Shown in pieces: positions 1 to 64,000 of a stretch of DNA of 64,000 nucleotides. The first letter of the stretch is position 1. Each line of letters starts with the position of its first letter. Origin of the DNA: Utricularia gibba (taxonomy: Eukaryota > Streptophyta > Magnoliopsida > Lamiales > Lentibulariaceae). The notes under the pieces are model-generated. The model was not told where the DNA came from, did no database searches, and saw only the letters and a program-made list of their open reading frames with translations. A program made the position numbers and the translations under genes. Where the stretch lies: assembly GCA_002189035.1 (NCBI GenBank), contig NEEC01000002.1, positions 6,471,001 to 6,535,000 on the forward strand, given 5' to 3'.

Positions 1-1805
1 GAAATAGCTTCATCTCTGGAAACCAGACCATTAATGCAAAATTTATCAACCCCAATGCATTCGGATGTAATTAAAGGCATGGATCTTTTAGCTCCAATTG
101 GCCTTTCAGCAGCACAAGCTGCACACTGATGGCCAGCCAACAACGGGTTGCATTCAGAACTGATGGCAAAACTATCCACACCAGTTGGTGTATCAGTAGT
201 AGGTTGGTTGACAGGGGAAATAAGAATTTTCCTTCTACGCCTCCTTCGTTTGTATACAAAATCAAATGTAATGTTCTGAGGCAGTGCACAGGAGGCTGAC
301 AGGTGGGAAGCGTTCCTGCTATGATTTAATAAGCACAAATCATCATCATATATCCTCCCTTCTGGTTTTGTGCTGGAAGCCAAATCTTGTTGTTGAAAAA
401 CTGTTTTACTTGAACCTGGAATTAAAATAAACAGAAATTACTTTAGCATGAAGCCAAGATTTTCATTCACTAACCCAAAGTAATTTTTAAAGATCACGTT
501 TATCCATCAATATAAGTGAGAAGTCAGTCCTGGATTGCATCAATCCACACTTCACCTGTTCTATCGCATTCCATTGAGTTCACAGACCGATCTCTTGCAG
601 CATCACTCGGATAGTCTGAACCATAATCTGCAGAACATGGGCCAGAAAGAGAGAGGCCCTCAGCACGAATGGCAGAGTTACTCCGCAAAGTGGCTTCATC
701 AGTCTGTAGAATGACAGGAGGAACAGAATTGATTCGTTGCCTCTTGCGCTGGTACACAAAATTGAGTTCAATTTTTGGGGACATTGAGCCAGAGAGGCAC
801 ATTTCATCATCAATTGTTGTCCCTTCTGAAACTGGTTCTCTGATGGAATTCAAATGGGGTTGACAAACTGAACAATTCATCCAGTCAATGGAGCCTGACA
901 TTAAACCCAACAGAAAAAAAGATAAAAACCAAACGACAGCATGAAAAGTCCCGTAGCGTTCATGCAAAAATGGCACATAGCTTGAATACAATCAGATCTT
1001 GTCGACCTAAATCTTTTATCCTTAAATTTAGAGCACCCTCACGAATCAGTTTCACAAAACCCAGTAGAACAGAAAACAATATGTAACATAAGCAGATGTC
1101 TTTCAAAGGAGATTCACCAAGCATACAACTTTGGCCTTCAACCCATCAAAATTTCCTCAGATATCAGGTTGATTTATCCAGTTTAAAAAAGAATTTCAAA
1201 AGTTTCGATGGCTGATCTGGATAAGAAAACAAGCCCATAAAATGCCTCCATCAATTCATTCTAATCCCTACATACAGAAATTCCAATGTTTGGTATTTCT
1301 TTTCCTTCTCATAGATGTGTAAGTACCCAATCAGAAACCCAAGGAAACTCTTCCAACTCCTAAAAAATTACCCGTCATCCCACAGGAATTATATCAACAC
1401 AGGATGAAGACCCTCTTTTAAAAAAGAAACAGCAGCAATCTAATCTTGATTCAAGTTTTTCTATCGAAACAGCATCAACCTCATACTGATTCCAGTGTTT
1501 AATTAAATACAAGAATATTCTTCTTCTTCTTTCTTTCTTTCCTGGTAATTTTGATTAAACAAGCGTTTCTTTCAAGGATTCCAGACTTCAAATCCGACTT
1601 GCAATTCTGCAACGACCCAGCAATCAACTAAAATATCCCATACATCCTCTACACCGGATTTCCAACAACTATTCAACCACAAATTACGCAAAACGAACAA
1701 GTCACAAATATTTCCAACATGCGCTGAAATAAAGCACGAAAAGCAAACAAAAAATAGAGATTACGATTTGGTGATACCCTTAATCTCACATTGCTGCAGT
1801 TGCAT
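1..1805 (-). CDS. Uncharacterised plant protein, 5' part (gene runs off the left edge)
   Basis: I do not recognise this protein. A model with consistent splice phases has exon 1 at 1805-1790 (only 16 coding bases, start M-Q-L-Q-Q, donor T|GTGAGA), exon 2 at 894-556 (acceptor GTCAG|GC, donor G|GTGAAG) and exon 3 at 415 running off base 1. It joins to an open frame of about 255 residues. The protein has Cys pairs near its start (CSVC) and late in exon 3 (CAAC). It also has two copies of a basic motif, FVYQRKRQR in exon 2 and FVYKRRRRRR in exon 3, each followed by a short Pro/Ser stretch and an acidic serine-rich linker. The basic clusters suggest a nuclear protein, but that is inference. The C-terminal half and the stop lie outside the window. 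Confidence 0.5.
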
Positions 1806-1914
1806 CGGCAAACGTTATACGGCGATGTTCTGCCTGCAGGGCCCGAGGCTCCTAGACGGGGAAGTTTGGAGATAGAGGAACAGAGAGTAGACCAAAGTGG
1901 AGTACAATGCGGTT

Positions 1915-1924
1915 TTTATATAAA
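1915..1924 (-). promoter_or_regulatory. TATA box candidate for the left-edge gene
   Basis: A perfect palindrome TTTATATAAA lies about 110 bases upstream of the proposed start at 1805 and precedes a 5' UTR of suitable length. It would also read as a TATA box on the + strand, but no convincing + strand gene follows. Confidence 0.4.
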
Positions 1925-3174
1925 GCCCAGGCCAAAATATAAGATGTTGAACAGGGGCATTTTTATTTCACCCAACAACACATTCCTTTTCATAAACAAG
2001 CAAGATTGTCAAGAAAGGACCTCCATACACATCTGGTGCTCTTCAACGACATCCAGTACCAGTAAACCTTTCGTCCCAAAACATTCTGTGCTCCAAAGGA
2101 TCAACAATGGTGACATGACTTGGAATGAATTACGAATGTTTTTGTCCACATGATACATAGCCTTCTAAGTTTCAATGTTAATAGATTGTTTTTACATGAA
2201 CAATGGCATAAAACTAACACCCCATGTATGAGAGCTTCCACAACTACTCGCCCATCATTCTTGGACTGGGCTACCAGAAGAGTGCTTGTCCATGGGCAGT
2301 CTAAGCGTCCGGACAGCACGGCTCACATACACAACTTCGAGCAGCTAAGCTTTTTTTTTGGTAATGAAAAGCAATCAGTCATTGTCATGTGGCTGGACAG
2401 CATAGCAGTAGCACACTGAGTGCAAAAGTGAAGGTCCATCGCATCCGTAGATTAACAAAGGCCAGAGAATACAGGAAAGAAGCAATACATTTCTAAGACC
2501 AAACTGTGGGATTATAAAACAGAAAGCACACATGGTGAAAATGCTCCATGGGGAGAAATGAAATGCGGTGAATCATAAACGAAAAAATGCAACAGACAGC
2601 AGGACTTATGGAACTTGAGCGAGTATTTTATAATGATCTCCTTGAAACTTTACAGCCAACAGCTGATATGTAATGTTGGAGCATGAAATTCTTGCTAAAC
2701 ATTCAAGTGTTAAAGCTATTGGCTGTTACTTTGTTAATGATCCATGAGTGAAGAATGGTGGATAACCACAAATGGCTGTTCATTCCATGTGAGATTAGCA
2801 GCTCAATAATTTCATTGACACCAATTTCATAGAGATGTCCTGAAAATGCCATATTAATTATTGCTCATGTGAAATGAAAGAAACCATACAAATGATCTTC
2901 AGCAAAGAATTCTGACAACCTCAACAACCTTTGAGTTTGACCAGTTTCTACCAGAAACAAATACGAAAACGGACCTTCTTCACCTTCTTGTTAATTATAT
3001 CATCCAAGCGCAAGCTCCTCCATCGAAACAAGACGGAGGCAGCTTGTGGGAAGAAGATGGGAGAAAACAGGCACGCACACAAAAGAACAAAAAAAAAAAA
3101 AAAAAAACTATACACCTGATCAACACAGACTTTTCTTTCATGCTGTGTTGCTGCAGCAGCTTCTCTCGGTCCCT
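1925..3174. other. Intergenic and probable 3' UTR of the downstream minus-strand gene
   Basis: I see no supported gene. The short + strand frames at 1791-2153 and 2150-2419 have no recognisable domain and lie in promoter sequence. The part nearest 3174 is probably the 3' UTR of the At1g16860-like gene. A run of 19 A residues on the + strand lies at 3089-3107. Confidence 0.4.
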
Positions 3175-4892
3175 TTACACTGGTATAACATCAATTTTCG
3201 ACGAGTCTTCGCATCCCAACACAATGCCCTCTATACTGGCTGGAAGGATAAATTTGGTCCACTGGCATCCGGTTGAGAAGGATTCGGATGGAGGAACGAT
3301 CATCAGGACATTCTCATTACGCTGTACCACACCCATAACGCTCACACTGCTACCTTCTTTGATGTACCTAATTAATGGGGTGGGGCTGGGGTTACTAAGA
3401 AACCAAAAAATGGCACAGAAAGACATTTGCAGCATGTGGAACAGCCATCCAGCTTGTGCAGAGGATAATGTGGTGCATCTTACCCTTCTTTGAGTCGCAT
3501 AGTGCGGTCATCACTTGAGAGGCCACGTTGTCCTAACCATCTGATTAATTCAGGGGACATGTCGTTATTAGAAGGGTTAATGTCAACAACCACAGTTTCA
3601 TCAACATAAGGAGTCACCCTTGCACCACACCCAGCCTTGACCAACGCCCTTAACCCAGACTGGAAGTCAGAAATGTAGAAGTCGACCACATGCCTCTGGG
3701 ATAGTGAAGAATGAAAATTTTGGATCAAGGACAAGCCAGCATATGCTACTGTTACTACTATAGCAACAAGTGAGCAACTCACCTCCAAGGTTCGAAGGCC
3801 CCAAGTGAAGCGGCGATGAGTAGGATTAGCTGCCTTGGAATCCCATCCACGGTATTCATATAAACTTGTTGATGTATAAACACATCGAGGAACCTTTTGG
3901 AATGATGATTCAAGAGGTACGTTTCCACAGGTAACAACCTTGAAAATTCCAAACCAAGAGCTATCAAGGAACACTTTCAAATGCAACAAAATCTCAGTGA
4001 CACGTTAAAAAAGAGCATACCCCCGAAACTTTGACAAACTGGCCATCTTTTGCTGATCGTAATTCTGTATCTGGATAGCTTGCTATGAAATCACTGATAG
4101 CCCTCCGTCCCCAGAAACTATTCCATGTAAATACTGCAAGCACTGCAGCAAATAAGATAACAACCACAACAAGAAGAATGGGATTGCGAACCGCAGCAAG
4201 GATGAAACCACCAGCAATGAAACCCATGACAAAGAGAAGAATGATTGCCCAAAGAATCAACTTTGGGAAACTCTTGCGAAATGAATACTCATCGTCCAGG
4301 CTGAGGTGTGTCACAGCCTGGTTGTTCAATATAGAAGCATTGTGGATCTTCAGTGAAGACTTTGATTCCAATGGACCAGATGCCTTCCGTTGAGCTCCTG
4401 AAGAATTCAGCGGCCCAGATGTAATAGGCCCTGAGGTAATAGACCGGTGGTAGGCAAAACAGGAGGAAGAGGTCCAGAATTCTGGCGAGAAGTAACGGTG
4501 CCTCCTCCCTGAGGACCTGATAATTTTTTCATTGGTTCACCATGTTTGTTTAGTGGTCCAGAATTTGTCTTCTTCATAGAAGCAGATCCAGGAATGCTTC
4601 CAGTAGAGGCAGAAGCACGACTCACAGAATTCAGTTGGCCTGAATGGCTAGTTGCTCCACCAAAAGAGCCAGTCCTTGAAGGGGCATTGTTAATAGGACC
4701 AGATTTTCGAGACCTGGTACTATCCGTAGGAATATCGAACATTTTACCAAGTTCCCCAGATTTCTTGATATCACCTCCAGTATAAGGCATGGCAACCGAG
4801 CTTATGATTGGAGCCTTCTCTTTTGGCTGCTCTGGCCGGCCCGATACATAAAGGCCATTGCTCAGTTGATGAGATGGAAATCGTGAACCCAT
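3175..4892 (-). CDS. Plant membrane protein of the At1g16860 family (frame broken by one missing base)
   Basis: The protein matches the plant-specific uncharacterised membrane protein family typified by At1g16860. It begins M-G-S-R-F-P-S-H-Q at 4892 (an in-frame Met lies four codons upstream) and has a Gly/Ser/Pro-rich N-terminal half with repeated SGP motifs. Two adjacent hydrophobic segments follow (around ILWAIILLFVMGF and ILLVVVVILFAAV), then a conserved C-terminal domain ending in IDVIPV. Exons are 4892-4021, 3938-3783, 3695-3484 and 3367-3175, all with GT-AG borders. The exons sum to 1433 bases. One base is missing at 4440/4441, within the SGP-rich stretch, and adding it gives 477 codons, the family size. 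As written the frame would stop at 4407. Function is unknown in the family. Confidence 0.88.
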
Positions 4893-4907
4893 GTTTCCAG
4901 CCAAACC

Positions 4908-6170
4908 ACTAAGTAATACCAGACACTTGATTAGTAACCAACGTAAAGAAGACCAGCAGCTTGTCCTCGGACTACGTGCTCATTGGTATGGTTATCTCTC
5001 TTCCACTGGGTTCTTTACCTAGAACACCATCGTCAATCATGAGAAGCTAAAATCCTCTTACAAATTTTATCACTACTAGAAAGGGAGAAAAGGAAGAATA
5101 TGGCATGAAAATACCGGAAACAAAATGGGTTAATGCCAGCTACTTTCCCAAATCACGGAATTAATGCCTAACTCCTTTACGTGACCCGCATACACAAATG
5201 CCCAATCTAGGAAAAAACCATGTGAAAAAATGCCTATCCATCAAAAGTAGCAGAATTTCAAGAACTCAAAACAATTCCAACAACCTAAGTGGCGAACTGT
5301 CAGACTAAGCCGCCATTTATAGCCTAAGACAAAAAGAAACCAATGAGAGATCACTCAAATGCTCGCAATCTATGTATAAATGTAAATCAGAAACGTCCGA
5401 CGAAAACCCATGTCAAAACCCCAGATCTGAGAGGAAATAAACATGACTCAGTCATCGGTACCGACAAGACGACGACCAGAACAGATACTACTGTCAGTAG
5501 TGACAGGAATCACAGCACTAATCAATGTAAACACTAGAAACACGTGAAAACCAAATTCCCAGTACGAAGTCTAAACGACGACTTCTCAGATCCAAAAACA
5601 CCCCCAGCCAAAGACAACGGATCGGGCATAGAGAAACTCGATAATTCAAAATCAAGCTCTAGTCAATGCTTCCAGATGCGAAGAAATCAAGAATCCCATA
5701 AACCAAAAAAAAAAAAAAGAATCCTGTAAAACCCCAACGCTCCAAAAGTAGAAACTAGTAGAACTAAAAACCCCCCATTGACTGACTTCGAGAATATTCC
5801 ACACACCCAGAAACCATCCCACAAAATGCCCGCTACACCCATTGCAATCACAACTCATCAGCACAAAGGATCACAGAATCCCCCCTAAAAACACAAGAAA
5901 AGAAACACCATTCTCCCCAGAAAAGCAACAAAAGTAGAAGAAACAAACCTGAACAGAAGCAGCAGAAGAAGAAGAGGAAAGTGGGAGAGACATGTGGAAT
6001 CAGGTGGTTGGAAAGCGTTAGGCCTGAAGCGTAGAGATGGAAGGAATATAGGAAATGGGGGAGTAGGACTCGGGAGGCGTCCGCAGTTACCTCAAGTGCA
6101 AAATAACAAACACCTCATCTGCTCCCTCTGTTCCTCTATCAGTTCCTCTCTTCCCTCCGCAGCTGCCGAG
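4908..6170 (-). other. 5' UTR with a roughly 1-kb leader intron, upstream of the At1g16860-like gene
   Basis: A CT-rich leader ends at 5949 with donor CAG|GTTTGT, and an acceptor CTTAG lies at 4909, 16 bases before the start codon. This suggests a 5' UTR intron of about 1040 bases (5948-4909), common in plant housekeeping genes. The leader and core promoter would lie around 5950-6170, just before a sharp change to AT-rich sequence. This is inference from splice signals without transcript evidence. Confidence 0.5.
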
Positions 6171-6229
6171 ATCACGTGAAATTACACTTTTGCCCATCTC
6201 TCTCCACACCCAAAGAACTTTTCATTTTC

Positions 6230-7200
6230 CAGTAAAAAAGGATATCTAGTTTTTAGTTTCCCAAAATTAATTATAAAAAAAGCCCCACGGGCGCACATAT
6301 TTAAATAGAACTAGGTATTAGGCTTTAGCTATGAAATTGAAATATATAAAAAAAATATGTTAATATAAATACCTGAATAATAAATATATTTGATTTATAA
6401 ATTGAAATTAGGATCAAAATTGTTTTATTTATATTAAAATATAATTTATGTTATTATTATTTTTAATATAATAAAAAGGAATAAAAGATCAAAATATTAA
6501 TGTAAATCAAACATTCCAAATACTTTGTTATCCAAATAATTTTGGATTAGTTTTGGAGATCTTTTATTTAGCACTGTTGTTTGGTAAGAAATTTAAATTA
6601 AATCAATAGTTTAATTTAAATAAATTTAACTTTACTATATGTGTTTATTAAAATAAAATCAAATCAAATATATATTTTATGTTAATTCAAATTTATAAAT
6701 AATATTTTATCTTAAACCGCACATCGAAAATTTTAAAATAAATTATAAAACGCAACATAAATAATTTATTTTTTGAATTTACAAAAATCACCCCCAATAT
6801 TATTGCATTAAATATATTGTAAAATCGATATATTCCTAACTACCCACCTAAAAATCATAAATTCAATTATGCGTGTATTCTACTTTTAGATATTTTAATT
6901 ATTATTATTATTCTATTTATCAAATTATGGCAACCTACTGTTAGAATAAGCGACTGCAGTCGTAGGGCATGCTTAAAATATCAAACTAGGAGTTGACTGG
7001 ATTTTCACGAGCAGTTTGAGATTAATATTTAATAATTTGTTTAACGTAGAAGATTGGATTACGGAATTTTTTAAATAAAATTAATTTAATTTTAAAATTT
7101 CTGGGTTTTTACTCCTTTCCCTTTCAAGCTTGCTTTCAAATTTTTACTTCTTTCCCTTTCCATTTTGCTTTCGAATTTCCCTCCATCCCTTCATTTGACT
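6230..7200. other. AT-rich intergenic sequence
   Basis: Very AT-rich sequence with no open frame of interest, no recognisable repeat termini and no RNA gene. Confidence 0.5.
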
Positions 7201-7948
7201 TGGCTTTTAAGGCGATCTCTTTTTTTCTTTTCTTTTATTTTTGGTTTTTTTTGGCATTAATGGATGGGTGAATGTGATAAGCAAGCACCAACTAACAAAC
7301 TTGTCTCCACTCTCGCAAAAATAAGAAAAAACGAACCTTGGCACCAGCAGGGAGTAATGGTATCCACAGTGGAGGGGATTGCACTGATCAAGGAGGAGGA
7401 TGACCGTACGATTGAGTGCAGTGGAGGCATCCTGACGTATTTGTAGGAAAAAAACAGAAGGGGGTTTCTGGTAAGAGCCTCTGATTCCCCTGCTGTGGAT
7501 TGTGGCTGAAACAGTAGGCATTTGTGGGTTCTGGATGGGAGCTCAGGGAGAAGCAGCTGGCTCTCCTAGTGGCGGCTCTTACCTGCAAGTTTAGTCCAAA
7601 AAATGGTAAGAGTCATGTGTCTTGTGTGATTGCTTTGAAGAAACGTGCAGCAGCACTAAAATGGGAGGATGTCAAAGAGCAAGCTATGGTGGCTGCTAAA
7701 TCATCACCATTTACCAGTTTCCGCAATGGAGATCATGTAGCAGGCCTTGAAAGACAGAGCACTTGACATTTTTTTTTGGTATCAAGTATGCTGGCTCTGG
7801 CATAGCTTCATCTTGGGGCATTTGCAGTAAAAAGATATCCAGAAAACTATTACCTCTTGCAGGGTAAGGTAGGACATCCCCGGCAAAAAATTACAGTTTT
7901 CGTATCAAACATGAGATCCTGTTCCATAAGAAGTCATGCATTTATCTC
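7201..7948. other. Unassigned region, possibly 3' UTR of the PPR gene
   Basis: Base composition is more balanced than in the upstream 1 kb. Short + strand frames (7264-7446, 7524-7766) and their minus-strand shadows have no domain I recognise. The part next to 7948 may be the 3' UTR of the PPR gene. I do not assign a gene here. Confidence 0.35.
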
Positions 7949-10102
7949 TCACAACGCCTTACCAAGCATGATACATTCCAAGAACTTTAGAGCCCCTGGG
8001 AAATGTTTCATCCAGGGGTTCATCTTGGCACGTCTCAGTATGACATGGGAGCCTTCATTTGGGTGGCATCCATCAATTTTCATGTGTTTAAACAGGGAAA
8101 TGATAGCTGAGAACTTTCCAGTCTTGAGCATAGCCTTAAGTAATGTGTTGTAAATGTAAATATCAGGAAGGATTCCATTCTCCCGCATTTGATCTCGGAA
8201 ATAAAGAGCATCTAAGATCTTGCCTTGCTTGCAGAGGCTGTAAATATAGCAACCATAGGTGCTAGCATCAGGAATTACATTCCTGGAGAACATTTCCCTT
8301 AAAAGTTTATATACGAGCATACTGTTGTCTTTTTGTGTAGCAGCACGGATTAATATATTATATGAAGCAGTATCGGGTGAAACTCCAACCTCCTTGAGAC
8401 GGTTGAACAACTCTTTGGCAAGTCCAAGGTGCTGGTTCTTGCAGAGACCAGCAAGGAGGGTGTTGAGGGTTACAGTGTTAGGTTGAGGACCATCAACCAC
8501 CATGGATTCCACAAGCTGTAAGCAATCCTTGATTTTTCCAGCAGCACAATAGTACTGAATCAAACATGTGGCACTTACAACATCAAGCCTTATTCCCTCA
8601 TATCCCATCCGCCTCAAAATGCACCTCACCAAAGCTGAATCTGCATGTTTGCATGCAACAGACAGAATGGTGTTGAAGGAGAACAAATCAGGCCCATTGG
8701 TACAACATTTTATATGGTTCAGCACTTTAAGAGCATCACCAACATTCCTTTCCCTGCAAAGCCCTTTCAGATATGTGTTGAAGGATACAGTGGTAGGCCT
8801 CAAGCCATTCTCCAGCATAATTTTCATAATGGGCAAAGCTTCTCTCGAACTACCACTGTTGCATGCAGAATGTAAATATATGTTGTATACAGCTTCATCC
8901 AGGGTGTATCCCCGTGAAATAATATGATCCAGAAACCTAGCAGCAGTATCCACTTGACCCCTCTTGAGCAACTCTCCACTCAAAGCAGCATAAGTATACT
9001 TATCACATACCAAGCCCTTCACATCAATAACATGAAGAAGATTGCCAATTTCTTCTACCCTACCTTGACGACAAAGTTCACGAATCACAATATTATATGT
9101 AATCAAGTCGGGCTCACATCCATTATTTTCCATGGTTTCAAGAAGTTGAAGGGCCTGATCAATTTGCGCATCATCACACAGAAGCTTAATGACATTAGTG
9201 TAAGTAATAAGATTAGGCGTGAATCCAACACTCTCCATTGCATCAAGCACATGAAAAACTTCATCCCACATCTTCTTTTTTCCAAGAACATAGACCAATG
9301 CAGTGTACGAGTAAATCGAGAGCATTAAACCCTTCTTTTCTAACAACCCAAAAAATGCAAAAACTTCATAACGCTGTCCACCCTTAGACATAGCCCATAA
9401 AATAGGATTGTAAATAAAGGTACTAGCTGAAAATCCACTGTCCAAGAGTACCATAAACAAGTAATATGCCTCTCGTATCATCCCACATTTACACAATGCT
9501 TGGATAACAACACTTACATCATGTTGGCTTGGATAGATGCTGGTGCTCAGCATCATTTCAATCACCGACACAGCATTCAAAAAACTCCCGGCTTCCAACA
9601 GTGCCTTGAGAATCATTTCAAGTTCTCTGTATGTTGGTAAAAAAACGTTCTTTATCATTTCCTCCAAAACTAAAACTGCATCATTCCAGCCACCAACAGC
9701 GATAAATCCATTCAACAGAATTTGGAAAGTAAGCCTATCTGGTCTTGGCACGGATTCTTTCATTTTTAAATAGAGCTCATGTAAACCATCAACGGTTACA
9801 TTTGCCGAGTTAAGATAGCACATAGTCATGTAGTTAAAATCATGAACACGACATTTACCAGGATAGCACCTGTGCAATGTGTTTAGAGTCTCATGTGCTT
9901 TCCTTGTGTTATTTGAGGTCACATCTCTGCGAAATTTATCCCGCAACTCTTTGTAGCAAGGGAAGTTCGCCGAAGCGCAATCATCAGTTGAAAAGTCAGA
10001 ATCTTGAATAGCAGCCGCGCACCACGAAGCACGCAAGCTCACTAGGCGGAAGGGAAGCCGCAATCTCCGCGCTGATAAGACATACAAACTGCAATACCGC
10101 AT
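7949..10102 (-). CDS. Pentatricopeptide repeat protein (P class), probably organellar
   Basis: This is an intronless 717-residue frame made of roughly 15 consecutive 35-residue P-type PPR motifs, for example segments starting TYTNVIKLLC, TYNIVIRELC, TLNTLLAGLC and IYNTLLKAML. The first 40 residues are rich in Arg, Ser and Leu (MRYCSLYVLSARRLRLPFRL), as expected for a mitochondrial or plastid targeting peptide. There is no E, DYW or SMR domain after the last repeat, so RNA stabilisation, processing or translation is more likely than editing. PPR proteins bind organellar RNA with about one motif per base. I cannot name the ortholog or the RNA target. The frame is intact. Confidence 0.92.
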   Translation of the reverse strand: MRYCSLYVLSARRLRLPFRLVSLRASWCAAAIQDSDFSTDDCASANFPCYKELRDKFRRDVTSNNTRKAHETLNTLHRCYPGKCRVHDFNYMTMCYLNSANVTVDGLHELYLKMKESVPRPDRLTFQILLNGFIAVGGWNDAVLVLEEMIKNVFLPTYRELEMILKALLEAGSFLNAVSVIEMMLSTSIYPSQHDVSVVIQALCKCGMIREAYYLFMVLLDSGFSASTFIYNPILWAMSKGGQRYEVFAFFGLLEKKGLMLSIYSYTALVYVLGKKKMWDEVFHVLDAMESVGFTPNLITYTNVIKLLCDDAQIDQALQLLETMENNGCEPDLITYNIVIRELCRQGRVEEIGNLLHVIDVKGLVCDKYTYAALSGELLKRGQVDTAARFLDHIISRGYTLDEAVYNIYLHSACNSGSSREALPIMKIMLENGLRPTTVSFNTYLKGLCRERNVGDALKVLNHIKCCTNGPDLFSFNTILSVACKHADSALVRCILRRMGYEGIRLDVVSATCLIQYYCAAGKIKDCLQLVESMVVDGPQPNTVTLNTLLAGLCKNQHLGLAKELFNRLKEVGVSPDTASYNILIRAATQKDNSMLVYKLLREMFSRNVIPDASTYGCYIYSLCKQGKILDALYFRDQMRENGILPDIYIYNTLLKAMLKTGKFSAIISLFKHMKIDGCHPNEGSHVILRRAKMNPWMKHFPGALKFLECIMLGKAL

Positions 10103-10753
10103 TCAAGAGAACTCCAGGAGCAGAAAAGCGATTACGGTATAACAGCAGCCCTGAGTTGAATCAATAAAAATCCTCATCTGGAACAAAAATGCTAACGCAG
10201 AACCAAGTATCGAAATATCCCCATCTGACGTAGAACAGTTTAGGGAACTGAGCTCCTCCGAAGCGGGAAATGCTCAAACGCGGCTGCTGAATCTGCGGTG
10301 GGCGAAGGCGGCGCCGCCGGGTACAGCCACGTTTCAAGCCTCGTACCACCGCTTCAATTCTGGGTCGTTTTTTGACCTGTTTAGATCCGAGCCTTGGTCA
10401 GGGTTTAGGTGAAAATTTGAGTTGGGGTTTATGTCAAAATTCCAGAAAAGTAAGGACCCAGTTTGGATTTATCCCATAATTAGTTCTGAATGTTAGTCCA
10501 CACAAATAAACTAGTGTAATCTAAAACATAATTTACAAAATAGGGTTCCAAGAACATGATTTATCACACAGATGCTCAAGATGGAAAGAATCAACCTGGT
10601 GACAAAGGACTCAGCTGAGGTATACATCATCATAGTGAAATGGAATCCCAGTACTTGTAAAATGCACAACATACGTTGCTCAGTTTCTGGTTACCAATGA
10701 TGATGAACGGAATGGGATGAAGCAGAAGATGAAAAGAGAAGGTGATCGGTTGG

Positions 10754-12121
10754 TTATCTTGTCCACCACCAAAAGATGATGACAATGACCATGGTTAATG
10801 CCATCCCTCCGTACTTGATCCATTTGTCTACACGGTTGCGTCTCTCAATGAGGCGTAGGAGAGAGTTTGATAGACCAAGAGTGTTGAGAACATCCAGTGC
10901 TTTCCTCTGAGCTCTCTGTGCAAATCACAAAAGAAATGGAAGTTTAACTGGTTGGGAAAGGATTAGTCTCACACAATGTAAGGGGAGGAGGCACCTTTAA
11001 GCGATCGCGTTGTGAGCTGTAGTTGGAAAGAATGGCAATACCAGTAGACAAGGTATCCTCCAGTAGTCTAGATGAGTTGCGCACTGATGCCATTGCTTGT
11101 GCTTCCTCGTCGAAGACTCTCAGAATATGCGAATCACCATTCTGGAAAGTGTAACCACAAACCATTAGAGATAAGAGTTGAGCATATGAAAATACATGAA
11201 TTATCCAGAGTTTTCGAGAAAAAAAAAGGCATACAGCTCGCCCTAGAAGTTCTTCCCGCTCTAGGACCTGTTGAATTCTCTGTTGTTGTCTCATTTGGTA
11301 TTTATCAAGACTCCCCTTGAATGAATCCGCCTCCTCGCCAACATGTTCAACTTTTCTGAACAGAAACGGTGAAGTAATCCTTCTTAGTTCTATAGATGGA
11401 AAAGACCTGTACTGTGAATCATATTATAGTTCACTGAAGAGCAACAATTTGCAAAATATCATTCCCATAATCTGTGATTCATCACCAAAAAGATGCCTTT
11501 CAGAGTTCAGAATCCACTGAAAACTTCCATACAAAGTAGCAGAAGTTGAAGACAGAACATTTCAGGGATGCTGTTTATCTGGGATACAATGAAGATGTGT
11601 ACAAGAATGATGGCGTTCAACAGACCCCTGATCACACTAAGAAACCCAACCAGCGGCAACACTTCCGTGATGACAAGAAAAAACCTATAAATCGAACTTG
11701 AACATTTCTGTTCATCTCAGTTTGAAAATGCAATCTTTCATATAATCAAGTAATCCCTGATTGTAGAACTGATTTCATATAACCAACCTAACGCACAAAA
11801 TCCTACAAACAAGCGCGAAAAAAAAAAAAACCTTTTCCAGAGATCACGCGTTGGCTTCGAAGGAATGGAACGCCAGAGACGATCCATATCAGAGCAAAGA
11901 CTCAAGATCTCAGATATCTCTCTTCGAATTGTGGTCGCTTGATCGTCCGACGATCCCGACACCACAGCGCTAGACGAGGAGAGCGAAGATGAAGACGCCG
12001 ATGTATACTCCAGGCGCTCAAGCCTCTCCAAACCATCTTTCACCTTGAGAGACAATTTTCTAGCTTGAGAGTACAATTCCGATAGATCCCCACCGCCGCC
12101 GCCTCCCACCGCCATCACCAA
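10754..12121 (-). CDS. MEMB11: Membrin, Golgi Qb-SNARE (MEMB11/MEMB12 type)
   Basis: Four exons (12121-11832, 11355-11235, 11141-10995, 10915-10754) join in frame to 239 codons, or 237 if the second Met at 12115 is used. The joined protein carries the membrin hallmarks: the N-terminal helix with DGLERLERLE, the block DMDRLWRSIPSK, then KVEHVGEEAD, HILRVFDEEAQAM and AQRKALDVLNTLGLSNSLLRL. A C-terminal membrane anchor rich in Ile, Val and Trp follows. Membrin is a Qb-SNARE for ER-Golgi and intra-Golgi fusion, anchored in the cis-Golgi. The N-terminus has a plant-variable Gly and Ser run. Intron 1 begins with GT followed by a T-only tract. No damage is seen. Confidence 0.93.
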
Positions 12122-12435
12122 TCCTCGCGGTAAACGCCGGTCGATCTCGTAGGATTTCTGTTTATAAACTTGATTCCCATTTTTTCACCATTTTATCGTT
12201 CAAGAATATTTTTTACCGCTTTATTTATTATTTACCGCGGTAAATCCCTGACTAATCCGGAATCTTATTCGCAGTAAAATAAAATTACTACAAAATCAAC
12301 GTGTTTATTTCCTGGAGGAAGAACAATTTCAAATTGCGTAGTAAAAAGCTCTTCGTCGTCTCTCTCGACTCACCTCCAATCCCTGTACTTGAGCTTCTCC
12401 TTGTGGAACAGAGGAATGATACTCTCCTTCAATGC

Positions 12436-14793
12436 CTATGAGCTTGCCTGGATTTGGATGGGATGATTATGAATCCTTTGATTTCGTCGTTGCTGGTGAT
12501 CCCGATTGCTCGTCTGCTGTGCCGGAGGTTGTTGGGAGTAACCCGATCGCCATCTCAGGCACTCCATCAGAAGAGAGTTTATGGTGATGGTGACGCCGTA
12601 CCCGGAGAGGGATGAGAGCAGCACAGCCAAAATAGCGTTCATGTTGAACTGGAGGAGCAATTTTGCAGTTGGGAAACACAGAAGGGATGAAGGGAGAAAA
12701 AAGAAGGAGGCTTACCATGTTATAGAAGATGTGAGCAAACAAGATCACTGCTGCAAATTGGAAAGAAGCGTAAGCCCATATGTAGCTCCTGCTCACTGCC
12801 AAGCATCACAGGAACTGTTCATCTTCTTTGAAGATTCAGCTTATGTGTATGATCAGGTACAAAGGAAGCATGTTTTACCCATGGTTGATGCGATCATCGA
12901 TGATATAAACCCGAGAGCAAACGAAAATGGCACCGTGATGATGAGAGCACGGACTCTCATTCTGAAAAACTATCAAGGGATAATTCAGAGTAAGAGATAG
13001 GAGAATCCAACCCCTGATCATATTTTCACTTGTAGACTGAGCCAAGGGGGACATGCCACAGACAAATGTATCTTGCTTTCACTACTTTTCACTGCTCAAG
13101 ATCTATTGGTGAATATGGTTAAAGAATAGGAGAAGGACAGAGGAAGGATTCACTACCAGAAGCTGCTCGAGGAAGCCGAAATATGCAAGTATGCTGACTA
13201 CGACAAGAACAGGGACATCCTGCCAAAACCTGCCAAGAGATGAAGTAGCTATGTAACTACAGAGCAAGTCTTCCTACTGATTCAATTATATTAGTTGACT
13301 GAGAGATGTTAAGAGCTTGCCTGAAGTAGCCTCTCCTTTCCTCACTTTGTTGCTGTGCAATGAGCGGTCTTGGAATATGAGTAGGTCGATTTTGCACTCT
13401 CAGCAATGTTACAGAAAGGTTTTGAACTTCCTGCTTGCAGACATCACACGTTTTGTTGCCTTTAATGCTAAACCACTTGATTGCGCAATCTTTGTGGGCA
13501 AGGGCCATCTCCCCCTTGCAACTGCACTCCATTTTCAGCGTTTCTCCCCTTCATTAAGCTCAACTAAGCAAATCCTGCAAACTGCTTCTTCTTCAGGAAT
13601 GTCTTCCCCAGCATCATCTAATAGGATGTAGAAGTCAAGCGAAAAGTAGAACACCCAACTTGGAGCCGATCACAGTTACTCAAATGTATACCAGAATGGG
13701 GCTCAGGTGGAACGCCCGTGGGTGAATTTTCCTCTATGGTTGGCCTATGCAATGATATAACACGCATCAGGGCTCCAGAAGAGTTAGCCCTGCCCAGGCT
13801 TCTGTCGTTCACTGGAACCGATAACGAGCGCTTCATGCGTGTGCTAACCTCATCCTGCAGCAGAAACTGAATTTCATCCAGGGTACAGAGAGAACACAGA
13901 ACAGGGCATGAGATACACTTGGAAGAGATCATTCTCACCGTCTTAGTTTGATGGTCTAACTGATGATACGAAGGCAAGGGCTTATGATCAGCATTTCCCA
14001 TTGGTGTCACTGGTAAGGAACGCGATGACTTAGAGAAGAAGACTCGGTTCAGTGGGAAGGACCTAGAAGTTGAAGGCTGATCTAGAGAGGGCACTTCTGT
14101 GACAATGGAAATCATTTCCTCAGATTCCAAACTCGAGCTTCTGTCCCTGAAATTCTTCTGGTGAATCAAGTTCTTCACAGATGACTTGAATTTTGCTGAA
14201 CTGGGCCTCGGCGGCAACCCTGATCTGGTAGAAGCTGGACTTGGAGTATAAGATCTTATGCCATCATGAAGTTCCCGGTCCAAAGTTTTCATCGGTATTT
14301 CCAATGAAGAAAGATTTGGTTTTCTTGAGTGAATCAACGCAGATTCAGCCTCTTCCTTTTCTGTCTTCTGAAATTCATTTCAAATCATCAAAACAAGCTC
14401 ATCATTCCATAACCAACAAACCGTAAGTAACGCAAGCACAAACACTGCTTTCATTTTGAAGATCCCAAATAGCTTCCTTGATAGAAACCACCCAAGGTTT
14501 CTACTTTCAACCACCCACCAATCCAATCCTAAATTCCCAACACACCCCACAAATTTCTCAAGCAAATAGTGCTACAAACAAGCAGTGAGACGAACTAATT
14601 GACACAAAACCGAAAACTGGATCATGGCTGAAAATATGAGCAACCCAGAAAGTAAAGACAACTCAAAAGAGAAATAAAAGGGAAAGCAAACAAAAAAGAC
14701 CTGATCCTGTAGAAGCTGGATGCTACCGCAATCCCCGTTCTGATCGTAAGTTTTATGAAGCGTTGCTGAAGAGGAGGCATCGTTGTCCGCCAT
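12436..14793 (-). CDS. RINGv (MARCH-type) membrane E3 ubiquitin ligase (frame broken by one missing base)
   Basis: Eight exons: 14793-14701, 14367-13939, 13854-13680, 13617-13321, 13229-13154 (end may be 13157), 12969-12879, 12795-12716 and 12648-12436. The product has a low-complexity N-terminal half, then a C4HC3 RING-variant finger (CRIC, ECSCKG, HKDC, CDVC) and four hydrophobic segments ([52 protein letters not shown]). This is the plant MARCH-like layout, so ubiquitin transfer at an endomembrane is inferred. One base is missing in a run of four C at 13546-13549 (+ strand), inside the finger. With it the CDS is 485 codons. The intron after 13321 starts with GC (AG|GCAAGC), and this donor is the one that keeps frame. 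Confidence 0.88.
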
Positions 14794-14829
14794 CACGGAG
14801 CTATGGAAGGATATCACCACTCCCCAACC

Positions 14830-16035
14830 CTACAGAACACAAGAATTTGAACTTTTCAAGTGTGAAAAACTGACTGACGATTCAGCGCAAAGAAACCACC
14901 TTTTTTTTCCAAGACTAGTCTTTTTTTGTCTAATCAATTTCAACAATGCATCCATCATCTCTGCCACCCAAGCAAACCCCATATTTATGCCGATTCATTC
15001 TTCTATCTCCCCTGCTTTATGCAGATTACGTTAATCTTTCCATCTTATTCTCTACAGCATTATGACCAATAACATGCTTCATAAATGAAGAACAAAAATC
15101 TTAAATGCATTCCTATTTTTACTTTTTTAATTTTAAAATAAAAATTAGATTTTTTTAAAAAAATATTTATTATTTTTCAAAATTTCAGTAGAAAAAAAAG
15201 TTCAGCAACATCTTCTTTTTCTTATTCCCACTTTCCACAAAAAGCTTACCCTATTTGCAATTACATGACTAGGAAATTAAACATCACCCACTTGTGTTAT
15301 TTTTTTCAAAAAATTTGAAAAAAATTTTAGATTTTGAATTGGATCCCAGAATCGAAAAGATAATCGCTCAACATAGTCGATTCAAAACGAACTTCAAAAC
15401 AATATGTTGTTAATTACATGAATCATCATGTTTAAAAAATATTGATCCTTTTTAGATTTAAAAATTCGAAAAATAATAAAATTCCGATTAAACTATTTTA
15501 TTTCGTAAATCCAAGATTCATTGTGAAATTGACAGATGTCCAACTTGATGTGGCAAGTGGGCCATAGTTGTGAGGTGTCACAAGTGGACTCGAATATCAC
15601 CGCCACGGGCTAATTGTTTGAAGTTTCCTGTTTAATTCATTATTTTTTTCCTTCCAATTTATCAGCTTTTCCGCATTTTTAATATATTTTTTAAAAGGTG
15701 TTCTGTTTTTATTTAATATGTATTAATTAATTTTTTTGTTGAATTAATTAATGTAAAAAAAAATTTAATTCAGAGTTGCACTGTAGGCCCAATATTGAGT
15801 TAGCGGGTTTGGGCCGATTAGGCGGAGCCCAGCCCATTAATAGAATATCTGGTTTCCCATTACGGAGTTTCCAGTTTCCCTCCGCTTCTTAATTCTCATT
15901 TCTCACTGACTGTTTTTCAGTCCCTGACAAGTTTCAAAAGCTTGAGGGGTTTCTGTGGAACTTCGTCTGGCCTTTTTTTTTTCTTTAGTGGCGGTAGGGG
16001 TCTGGTCTGCGTTGCTCTGAACACAGGTTTCAGAA
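14830..16035. other. Intergenic region between divergent genes (RINGv and gamma-tubulin)
   Basis: The region holds both promoters. Bases 15050-15780 are AT-rich with no gene. A GGCCCA/GGGCC-rich segment at 15785-15835 (for example TAGGCCCA and AGCCCAGCCCA) resembles site II elements common in plant cell-cycle and housekeeping promoters and lies about 200-250 bases upstream of the gamma-tubulin start. Confidence 0.45.
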
Positions 16036-18927
16036 ATGCCGAGGGAGATTATCACTTTGCAAGTGGGGCAATGCGGGAATCAGATAGGAATGGAGTTCTG
16101 GAAGCAGCTTTGCCTCGAGCACGGCATAAGTAAAGAAGGCATTCTTGAGGAATTCGCAACTCAGGTTTCGTTAAATCTCACCTTTTTTTGTGATGCCCGT
16201 GCTCCTATTGCTTGTTCTGTACATTATTATGTTTTTTTACCGATTAGCTAGGGATCAATGAGTAATGCAAATTTGGGTGAAATTCCCTCCTTTTTGGTTT
16301 TTCGATTATGAAAAAGTAGCTTGTTAGTAACAGTTTTGACTGTTATGTGTTTTGTAGAAAGAAGTAGTTTGTGTTCATGCTTGCTTAGACGAGAATTGAG
16401 ATGGCAGGTTATTTCATAGCATACAATCAAATCTCCGTTACAGGGAGGTGACAGGAAGGACGTGTTTTTCTATCAAGCAGATGATCAGCATTATGTTCCC
16501 CGAGCATTGCTTATGGATTTGGAGCCCAGAGTGATCAACGCCATACAGAACAGTGAATACCGGAATCTTTATAATCACGAGAATGTATTTATCGCAGATC
16601 ATGGTGGAGGTGCTGGAAATAATTGGGCAAGTGGCTATCATCAGGTGTGAAATGCTTCATTTTTAGTTCTTGAGCCTTCTTCTTTAAGTATTCCTATTTT
16701 TTTACGGAGAGACATCAATGATTTCCCAGGGCAAGCAATATGAAGAGGATCTAATGGATATGATAGATAGAGAAGCAGATGGAAGTGATAGCCTTGAAGG
16801 TTTTGTTCTATGTCACTCGATTGCTGGAGGGACTGGATCAGGTGAGAGTGTTTGGCATTCTCTACCTCCTGGGAATTCTAAATGATTTCTAACGTGCCAG
16901 ATACTATCACCACTAGCATTTTCAATTTTCTCTGAAGTGATGACTATTGCATCTTCACAGAAGTATTTTTGCATTTTCCAGAGCAATGTACGCTTTTTTT
17001 ATAACAATTTCGTTTCATTCAGGTATGGGTTCTTACCTCTTGGAGACACTGAATGATCGGTATAGCAAAAAGCTTGTCCAGACCTATAGTGTCTTTCCTA
17101 ATCAAAATGAGACAAGCGATGTGGTTGTTCAGCCTTATAATTCCCTCTTAACCCTCAAGCGGTTGACTCTGAATGCTGATTGTGTGGTTGTCCTTGATAA
17201 TACTGCGCTCAACAGAATTGCTGTAGAGAGACTACACATTACAACTCCTACATTTGCCCAAACAAACTCATTAGTTTCCACAGTCATGTCTGCAAGCACC
17301 ACTACATTGCGGTATCCAGGATACATGAACAATGATTTAGTTGGTCTCCTTGCTTCTTTAATTCCCACTCCACGTTGTCACTTCCTAATGACAGGATATA
17401 CACCACTTACAGTGGAACGCCAGGTTATTCATTTTCAATGTTCATTTTCTGCAAATGCGCGTACATTTAATTTAATGCTTGTGTTACATAGCAGATGACT
17501 CTAATGCCTCTATTCTTGAAGTAGATTCCCACTCTAATACAAATTCATCCTTCTTGTCAGGCCAACATAGTTCGAAAAACTACGGTACTAGATGTGATGA
17601 GAAGGCTTCTGCAGGCAAGAAAATGCCCTTCCACTAAATTTTGACATTTCCAATAGTGTTCTCATATCTTTTGTTTACAGACAAAAAATATGATGGTTTC
17701 AGCCTGTGCCAGAACCAAAGAAGCTAGCCAGGCAAAATTCATATCAATTTTAAACATTATTCAGGGTGAAGTGGATCCCACTCAGGTACTTATTGAAAAT
17801 AGTGTGCTCAAATTGTTCTCAGAGTGAACCTTGATCTCTTAAACGTCTAGAATATGAAATTTTCTCTTCTGTTAATATTTCAGATTGTGCTCCATTTAAT
17901 GTTCAAACAGCCTACCCTTGTAGAACTGGATGTGAAATGATTCAACGTCGGTTTCTTTCGACTCTTTAACAGCTTGATGTTATCTGGTTCTTTTTCTCTC
18001 CACAGGTTCATGAAAGCTTACAGAGAATACGCGAGAGGAAACTTGTTAATTTTATTGAATGGGGTCCTGCAAGCATCCAGGCATGTCACATATTATATTG
18101 ACCTTTTTTGTGAATGATCATATACCTGTATCTCCACATCATGTTCTGAAACTATCTTTTTACTTTGAAAGGTTGCTTTGTCAAGGAAGTCTCCATACGT
18201 CCAGACTGCCCATAGAGTGAGACTTTTGATGCTTCATAATTAAACTTTAATTTCGGTTTTTTTTGTATTTTTTCATTGAAGTCATCAATAATGGGAACGA
18301 TAAGAGTAGCATTATTTTCTGATGTCCTGCACTGATTAGGTAAGTGGTCTCATGCTGGCTAGCCATACTGGTATTCGACATCTATTCTCCAAGTGCTTGA
18401 GCCAATATGATAAGCTGAGAAAGAGACAAGCATTTCTCGACAACTACAGGAATCACCCCATGTTTGCTGTAAGTGACTCTGGGCTTCATGGTTCTTAAAA
18501 AGAATTCTCCTTTTTTGGGTGTTATGCCAGTTGACACCTGTGACCTATGTGATTTTACTTCGGTGGCTCTGTTATATTATATCATTCTCATGTAACACGT
18601 CCAGGATAATGATCTTTCCGAGTTTGACGAATCCAGAGACATAATTGAGAGTCTTGTTGATGAATACAAGGCTTGTGAGTCCCCAGATTACATAAAATGG
18701 GGAATGGAGGTAAAACCGCTCAGCCTTCCATTTTTCATTAAAAAATCACCCATGGTTATTACTCAATGAACAACTGGCGCTGCCCACAGGACCCTGATCA
18801 GCTTCTCTCCGCGAAGGGAATGCCTCTGGAACAGTTGAACCTTAGCTCTACATTTATGGTTTTCCGAGAATTTCTTGCTCTCAGCTCGTGCGTGGCTTGT
18901 TCTGAGGTTGTGACAGTTGAGCCTTAG
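16036..18927 (+). CDS. TUBG: Gamma-tubulin, altered C-terminus
   Basis: Eleven exons: 16036-16164, 16444-16644, 16730-16841, 17023-17423, 17561-17614, 17681-17785, 18006-18080, 18172-18216, 18340-18468, 18605-18709 and 18790-18927. The protein starts [18 protein letters not shown]. It has the tubulin GTP-binding GGTGSGMGS signature, and nearly the whole length is collinear with plant gamma-tubulin, the template of the microtubule-nucleating gamma-TuRC. Introns after 17614 and 18080 have GC donors (CAG|GCAAGA and CAG|GCATGT). As written the CDS is 497 residues against about 474 in plants. The last exon reads [12 protein letters not shown] and continues through an 82-bp duplication. Adding one G near 18811 gives a family-like tail ([11 protein letters not shown]) ending at 18845, about 470 residues. 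Confidence 0.95.
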
Positions 18928-18995
18928 CTCTACATTTATGGTTTTCTGAGAATCTCTTGCTCTCAGCTTGTGCGTGGCTTGTTCTGAGATTGTGA
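18832..18995 (+). repeat. 82-bp tandem duplication across the gamma-tubulin stop codon
   Basis: Two head-to-tail copies (18832-18913 and 18914-18995) differ at five positions, and all five are transitions. Each copy contains the same stop context, TTGAACCTTAG in copy 1 and TTGAGCCTTAG in copy 2. Because 82 is one more than a multiple of three, the second copy is read in a different frame from the first. Confidence 0.95.
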
Positions 18996-19270
18996 ACTGT
19001 GATGTAGCTTCTTCTTCATTTTCAGTTGTAATGAAGCACTTCATGTCTAGGTAACTTATTCCACATATACATGATCGCCTTTTACTTTTTAAGGTTCTTC
19101 TTTTTCCCCCTTAGGCAAATATACATTCACAAACATTAGTATGCCATACACACTGTGTACAACTCCATGCAAGCGACCACTCTATTCTACCACCAGAATC
19201 TGTATATGAATGAATATCCTTGCAGAGGTCACCTGTAACAGATCTGCTACCGCTGCAATGGGCAGGGACA

Positions 19271-22200
19271 TCACCAAAACTTGTGATGGTAAGAAAAGAG
19301 GCTCCTCTGAGTATCAGTTGGGTTCCTGAGCCACGTACAGTACAAAGCAGCAGCACCAACGACGGAAAGAAGTGATAGCATTGCCAGGAAACCGAAATGA
19401 GAAACATCATTGGCAACCATGGCAACTCCGAGCATTATCGACTCGGCTAAGCTCGCCACCGAAACCTCCGTTGCTCCGATGAGATTTGCTTTCGATTCAG
19501 GGATCCCAGTTTGCAGAATCTGTGCGCTCACAACATCATATGACATGTGCCCCAACCTCGATAGAACCTGCTCAAAATCCGTACAATATGTCAGCCGGAA
19601 ACCAGAGTGTATGATGTGATGGAGAAGGCCATAATGTTCTAAGTAAAGAGGTTTTAGAGAAAGGGGACTCACAATCAAGCAAAGGAAGAACATCAGTGGA
19701 GTCTTCTGGGAAACAGAACCAGTCAAGTAGACAACAACTGCTAGAGCTAGTAATGAAGCTTGGAAGATCAGACCAGCTGCCCCGGCCTGGTATATGAATC
19801 CAAATATCATGACAGTCGAGGAAGGAAAGGACATAAAATCGATTAAAAGGATAATGCATGTAAAGACCTCTAGAACCCCAAGTTGCTTGACCATTTTTGC
19901 AGACAGAAAGGTTGCTGCCACACCCATGAAAGCACATAATCCACTGAAGCCCCCAATGATTGAAGGATTTAAACCTACAGAAGTTCCAATGAAGGTGAGT
20001 TTATTTCAGTGGTGATAAGTTCACTGATAAGAAATCAACTATGAGCTGACCTCGGTGTGTCAAGAAAGCCGTCATCAGTGCGCTTGGAGCAAGAATAACA
20101 TTGAAGAAGAGCAAAACATAAGCAAGACTGGCAGGAAGAACTGGTTGTTGGCTGTACTCAAGCCACCCATGCTTTATTGCCTCTACACTTCTAGACCCTG
20201 TAAGGAAAAAAACCCAGTATTTGTGTGAATTTCAATTTGAAACCATGCTGACATCTCACACAGAGCTGAAGGTTCAAAGCTTGGCATTAACACAAGGAGT
20301 AAGCATTAGCCACTAACCAAATGAGCAATCAAAAAAGGAACAATCAAAAACAGTTGTTAATTTGGTAGTTTACATATATTCTGTGTATCTTGTATAGGGA
20401 CTGCAGAAGAGCATCCAGAGCACATCTGTGTACATTTATTATATCCCAAAGCTCCGGAAGATAACGTATTGGTCAACCAGGAGAGGAGCACCTGGGACAC
20501 AACGAAACAATGTCAAACTCAAAGTAGCAGATTGAAAAATAAGAAAAATAAAAATAAGTCAGTACCACAACTGGAAGTGAAATTATCATCAAACTGGCTG
20601 CCAGTTTTAAGGACTTCACTGGTCCATATTTTGACAACAGTATGCCAAATAATGATGCTCCTCCAAACTGCGTATTAACAAAGTTAAAAGCATGAAAAAT
20701 GGACAATAGGAAACTAAGACAAAAAGTCCTGAAGTTAAAACTAAGGAACATGCCCGTAGAAGGGACTGAAGGTAGCACCTCACAAAGAAGCTCAATCCGA
20801 TGAAGTATTGCATTTGCTTGAGCTAGTGCTACTGGCCGATTTATTCCAGCCAACTACAATGAAAATAAAAAAAGCATGCGCTATTCACAAAAGATGAAAT
20901 ATGAAAAAATATTGGTTCACACAGTGCAAGAATGAACAAAAAAAAAAGGATGTACCAGAACAACCCAATCACGCTCAATGGCTACACCCTGAGCAAGGCC
21001 AGAGAGCCTTTCAATAGCCAGTGATAATACAAGCACAGCAAAGCTAGGTCCAAGAAGAAAAGACGATGAAGAAGCTGTGTAGGTTGTATGAGTACGGATT
21101 ATCATTCCAATCGATAACAATTGAGCTGCCATCTGGAATAAAAATATATTTAGAGCATATGCTAAGACATAATTATATTCACTGTATACCAAATATTCCT
21201 GAGATTTATACCTGGATAAAAGCCAAGGAATTAAATGCAATTAATCTGGGAAAATGGTCCATAAGCTTCCCTACTAGAGGACCTCCAGCAATCACTGCAA
21301 GCTGCTTATATGAGAAAAGTTCAAGAAGTCACTCCATTTACCCCCAAGAATTTGCGTCGCACTATCAAAAACAAACCTGAGCACAGAAGCCCAGAACAGC
21401 CACAGGAAGAAGACTAGGATGAATCAATGCAATAGCAGCAGGCCAAGCAAAGTTCCATAGCTCTTCAACCAGATTCCCAGCAAAACAGGTAGCATATAAA
21501 GCTGTTACAATGTTCGCATAGAAAAGTTTTTGTCAGCAACTAACCATTTGAATGTTGCAGTTGGTAGTAACTGAGTAAAAGCCAAAAAAAAGCAGCACAA
21601 AACTCTACTCATCAAAACCTTTTAACTAGACAAAGCTACATAGACATATTTTGTATGTGTATGTATGTATCTACATGAAAAAGTGAGATTTTGACAGGAA
21701 AAATCTCGGTAGAAGCTCACCAAATAGAGCATCCGGATGAGCAGGAGTAGCTGCAATTGCATTTTGCTCCTCCTCCGACAACACCTATATTAAAAATTGA
21801 AAAAAAAATCATTTTGTGCAAAAATAGAAGATCTTCTAAACGCAAGATAGCAAAAAAACAAACTTACCGGGAGTACGGTCAAAATCATGTCTACATAACT
21901 GGTGCCAACAAGTAAATTAAGATTCTCTGAGTCCACAGAATCAGGTGTGGTGTGAGCAGTTTGGACTGAGAATTCTGTTTCCGTAGAGACTGCATCGGCA
22001 GGGAATGTTGCAACAGAGTCGCATACATCGGTGTTTGTCAATGAGCATCTCAAAGAAGAACTTCTAAACCTACATATCAACAAACGACACGATCAATGTG
22101 AATGAATAACCAACCCATATTCTCGGTAAAACAATGCACATGATTCGAGAACCAAATGCACTTTTACAATTCACTTGCAAAATCCCTACAACGATTTTCC

Positions 22201-22402
22201 CCTTGAATGCTAAAATCCCTCAAACTCAAAATTAAGGGAGTTGCAGCTAAAGAACAAACCTAAGAGAATCAAGATGTGCAGTCAACCATCGTCTAGAGCG
22301 TAGCCCAATACAAGATGATGGTAACTTATCACGAGTTTCGAGCTGCAGACGCGTGACCAGAAAACCAGAAGAGGGCAGGCCAACAGCAACGCCAACAGCC
22401 AT
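19271..22402 (-). CDS. FPN3: Ferroportin-like solute carrier 40 member 3, plastid (FPN3/IREG3/MAR1)
   Basis: Thirteen exons: 22402-22260, 22069-21868, 21784-21721, 21501-21377, 21301-21212, 21132-20956, 20853-20779, 20667-20566, 20491-20374, 20197-20051, 19974-19868, 19786-19673 and 19567-19271. They sum to 587 codons without any frame problem. The first 80 residues resemble a transit peptide (Arg, Ser, Leu rich). The body has about 11 hydrophobic helices, and segments such as [29 protein letters not shown] and [19 protein letters not shown] are typical of the SLC40A3/IREG3 branch. In Arabidopsis this branch is an organelle-envelope iron transporter, also called MAR1 because its loss gives aminoglycoside resistance. 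It is tail-to-tail with gamma-tubulin. Confidence 0.95.
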
Positions 22403-22409
22403 GGCACCA

Positions 22410-23182
22410 GTTCTCCTCCACAACTTCGCCCAAACCTCAAATTCAATTCTTTTTGGGCACCCACTATGCCTATCGATAATATTCGTCGTCCTTCACCCTC
22501 CCAAATGCTATTCATGCAGCTTATTGATCAGAATCAACAAAACTGGAAACCCACTTCACCAGCCAAACCACTGTCAGTGCCGATAGCTTTCCAACTCCAA
22601 TGCGACTTCAAATACACCAGAAAAACAGAGTCGTTATTTGACTCGTAAATAGCAATGAAGATAGAAATGGCGTGGTGGGCGATGAGGTGGGGAGTTCCCT
22701 TCACTCTACTTTTCTCAGGCTAAAAATCAGAGTGACGTGGGAAGATATTGGATTGAGGCTACAAATTAGCCCAAGTTTTCCACACTCCGAAAAAAATCAA
22801 GTCTTTCATAGCAAATTGAGTTCTTTGCAAATTGTGGGCAGCCAAAAATTGTAACCCACAGCAACCACAGAAACCAACAACGGAATATTCTGAAATCTCC
22901 ATTTGCTATAAATTCACCTTCAAGCTTACCACTTTCAAATTATTAGAATTAATTTCATCGTAATTAATTTCAGTAACTGTCAATGGGGCCTCAGTGAAAT
23001 GGAGACTGCAACACTTCTTACTCCCATTCGTGAAGAAGACAACGTGGCCATGCATCTGCCACAAGTAAACTCAAACTCATCTCACCACAGGACAAGACAT
23101 CGCACAAATGGGTATGCACATCTTTATTAAAGAAGAAAAGAATCATATGTTTGGGATGCTGTTGCTGACTCCCTGGTTGGAG
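22410..23182. other. FPN3 promoter/leader and GAUT 3' flank
   Basis: No gene is supported. The half next to 22402 is the FPN3 leader and promoter, and the half next to 23182 is likely the GAUT 3' UTR. Small + strand frames here have no coding character. Confidence 0.4.
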
Positions 23183-25985
23183 CTACGAGAGGTTGCACTC
23201 CCGCAAGTATTTCTGCTCCTGATGAACATATTTCATCCAGTACCCTTTGAACTTGGGGATGCCGATCTCGAGCCATGGTTTCAAGTTGCCATTGTAATGG
23301 ATAACTGCAGCTCCATCAATGTCCTTTTGGGGACATTTTGATTGTAGCCGAGACCCAAGACATGCCATGATTTCTCAAGCGGATACGTCCGATTCCAAAA
23401 GGTTATCAGGCCTGGAGGCAGGGTTCCCAGTTTCCACAGAAGCCTATCCTGATTCTGATTACCATACAACGAAAAAAACACCTTTACATTTGAAGAGAGA
23501 AAAGAGAAGAGGAAAGAATTCACACTTTTCAGTATGGATAATGAGAAACTGACCAGATTCTGCCATCTGTGGTAGATATCTGTGATGTTCTGCAGTCGCC
23601 ACTGTTTCAAATCGAAGATATTCATTCCAAAAGCCCATCCACAAGCGTGAGGGTCGAACGATGCTGAGATGAGGGGGTTGGAGAAATTGAGATAACGGTC
23701 GAACCTGTGAAAGCTTTCCCCACATGTTTCAACCACTCCAATAACCTTTTGCTTCAGATCAATTGACCAGAGGGGGGTTAGATCCTTCTGGACTACTATA
23801 TCATCATCCAAGAACAATATCTTATCCAGGCGTGGAAAAATCTCTGGGAGGTAAAACCGAAGATGGTTCATGATGGAAAGGTACTTGGGATTTCTATATT
23901 TCACATTGGGATCTAACTGGGCGTGTTGGCTCTTGTAGTAGAAATCAATCATTGTAGGATTTCCCAGCTGCTTCAGAACAGGGCTGTAGCTTGCATTTAA
24001 CCATGTAAATGTTTCCACATTCTCAACATTTATTGTTGCTTCGCCAGGAGGATTGGATAGGAACCACATTCGCATAGGAGCATAATTTAGGCCATCAGTT
24101 ACGACATGGAAGACATGCTTTGAAGGATCCTGTTCAAGGACGACAACAAGAAGCTGAATAATGACTTAAGATCTAGGAAGAAGCATTGCACGGATGCTCA
24201 TATCAAAAGTAGACTGAAAACTAAAGGACGATTAAGGTAAACGAACCTTTGCATGAGTTAAGGTCGAGTTCACAACTACTGACGCAGCCAATATGTTGTC
24301 AGAAAATAATGCATAGTGGAAAAGCTTAGGATCCACCAATTTTTCTTTATTCGGGAAATTCTGTTGCGATGAGTTCAACATGAAATACTCTGTTGAGAGC
24401 CGTAAAGCAAAGCAGTGGAGCCCCTTAGGAATAGTCTTGGCAGCCATGTTTGTTAAATAGACTGTCTGTTTAGTGCTCTCTTGAAGCTGCTCATCAGTCG
24501 AAAGAAGCATTGTACGGAGCTTCTTTACTACAGAAGCACACTCATCGTGTATCTGTTTCCCCTTGAGAAGGGTTCCCTCCAATGCTTTCGCCTTTTCTGG
24601 TGCGCTAAATTTCAAAAAAAAAAATCATTGGAAAAATGAATAAGGACATCAACTTAACCTCACCTCGATTTTGAGATTCTCGAGCTATTCAATGTGATGT
24701 TTGCATGACAATAGCACTTACTTCATCTTCAGCTCTGAATCACTGAGAGCACTTCCAAGTGCCTCTGTAGCTTCCTTCATACGTAGTCGAAGGTCTTTTA
24801 CAAAGTGAGGATCACTCTGAGTTGCAAGGAGAGAGAGATACAACTTTCCCTGAATCAGCAGATCCTTGATCTGTCGAACGTGAGCATTCGGAATGACATT
24901 TCGCTCACCCTGTTTCTTTGCTTTGTCCACAGACATGCCTTTGATAGACGACTGAGGAAATTGCTTTATTTCCTAGAAAGAACATTAAAAAAATGTCAAA
25001 ATGAAGTTTGAATTAAACTGAAAAACCAAAAGCGAACAAAGATCTGGTACCCATCTCATGAACAAAAAAAAACAAAAATTAATAGAGTGAATGGTTTACT
25101 AACAAAGGCATCGTCTCTTATCACATTATGAGTTTGGATTCATCATAGTATCAAATACATTGTGTTTCTGACAATGTAAAAGCAAAATGCTCCATCAAAA
25201 GGGGAACTAACGGAACAAACCATACTTAGCACTCACCATTTTCTCCTTTTCATTTCTTTGCATGCCCAGAAGAGGCTGCTTCGTACTATTTTTCCTGCTA
25301 CCAATGCTTACACTCCTCTTAACTTTTGGTTCTATCCGCTCTTCCTTCCCTTCTTCAATATCATTTTTTTGCATCGTATCTACCATCTGCCTTATGGGAT
25401 TCTCATCCATAAACACATTGCTGCCCTTACTACTTTTCAAAGTGGATGTATTTTTTATTCTGTTTTCTGTAATCCAGAAAAATAATTCATAAGAATAAGA
25501 TTAACTCCAAGCAGAGATGGATAAAACTGAGTCCAAGAAGGAAATGAAACAAATCCGCAACCTTCAGTAAGCTGTCTAGAAATTCCACTAGTCTCACCAT
25601 ATAAACTATCTGCACTACTTGAATCCGAAACAATAAATTTAATTGAATGTATTGCATCCCGCGGTACAGTGAAGTTTGTAGACGACTCCTGTTGACAAAG
25701 AAAATCTCAATAACAACATAAGGAGGATAAGTGATCTCGAATATACGACTTACAAAGGCTGATGCATTTTCCAAAAGATCATCTCTAGCTACAAAACCAG
25801 GAAAGACTTGTTATGGACGGCATAAAACTCATAGCATTATGGAATAGCATAATCAAAAGAAGCATGAAAGACAATAAATAAGGCAACTTACCAGATGATG
25901 AAAAAAAGTATACGCCAAGAATGTTGGAAAAGATAACTAAAACCGTCACCAGAAGCAAGAACATCAACAAATGTCTACTCTTCAT
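23183..25985 (-). CDS. Galacturonosyltransferase, GT8 family (GAUT3/GAUT4 type), frame broken by one missing base
   Basis: Eight exons: 25985-25892, 25788-25754, 25688-25562, 25466-25237, 24972-24722, 24604-24247, 24129-23554 and 23454-23183. It is a type II Golgi membrane protein, with a short cytosolic start (MKSRHL), one signal anchor, a Lys/Ser-rich stem and a GT8 domain. The domain shows LRFYLPEIFP, the metal-binding LDDDIVVQKDL, CGWAFGMNIFDL, TLPPGLITFW and HYNGNLKPW. GAUT proteins build homogalacturonan, the main pectin backbone, in the Golgi. One base is missing in a four-base run at 23329-23332, just before the last motif. With it the CDS is 648 codons, and without it the frame stops at 23281. 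GAUT3 and GAUT4 orthology cannot be separated by eye. Confidence 0.93.
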
Positions 25986-25989
25986 CTTC

Positions 25990-27289
25990 TATTTCCTCTT
26001 TTAGCCACTCCCAGTGAAGATCATTACATCCCACTTTGAAATAGGCATGTTTCCACAAAAATATATACACATATACATGAATTCCCAGGACCCTGGTAAC
26101 AAAATCAAGAAAGAACGCATTCATGACCCGGAGACAAAAAGGGAAAAGAAACGAGAAAAATCCCAATTCAAAAAAGCAAACCAAATAGTTAAACGAGCGC
26201 GGCGATGGAACGCTGTGAATAGAAATTTCCGTAAATCCTCATCCCAAAGAATAAACGGATCCCAAGCAAGGCATCAGCGAACAAAGGAAGCGCCACGAAC
26301 AAATGGGTCACTTTAACTGTGCGCCATCATTCATCATAGAGAAAAATAGAATGCATCCCAGGAATTAAGCAGTAAAAGAGAAACAATTGAAGATCTCCCA
26401 GTAATGGAACAATTCCGGTTGTTCGGGACCCAACAGATCGATGAAACTAAAACATTTCTTCATTGACGGCGGGCTATCGTGATCCCGGACGTACGATCGA
26501 TCCACGAACAGAACAACCACAATCGGAGAACAACCCTATGACAGTTAAGCCATGTGACTGGGAACAACAGATTACACGGAACGGAGGATGTCTAGATATG
26601 GAAACCTTTTTAATTAGGATACTAACCACATGCTTAGTAATAACTGATCAACAAAAACATACTTAGTAATAAATGAATGTTTTGTACGTTCACATAAATG
26701 TTTAAACATTAATGTATTGATAACAATACACTTTTAATAGGCTACTTTAAGAATATACGAACGTTTTATAAAATTATTTTAAAATACTTCGAATTAGATA
26801 TTTCAAAATTCAATTTTCAAATAGATTTTACTAAACAATTTAATTTTATAAAATATTTATTTTAAATATATCTAAATAATATAATTTTAAATTTATTTAT
26901 TTATTTATTTAAAGATATATCAATCAAATTTTAATCTTAATTACATAATACATATCTTTTTAAATATAAAAAACTCAAATGCATTATTAATTATATTATA
27001 TTATAAACACATTATAAACAAAATGAGCTTTTATTTTCTTTGGGTTTAGGTCTAGAAGAAAGGCCCATACCCATAAGAAGAAAGCGGCCCAAAATATTAA
27101 AAACTTACGCCATGTCCAAATTCAAATAAAACTCTTCCACGTTCGCATCTCTCATTGGTCCAAGTGTAATCACTCGGATCTGTATTTCCTCGATCGGACA
27201 CCGTCGATCATTTTAATCCGACGCACCAGAAAATTTGAATCTCACGCCGTATACATTCTACCCCAGCTCACCGTTATTCTTTATAATCA
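25990..27289. other. Shared upstream region of GAUT (-) and H2A (+)
   Basis: The GAUT leader and promoter probably occupy 25990-26480. Bases 26680-27050 are AT-rich and empty. From 27060 a compositional change and GGCCCA-type motifs (AGGCCCATACCC, CGGCCCAAA) mark the histone promoter, with an inverted CCAAT box (CATTGG) near 27155. No RNA gene or repeat boundary is seen. Confidence 0.45.
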
Positions 27290-27297
27290 GATCCGCG
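27290..27297 (+). promoter_or_regulatory. Histone octamer (OCT) promoter element, inverted
   Basis: GATCCGCG is the reverse complement of CGCGGATC, the octamer found in plant histone gene promoters and linked to S-phase expression. It lies 74 bases upstream of the H2A start, next to a TATA-like TTTATAAT (27280-27287). Confidence 0.7.
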
Positions 27298-27370
27298 ACT
27301 AGCATTTCTATTATACCTCCATTTTGAAATCAAGCACTTGCTCAATTGTGATCTCTGAAACACGAGAGAA

Positions 27371-27917
27371 ATGGAAACCGGTGGGAAAATTCGAAAGGGT
27401 GCCGCCGGCAGAAAGGGTGGCGGTCCGAAGAAGAAGCCAGTTTCCCGGTCCGTGAAAGCTGGCCTTCAGTTCCCCGTCGGTAGAATTGGTCGGTATTTGA
27501 AGAAAGGCCGGTACTCCCAGCGCGTTGGAAGCGGCGCACCCATTTACATGGCCGCCGTCCTCGAGTACTTGGCTGCTGAGGTATTGCTTTCTTCCTCTGT
27601 TTCAGATCCTGTTGATTTTCGGATTGAATGCGCATGCTGGTGGATTCAGCAGTGGAACCATACCTTGATAGGTATTGGAGTTGGCCGGAAATGCAGCGAG
27701 AGATAACAAGAAGAATCGTATTATTCCGCGGCACGTGCTGCTGGCGGTGCGGAACGACGAGGAACTCGGGAAGCTCCTCGCTGGAGTTACAATCGCTCAC
27801 GGCGGCGTACTTCCGAACATCAATCCGGTTCTTCTGCCGAAGAAAACCGATAAGGCTGGCGGCGACGACAAGGCGTCGAAATCTCCGTCGAAGGCTACGA
27901 AATCTCCTAAAAAGTAG
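27371..27917 (+). CDS. Histone H2A.W variant
   Basis: Two exons (27371-27580 and 27672-27917) give 151 residues. The histone fold is complete: [51 protein letters not shown] and the acidic-patch region [10 protein letters not shown]. The extended C-terminal tail has SPSK followed by KSPKK, the motif that defines plant H2A.W, the variant of heterochromatin that binds linker DNA. A single intron at the EV/LEL junction is typical of plant H2A variant genes. The octamer element upstream supports S-phase expression. The minus-strand frames over this locus are shadows. Confidence 0.95.
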
Positions 27918-28149
27918 CCCAATGTGAGGGGATTTCTGTGCGTGCGATCGCCTTTTGATCCAATCCTCCAAAACGACGTTGTTTCATTTTGGTCTAAATG
28001 CAAAGATCGGCGTTTTGTATTCAAATCGTGTCAATTTTAGGATTAAATTAGTGCTTTTAAATAAAATATCGTATTTTCGTAATAAAAAACAATAAAACAT
28101 CGTATTTCTAATTGAATTCACCTTCAATGCCCTGATTAAGTTGCAGTTT

Positions 28150-28684
28150 CTACGCGGCCAGCCCCATCGTAACCGCCATCGCCCAGACCATGACCCTACG
28201 CCGTCTCCCTGGCGACGACGATGCTGGCGGCGGTATCGCCGGACAGTTGAGACCGTTGCGTCCACCGCGACAGAGGCTGGAGAAAAGGCCATCAGGGAAT
28301 TGTCCGATCCGCCTGATGTAACTGAACATAATCTCGGCACAGTCATTGCTCAGATCGTTCAACTCCTTCGCGAAGGGGCACGCGAATGCGAGAAGCGATG
28401 AACAGCACGGCTCCGGCTCGTAATCAGGTCCCTTGCATGCGCTCACAATGATCGTGTAGTTCCGGTGCTCGAAATCCACGGGGCAAGCTACGGTTACAGA
28501 GCATGGTCAAGAAATTTCTGCTATGCGATCAACTAAAAAGAAGAAGAAGAAGACGAAGATTACGCTTCTGGGTCTGAAGGAGACGTCTGCGGGCGAAAAT
28601 CCCAGACAAGGTGTCAACATCTGCCGCGAACAATGAATGAAACTGGAGAAAGAACAGAAGGCATTCGATCTGAAACGAAGCCAT
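28150..28684 (-). CDS. LORELEI-like GPI-anchored protein (LLG family)
   Basis: Two exons (28684-28564 and 28487-28150) give 152 residues. The N-terminus is a signal peptide (MASFQIECLLFFLQFHSLFA) followed by RRRLLQTQK. The cysteine module is diagnostic of LORELEI/LLG: CPVDF, NYTIIVSACKGPDY, a CC pair, FACPF, LNDLSNDCAEIMFSYI and GLNCPA. A serine-rich omega-site region and a short hydrophobic tail (VMVWAMAVTMGLAA) suggest GPI anchoring. LLG proteins chaperone FERONIA-type receptor kinases and act as co-receptors for RALF peptides at the plasma membrane. The hydrophobic tail is short, so a further 3' exon cannot be excluded. It is tail-to-tail with H2A. Confidence 0.88.
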
Positions 28685-28689
28685 CATTA

Positions 28690-29750
28690 TCCTCCTCGTG
28701 CTGCGAGAATTTCGCGTTGAAATTGAGAAACTATTGAACTAGAAATGGGATGAAGAAAGAGCAGAAACTCTCTGCATTCGTTTCCATGAAAAAGATGTGA
28801 AAACGTATCAGATTTAATCCAAAGGGAAACCATGAAATTCATCTGGAATTACTGCAAGGATTTACTGCATATCCCACATCGGTTGATGGAAGTTCCGTAT
28901 TGGGCCAGTGTGGCTATTTTAACAGACCTGACTCTACAGTACTCCTCACTTACCTGGGCGGGGTCGATGGGCGATCAAGCAGGCCCATGTCCTAGACGGG
29001 TGGCCTCCATTGCACACAGGAGGGGCGTCCATCTAAGGTCGGCCCAAGTGGTCTAACCTACGTCATAATTTGTAGAGAGGGGGCATAGCGTCCGCGCTGC
29101 CCCTGCCTAATCCTAGAAACAAGATTCAGCTACTTAAGCCCTGCCCTCCGTCTAGAAAATTGTGAGTGGGAGAGAATGATATCCACCACGTGCGTATCCT
29201 CTGCGAACATCCTACCGCTGGCGCACAGTGCATTTTTAGTGCTTAAAAAGCAAAAGCGACGTTCGGAAGCTCCTGTCCGTAGAAGATACATGCGAAAGAC
29301 CCCCGTGGACGGTTTTCCTTCAGATCTGGTTGCCGTTTTTTACTTTTGGGAGATATTTATGTATCTTGCAAAGAGAATCCGAAGATATTTCTTGGTATGA
29401 AAATATCTCCCCACCTCCTCTCTAATCAAATACAATTTGATTGATCACTCGTTCATTTGGTGTTAGGATTTTACGTTTAAAAAAACGTATTTTTTATTTA
29501 TTGTAATTTATTTTTAAAAAAAATAATTAATTTATCATCAATTTTTTAATTAATTAATATCATGTTAACACCATAATCGCGATTGCGTATCAAAGGAGCC
29601 TAAGAGACCATAAAAGGCTTTGATAGCATCCATGGAATATTTCTCTTATTTAAATAGAAAAAAAATAAGACGTGTTTATTTGTTTGCCAACCGATCATCA
29701 GCCCACTAGCTCAACTTTTGCCGGTCAGCGCCGGCCCGGCCCATTCTGCT
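28690..29750. other. Intergenic region with GC-richer unclassified segment
   Basis: Bases 28900-29160 are GC-richer than other spacers and contain many short CCT/GGC words (for example TCCTAGACGGGTGG), but no terminal repeats, tRNA-like boxes or coding frame that I can support. Bases 29420-29600 are AT-rich. The 3' end is the promoter of the next gene. Confidence 0.35.
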
Positions 29751-29753
29751 CCC

Positions 29754-29760
29754 TATAAAA
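29754..29760 (+). promoter_or_regulatory. TATA box of the A_thal_3526 gene
   Basis: TATAAAA lies 63 bases upstream of the start codon, with a C-rich leader following and GGCCCGGCCCA just upstream, a usual plant core-promoter arrangement. Confidence 0.65.
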
Positions 29761-29822
29761 CCCCTCCTCCCCGTCTCAGCATCTCTGTCCTCTTCGGAAA
29801 CCTCTGTTCCTTCACCAGGGCG

Positions 29823-30369
29823 ATGGGATCCCCCGGCTCCTCCTCCTCCGCCGAATACATCCGCAAGGTATCGCCGCCGCCGGCCCCAGCCCTCTAATAC
29901 TTTGGTACCGTACACGTTGTGGCAGATTCGAACACGGGGCTGCTTTCCAAATGCAGGTGCATCATCTGATCGAAGAGTGCATGGTGTTCAAGATGAGCAA
30001 AGAGGAGTGCATGGAGGTTCTCTCCAAGCATGCAAACATCAAGCCCGTCATCACCGCCACCGGTACTTTCCCCTGCCCTCCCTGAATCTGAGTTTCAAAC
30101 GCTTCCCATCCCCCCCTCGTGCAACCCACCATCTGCAACCAGACAGACACATTGTTTAAGAATATTTGTGTGTGTGTGGTGTGCGCCCATTTGTCTGATT
30201 TTGAGGTTTCTGTGTGTTTGTCGTTTTTGTCATGGTCCATTGAATCCCAGTGTGGCAAGAGCTGGAGAAAGAGAACAAGGACTTCTTCGAGAACTACACC
30301 AAGAAGAACAAGAAGACACGGGAGGGCAATAAGGGAAAACAAGGCGCAACCAGCCAATCGTCTCCATGA
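29823..30369 (+). CDS. Small protein with plant-specific A_thal_3526 (TIGR01589) domain
   Basis: Three exons (29823-29867, 29957-30062 and 30251-30369) encode 89 residues. After a Ser-rich start the protein is almost entirely the plant-specific domain known as A_thal_3526/TIGR01589: YIRKVHHLIEECMVFKMSKE, CMEVLSKHANIKPVITATVW and ELEKENKDFFENY. It ends in a Lys-rich tail. The domain is helical and of unknown function. The single-domain length and the conserved exon boundaries (within the VITATVW block) support a real gene. No targeting signal is visible. Confidence 0.9.
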
Positions 30370-33300
30370 TTCCCGCCACCTTGTCTCTCCTTGATGACGT
30401 CATCATCCTTCTTATTATTCAATAATCTCATCACCCCTTCCACAAAAAAAAATACATATTTTTAATTCGAGCAATTCATAAATTAAACCAATCACAACCC
30501 CTACCTAGTATATATAGCGTTGAAAATTTATGAGTGTGTCGTAATAATTTCAATTTGTAATATTTAAATTACATTAAATTATTTTGAAAAATATTAAACA
30601 AAAAAATTTTTAATCAAAAATTAAACCTTCACTAAAAACAAATGGAAATAACAGCATTGGAATTTAAATATAGAACAATAACGACAATTGATGAATCATG
30701 ATCAAGCACTAGAGATTAAAATTCACAAAAATATGAAAAAATTAAGTGAATGGATTAGTTAATTGAAGGAATAAATATTTATTGTAAATTCATATTCAAT
30801 TGAGTTTAATCTCGGATTCAATTAAAATATATTTGTAGAATTAAAATATTATTTATAAAGGGTGTTTAAATTATTTGCGGTTTGGTACTTGTAGATAAGT
30901 ATATTGCTACTATCCCCACAACCTTTCAATTCCTCCAACTTATTTGGCGAGGTGAAGATCCTTTTGTCCTCTTAAACAACAAATTAATTATTTTCCTGTG
31001 GGGCCAACCACCCCACACGACTTTTTAAATATTAATTAACTATTTATTATTTATTCTTTTTTATTTCGTGTGATTATTTTATTTTAATTTCCTTTGGCAT
31101 AGGGACAAAGGAATTGGTCTGATTCTTCCCCTCTAAAAAGTAACAAATATGCGCACTTTGGGTTATCCTCATTCTTTAGGTACCATGCTAAAAAGCTCGG
31201 ATGTTCGATGGATTCTTGACGATCGAGATTCACTTCTAGAAAACTATGAATATCCCATGTAAAAGAAAGATTCTTGCATCTAGATGGACACGTATTCACT
31301 ATGCTAGTTAATTTTATTGATAAGGTTTGGATCTAACTTTAAAGTATTATAAGATTCGGATCTTGATGATTGTATGCATTTGAAGTGTGCGGCGTTTAAA
31401 ATAATGGTATCAATTCTACATTTTATCTGGTTCATTCTGAACCAATAGTTTTTTTTAATATTCGATTCAATAATTTTTATAAAAAAATAAAAAATATATA
31501 TTATCCATTACAATTATTTGTAAAAAGTGATTAAAAGATTAAATTATATCATAAATAAGTGTGATTTAGAAATGTGACCACTGTATGATAAAAGTGAACA
31601 CCCTTAATGTTAAAAATTGAACATAGTCTGTGAGAGAGATAGGAAGGGTGGCCAATTTTCTAAATAATCCTCATAAATAGTCATATCATACAAGGTTTAC
31701 ATATCCTTTATGTTGATTGTCACATAGTATTATAAATCATTTAATATTCTTATCATTTTGAAAGAAACTTTAATTTATTGAGAATTTAAATCGCCATTTT
31801 GGTGTCATTGTAGTTGGTTTTACTCTTGAGACATTATTCTCTTTCCCTACCAATAGTGGCGTAATGTGAATGCGCCAAGATTCGATTTTTATTTAAATTG
31901 TAATATTTTTTTAAGAAAAATGTATATTAAGAGGCTATTTCGATGTCGTCTCTCCAATCGTTTAGGACAAGTCGACTTCACCACATAATTATTGTTTATT
32001 AAAACATTTCTTGATGTGAACACAAAATAGAGTATTCGGACATCATACTTTCGGTGTTTGTTTAAAATTTTATAATAATATAATTTTCGATAAAAAAAAT
32101 GTTAAGTATTTTTCAATTTTGGATAACAAATGTTAAAATAATATATACTGTCTATATTTTTTGTTGTCATCTTCATGATTTAGATTCACAGAACCTGAAC
32201 ATTGTGTGTCAATTATAAAGGTCAAGAAAATTCATAACTAAAGTCCAATGTGATGGGATTACAGTTTTGTTTTCAGTTTGAATTTTTTGTGTCAATTTAA
32301 TGCAAAAAATGAAATCTAATTGAATATGTAATCAGTAATGATCTAAAATTTCCTAAAGGTAGATGAATGTTTCAATACGAGAAAAAATATTCAAAAATAA
32401 AATTTTGATTATAAAATTTTCAAACATATTTCATGTGGAAAAAATCGAAAATTTGAAATTGAAATACTAGTTGCTAGGGATGCCACCATGAGGATGAGCT
32501 GTAAAGTGAATTGGGCCGGTGGGTGGGCCATATGGGCTCATTACAAATGTCCAAGCGAACGAGTGGGCCCACTATAAATGTTAACGCCCCCAGGTCCTCG
32601 AGCACCATTTGAAACCTGAAACCATTTAATCTATTCATATTTATTCAAATTAAGAAAAAAAAACTTTTAATTAAATACACGTCATTATATAAATATTTTT
32701 TCGGAATATTTATTATGCATAAGTAATTATTTGTATACGAGAAAATAGATGCTGGAGGCTAATATTTGCATGCTGGGGAAAGAGATAAGAATACCGAAAA
32801 AAGACAAAAAATAATAATAAATATTTGGAAAAAATGATTAAAAGTCAGCATATATTTTGTACATTTGCCCTGAGAATCTGATAAGATATCAAGAGAGTGG
32901 TCTAAGTTCCATGTTAAAATGTACGTGGGATTTTTTTCTTATCCTCTACGGCTCCCCAGGCCACGTCAGCATCACCTACTTTTTTTGTCCATTAAAATTA
33001 ATATTTCATCTAAAACAAAAATTTATTCATTTATAGAAGGAATCGAGATAATCGGATTTTTATATTATTTATTCTAAAAATATATTTTCTATTTTCTTAA
33101 ATTTTTAATTTTCTAATATTTTATTTTTATTTACATAATTTTAAAATTGAGCGAGATGGTTGCGCGTCCACCAGTCTAGAGGTGGGAAGGGCAAGTAGAC
33201 AGTGGTGCTAGCGACTTCCCCTGTGGGCCCGCCCATCTGACAGCCAAATTCTGTGGACCAATCAGATGCCTGGAACAACTCCGTGGGAGCTGTCCGTGAC

Positions 33301-33374
33301 CAGGGAAAATTGCTGGTAGCCGGATGTACGACAGATCTGGGAATGTAGGGTTGATTCAGAAGTCATGGTCCACT
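30370..33374. other. Long AT-rich intergenic region
   Basis: About 3 kb without a supportable gene. A 71-codon minus-strand frame at 31084-31299 has no domain I recognise. Short GC-richer patches occur near 32480-32620 and 33160-33370. I see no LTRs, terminal inverted repeats or reverse-transcriptase motifs. Confidence 0.4.
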
Positions 33375-33625
33375 GTGTGGTTCGTGACCTGGCTCGCTAG
33401 ACCATGGCCCAGCCCAACCCAATAAACCAACTAACGCCCGATTCATTAGACCATCTAGGGGTCCAGGTTTTCCAGCTCGGCCCTGGTGTCGGCTCAAATA
33501 TGATGGACGAGGCATAGCCCAGTAAAAGCCCATCACTGAAAGTCCAGTGAGCCGTCTATATGGGGCTTGGCCCAGCGAATGTACTATCCCGGTCAACTCT
33601 AGTGGGCCAGCTCCGTGTAATGGCC
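33375..33625. repeat. Degenerate GC-richer repeat, related to the 59.5-60.0 kb repeat
   Basis: This segment repeats words such as CCATGGCCCAGCCCAACCCA, TGGCCCAGCG and CAACTCTAGTGGGCC. The same words in variant form occur at 59590-60000. Units are diverged and I cannot set exact borders. It lies just upstream of the RGTB leader, so it may be part of that promoter. Confidence 0.4.
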
Positions 33626-33835
33626 CGATTGTTCGATTTACTTACTCTTCTTTGTGCGATTGGAGGCAATTCGAAGTCTGATTTCTTCTTGGCGCAATTT
33701 AGTCTGATGTGATTCGATTTTTTTCCCGTAGCAGTTTTATTCATCGCTGTTGTGTATGATTTGCGTTTACAGATGCTGGATTCTTTTCGGTTTTGAATTT
33801 GGAATTTGAATTTGATGGGTATATCGATTACAGAA

Positions 33836-36006
33836 ATGGGGGAGCTCAAGGCGGAAAAGCACGCCAAATACATCGTTACTGTTGAAAAGGTAATTTAAGC
33901 TTCTCTAACGCAGAATTATCAGAACATGTGGCTACTATTTCTGAAATCGAGCTCTCTTTAGCAGAATCTTAGTGCAATGTGCTTTCCTTTGCCTAGTTGG
34001 TATGTGACGGCCCCCATAAAGCCTTTTTAAAAAATGTTTGCTATCAGAACAGACATAGGGATCTATATTGTTTGATCCCAGATTGACCTGGAAAATTTTA
34101 AAAGCTTTTGCGTTGATGCATTCTAGTACAAGCATTTGCATGATGCATCGTTTTCTGTTGGCATTTTAGTCAGTTCATGTAATTCTTTGTGTTGCGCTTC
34201 TCAGAAAAAGGATGATTTTGAGTCTGTCGTGATGGAGCACTTGAGACTAAATGGTGCTTACTGGGGATTGACCACTCTCGATATCTTAGGAAAGCTTGAT
34301 GCTGTAGACCCAGAGGAAGTTGTTTCATGGATCATGCAGTGTCAGGATGAATCCGGTTTGCCTGCACGCTCTTAAAATTTTTAAATTTCAAGCCTGTGTT
34401 TGTTTCTTTAACACGGGTACATCAAACTGGAAACATATTTTTTAATGCTAATTCATCATACTTCGCATCATTTCTTCGGTTGTTTGTACAGGTGGTTTTG
34501 GAGGGAACATAGGACATGACCCGCATGTACTTTATACACTCAGTGCTATTCAGGTTCTGGCACTATTTAACAAGTTAGATATTCTCAACACGGAGAAGGT
34601 GGCAAACTGTATCCTTGAATCCTGCCCCTTCAGCATTTTCAGTCATTCTTTGGATTGGCTAATTTGGATCTATGTTGGTTTTTACTAAATTACTCTCAGT
34701 CTGATGTTGTTCTTTATTATTCTAATAACTTCCAGTGCTTGAACATGCTATTTGGCTTAACCTACCAGTTAGATATTTCCAGCTTACAAGCTGATGATGG
34801 ATCCTTTGCTGGTGACATATGGGGTGAAATCGACACAAGGTCGTGTTTTTATATACATTTCCTCATTCTACACCTTATTCCCTACATTTCTTGACAAGTC
34901 TTTGCGCTGAGATTTGTTCTGTTACGTGTTATTATCATCGCAGGTTCTCTTACATTGCAATATGTTCTCTGGCACTGTTACGCAAACTGGACAAGATAAA
35001 TTTGGAAAAAGCGGTGAAATATATATTAAGCTGCCAAAATGTGGATGGTGGGTTTGGATGCGTTCCTGGAGCAGAGTCTCATGCCGGGCAGAGTATGTTT
35101 TCATAGTTCCCTTCTCAGTCTCTTATACTTGAGGTTTTCGATCTGGGTTATTTATATTAGAGTGCAAGAACTTGCTGAAAATTTATCCTGAGCACCATCT
35201 GGAATTGATCTTCCTTAATACATTGATTAAGATGATGCCATAGGCAACAATGGGGCATAGAGTATTAAGGCGGGTGGTTGGGGATGTTGTATGTTTTTGC
35301 TTGAATGAGATATGAAATAAGAAATGCTACATGCCGAATCAGTTTTCTGCTGTGTGGGAGCTTTGGCAATCACCGGTCGCCTGCATCTGCTTGACAAGGA
35401 TCTACTCGGCTGGTGGTTGTCTGAAAGACAAGTAAAATGTGGAGGTCTAAATGGGCGTCCTGAGAAGCTTCCTGACGTGAGTCCCCTGCACTGCTACGTA
35501 GCTTCTTTTCTCTTTGATTCTGAAAGCCAGAAAGCATCTCACCTCAACAACTACTTGTAATCTAGTAGATCCTTCTTTCTATACAGGTCTGCTACTCATG
35601 GTGGGTGCTTTCAAGCCTGATCATGATCGACCGGATTCATTGGATCGACAAACAGAAGCTTGTACAGTTCATCTTAGACTGCCAGGTTCTCTCTACAGCC
35701 TCTCCATCTCCATCCACCACCGCATCATTGAACCCCAATTGTGTTCATGAAGGATAAAGAGAACGGTGGAATTTCCGACAGACCAGATGATGCTGTGGAC
35801 GTCTACCACACCTATTTCGGCATTGCTGGTAACTCTTCAAACCACAAGACAAAGTTACCCACTTTTCCATCTTCAACTGAAGCAGCTTTCGTTTCACCAC
35901 GATGGATGCAGGGCTTTCACTTCTAGAGTATCCGGGACTGAAGCCTATTGACCCGGCTTACGCCCTCCCAGTCAGTGTTGTCAACCGGATCTTCTTCAGC
36001 AGCTAG
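33836..36006 (+). CDS. RGTB1: Rab geranylgeranyltransferase beta subunit
   Basis: Nine exons: 33836-33889, 34205-34355, 34492-34608, 34773-34839, 34944-35092, 35343-35476, 35587-35685, 35753-35828 and 35912-36006. They give 313 residues, the usual size. The prenyltransferase repeats are clear ([30 protein letters not shown]), as are the zinc and active-site blocks [18 protein letters not shown] and [18 protein letters not shown]. With the alpha subunit and Rab escort protein it attaches two geranylgeranyl groups to Rab C-terminal cysteines. The start at MGELKAEKH matches the family. An upstream in-frame Met at 33815 exists, but an acceptor-like ATTACAG just before 33836 suggests a leader intron. 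Confidence 0.95.
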
Positions 36007-36255
36007 AGGCAACTGTTTCTGGTAAATGAACGCATTTCCCATATACACATGGATGCTTTTCTGAGATGCACTTGTAGTTGAACGTTCCTAAGAGGATTAA
36101 GTTGGTACAAGAGGAGTGCTCATGTCAAGGATTGTGTTCCGAATCTAGAAGATTGACTGATAACTTATTAAGAAGAAACCCAAAGAAAGGACCAGCTCCT
36201 AAGGATTGATTTGCTGGTCTGATCATCACTATTGACCAATTGATGTCCCCTCGCC

Positions 36256-37002
36256 TTGGCCTCTCCCACGAGGGTGATATTGGAGCCCCTTGTATGCAAA
36301 CGAGCGATGGTGCTGTTTTCTGCGAACGGGGATCAGATCAGAGAATCATGCTTCATGCACGGCGGAATCATTCGAACACACGGAGTCGCCGTCCACACCG
36401 ATCTCCGTCAAAATGGCGTGGCTGATTCTGATAGTCATCTGATACTCGACGCCGAAGCTAACTACACAGGCATATGTCTCTTCCTCGCCAACATCATCGG
36501 AAAATTCCGAAAAGTCCAATCTAAGATGTCTTGTTGGATATCGAGCCACGAAGCTACAGTGAAGCAGTTCGGGCGGAACTACCGAACGGAATCGATCTGC
36601 GTCGCGGAGATGGCTCCTAAGACGACGAGAGAAGATTTCCAGGAGTACAATTCATCGTTCAACGAGGTGTACAACAAGAATCGCTCCTGTGTCGTATCCG
36701 ATAACCAGCTCAATATCCATCCCTGCTGCGAGTTTTATAACGCGAATGTGGAGAAAGTGATAGAGAGCGAAAGGTGCTTCTTCGGCGATGACAACTGTAA
36801 GTGGTCGTCGGCGGGGTCATCGCCGTCAAATTTACGCTGTCGTACCTCATCATCCATTTAACTTTATCGGCTTGCACTTACTTAAATTACCATAACAATT
36901 TTTTTTTTTTCTTGTGCAGCGCACCTGTTTGTGAATTTGTCACTTCGAGGAAATTCAGTACGAACAGAACAGCTTCGAGGGAATCTCAAAGCATTGACTT
37001 AA
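36256..37002 (+). CDS. Unrecognised cysteine-containing protein, two exons, possibly secreted
   Basis: I do not recognise this family. The frame runs through exon 1 (to 36796, donor T|GTAAGTGG) and exon 2 (36920-37002, acceptor after a T-rich tract), and the join keeps frame and ends at TAA. The C-terminal 150 residues hold regularly spaced Cys (MSCW, ESIC, RSCVVS, HPCCEFYN, ERCFF) and many Asn and Glu. A better start may be the Met at 36413, which begins with a signal-peptide-like MAWLILIVI but is in the next frame. One inserted base near 36440 would fuse it to the long frame, the same kind of lesion seen elsewhere in this window. A small secreted Cys-rich protein is inference. Confidence 0.45.
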
Positions 37003-37073
37003 ACAGTGAACCAGATAAATCAAATCAAGAGACATGTTCGGGGCGAAGCAAACTAACTCAAAAGTTGGCTTCT

Positions 37074-38224
37074 TTACCTTGAGCTAGAAGGTGCTCCAGC
37101 TGGGCTAACTCGAATTGATCTTCCATTCAGATCCTGCACAGAGTGAATTACGCAACATTATCATCAACTTGGAATGAATCACTGGGTTTCGCTTGAAACT
37201 TACAATGCCGTCCAAGGATCTGATAGCATTGCTGACTTCTTCAGGGGAACTGTAAGTTACAAATCCGAAACCCTTCGATCTCCCATTCTCTCTATCGTAA
37301 ATCACAGTTGCCTCCTTCACCTTTCCTTGTTTGCTGAACAAGGTTTCTAGATCCACATCATCAACTCCCCAGTCAAGGTTCCCAACATGGACTCTGTTGG
37401 TGTTATCAATGGGTGTCCTCGGTCGAGAGCCGCGGAACGAAAAGTTGTCTGTTCTTGGAGGGCTTGCTCGAGTTCTCGGGAATGAGAAGTTGCCTTCCCT
37501 TTTCGACGGCGGTGGTCCGGAGTTCACCCTTAAAGCTCTTCCATCGAGTTCCTGAACAAAAAGGGTCGATTTGCAATCAGCAGTTACGCTGTCGAGGTAC
37601 AGGGATTGTGTGGGTTTAACTCACATATCCATTGAATTGTTGAGCAGCTGCTTCTGCTTCCTCCATTGTAGACATTGTCACGAAGCCGAAACCCCTGCTT
37701 CTTCCTGTTGTCTTGTCATAGATAACCTGACAAATGGTGCAATAGAATGGCGCAATTTGAGAAACGAGTTCCTATTTCAAAACACTGACTTCTCCTCTCC
37801 TGAATCCAACTACCAGTTCAAGATTGGAAAAAGGGGAACACTGGAAGGGTACCTCAACCATCTCGACGTTCCCAGCTTGTTCAAAAAGACCAGCAAGGCC
37901 TGCGCTGTCTACACTAAACGGCAAGTTACCCACAAAAAGTTTCAGATCAGGGGAGAAACTGGGCTCATCAAACCCAGAAAACCCCATTCCTGGGGCATCC
38001 TTTTCCGCAACATCTTCATCGAATTCAGACGAAATCGAAACGTTTCGGATGAACTTGGAGATGGGTTTAGCACCATTGTGAGACAGCGTTGAAACGAGTT
38101 TTGGAAGAGGGTTAACAGAACTGTGGGCGAAGAGGGAAGTGGGGGCGGAGGCAGCGCCGTCGCCTACACGATGGAGCGATTGGGGAGTAACGGAGAAGAA
38201 GCGGAGCGAGGTGGCCATTGACAT
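37074..38224 (-). CDS. CP29: Chloroplast ribonucleoprotein CP29 type, two RRMs
   Basis: Four exons (38224-37853, with a second Met at 38218; 37726-37625; 37551-37204; 37133-37074) give 293 residues, or 291 from the second Met. A Ser/Thr-rich transit peptide and an acidic stretch ([12 protein letters not shown]) precede RRM1, with RNP2 LFVGNLPF and RNP1 RGFGFVTM. A linker follows, shorter and less Gly-rich than in CP29, and then RRM2 with VHVGNLDW and KGFGFVTY. This is the cpRNP layout (CP28, CP29, CP31). These proteins stabilise and help edit plastid mRNAs. All junctions are GT-AG and in phase. It ends 72 bases from the stop of the convergent unrecognised gene. Confidence 0.93.
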
Positions 38225-38331
38225 TGTCCCTGCTTCTTGCTCAGTAGTGTAAAATGAAGATAAGGTTTTGATGTCTTTTTTGTGTTGATGCAACTAAATA
38301 ATACTTTAAGCGCATAACCATTTCATCAAAT

Positions 38332-38417
38332 CCGACCTTAGCTCAGTTGGTAGAGCGGAGGACTGTAGTTGGACAACTGAAATCCTTAGGTCGCTGGTTC
38401 GAATCCGGCAGGTCGGA
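38332..38417 (+). tRNA. tRNA-Tyr (GTA), intron-containing
   Basis: The acceptor stem CCGACCT (38332-38338) pairs with AGGTCGG (38410-38416), followed by discriminator A. The A box TAGCTCAGTTGG and the B box GGTTCGAATCC are intact. The anticodon stem GAGGA pairs with TCCTT, and the anticodon is GTA at 38365-38367. Removing a 13-base intron (38369-38381) directly after position 37 restores a seven-base loop. Nuclear plant tRNA-Tyr genes are known to carry such an intron. It starts 108 bases from the CP29 start, on the opposite strand. Confidence 0.96.
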
Positions 38418-38426
38418 CATCTATTC

Positions 38427-38433
38427 TTTTTTT
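38427..38433 (+). terminator. RNA polymerase III terminator of tRNA-Tyr
   Basis: Seven consecutive T residues begin ten bases after the tRNA end, the standard Pol III stop signal. Confidence 0.85.
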
Positions 38434-38439
38434 CCCTCA

Positions 38440-39411
38440 ATCCTAACCCAATATTCCAGGCCCAATTCATTTTTCTTTCGAGAGGACCCGCTGGGCCGAC
38501 CCAACAACACATCTCACAAACTGACAGGCCCAGTAGAGCTTCTTGTTGAGGTGCCCACGCCGGACAAGGAACCTAAAGCAGGCGCAGGCAGCGCCGCCCA
38601 CTTTACGCCTTTTGTGTAAAGCCATTGGCCCAACCTCTATGTCTTAGCGACGAAGGAATCAATCAAGAAACGTTGGCCAAATCCCAACCCCACACCTCCA
38701 AGTTACAGATAGTGTTAATCCTGTTATCCCTCCTAATCACGCCAAAATGCAGATATTATTAAAAGGCATCCTTTTCATGATATTAATCTGAATTCAAGCA
38801 CAACTATAAGAAGCTTAGACACGAGATCATTTAGAAAAGTGATCATTGTTAGTTTATCTCATATATAGTAAGATAAAAAGTTATATATAATATGATCGAT
38901 TCTATCACATAGTTTCTAATGGATGTTCGTTTTTATTATTCATATTAGAATATCTTTAGTAATTTTTGGAAATCACTTTTAGTTTTACGAAAATGATTTA
39001 TTTGAGTAAATTTTATGCTGCGGAAATCACTATTAGTAAATTCCATTTCCTTATGGAAACTCAGTAAGGAAAGCCACATTATCATTTTCGGAAATCACTA
39101 AAGATGATATTAGAGTATGGTTACAAAAATGCGTTATGGAAAAAGTGAAATTGATAAATATTATAAAAAAAATGTTCACTACTCCAGTAAGAACAGCCTC
39201 CGCCATTAAAATTATTGCGGTCGCGGCTCCAAGTCACCGCGCCGCACACACATCCGTGCGTGTGACCGTGTGTCGCCGTCACTCTTGTGGCTGTGACGCC
39301 ACTGGCCGCCTCTGGTCGTTCTTCTTCTTTGCAATTCTCGCTGTGTAGGGTGGTTTTGAGTCCCACCGGAGGTGGTTTGGGCGATATTGGAGAAGCATGT
39401 TATCTACGGGT
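38440..39411. other. Intergenic region and aspartic protease promoter
   Basis: GC-richer to about 38640 with several GGCCCA words, then AT-rich to 39120, then the protease leader. A repeated phrase GGAAATCACT(A/T) occurs at 38968, 39015 and 39090, spaced 47-75 bases apart, possibly a decayed small repeat. No gene is seen. Confidence 0.4.
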
Positions 39412-42127
39412 ATGGCGGCCGGAGGGTTATTGCTGGTGGCGGCGGTGGCTTCTATGGCTGCCTCCGCTGGCAGGGTCTCTGGTTTCAGTGGTGCTGGTGG
39501 GTTTCAGCGCGTGTTCGCACTGGAGAGGACGTATCGGGTTGGAGAAAGAGTGGAGCTTGAGGAGATGAAAGCTCGGGACCGTGCGAGGCACGCGCGGATT
39601 TTGCAGGGTTTTTCCCGCGGGATTGTGGATTTTCCGGTCGGGGTAGCGCCGATCCCTACTCTGTTGGGTAACTCTTATGCTAATGTTCATGTGTTGGTTT
39701 TCATTGTATAAACGTCTCTATTCACTTGGTTGGTGAATTGAGCCGTTAGCTGCTTGTCGCTTCTTTCTTGGACATTTGATAATGCAGGTCGAAAATTACA
39801 ATTAATCTGTCTGCATTTATTGACAAAGGCCTTGATGGATTCTCAATATACAAGCCAAGTGTTGAAACTCATGAGTGCTTTTGTCTTACCCTGATGGCTA
39901 ACTGCAGCTTTTTTGTTGCTGTAGGCTTTACTATACGAAGGTAAGATTGGGATCTCCTCCGCAAGAGTTTAGTGTTCAGATTGATACCGGGAGTGACTTT
40001 TTGTGGGTGAAGTGCAATTCATGTAGCAACTGCCCCCGTAACAGTGGATTGGGAGTAAAGTCTCTTACTTTACTTGCTTTTCGCTAGTAAACTTTTGATG
40101 AGCTATCTAACTTAAGTCTGTGTTTTTCTTTAGATTCCAGTTAGCTTCTATGACGCCGGTGCATCTTCCACTGCATCACCAATTTCATGCTATGACAGCA
40201 TATGTAATTCCATTATTCAGCGTTCTTCAGCTGAATGCACTGCCGAGAACAACCAGTGTTCTTTCTCATTTCAATATGGAGATGGAAGCGGGGCTTCTGG
40301 GTCTTATGTATCTGATGTGTTCCATTTTGACACACTTTTGGGCAGCTCATTGGTTGCTAATTCTTCTGCATCTGTTCTTTTTGGGTAGGTATTATTGATT
40401 ATGCGGCTCATTTGTTGTTTTACCAGCATCACCTGCATATTGAAGGATTCCATTAGATATCTTTTCTATCTCTTGATTGTGTATGCTTTTTTTCCTCTAA
40501 CATTCATCATTGTGATTCAGTTTGTTGAAGGATTTCTTTGAATTCATGGAAACAGGTGTGGGACATCTGTATTTGGGGATTTAACTGAATCAATAAGAGC
40601 AGTTGATGGGATATTTGGATTTGGACAGCATAGTCTCTCCGTGATATCACAATTGTCTTCTCGTGGATTAACAGCAAGAGTATTCTCCCACTGCCTGAAT
40701 GGTGAGGGAAATGGCGGGGGAATGCTAATTATTGGCGAGATATCAGATCCAAGCATCATTTATACACCTCTTGTTACTTCAAGGTGCGTAGTTCATGATG
40801 CACCAGAGCTTCTACACTTGTCTCATGTGAGCTTGTCCATTCTTCCATGTAGCTGCATTTTGAACACAGCAAGATGATCGCTTGGAGTTGCCAAACTATA
40901 CTCTGCTTATGCATTTTTAACTGCTTATGTCAGAAACGGAAGTTTTAGACTTCAAGTATCAATGATTTTCATGATATTTCAGGTCTCACTACAACCTGAA
41001 TCTCCAGAGCATTGCCGTCAATGGACAGTCATTACCTATTGATGAAGCAGTGTTTTCGACCTCTGGCAGCCAAGGAACTATTGTTGACTCTGGAACAACT
41101 TTAGCACTCCTTGTTGAAGCAGCATATGATCCACTTGTTGCTGCAGTAAGCATCTCTATCAATAACCGAATTAGTACACTTTGTAGTTATGGTTTCTGAT
41201 GTATACATCTTGCTTGTGCCTCATGCTTTCCTAATGAGTTTTATGCATTTCCGAGGAACTAAAACAACTTTAAACTCATTTCCTGAGGTTTTTGATGCAG
41301 ATAACTGCTGCAGTTGCGCAGTCTGTAAAATCAGTTACTTACAAAGGAAACCAGTGCTATATGCTCTCCACAGGGTCTGTATTCCATTAGATATGAATGC
41401 ATTTTAGCTTCCGCTTGAAAAGACATCATGGTTATTTTTGCTTCCTTGAATAGCATTTCCGAGGTGTTTCCTGCAGTAACTTTGAATTTTGCTGAGGGTG
41501 CATCATTGCTGCTAAGACCAAAAGACTACCTTCTCCCTCCGATCCCATAGTATGCCCCTTGCTCAGTTCCACTCATCTTTACCTAGCAGATGCATATCCT
41601 CATAGTTACCACATGCTCATCCTCATGATATTCTCAGGATGGCACTCCAGTGTGGTGCGTAGGCTTTGTAAAAGTTCCTAATCAAGACACAACAATTCTG
41701 GGAGGTTAGATGAGGCCCCTCCTTGAACATGCACTACAGAGTAAATCCTCTGTTTCACAACTTTAGCTTTGTGTTTTGATGAGTTTCTTCGCATTCATGC
41801 TAGATCTTGTTCTCAAGGATAAAATCATTGTATATGATTTGGCTCGCCAAAGAATAGGATGGGCCGACTTCGATTGTAAGCTCGCTTCTTCTTCCTCAAA
41901 CATTCTACAGGGATACAGTCCCCCCTATCAGCATTAGACCAGAGTGTCACTTTTTGTTCACAGGTTCTTCTGTGAACGTCTCCATAACCTACGGGAGAGA
42001 CGAATTTTTCAACACAGGGCAGCTGAGTGTGAGCCAAAGCTCATCAACACTTCTCCCATTCAAACCATGCGCTTACTACTGCAGCCTCCTACTGCTGCAT
42101 CTACTGGCACTCTCTGTCCATACGTAG
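39412..42127 (+). CDS. Pepsin-like aspartic protease (A1 family, A36/A39-like), probably GPI-anchored; two junction lesions
   Basis: Ten exons: 39412-39667, 39925-40054, 40134-40384, 40556-40783, 40983-41145, 41301-41374, 41454-41549, 41638-41704, 41804-41875 and 41964-42127. The protein has a signal peptide ([19 protein letters not shown]), then [20 protein letters not shown] with the first catalytic DTGS, and cysteines typical of plant atypical A1 enzymes. The second catalytic motif is DSGTT, followed by [29 protein letters not shown]. The C-terminus is Ser-rich then hydrophobic, fitting a GPI signal. Two joins, exon 1/2 and exon 7/8, each lack one base. With both supplied the CDS is 501 codons. 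As written the second join reads TA+G, a stop. An in-frame Met at 39397 is an alternative start. Confidence 0.85.
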
Positions 42128-42686
42128 TGTTGTAAATCATGCTGCCGATTGCTAGTTTTTAGTTGCAATGCTAACTGCGGAAATCTGGAATTGTAAAGTG
42201 CCTTCTCTATAACAATAAGCTAGATCAATCCACCTCAGTCTGTCTAACTCTGAGATTCCATAGTTCATTTGGGCAAGCCCTGCTTCTAGCAACCAGTCAT
42301 GATCTGAGCCATGGCCAGGCTCATCAGTAAGCTATACAATTCAAACAGAACCTGAAGTATAAGAAAAGCATGTCTACAGAAACCCAAGTTCTGAATCAAA
42401 AGTTCTGAAAAACTGTAAATGAAAACCAAGAGTGAGTATTATTGGAGGAGTAGTATAATCCAAAGTCTTAACCTAAAAGTGAGCTCTCACACACCCTAAC
42501 CCTAAAAACCACAGTACAGTCACACTCACCCCTTGTTAGGCTGTTGACCTAGCTACAGACCAACTCCCCTCTTCGACTTTAGGAGACGTTTGGTTTTGCT
42601 TTTTCTCGAATGTGGAACGGTGGCGATGATGTCGTCTTTAGCAGAAAAAGCAAGAGCAAGCATAACCTACATTTCTAATATGGACA

Positions 42687-43513
42687 TCAGTAGTCGCCAT
42701 TGACGGTTGTTGCTTCACTAGCGCAAGATGGAAGCTGAGGAGGAGGCCAGAAGGCCGGCGGCATGATCATGTTATTGCTGTAGTCGTCCACATTCAGCTC
42801 GAAGCTGCTGCATTCTCTTATTTGGGAGTCGCCGACGATAAGCTTATGGGAGCTTGGAATCGACGTGCTTTCGACCGTCTCCTCGCCGGAAACTTGGTCG
42901 GTGTGTCCGGCGGAGGCTTGCATTTTTGTCACGTGCTCTTTTAAAAGTGCCCTCAATGCCAAGACCTGGACAGATTACACCGTGTTTACCAAGAACCCTA
43001 AAACCAGAAGGAAATGCATTTGAAGAAAAGGATTGGTGTGTAAAATTATGAGTAGAATATGTGTACCTCTTGCTGAAGCCTCTTCTTGTCTCGTGAAACG
43101 GCGTCGTACTCCTGTTTGAGAGCATCGTACAAGTGCTCAAGCTGTTTTCCCTTCCACCGTGCGCGGCGGTTCTGGAACCAAACAGCGATCTGCCGGGGCT
43201 GCAAACCCAGCTCCTTAGCCAGCTTCATTTTCCGATCGGGGTCCAACTTTATCTCCTCCTGAAAGCTATTCTCTAGCAGCTCAAGCTGCTCATTGCTCAG
43301 CCGCTTCTTCTTCAGATCCTGGCCGTAGCTAAACCCCACCCCGCCGCCGCCCTTCTCCATCATCCCCGGCAGCCCCCCTTGATGCGCCGCCGCCTGCTGC
43401 ATTTCCAACAACGCATTACCAGGAAACTGGTCATAGTTGCAGTTGTAGAGGAAGCTGACGGAGCTTTCTTGTCGGGGGATGAACGGAACCCTAAGACCGC
43501 CGCTCCAATCCAT
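42687..43513 (-). CDS. HD-ZIP class I transcription factor, ATHB-51/ATHB-22 type
   Basis: Two exons (43513-43067 and 42965-42687) encode 241 residues. The N-terminus is [11 protein letters not shown]. The homeodomain runs from [18 protein letters not shown] to [16 protein letters not shown], with all helix-3 contacts present. The leucine zipper follows at once ([20 protein letters not shown], then [10 protein letters not shown]). Class I rather than II is indicated by the lack of a CPSCE motif. The start and zipper resemble the ATHB-51 (LMI1) and ATHB-22 pair, which act in leaf margin and meristem identity. The intron falls inside the zipper, as in relatives. No frame problem is seen. Confidence 0.92.
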
Positions 43514-43519
43514 CAACAC

Positions 43520-45090
43520 GTGTAACGAGAAAGAAACAGACAAACAAAAGAGTACCCCTTTCTTACAAAGTGCTCGTGTTTCAAACTGCGGGTGCAGCTC
43601 ATAAATACTGCGAACACTCCCACGCGGAAACGAAAGGGTATTATTAAATACGCGCCTCCATTCCATAACACACGTACACCTCTTTTTTGTTTTTTCCTCA
43701 ACAAATATTTTATCAACTTCAATCATTGCATAGCTTGTAAGATCAATTTATTACCATTTTAGTCTATTATCATTTAATTTTACAATTAATACACTTTAAC
43801 TCATTTTTACCAATAACCTTTGTTTGAAAATCAAAATTTAAAGGATGAGTATTCGAAGTTTTTGAAGTTCAAAATAACAAATAACAATCGTCTTGCACAA
43901 TATTGTACATTTTAGATATTTAAATTTTATAACTTTACATTTCTACTATCTTCATGGTGTTTTTCCAAAAGATTATTCATTCTCAAACTACCCCATATCA
44001 AATATGGTTAATTTTGGATTTTATATCAATAATCTTTCTTTGTGTTGTAGAATGTCTTGTACAATATTTACATGATCATTTTATTTAATGTCATCTTCTT
44101 TATTTAAAATCAATGTAAAATTTACCTAGGGTTCTTTCACTCTTTCTCGAATGGGATATCCCACAAAACCGATGCAAATTTTGAATTTTGAATGATGTTC
44201 CTGAAAATTTTTTAAATCTATTTTACTTTTAAAAAATAAAAATTATTTTTTTACACAATACAAGTTATTTTTACTTCCAATTGTGTGGAATATATTTTTA
44301 TTTTAGATTGAATGATGCAGACTAAAATTAAATGTTAGCTATTTATTACTTTTGAAATACATTTTTTAAAATTTATTTCTATTTATTTTTGAATGTTTCC
44401 AGACACATACTCAAATCTATTTTTCAAACACACTGATTTAGTAATGAAACTCTCTCCAACCTTGAAGTTATCTCAAACAAGTTGCTTGAGACACTAATTG
44501 TACTATCCAAGTACTGGTGTTTAGACCTTTGACTTGTAACAACAAGACAATACCTATGTTTTCAAGATTCAAATTTCATGGTGGGAACTTTTTGAAATAC
44601 AAAAAGAGCACATGTCATACATTGACTATGCTATGTGACCACATACCATTGATGCCTTAAAATGCAAAACCATACAATAAAACAAATACAAATCTCTTTA
44701 ATTTTTTTTACCAAAATCAAGCTTCTTGAGAGTAAAATAGCGTTAAAATATTAGGTTAAGGGTTAATTTGGTAAGATATGAAATCTTACATTATGTCAAA
44801 TAACATATGCTAGTTATCAATAATATAATTTAATTAATAAGTAAATTAATTTTATACTGAAATACAAACTCATATTTTATATAGATATAATTAATCATAT
44901 AATATAAAAAAGATAATATTATCTTTTCAACTCTCAATTTTATTTTTTTTATCAAAAAATTTATTCTTAACTTTTAAAAATTCATAAATATTCTCTTAAA
45001 CTTCCAAGTAAAAAGTTTCAAAATTCTGAACAATGAAATCTTCAGTAATATTTTATAAATAACCATAAAATAATCTTTATTTAAATAAAG

Positions 45091-45092
<2 letters not shown>
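43520..45092. other. AT-rich intergenic region
   Basis: The HD-ZIP promoter (43520-43740) is followed by AT-rich sequence without a supported gene. Confidence 0.4.

Positions 45093-45122
<30 letters not shown>
45093..45122. repeat. (TA)15 microsatellite
   Basis: Uninterrupted TA dinucleotide run of 30 bases. Confidence 0.97.
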
Positions 45123-45124
<2 letters not shown>

Positions 45125-45478
45125 GTTTTGTAAATTAGAAGTTTCTAGGCCTAACTGTCCCCTTGGCTTAGGGGTGTGTCATCACCCCCACCCGCCCCCG
45201 AACGGGTCAGAGTAATGTGCTGGACAACAAGCAACAATGGCGTTTATTATTATTATTTAAATGGAAATATAAAAATAGGAGTAGAATAGGCGCCGATCCC
45301 TATGCTGATGTGCTGGGGGTTGGCGTTGGAAGTTTTGAGGGTTTCATTCCCTAGGGGAGGGCGCACCTTATGCCACAAAATAGATTTCAATATTCACATT
45401 GGATTCCATGCCTACACTTATTGTGGATAGAGAGAGCCCAAGCAACTAACAATGCATCAACTCGCTCCTCATCCTGGT

Positions 45479-45480
45479 AA

Positions 45481-45511
<31 letters not shown>

Positions 45512-45519
45512 CACACACA
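45479..45519. repeat. A19 run joined to (AC)n microsatellite
   Basis: Nineteen A residues (45479-45497) run directly into about 11 AC repeats (45497-45519). The A-run to microsatellite join is also the form left by a retroposed poly(A) tail, but no source gene or target duplication is visible. Confidence 0.92.
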
Positions 45520-45919
45520 TAGAATGCCTTATCTTAGTCCCATGATAGATAGCCTCAAATCTGTGCTTACAAGAAAAACACATGTTAGAACAAACAATTT
45601 CATATGCAATACGTCATATATATAAAAGATTATGAATCAATATTAATTAATTTAAATATGATCCATATTTGAGGTGTATTTGATTTTCATATATATGTTT
45701 GCCAAATTATTGAACTCTTAATATCAATATGGTATAAGAGCGCTTACCTTTGCACCAGGATTTCAATACCCAATACGAATTTTATTTTAATCTAAATTTA
45801 AATAGAAAAAATTCTTAACTGTATCAAGATTAGTTTGATGGATGATAGATATTAGAGAAAATAATCTTATATTGAAAGATTAAAATTCTATAATCAAATA
45901 TATAAAAAATTACAAGTAC

Positions 45920-46850
45920 AAATGTTACTACTAGATAGTTGGTTGATTATCAGTACATCCCCATGGTGTCGGAACAAGGGGTTCGGTATCGGACTTGCAG
46001 AGGGAGTCTTATTACAAGGAGTGGAGTGTCATGTCATGGCGTGCCCGTGTGATGAATGCAGTAAGGAAATGATTTTGAAGGGGGCTGCGAGAGAAAATAA
46101 GATGAAGTCATTAAGAGCAGCATGAATGATGGTGCAAGTACGAGCCGAAGAGCAGTAACTGCTGGTTCCTTCAAGGCGTGCTCTCCCCTCCCTGCATCTG
46201 CATTCATCGCTCATAAATGGAATCTTCATCTCCTAGCCCCGATTCTATGGCTTACCGCGAGGTCAAAACTCTTCAATAACTACTCACTTCCCGAACCCAA
46301 CTTCGCGTTTAAAGTAAAATTATCTTATACTGTGCATCTTCAGTCCTGGATGACAGCAATGAAGATGGGGTTGGTTGATGAACCGAACCGAACCAACTCA
46401 GTACAGACATGTTCTTTAAAACTACGCATTCAATCGCCTCAATGTACACAGGGAAGCAATCCCCAACTCGTACCGGGATGGCGGCATCGAACCCATAATC
46501 AGATTCTGCTATTAGAATGCGACATTGCTTACCGTTCTGCGATGCGCAAAAACTTGCAAGGGGAGGGAGAGGAGGAGCAGCCATTAAGTTGGGTCTACAG
46601 CTGCGGAGGCGTAGAGTCTATGGCGTCTACGTTTGTAGCGTGGAGGAAAAATGTAATCAAGATGAAGGCAACCGGTACCCGACTAACCGCATCTACGGTG
46701 GCGGCATTCATTTCCTCCAAACCCCAACACAGCACCGACCAACGCTTTTATTCTACCTGCTTGAAGCAGTTGCCTCTGAGTTCTGGTGAAAAGGAAAGGA
46801 ATGGGTCGAGGAGGATAGGCCCATCGGGCCTGTTGTTTTATTGTTGAGTG
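45920..46850. other. Unassigned non-AT-rich segment with a 241-codon open frame
   Basis: The segment is clearly less AT-rich than its flanks. The longest + frame (46122-46847, 241 codons) shows no domain, signal peptide or repeat that I recognise, and its composition (high Arg, Ser, Gln, Trp and scattered Cys) looks like chance. A 91-codon minus-strand frame (46309-46584) is similar. It may be a decayed gene or a promoter-rich island. I do not call a CDS. Confidence 0.25.
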
Positions 46851-47418
46851 GAATAATGTTATGCTGCATGTTGGGCTTTAGCAGGCCCAATAACATATTC
46901 CCGATAAATCCGATACAAATTCACCTGTTTTTTTTAATTTTAATAATAAATATTTAATCATTTAATTAACTAATCAAAACATTAATACATTCAATTGATT
47001 TTATTATATTTTTCATTTATTTTTATCTTGAATAAGTGATAATCATCCATCGATTATTATTGTTATCTGTCATTAAAAGTTCGACAATTATCACTCATCG
47101 TTTATCAATTTAATTTTTGTTTGTTTTTTATAAATATTTAATTTTCTATTAAAATTATTTTATTTTAATATTTTAAAAAATAATATATATAATTTAAATA
47201 TTATAAATTAAAATTATACATCATAATCAACGAATCCACATACCGCACCTATATATCCAAGGGATAAATACAAAACGGTTCCTCAAAATTTGAAATGTAA
47301 AACATATCTTTATTTGGATATATTCCTAAAAATAGGGGTGACATATTTGTAATCATATGACAGTTTTGGAAAGTGGGATAATACGAAAGATTTGCAGCGA
47401 ATGTGCTAACTACTACAG
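46851..47418. other. AT-rich spacer, includes PXC1 3' flank
   Basis: AT-rich sequence with no gene. The part next to 47418 should hold the PXC1 3' UTR. Confidence 0.4.
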
Positions 47419-49510
47419 TTAGGACAAGGCATCCTCAGTGCATGCTCCCCCAGGAGATGGAGACACAGAGTGGTCTCTTGATTCATCCTCGGCCACCGGC
47501 GACTGTTCCACTCCGACCTCCTCAATCATCCTCACAACTTCGCCCATCGTCGGCCGGTTTTCTGGGTTCGCCGCCACGCAGGCCATTGCAACGTGCAGCA
47601 TCGAGACGAGCTCTTCTTCGATGTTGGTGAACCGCAGCAGCTCTCGATCAAAGACCTCCCCTGTCCACTCATCCCTCACCATGGATCGCACCCAACCGGG
47701 TAGATCCTCATGTTCTGAGCAAGCTTTTCCGGTGAGGACTTCAAGCAACACTACACCGAAGCTGTAAACGTCTGCCCTTTGTGATAGCTTCTTGATCTCT
47801 GCCTGCTCTGGTGCTCTGTATCCCCTCAATCTTTCTATGGCGTGAGTGGGGTTGAGGAGGAGGGCGAGCCCGAAATCGGATATTCGAGCGGTACCGTTCT
47901 TGTCGAGGAGAATGTTGGAGGATTTCACGTTGCCGTGAGGGATTCCTGAGCCTGAATACTCCTGGTGGATCTTTGCTAGACCGCGGGATATGCCAAGAAT
48001 CATGCTGATTCTGGTTGTCCAGTCTAGTGGGATTCTTCCTGTTCCTCTGGAACCTGAATATATCAACAAAAACTGTTAAGTTTAGTTTTCATGTACAGGA
48101 TGTTGGTGTTTATTGGTTCCACTCACTTTGAAGAAGCGAATGCAAGCTTCCATTGGGGAGATAGTCGTAGATCAGCAGCTTTTCTTCTCTGGTGTAGTAA
48201 AAAGCTCTGAACTTGACAACATTCGGGTGCCTCAGGTTCCCGATGATTTCCATGTACTGTTCAAAGTCTTTTCTCGAACAGGGATTCGAATCTTTTAGCC
48301 GTTTCACCGCCACGGTATCGCCGTCGTGGAGGACTGCTCGGTACACCGTTCCTAAGCTTCCTTTTCCCAACATCTCAGCCGATGCACGGAGGAGATCCTC
48401 CAATTCAAATGCTGTTGTTCTGTCAAAGAACACGAGCTTCCCTTTCTCTGTTGCATTCGCCATTGGGACGTTCCCTGCCGCGGCGATAACCCGTCTTCCG
48501 CCGCCGGAGGAAGTGCTTCTCTTCCCGCTTTCAGTCTCCGCCACCGCTGAATTCGTGTCGCAGAACAATCTCCGGCAACAGCAAGTGAATGTGACAAACA
48601 CCAGAAGAAAAAGGAGAACAGAGTTCACCACAATGATAGTAACTACTACTCTGTTTCTTAGTTTTCTGTGATTGGTGTAAGGAGAGTGTTGAACTGGAGG
48701 GGGAGAAATAGAATTCGAGGATAGGGTTTCAGAGGATGCCGGCGCCGGCGCCGGCGTATTGTTCTTGAAAACAGAGCAACTGGGAAATGGGTTGTTTCCA
48801 CAGAGCCCTTTATTGCCGACAAAGCTACCTCTACCGTATCGGAAAATCAAGCGCCATGGAAGCGGCCCTGACAATTCATTGTTCGATAAGTTCAGATACC
48901 GAAGATGTGGAAGATACTCGATTGAGCTCGGAATGCCCCCTGAAATTTCATTGTTTTGCAATTGGAGAGTTATCAAGTTCTTCAGTGTAGCAATCTCCGT
49001 CGGAATCGGTCCCCGGAGATTGTTATTCGACAAATCAATAAGAAGCAGATGTTGCAGAGAGGATATCTCCGGCGGGACCTGCCCAGAGAAGTCGTTCCCA
49101 GAGAGATAAATGAGCTTCAGATTTAAGCAATTGATGATCGGAAAAAGGGTGCCGTTCAGACGATTGCCACGGAGATCAAGGAATCGGAGCTGGCTAAGAG
49201 AGGAGATAGCGCTGATTGGGCCGCGCAGGTTGAGCGCAGGGAGACTCAAACCAGTGACACGGCGGTTGGTACATTCCACCCCCACCCAATAAGCAGAGCA
49301 GGCGGCGGTAACCGCCGTCCAGTTGGAGGTGAGGACGCCGTGGGGGTCCGCCTGAGAACGGAAAAGAGAAAGGGCAGCGGTGTCATCAGCCTCGGAAAGT
49401 AAACGGCGGTGATTTATCAGAGGTGAAGTAACGAGGAACAAAAAGCACCTGAACCAGAAGCCTTCCATGACGAAGACCCCAAGCACATGAATATTTCTAA
49501 AGCCCTTCAT
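47419..49510 (-). CDS. PXC1: LRR receptor-like kinase PXC1 (LRR-RLK subfamily III)
   Basis: Two exons (49510-48127 and 48053-47419) encode 672 residues, or 658 from the Met at 49468. In order there are a signal peptide, an LRRNT-like region ([19 protein letters not shown]), about five LRRs ([42 protein letters not shown] and so on), a Ser/Pro-rich juxtamembrane region, one transmembrane helix ([19 protein letters not shown]) and a kinase domain. The kinase has [36 protein letters not shown] and YRAPEQ. HGN replaces HRD at the catalytic loop, as usual in subfamily III. The match to PXC1, a regulator of secondary wall formation in xylem fibres, extends through [10 protein letters not shown] and the tail VEQSPV. 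The frame is intact. Confidence 0.93.
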
Positions 49511-52500
49511 TTTCCAATTGAATATTAATATTTCAAAATATTTTAAAGCTTAAATTCTGAAAAGAATAAAAAGAATTTCAAACCGGTCAAAAGAGTGAAA
49601 CCATTAAAAGAAGGCCAAAAAAAGCGTTGGACTTATTGGCAGGGGAAGAAAAGAGCACCTCGGTGTAATTTCCTTTCTCCTTTTTAATAAACAATTTAGA
49701 GGTGTTTGTTTGACAAGATGATTTAACGGTTTAAATATTCGTGTTTTGATAACAATATATGTTTCGTATACTAGTTAAAATAACATACGAGTGCTTTATA
49801 AAACTACTATAAACTAAAATAATGTTTTGGAAAATTTTTGAAAACTATTTTTACTTTTCGAAATTATTTTAGAAAAATAGAAATAATCAATTTTTTATTT
49901 TTTTAAAAATAGTTTTAATAATATAATTTTAAAATTATTTTTGATAAAATTAATTTTACAATTAAAAATATTTTAGAACAAAATTCTTTTTATTTTTGAA
50001 AAATATAAATAGATTTTAAAAATTTTGTAAGACACTAATTAAATATTTGAAAACCCATCTTTTAGTTAATTTTGTTAAACAATTCAATTTAAGAAATATT
50101 TATTTTAAACACATTTACCAAATATAATATTATATATTATTAATTATGTTATCCTACAAAAATGATCTTACAATAACTATTTAAGTAAATTTGACATAAT
50201 CATGATTAAATCTATTTATATTAAGGTTTACAATATTTACTATTATCCTTAGTAGGTTATTAATTTGCTAAATAAAGGTGTGCTTCTAGTGGTCCGGACG
50301 TGATTGCCTCATTCGGTCACACCTTCTAGATAATTCACATGCGCTTTCTTGGTAAATCTGGAACAGTCAAAATGTGAATTTATTTATCCTCATAATATTT
50401 TCTTTTTTACCCACTGAGAAAAAAAAAATGTTTAAAAAAAGTAGTAGTGATTGATTGATTATAAAGGTTCGTACTTGTATTTGCAAGATTCCACTGTAAA
50501 AAGCAGGCTTTTTTACCCTATAACTTTACTTCACCTACGAAGTTCTCTGTCCCTATGTTACCATGTTACCTGTCACGGTAAAAAAATAAATGCCAAATTC
50601 CAAACACATATTTGTCTTCTTATTAAAAAAAACAGAACCAGCTGATTAATTCATTTTTTATTTTTTTCCAAAAAAATATTTTAGAGATATTATTAATATC
50701 ATAATTTAAAAACTTTAATGCCAGGCTATCATCTTGTGCTCATTTTTCCTGATTTGTACATAAAGCTTTCACTTTATGTGACACCGAAGACTAACTCGTC
50801 TTGGAATTCATTGTGACTTTGTTCGAATAATTTTCGAATAAAAAATAAACCTTATTGTATGAAATTTACAATAGTAATCAAATGTCAAGATCCATACTTA
50901 TTTTATAGGATATTGTATATTTCGAACATCAAACTTTTATGATTTTACGTTTTACTGTTATAAATTTAAAAATTTCATATAAAATTACTCTATTTACTTA
51001 TGTTTCTTCTTTCGTTCGAAATTAATGTAAAATAATTTTAATATACTCTTAGACTTATATTAAAATAGTAATTAAATAGAAGAATTATTCTAATTTTGAT
51101 TTGAAATAGCGTTCACATGGGAAAAAATCAACCATATGATTTTTATACAAGTGCCCGGTCAACAATGGAAACCTGACGGAAAATTTAGATTTTTTTAAAA
51201 AATAACCACATAAAAAAAAAGAGAAGTTTCCATTGCCTATTCTCAAATGGGCCTGGATTTTGAAATTAAACACGTGGACGGCGTCCGTTGGGCCCAGCTA
51301 CATCGAACCGTACGAATTTGACGTGGTTTTTGCTGTCGCATTTTACATCCTTAATAAACAAAACTGTATTTTAAATTTAGAAGTAAAATTAATTAAATGG
51401 CAGTTTCGTACGGCAATGCCCACTTCAACGAAAAAAATGCATTTTATTATTATAATTCTATAATATTAGATTTGTTTTTATTCCTTAATACAGAAAGAAA
51501 AATGGGGCTCCAGGCATTCCAATTTAAATGAAATAAAAAATGCCATGATAATTGCGAACATTAGACGCTAAGTAGGACATCATAATTGTGCAATCCACAA
51601 TAAGTGTCATAATAATAGCACTTTACTCCATTCTATAATCACCATCTTCGCAATCCCCAATATTTAATACCCCATTCTATTTAAAAAAAACTCAAGATTA
51701 TCTTTTAATTTATAACTCCAATTTAATTATTATAATTATTCACGTCATAAAGAGTAATAAAATCATCATTCCTCACCATTTTTGGGCAATTCACAAAATT
51801 AGACATCGAATTGGCCTGCAAAATCAGTAGTTATTCAAAGTTATTTTTCTAAAAAAATGTACAAGCAAAAGTCATCACTTGAAATCAATATTTTAAATTT
51901 AGAATTTTAGATTTTTTTTTACGAAATTAGGATTTTGCTTTAAATGCGATATTTATTTTTTACAGTTCACCACCAGTAAAAAGAAATTTCCTATTGGGTG
52001 ATTTTGAAATTTGAATGCTATAAAAAATATACAATAAAAAAGTAATGTTTTGCATTTAATATTGTGCAGCAGTACTTGAGAAAAAAAAGTAATTTTTTAA
52101 TATTTTTATTTCTAGCTAATTGAGAGAAAAAGAAACCCAATAGCGATAGCACGTGCCCCCTCCAATTATTATTGTACACGCAATAGTATGTGTTTTTGAA
52201 ATAAATTATATTTATTAAAAAATATTTTGAAAATATATTTAAATCACCATCGACTTTTAATTAAAAATATTAGAAAGATTTATTATTTTAAAAAGCTAAA
52301 TAATTTCAAATATATATGAAAATCAATTCTAAAAAAATAAATTTCAAAAAAATCATTTTAATTTTGAGTATTACATATTAAATATTGTTTCTAAAATGGA
52401 CGGATTGTATAATGCTTAAAATGCATTAAAAGAATATTTAATATAATTAATTATTAATAAATACCGGCACGGATACCCCAAACGGCGCTTGTTAGGTGAA

Positions 52501-53394
52501 GTGGCTTTTTCATTTTCTTCGGTTATTTTTTATGTTACACATATGCCCTCGCTTTCTGAGGTGCATTTCCATTTTCACCCTTGGTTTCCGTTGATTCACG
52601 AAATGGCCACCAGGCTTTTCTCGTTCTTTTAATTATTCTTTATTTATTTATTTTCCAATTACTATATTTTTTATAAATATTTTATTTATAAATTTATGCA
52701 TTATTCATCTCCTAAAATTATTGTGTCTACACATAGTAAAGTAATATATCTAATGTCAACATCCATACTACCCATAATATAATAATGTTCGATTTGAACA
52801 TTTAACAAATGAGATTTTTATTATTATTCTATACAAAATTATGAGAATTTGTTTATTTAATGCATGTATTTTTTTTCGTTTGTAATTAATATAAGATATC
52901 ATCTCAACCTTTGATCTTATACCTAGCATTGAAACACTGAATTAAACCTTAAAAAATATTATATATTTATTTATTTATATTTATTAACTTTTAATATTCG
53001 AGAATCAGAAAAAGTGATGAAAAAATATTTCAAATTTAAATTGTGATCTTCGGAATGGTAAAGAAATCAATTTCAATTATTTAGTAATAAATGAAAAATG
53101 TTAATTAATTGGCACGGCAATAAAATTAGGTTGGGGTATTTATTATTAAATTTTAAGCAGGAATAAAAAAGGAGAATTGAAATCCGTCCACTTTTGAGTT
53201 TTTGTCCTTTTTAATTATTATTTTTCTCGTTGTTTCTTTTCTTGTAAGCTCCATTAATGGCGATTGGAGTGAACTGAAGCTCAACGCTCTTCGCATTTCC
53301 CATACCGAGATTTCAAGTCAAGGGTTCAGCAGCAAAACGCTTGGTGTTTCTGCTTCAAATCTGAGTTCCATTTCTGGGTCCATTTTCAGAAATA
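49511..53394. other. Long AT-rich intergenic region
   Basis: About 3.9 kb with only tiny open frames. The PXC1 promoter lies at the left end and the AHL leader at the right end (from about 53180). No transposon ends, tRNA or tandem repeat were found by eye. Confidence 0.45.
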
Positions 53395-55059
53395 ATGGAG
53401 GTGGATGATAGAGAAGCCACGGATTCTGGCTCATTAAGTGGTAACCCAGAGTTGGATTCATCCTCCACCGGCGGAGATTCCTTCGTCCGGGGAGACTCCG
53501 GGGTTCCTGGATCACTGAACATGAACATCTCCATGGAAATGAACGCGCCAGTGGCGGTGACGAACGCGCCCGCCGTTACCGCCGGCTGCGGAGTAATCGA
53601 CGGTGTTGTGGATATTGGTTCAGCTGAATTGCGCACCAGGGGACAGGGGACTCGGCAACGGGGAAGAAGAAGAGGGGGAGACCAAGAAAGTATGACGCGG
53701 AAGGGAATCTCATTCCGTCGTACATCAAAACATCTCCGGTGGGCTTTGTTTCACCGGCGGCGTTGTCTTATGGGATTCCGTCCGGCCAAAAGCGTGGCCG
53801 TGGTCGGCCGCCCGGTTCTGGTAACTGGCAAATTCTTGCCTCTTTGGGTAAGTTTACTTTAACATTCTCATTTCTTACATGTTTTTCTCCAAAAAAACCT
53901 GCCTTTAAAATCCTCTTCCATCCATCTTCCTGATTTCCAATGACCCGAGCTTCGGCTGTCCAAATCTGAGTGCAGTGTGACTCCTACACTCAAATCGGAA
54001 TTCGCCATTTATTTTCGCTTCCTGTAATCTTCTGGGATTTGACTTCATCCATTTCACATTCTCCCCTGTGGTTTGGCATTACATTTTGCGGCTTCTGCAG
54101 GGGATTTGTTCGTAAACTCAGGAGGAGGGAACTTCACTCCTCATGTGGTCACCGTGGAAGCAGGGGAGGTATTCCAAATGACAATTTCACTGTAGTTTTT
54201 CTGTAGTGATTCTCATCATTGTTCGAGTACATCAGTGAGAAATTTGCTTGTGATTCGGTTTGCTTTTCACCGCTGGTTTTCTGTGGATTCTTTTTCTCCT
54301 TGCTGCTAGCCCCATCATCTTTATGCACTCTCTCTGAGATTTGGTTGCAGGATGTTGCGGGGAAGATACTGACCTTTGCCCAGAAGGGGTATCAAGGGAT
54401 CTGTGTTCTCTCCGCCAATGGTCCGGTATCCAACGTCACTCTCCGGCAGCCAGGGGCTTCCGGTGGTCTGCTAACATATGAGGTCTGTGCCACTCCATAT
54501 TATAACCGTCGGAAGTGCTGTAAACCTGGTGAAAGTGAAACAAGCTTGACGAATGCAGGGGAGGTTTGAGATCTTGACTTTAACCGGATCCTACACCGTT
54601 TCCGAGACGTCCGGAATCAAGAGCCGCTCCGGAGGATTAAGCGTCTCGTTGGCTAGCTCCGATGGCCGTGTCATCGGCGGCGGAGTGGCTGGGATGCTCA
54701 CGGCAGCTAGCCCCATCCAGGCAAGAACTTCAACAATACCATGTTCCATCTTCATTCTTCTGATGAGATGCGTCCTGTGGCTCTAGATTGTGGTCGGAAG
54801 CTTCGTTCCAAACGGTTTCAAATTTCCTAAACGCAAGGCCCCCGCCGATCCGGGAGTATCTCCGGCAGCACCTCGTCCGATGGCTGCAGTCACCGCTGCA
54901 ACACCGATATCCCAAGCACCACCACAAAGCGGCGGCGGCACCATCCTTAACTTGTCAAATTCGGCTTCCGCTGACTGGAAAGGACCCGCTCCACATGCTC
55001 CAGTTCCCCATCATCAATCGCCGGACATCAACATTCCGATGCCGGCGGAGGACCAGTGA
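53395..55059 (+). CDS. AHL protein: two AT-hooks plus PPC/DUF296 domain (frame broken by one missing base)
   Basis: Five exons: 53395-53847, 54101-54168, 54351-54482, 54559-54720 and 54787-55059. An acidic Ser/Gly-rich start is followed by AT-hook 1 (KKKRGRPRKYD), AT-hook 2 (KRGRGRPPGSGNW) and a PPC/DUF296 domain (GGNFTPHVVTVEAGED, GICVLSANGPVSNVTLRQP, GRFEILTLTGSY, GGGVAGMLTAASPIQIVVGSF). These proteins bind AT-rich matrix-attachment DNA and form oligomers through PPC. One base is missing between about 53622 and 53655, before hook 1. With it the CDS is 363 codons. As written both hooks would be lost. The intron after 54720 has a GC donor (CAG|GCAAGA). Confidence 0.9.
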
Positions 55060-55643
55060 CTCCATCAACACGACTCAGCCGCAGTTGACTTCTCCCATGA
55101 GTTTCCTTCTTTAGGGCAATTACTGTTGTCCAGGTACATTAGGTACTCGATTAGGCTATTTCCAAACCCTAAATAACTAGCTTTCCCAAATTTAGGATGT
55201 GGATATACATTACACTGGTGGCATCAACTAATTTTAATTTTCAATATTACAAATAATGAAATATTTTGTTGGCACCTGTATTTTTTTAAAAAATTATTAT
55301 TGAATTATTTTAAATTACAAATCGTTCATAAAATAAATTAAAAAAATTGAATTACGATTACATTTTTTGTTAAATTTAAGACATTGATTAATAATATTTT
55401 TTACTTTGATTTTGAATTTTAATCTAGAAATAATTGAGGAGTAAAAACAAGTTATAAAGATGCAATAAATAATTTATTGTCCAATTAATTTTTATAATAT
55501 TTGTATTTTAATTTAAAAATTACGGATAATTGATTTATCCGGACGGGAGAGCAGAAGCCGTTGGTATATCCGCCAGAGGAGCGGGTGAGGGAAGGGAAGC
55601 AATTCTCACACACTCCAAGGTAGGGTAAGCGCAGGGCAGGGCA
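55060..55643. other. AT-rich spacer and PRXIIE promoter
   Basis: AT-rich to about 55530, then a GC-richer leader for PRXIIE. No gene is seen. Confidence 0.45.
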
Positions 55644-56315
55644 ATGGCGGCAGCTACAGCAACCACCGGTGCGTTCACTGCGGCAAGGTTTATCGGCTCA
55701 TCGTCGTCGAAGCTGAAGCCGGCGTTCGGTCATCTTTCATTCCGAGGGAATCTTGGAACCTCGTATCCGATGAGGATTTCTCGCATCGGGTGGGCTCGAT
55801 TCTCCACCGTTCCTAAGATCTCCGCGGTGATATCCGTCGGCGACAAGCTCCCGGACGGGACGCTATCCTACTTCGACGACGCCGACGAGCTGCAAACCGT
55901 CTCGATCTCTGAAATCACTGCGAACAAGAAGACCATTCTCTTCGCTGTCCCTGGCGCGTTTACCCCGACCTGTTCGCAGAAGCATCTCCCTGGGTTTGTC
56001 GAAAAGGCTGCGGATTTGAAGGGGAAAGGGGTCGACGCGATTGCTTGTATTTCGGTCAATGACGCCTTCGTGATGAAGGCGTGGAAGAAGGATTTGAAAA
56101 TTGGGGATGAGGTTTTGTTGTTGAGCGATGGGAATGGAGATTTCACAAAGGCGATTGGGTGCGAATTGGATTTGAGCGATAAGCCTGTTGGTCTGGGAGT
56201 GAGGTCTCGCAGGTACGCCATGCTTGTAGAAGATGGTGTTGTGAAGATCTTGAACTTGGAGGAAGGTGGCGCCTTTAATGTCAGCAGCGCTGAGGATCTG
56301 CTCAATGCCCTTTGA
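55644..56315 (+). CDS. PRXIIE: Type II peroxiredoxin, chloroplast (PRXIIE)
   Basis: This is an intact intronless frame of 223 residues. The first 60 residues are a Ser/Ala/Arg-rich transit peptide. The mature enzyme starts near [16 protein letters not shown]. The peroxidatic Cys is in [16 protein letters not shown] and the second Cys in [15 protein letters not shown], the spacing of atypical two-Cys type II peroxiredoxins. [14 protein letters not shown] is conserved. The enzyme reduces H2O2 and alkyl hydroperoxides in the stroma using glutaredoxin or thioredoxin. A 270-codon minus-strand frame across the gene is a shadow. Confidence 0.96.
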
Positions 56316-56575
56316 GAGTAACCTTTTGTTTACTTTATTTGCTACTGGGATGAGCTTACTGTTCCAAGTTCTGTTATCCATGAAATGCTTCTGTTCTTTG
56401 AAATAAAATGGATGGAGATTCCTCATTTTGTGATTCCTGATGTGCTTAAGCAATCTAATCTTCCAGCCAAATACATCAGAACGGATACCCTGCAGCCAAA
56501 GTTGCAATCTTTCACAGTGCTTTGTTCTGTACCATAAATGGAAGGAAATAAGGCACAGTACACCGGAGATGTGAT

Positions 56576-57888
56576 TCACCCCGACGGCCGGACATAGGAC
56601 AGAACGGTGTAAAACGTCTGTGCCACCGTCAGTGCCAGTAGAACAAACGCCGCCGCCGCCGAGATAAGCGACCACGGCGTGTCAAAATAGGTGTATTTGA
56701 AGGTCGCCCAGTGAACATTCCATTTGTTATGATAATAATCATGAACCTGGTTGAACAACTCCGACAGATAACTGGAATCACTGTCAAAAGACACGTCTTT
56801 CCCGAGATTATTGATGAAATCCGCGACATGGGAGTCTGTCCCGAAGTAATTATCCATGATGTTCTTGTCGCAGAGGTACTCCACATCTTTACCGGAGTTG
56901 ATCAGGCAATCGAGGAACGTGGCGTATGTCGTCATATGCTTAGAACACGCCCGCCGGCATTGCTCGTACGCCACGCAGTTATGTAGGAAGGCGCTCATGA
57001 AATCATCTAGTGATATTGTGGCCATGGAGATGACGCCGTGCCGGAAGCTTACCGCCAAGAAGCTGTCGTGCTCATTAGGCTTGAACTTGATTCCGGCCCG
57101 GCGGAGCTTGGTGATGCATTTGATGAGGCGAGTGTTGGGGAACCGAGCTCCATCTGGTTCTTCATAGCCGATGGGTATGAAACTTGATCGGAGAAGATCG
57201 AGTAGGTGTTGCGCCGCTGGGTTTTGGAAGTTTCCGATGAGTTCCTCCGGTCGTTGGAAGCCGATGTTGAAGAACATGAGCGCTAAGGTAGAGAGAGATT
57301 GGGATTCCCTAGCGGGGTTTCTGGTGAGATCATACAGACGCTGGAGTACGAAGAAAGGGACTTGGTTTTCAAGGTTGATGAAATCCCGGAGGAAGAAGGA
57401 GATGATCCATGAAACTGAAACCAGAGGATCATCGCGTTCGAAAGGAATAATCTCATTGAACTTTCTGAAAAACTCGATCAGGAAACACCCGTCAAGAACC
57501 AACATTTCAACGAATTCATCAGCTGTGTACTCAAAATGCGACGAATAACAACCTCGGGCCAATTCTTCCACGGTTCCAACAGAAGCCAACAAGTGCTCAA
57601 GTCCTATACCTCGGGTTTTCTCGATTCGCTTCAGAAGGCTTCCGAGGAACCTCCACTTGTGTTCCTCCACCATTTTCAGATGGGGGGCGCCGTGATGGTA
57701 CGGTCCGATGGAAATCACATGTGGCCCGTAGCCGCTGGGGTTGATCTCCGTGAGGCTCGGGGGACCCTGAAGATGGAGCATGTGCTCCGGCCGGCTGAGT
57801 TCCGAAGGATCCTGGGAGGATCGGCAATTTTCTGGAGCATCAGAGTTAATCTGTTGCTGATGGCTTGATCTGGGTCAGGGACACCCAT
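56576..57888 (-). CDS. DUF247 (UPF0481) membrane protein, frame broken by one missing base
   Basis: The gene is intronless. It starts at MGVPDPDQAISNRLTL (57888). The conserved DUF247 opening CSIFRVP, then PSLTEINPSGYGPHVISIGPYHHG, is split between two frames by one missing base in a five-base G run (+ strand) at 57759-57763. With it the CDS is 438 codons, a normal family length. Later blocks include EMLVLDGCFLIEFFR, DFINLENQVPFFVLQRLY, FMSAFLHNCVAYEQC and a C-terminal transmembrane helix (SLISAAAAFVLLALTVAQ). The biochemical role is unknown. DUF247 genes are large plant families and some act in self-incompatibility of grasses, but nothing here points to that. Confidence 0.9.
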
Positions 57889-58304
57889 TATTCTCGATGG
57901 ATATGACAGCAGAAGCTTTTGAACCAGTGAACGGGATAACAGGGAAAGATGGATGATGATGATGTCATTGGTGTGGTGAGTCAACAATGACAACTCAGAA
58001 ACACATGTTCATCCGCCAAGTTGAAATACTGGTAAAGAAAAAGACAAGAAGATTTATAATAGTTTCATCAAAGCATGCCTCAACGCAAAAGGGTTCTAGT
58101 GTTTTTACAGAATGGAAATCTCCATAATAAGTACATATATCAAGCTGCCATAGTGCAGTTCACAACTTCAACACAAGAAGTTTGAGAGTAGCTTGTCATT
58201 GTCATTACAGAGCCACAAGAACACTTCAATAGAACTCTAGCAAGACAAAAGGATACACCAATCCCATTGTAAGGAAAGCATATGAACTTCTGAATTCGGA
58301 ACAG
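57889..58304. other. DUF247 promoter and BUD31 3' UTR
   Basis: No gene is seen. DUF247 leader sequence lies near 57889-58000, including a GATGATGATGATG run at 57952-57964. The remainder is probably the BUD31 3' UTR. Confidence 0.4.
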
Positions 58305-58993
58305 TTAGTCGCCACTTGCACAGCCACCACATCCGCAGTGGACACACTCGATCACTTTTTCCTCACGCAAATGCTTTGGGACTCGGCAAACACAAGTTGT
58401 CTGGAAATTGTGATCCCGGGGCTGCATGCACCTCAAGCAGCATAGCCTTTCGTAACCAGGCTGCCATGAAAAAGGTGATACTGAGATGTGTATAGCAGCA
58501 TTTTACAATGAATACCAAGTAACATAAAAACTAAGTTTTTTTTTCTCCCATATCAATCGGCTTACCTTTTTCCATTTAGCAATCAAATTGCGATCTGCAT
58601 ACCCTTGATCTAAGCAGAACTCATACAATTCCTTGGATATTTCTTTCCTTCGATGATAAAGGTCATAAATGTAGCGACTCTTCTGATGGGCAATTTTAAA
58701 AATAGGCCACAAGGCCTCGCATTTGCGTTTTCCGTCATGTGGATCAAGCTCAGCTGCAATACAAACATAAAAAGAGTATGATTTTTCCGTAACTATAACC
58801 AATTTATCAAACAAAAGTGAAAGAGCTTTGAAGGACTTCAAGAGATAACAATAAACTGGCTAATGAAAAGGAACTAAATGGCCATGAGAATGCATATACC
58901 TTCTCTCATCTTTCCCTGTAGTTCACTTAGGGTGGGCTCAATCAACTCCCAGCCCTCTGGGTACTTCACTCGGCTTGTCTTCACTTTAGGCAT
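58305..58993 (-). CDS. BUD31: BUD31/G10 splicing factor
   Basis: Three exons (58993-58900, 58753-58566 and 58460-58305) give 145 residues, exactly the family length. The sequence is nearly invariant: [60 protein letters not shown], then the zinc-binding Cys clusters [21 protein letters not shown] and [17 protein letters not shown]31 is a component of the activated spliceosome (NineTeen-related complex) in the nucleus. A 5' UTR intron probably separates the start from the leader near 59350-59440. The frame is intact. Confidence 0.96.
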
Positions 58994-59499
58994 ACTTTTC
59001 TACAGTGAAAAAAAATAACAATCTTGCTGTCAACGAACAGAAGGTTCAAAGGAATCACAATTGAATACTAGTCTTTGCTTTGAAAATAACCAGAAAAATG
59101 GCTTAAACCCAAGTCGAATGTCACGAAGGCTACAGCTAGGGGCTTTCAAGGACCAAAGTTTGTTCATGCAGCCATACCCCCCAATGAAATTGCTAGGACA
59201 GAGAAATAGAGCCAATTAACGCCTACGAAATCCTAGCAATTACGGATTTATCACGAAACAGAATAGCCAAAAGAAACATAAATTAAAAATGAACGACGAG
59301 TGGGGAAATCGCTAGTAGAAGGCGATACAGTGACGCAAAATCCGGAAATCAGACTTACCGAGAAGGAAGAGCAAGGAGCAACAGAATTTGAAAACAGAAG
59401 GTGAGAAGAAATCTGATTTTCAAATTCCACGTAGTGAGACGAACCCTAATTGCAATTGAATTTCACCGTTCCTCGTGTGGGAAATCCCCGGAAAGTCTA

Positions 59500-60010
59500 T
59501 GGGCCGCATGGGTCAAATGGCCGGGTCTATACGACTCAAGATCAACGAACGCAAACGCTAAACCTGGAACGACGGAGGAGAACCGCTGGTGGCCCGGTCC
59601 AACACGAAGCCCAACTTTGTAGCACCAGCCCGTCAGCCTGTGGCCCGGTCGACCGGCTTTTGCCCAAGCCCAACTATAGTGGGCCAAAATGTTGTTGGCA
59701 CACCAACCCGTGGCCCAATACTAACATTTGACCAGACTGAGCACCGTGGCTAACCTCCTTGTGCATCCCAACTCCGGTGGCCGCTCCCACCAGCCTGTGG
59801 CCTGACCCAACCCAATCCCTACCCGGTGGACTTGCCCGTTTCCCCGAACAACATCGGTTGACTAGCCCATGGCCGGGTGTGACGGTGGCCGGAATCGAGT
59901 AGACCAGGACATAAGCTTCTGGCCCTTCCTAACTCTGGTGAACCAGCGGTGACCCGGAAAATAGCTCATCCCATACCCAACTCCGGTGGACTAACCTGTT
60001 TCCTGGCCTA
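59500..60010. repeat. Degenerate tandem repeat of a CCAACTCYGGTGG-containing unit
   Basis: The word CCAACTNNNGTGG or a close variant recurs at about 59612, 59670, 59768, 59930 and 59980 (the first copies have TTTGTAG and ATAGTGGG). It is repeatedly followed by CCAGCCTGTGGCC(C/T)GR(T/C)C-like text. Units are roughly 50-110 bases and strongly diverged. It lies between the BUD31 leader and the SOUL gene and resembles the 33375-33625 segment. It may be a decayed minisatellite or nested SINE-like copies. No terminal structure is clear. Confidence 0.5.
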
Positions 60011-60278
60011 CCTACCTGTTTTATCGGTTTAGCACGCGCGCTCGGAGATTGCGACGGAGGGATATGGAGTAACGGGCAGATATAGAACCGTACACGACGC
60101 CGTTAACCGCACTGTCAACTGCCTGTTTGATATTTTTCTTTGTTCAACAACCATCGCGGGAGAAAAATGGCGAAGGATGAGGTTAAATTCAAAACACTTT
60201 CTCTACGTTTTGTTTGTGGACGGGATATTTATACATTTTGGTGAAGCCCCAGAACCAAATTTCTCTCGATTATCAACC

Positions 60279-61968
60279 ATGATTCTTTCCAGAACCCCAA
60301 CCCAAATCCCACTCCTCAATCCCCTGGTACGCATGGCGGCATCTGATAACAAGAGAAGAAAAGAAGGAACATGGGTTCGCGACAAGTCAGCCGATGAAGT
60401 TCGGGTATCTCTTGTCCGAGCTCTTGTTGTCCAAACTTCGTTGCTGTCACAGCGCTGTAAGAAATCCTCTGTTGGTTATTAACATTCTGAGGTATAATGG
60501 ACTGATTTTTGATGAAATTGTGTTCTGATTATGCTGCTAGTTTTCACGGAGTTGGTTAATGAAACTGCGAAGTATGTGTTTCCCAATAGACGATTTGAGA
60601 CCAGGACTTTGGAGGAAGCTTTGATGTCTGGTACTTCCCTCTTTAGGTATTATGTTTATGTCGTCTAACTTCGTAGAAAATCTTACTTGGTTCTCGTGTT
60701 TTTGAAGTCCCGGATCTTGAAACCGTGGAGTTCAAGGTTCTCAGTAGGAAGGATGGCTATGAGATAAGAGAAGTTAAGGTACCCTCTTTTTTTGTCTACA
60801 ACTGAATCCGTAGTTTGTGTAACTTTTATACGTGCTTTGTGGGCATATTGGTTGGCTTGTATAGCCTTACGTTGTTGCTGAGACAACAATGCCTTCCGAG
60901 TATGGTTTTGACTTTGCTGGTGCATCTCAGTCGTTCAATGTTTTGGCTGGGTACTTGTTTGGTAAGGTAAATTGACTCAGATTATTCATGCCGAAAAACA
61001 CCTGCTGCTCTTTGCATAGTTGCAAGATAATGCCTCCTGGAATTGATCAGAATACTAGAGACGTGCAAATGGAGATGACAACTCCTGTTTTCACTCGTAG
61101 AGGTGAAGTTGAAGGGGAGAAGATGGACATGACAACACCTGTGATAACTAAAAAGGTCCCTCTTCTAGAGTGAGATGCTCTGTGGCCGTCTGAACGTTTT
61201 TAATTCAAGCCTCTTGTCATTTCCAAGTTATTGACCTTTTCAATGTGTGGAAATGCATGATTTCATTGTTGTGAGACATATTAGATACCGAACTTTTGAA
61301 AAAATACTACCTTAACATGAATTTTATCAGTAGAGTTGACATGACATTTTGAAAAAAATATAATTTTGTTTTTATGGCTGCATATTTCTGATAAGATTCA
61401 TATTCTTTTTAATTTAGGTAGATCAAGAAAAGTGGAAGATGTCTTTTGTGATGCCTTCAAAGTACGGTGCAGACTTACCATTACCTAAGGATTCATCGGT
61501 GACAATCAAGCAGGTGCCACAAAGGGTCATGGCAGTGGCTGTTTTTTCAGGTTAATGAAGATGAAATCTGAAATCACTTACCAAGGAGTGCAGGGAGAGT
61601 TTTTAGCTTTCCATGTTATTGTACAATCCGGTTATTGCTGTTGGACCCTTGATCTATTATTTTCTCACCTTTTTCTTTTCTCGTTTATTGTCAACCAGGA
61701 TTTGTCACCGATGAAGAAGTAAAGAACCGTGAATCAGCTCTACGTGACTTGATAAATGAGGACGTGGTATTCCGTGTTAAAGAGGGCGCCTCCTTGGAAG
61801 TTGCCCAGGTTTGTAACTTAAAGGAAGTTTGGAAAGATCATCATTTTTTGTATTCCTAACGGTCTTACTGGCGTTCACTTTATTTTGGATGCAGTATAAC
61901 CCCCCTTTACACTTCCATTCAGTCGGCGTAATGAAATTGCATTGGAAGTTGAAAGGAAGCAGGACTAG
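60279..61968 (+). CDS. SOUL-family haem-binding protein, probably plastid (last exon out of frame by one base)
   Basis: Eight exons: 60279-60456, 60541-60630, 60708-60778, 60865-60966, 61051-61155, 61418-61550, 61699-61808 and 61895-61968. SOUL/HBP domain features are clear: [26 protein letters not shown], the repeated MEMTTPV and MDMTTPV blocks, [20 protein letters not shown] and [15 protein letters not shown]. Such proteins bind haem or tetrapyrroles. One base is missing in a T run at 61906-61908. With it the C-terminus reads in the family pattern to a stop at 61966 and the CDS is 288 codons. As written the frame runs to 62059. An upstream in-frame Met at 60177 exists, and the start at 60279 is chosen by N-terminal transit-like composition. 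Confidence 0.88.
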
Positions 61969-62303
61969 TCATGGTTCCCTGTACAGGTCCCCTGTTGTTT
62001 ACTTACTGATACATGAAGTAAATTGTCATGAACCTGCTGCATCCAGGGTAGCTTTTTAGTGCTGCAGTGGGAGCTTGTGCAAGGAACCTGTTTGTAATTA
62101 TCCTTTGTATTTCAGAGATGTGGATTCCAAAGCTTCATTGCTGGGCGTGATGTTTCCATGATCTTTGAATTTTTTTCCAATTTACTTGATGAATGCCATC
62201 TCTTGTCTTATTGTGCATAACGTACTGTCCTAGGCAGAAAAAATCTATCACTCTCAGGTTTTGTCGTGGAGGAATTACAAGGGATTAGAACAAAATCATC
62301 AAC

Positions 62304-63912
62304 TCAGCTACAGCTATAGCTATTTAAATCTAATGACCTGCTGGTAAAATCAGCTTCACTTTCACCTTCAGCATTCAGGTCCAGTGACTTGGAGAAGAGA
62401 GTTAGCTTCATTTCGGACAAGGTGTTCTGCGTCTCTGCCTCCTCTTCTGACCCTTTAGATACTTCTTCGATTATGCTTCTTCTACTGGCATGTTTCCCTC
62501 CAGAGAGACCAGAAGACATGGACATATTCTGTAGATTATTTTCATTAAAGAAGTCGATTTCCCGGTTAAGATTTGCTGAAGAAAGATACTCATTGCTTTC
62601 ATCCCCATATTCATGCCATCTGAGTTCTGTTGATCGTTGGCATGTTCTGTTGTCAGCTTTCTGCTCTGTTTTGTCCCCGAAACAACTTGGCTTTAAGGCA
62701 ATTGGAGTATGAGGCAACAGGGCTTGGTCCCAGATTGAATGGTCACGCATTGTTAAGCAGCTTTCGGCTGAGGAATCTTTTAGGAGAGCGGTCGTTTTAT
62801 TCTGCTGCAGGCAAAAGTCTTGAAGTTCTTTCATGGAGTTCCGTGAATGGCTAGACACACTGGAAACCAATTCGGACAGCTGAGCTTTGGCTGCCTCCAC
62901 TTCAATGGCTCCCATGTTCTGTCTCCGGAGTGTATCTTGCGCCTTTTCTAGCACAGAATGCAAATATTTTCCCTGAGCCTCGATCCGCAGCTGCAAGTGT
63001 CGCTGTATCTGAGAACAAGAAATATCAGCAAGAAGAATTTAAACCACTTGGATCAAAGAGCCATGATATCAGTATAAAATACCTCCAGCTGTTCATGTAA
63101 TTGCTGCTGCACTTCAATTTGCATTTGTATTGCGTCTCCCAGATGGAGGTTTCTGTCACAAAAGAAAAAAAAACATTGCAAGTGAGCCTAGTTGTCTGCT
63201 GTTCATAATCCTTGATGTCCAGGTATGATAAATTTTTCTCATACTTTGCTTTTGAGTTGGAGCGCTTGGAATTCCAGTTTGCGTTCCGCGTACCTCTGCT
63301 TGTCTCCATGCTGCAGATGGCATATGTTTTTTTATCAGTTAAACAAAATAGTTTTGCAGTGCTTTTATCTGTAATTTTCCTCTCCTTACCAGGCTTTGCA
63401 CCCACGCTATTAGTTTGATGGCTTTTACTGAGCCGGTACTTCTGCAAATGGACACGAAAACGTGGGATACCATTCTAAGTGGCCTATGGTTCAAAGAAAT
63501 CCAGATGCTTACCTGAAGGTGACTCTTCAAATGGTACAAGGTTAATCCTTGAATTCCCATGAGTTTGAGAACTGACTTTGGAGTAGCTTCTGTTCCATAT
63601 GAACCCAGAATGAATAAAAATAGCTCTCTATGATCAAGTTATTCCAAGATCTAGAAACTTACTTTCTGCCCCACCCAACTGGTTCACTGCTTCTATGAAC
63701 CTTTGATGCAGATCAGGAGTCCACTTCAGCCTCGGCTTTGCATCAGTTGAGAGCACTAATCCAGAGTCTCGACTACCGGGCTTTTCGGATGAATGATAAC
63801 CCCTCCTCCCTTGTTGGTGATGGTGAAACATGCTCATTTCTTCCCTGTATGCTGTATTTTTTGAGCTAGAATTGAAAAGATCAATGGGTGTGCTCAAAAT
63901 GGTACCGTTCAT
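62304..63912 (-). CDS. MYB-CC (GARP, PHR1-like) transcription factor
   Basis: Exons supported are 63912-63663, 63589-63513, 63441-63390, a linker exon near 63315-63240 of uncertain borders, 63152-63083 and 63008-62304. The MYB-like DNA-binding domain reads KPRLKWTPDLHQRFIEAVNQLGG, then [32 protein letters not shown]. The coiled-coil MYB-CC domain reads NLHLGDAIQMQIEVQQQLHEQLE, then IQRHLQLRIEAQGKYLHSVLEKAQ. A long Ser/Glu-rich C-terminal region ends in two LDLN motifs (SLDLNAEG and SLDLNSYS), which resemble EAR-type LxLxL repression motifs. PHR1/PHL relatives control phosphate-starvation genes. Whether this one does is inference. Promoter and leader lie at the window edge. Confidence 0.9.
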
Positions 63913-64000
63913 ACCTGCAGGCTATTCTGAGAAGCTATGGCAGTTATATTCTGCAGCATAAAGTAGCTTGGTTTCTATTGGGGAAGAGAAGCTCCTCTGC

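What the first reader, a model, noticed from the sequence alone, without database searches (positions are those of the whole stretch)
3175..61968. Recurrent one-base losses in conserved genes across the whole window
Eight recognisable genes (At1g16860-like, RINGv, gamma-tubulin, GAUT, aspartic protease, AHL, DUF247, SOUL) each need one extra base (two in the protease) to read the conserved protein. All lesions have the same sign. Several fall in runs of 3-5 identical bases. After adding the base, exon sums become divisible by three and lengths match the families (for example 477, 484, 647, 362, 437 and 287 residues). About a dozen other genes are intact. A systematic assembly deletion error is the simplest reading. 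If real, this would be a striking burst of gene loss in housekeeping genes.
Basis: partly seen in the sequence, partly recalled or inferred. Interest (0 to 1): 0.8.

Follow-up and report, generated by a model that had tools for sequence, protein, structure and literature searches.

The report
One-base deletion errors in assembly
Several plant genes in this stretch look broken by one missing base each, but the same kind of break turns up elsewhere in the genome assembly and even between two assembled copies of the same place, so it is almost certainly a sequencing and assembly error, not gene loss.

Summary
The frame breaks are in the sequence, but they are very probably not biology. RINGv and SOUL have profile or structure support. 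The first protease break lies near 39,644, not 39,924. The gamma-tubulin, AHL and second protease breaks rest on frame reading only.

Three results favour an artefact. (1) Breaks occur elsewhere: 22 robust ones in 49 kb of GRAS genes, 16 of them -1 and 2 +1; HSP70 and BAHD genes agree in sign. The window's density matches the GRAS rate but exceeds the coarser HSP70/BAHD one. (2) Four stretches assembled twice differ by 31 gaps (26 of one base) and 8 substitutions over 13.5 kb; one GRAS domain is open in one copy and broken in the other. (3) Many breaks sit by homopolymers, and codons downstream are still constrained. The assembly resembles the PacBio-only Utricularia gibba genome (inferred). 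No reads were available.

The parts
3178..4892 (-). At1g16860-like membrane protein gene, four exons; frame lost by one base near 4441
   Evidence: 22 homologues aligned frame-aware: 20 of 22 put -1 at 4441, 2 of 22 write +2 at 4423; all 22 agree on the three introns
13260..14379 (-). RINGv-domain gene; frame lost near 13546, beside a run of four C
   Evidence: downstream frame matches PF12906 positions 12-47; both frames joined by X match 1-47
16021..18924 (+). gamma-tubulin gene, the only one found in this assembly; suspected frame loss near 18811 in the C-terminal tail
   Evidence: tubulin matches; with a 184-residue piece as query no other place exceeds 50% identity; the tail lies beyond the part aligned to solved structures, so this break is read from frames and recall
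23186..25988 (-). GAUT4-like galacturonosyltransferase gene; frame lost near 23330 (CCCCAAAA on the gene strand) and probably also near 25692-25707
   Evidence: 15 of 15 homologues for 23330-23333; 12 of 15 for 25692-25707; Glyco_transf_8 split over two frames
39349..41934 (+). aspartic protease gene; frame lost in exon 1 near 39644 (CGGGG), a second suspected loss near 41549-41638
   Evidence: three-frame reading; TAXi_N match of one exon; motif consensus recalled; second loss not verified
53392..55111 (+). AHL (AT-hook, PCC domain) gene; frame lost between the start ATG and the AT-hook, 53622-53655
   Evidence: ORFs; AT_hook match just under its cut-off, PCC match under its cut-off and over the cut-off in the genome search
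56585..57990 (-). DUF247 gene; frame lost near 57758 in a run of five C on the gene strand
   Evidence: 21 of 21 homologues; PF03140 match 5-401 of 401
60976..61990 (+). SOUL haem-binding family gene; frame lost near 61906 at a run of six C
   Evidence: PF04832 matches (one of the two below its cut-off); both frames joined by X align to haem-binding protein 1 at E 0.0027
7949..10102 (-). PPR gene, one open frame of 717 residues, a within-window control
   Evidence: ten PPR_2 stretches in one frame
47422..49549 (-). LRR receptor-like kinase gene in two long open frames; no break tested here
   Evidence: LRR and kinase profiles
55629..56312 (+). peroxiredoxin gene, one open frame, a within-window control
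   Evidence: Redoxin profile 2-148 of 148

Best explanation
The breaks are residual one-base deletion errors in the consensus of a long-read-only genome assembly. Many fall in or next to short homopolymers, where the consensus caller settles on one base too few. The genes themselves are probably intact in the plant. Shown here: the breaks exist, are mostly of one sign, are enriched at runs, occur in unrelated families on many contigs, and differ between two assembled copies of one locus. Inferred: that the data are PacBio reads without short-read polishing, and that the species is Utricularia gibba.
For: (a) Elsewhere in the genome: among 42 GRAS loci, 15 carry 22 robust frame breaks in 49,246 aligned bases (16 are -1, 2 are +1, 2 are +2, 2 are -2). 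In HSP70 genes 9 of 9 adjoining frame switches are -1 mod 3 (6 after dropping two with offset 83 and one duplicate locus); in BAHD genes 6 of 7 (-1 mod 3 could also be +2).
(b) Stretches assembled twice: C316 against C412, C16 against C451, and two stretches of C414 against C422 give 31 gap events (26 of one base) and 8 substitutions over 13,530 aligned columns. The GRAS domain near the end of C414 (L056) lacks bases in three one-base and one five-base gaps; on C422 (L031) it is open. At C316/C412 the open frame is 412 against 615 residues.
(c) Homopolymers: 5 of 16 GRAS -1 events (31%) lie by a run of 5 or more against 1.7% of background (paralogues, so not all independent); in the window 6 of 9 lie by a run of 4 or more against 13%. 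Paralogues L037, L038, L039 and L067 switch frame between profile positions 135 and 150, with runs of five or six C at L037, L038 and L067.
(d) Selection still visible: downstream of the break in L067 the differences from its intact paralogue at codon positions 1, 2, 3 are 12, 13, 66; in L036 17, 14, 74; in L039 27, 21, 77.
(e) The window's density matches the GRAS rate.
(f) Published precedent: a PacBio bacterial genome held 561 single-base deletions after three rounds of Quiver, when Illumina reads were aligned (PMC4888979, one passage).
Against: No reads of the same plant were available, so no single site is proved wrong. Three of nine window sites (At1g16860-like, gamma-tubulin tail, GAUT 5') have no run of 4 or more, and many of the gaps between twice-assembled copies are at runs of 1 to 3. 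The window exceeds the HSP70/BAHD table rate (3.6 expected in 20 kb, P of 9 or more 0.012). One HSP70 break is shared by both assembled copies of its locus (C241 and C304), as a real mutation would be, although a repeated context error would do the same. Some GRAS loci (L058, L061, L065, L066) are divergent or hold stops and may be true pseudogenes or hold introns. Raw PacBio reads have more insertions than deletions (PMC7671305, passages), so the deletion bias must arise at the consensus step.
Confidence: 0.94

Rival explanations
1. Real, recent one-base deletions: the plant has a mutational bias towards small deletions and many genes are in early decay.
For: The breaks are mostly of one sign and found in several families, as a strong deletion bias would also give; small genomes in this plant family have been linked to deletion (recalled). 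One HSP70 break is shared by two assembled copies. The window exceeds the coarse HSP70/BAHD rate.
Against: Assembled copies of the same stretch differ by 31 gaps but only 8 substitutions, unlike real alleles, which differ more by substitutions (recalled). Downstream codons are still constrained. The only gamma-tubulin gene found is affected, if that break is real.
Confidence: 0.03
2. Ordinary pseudogenes: redundant duplicates left by whole-genome duplication are being lost one by one.
For: Some paralogues exist, for example an 84% identical At1g16860-like copy on C304; a few GRAS loci look truly degraded (L065).
Against: In the three window genes aligned in full (At1g16860-like, DUF247, GAUT) no in-frame stop was met and the damage is one or two frame losses. 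Gamma-tubulin is the only copy found, so redundancy cannot excuse it.
Confidence: 0.02
3. Programmed frameshifting or unusual splicing restores the proteins from the sequence as written.
For: Several GRAS paralogues switch frame at the same conserved site.
Against: The breaks lie in unrelated genes and no common signal was seen by eye; other GRAS paralogues (L014, L016) read straight through the same region; the copy differences between contigs need no such mechanism.
Confidence: 0.003

Closest known systems
Residual single-base deletion errors of PacBio consensus sequence
   Same: one base missing, homopolymer-enriched, spread over the assembly, turning intact genes into apparent frameshifts (PMC4888979, one passage seen: 561 such deletions in a Quiver-polished bacterial genome)
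   Different: the platform is inferred here and no reads were available; several sites here have no run of 4 or more
Pseudogenes after whole-genome duplication (fractionation)
   Same: frame breaks in genes that may have paralogues
   Different: mostly one sign, few stops or larger indels, coding constraint persists downstream, and a gene with no second copy found is included

Membership tests
PacBio-type residual consensus deletion errors | excess of one-base deletions over insertions | tested here: met
   GRAS 16 of -1 against 2 of +1 among 22 robust events; HSP70 9 of 9 and BAHD 6 of 7 are -1 mod 3
PacBio-type residual consensus deletion errors | association with homopolymer runs | tested here: met
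   GRAS: mean longest run near the 16 -1 events 3.8 against 2.55, reached by 0 of 10,000 random draws; window: 6 of 9 with a run of 4 or more against 13%, permutation p about 0.001. Gaps between twice-assembled copies are only partly at runs
PacBio-type residual consensus deletion errors | present genome-wide, not confined to a locus | tested here: met
   breaks on many contigs in GRAS, HSP70 and BAHD genes
PacBio-type residual consensus deletion errors | two assemblies of one locus disagree by single-base gaps but hardly by substitutions | tested here: met
   31 gap events (26 of one base) and 8 substitutions in four stretches
PacBio-type residual consensus deletion errors | reads of the same individual contradict the consensus | not testable with these tools
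   no reads held
PacBio-type residual consensus deletion errors | assembly made from PacBio continuous long reads without short-read polishing | tested here: inconclusive
   genome is 100.09 Mb in 516 contigs; a review gives U. gibba as PacBio 88x, HGAP, 581 contigs, N50 3.4 Mb (PMC5793159, passages); the genome paper itself is not held
Pseudogenes | relaxed constraint on the coding sequence | tested here: not met
   third-position differences exceed those at positions 1 and 2 downstream of breaks in L036, L037, L038, L039, L060, L062, L064 and L067; tested on GRAS genes, not on the window genes
Pseudogenes | mixed indels and in-frame stops | tested here: not met
   the three window genes aligned in full met no in-frame stop; two GRAS loci (L058, L065) do hold stops

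The most novel reading that the evidence does not exclude
A part of the breaks is real: this compact plant genome suffers a strong, ongoing bias to one-base deletions in homopolymers, and many conserved genes, including its only gamma-tubulin gene, segregate or fix frame losses tolerated by redundancy, dispensable tails or transcript slippage.
Probability: 0.03. Interest if true: 0.85.

Novelty: not a real feature. Interest (0 to 1): 0.12.

Why it matters
It matters as a warning. At one detected frame break per 2.2 kb of GRAS coding sequence, or one per 5 to 6 kb by the coarser HSP70/BAHD tables, gene models, gene-loss claims and pseudogene counts drawn from this assembly would be wrong for many genes unless it is polished with short or high-accuracy reads. 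The twice-assembled contigs give a cheap internal way to measure such errors without any reads.

Tried and rejected
Same-species proteins as an independent check: in three protein searches the highest identities among the best 120 listed were 67%, 82% and 78%, so no independent sequence of this plant was seen. A twice-assembled copy of the window itself: only one 2.3 kb piece was searched; it has no second near-identical copy, only an 84% paralogue on C304 that could not be fetched. Programmed frameshifting was considered because several GRAS genes break at one site; rejected because paralogues L014 and L016 read through it. Gamma-tubulin tail and protease were checked against solved structures or profiles, without coverage of the break itself. 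Literature on frame errors in this very assembly: the listings (15 of 19 shown; 10 of 60; 10 of 1,454; 12 of 58) showed none recognisable from title and abstract; the original genome paper is not held.

Rows dropped: the GRAS set is 42 loci (30 and 12); matches on C416, C177 and C321 were not fetched. Of the 42, 22 show no event, 2 (L022, L030) only a weak one, 3 (L036, L061, L066) have events that fail the flank-score cut of 60, and 15 carry the 22 robust events. L022/L023 and L031/L056 are the same locus twice. In HSP70 two pairs with offset 83 may be introns, and C304/C241 are one locus. Only neighbouring matches at most 45 bases apart were classed. The tubulin and AHL loci fetched (L001-L008, L068-L081) were not put through the frame test, nor were the DUF247 loci other than for the copy comparison.
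Full report
What was checked. The window is bases 6,471,001-6,535,000 of contig C451 (6,822,880 bases) of a genome of 100,091,633 bases in 516 contigs. The best-scoring homologues of its DUF247 and At1g16860-like proteins are mostly from Lamiales, and Genlisea aurea is listed for both. Size and contig number resemble the PacBio assembly of Utricularia gibba (581 contigs, N50 3.4 Mb, 88x, HGAP; passages of PMC5793159). That identity is inference; no call names the genome.

The observation. I wrote a protein-to-DNA aligner that allows introns and frame changes. The RINGv domain is split between two frames: the downstream one alone matches profile positions 12-47, and joined to the upstream one by an X it matches 1-47. 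The SOUL gene aligns through its break to haem-binding protein 1 only weakly (E 0.0027). The AHL break follows from ORFs. The first protease break belongs in exon 1 near 39644, not at 39924 (motif recalled). The gamma-tubulin break lies in a C-terminal tail beyond the aligned part of solved structures and the second protease break depends on splice sites; both are plausible and unproved. Within-window controls stand: a 717-residue PPR frame and a peroxiredoxin frame are open.

Is the window special? Probably not, but this is the weaker part. GRAS genes are mostly without introns (recalled), so breaks show plainly. Of 42 GRAS loci, 22 show no event, 15 carry 22 robust breaks, and the other 5 have only weak events or events below the cut. 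The 22 are 16 of -1, 2 of +1, 2 of +2 and 2 of -2, in 49,246 aligned bases. From the match tables alone, HSP70 genes show 9 adjoining frame switches, all -1 mod 3 (6 after removing two with offset 83 and one duplicated locus), and BAHD genes 6 of 7. At the GRAS rate, 20 kb of coding sequence (my own estimate for the recognised genes, from no call) should hold about nine breaks, and the window holds nine or ten. At the HSP70/BAHD table rate only 3.6 would be expected, and nine or more has P 0.012. That table method sees only breaks that leave two detectable pieces, so it undercounts; and the window was picked by a reader who noticed breaks. A moderately error-rich window is not excluded.

The strongest test. 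Some small contigs repeat parts of large ones, so the assembly contains the same place twice. Four such stretches were held. C316 against C412: 1 substitution and 10 gap events, all missing from C316. C16 against C451: 1 substitution and 1 gap. C414 against C422, two stretches: 1 substitution with 6 one-base gaps, and 5 substitutions with 14 gap events. Together 31 gap events, 26 of one base, and 8 substitutions over 13,530 aligned columns. True alleles differ the other way round (recalled). In the last pair the GRAS domain is open on C422 (L031) and broken on C414 (L056) by three one-base gaps and one five-base gap, so the same domain is open or broken according to which contig one reads. C422 in turn lacks one base further upstream, so neither copy is free of differences.

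Sequence context and selection. Near GRAS -1 events a homopolymer of 5 or more occurs in 5 of 16 cases (31%) against 1.7% of background positions; in the window a run of 4 or more occurs at 6 of 9 against 13%. Paralogues L037, L038, L039 and L067 switch frame between GRAS profile positions 135 and 150, with runs of five or six C printed at L037, L038 and L067 (the DELLA naming of L037-L039 is recalled). Beyond the breaks, differences from intact paralogues are concentrated at third codon positions (L067: 12, 13, 66; L036: 17, 14, 74; L039: 27, 21, 77), so the reading frame is still under selection, or was until very recently.

Mechanism. Continuous long reads carry many indels; raw PacBio reads in fact have more insertions than deletions (PMC7671305, passages), so the one-sided loss must come from the consensus step. 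[quoted passage not shown] Another paper lists indel errors of a PacBio haploid assembly and mended them by phasing (PMC5632298, passages). That the present assembly was made from PacBio reads and never polished with short reads is inferred.

Against this reading. No reads were available. One HSP70 break is shared by both copies of a twice-assembled locus. Three of nine window sites lack runs of 4 or more, many copy-to-copy gaps sit at short runs, and a few GRAS loci look truly degraded. I judge that none of this outweighs the copy comparison.

Verdict.

Noticed in passing
G000 contigs C316/C412, C422/C414, C16/C451, C241/C304: Small contigs repeat parts of large contigs: the first three pairs were aligned and are nearly identical; C241/C304, like C159/C142, is judged from equal scores only.
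   Followed up: partly
G000 contigs C1, C2, C409, C505, C507: Contig lengths are multiples of 2,500 bases (8,500,000; 6,192,500; 2,492,500; 3,452,500; 642,500), which suggests that contigs were cut at chosen points.
   Followed up: no
   Followed up: yes
window 28946-29106 and 38332-38417: A U1 spliceosomal RNA gene (112 bits) and a tRNA gene, both matching over their full model length.
   Followed up: no
G000:C304:2235549-2237462 and C241:16598-18511: An HSP70 gene whose frame switch has the same offset in both assembled copies; either a repeated context error or a real mutation.
   Followed up: no
G000:C304:1601147-1603144: An 84% identical second copy of the At1g16860-like gene, a good comparison once its letters can be fetched; whether it is intact was not seen.
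   Followed up: no
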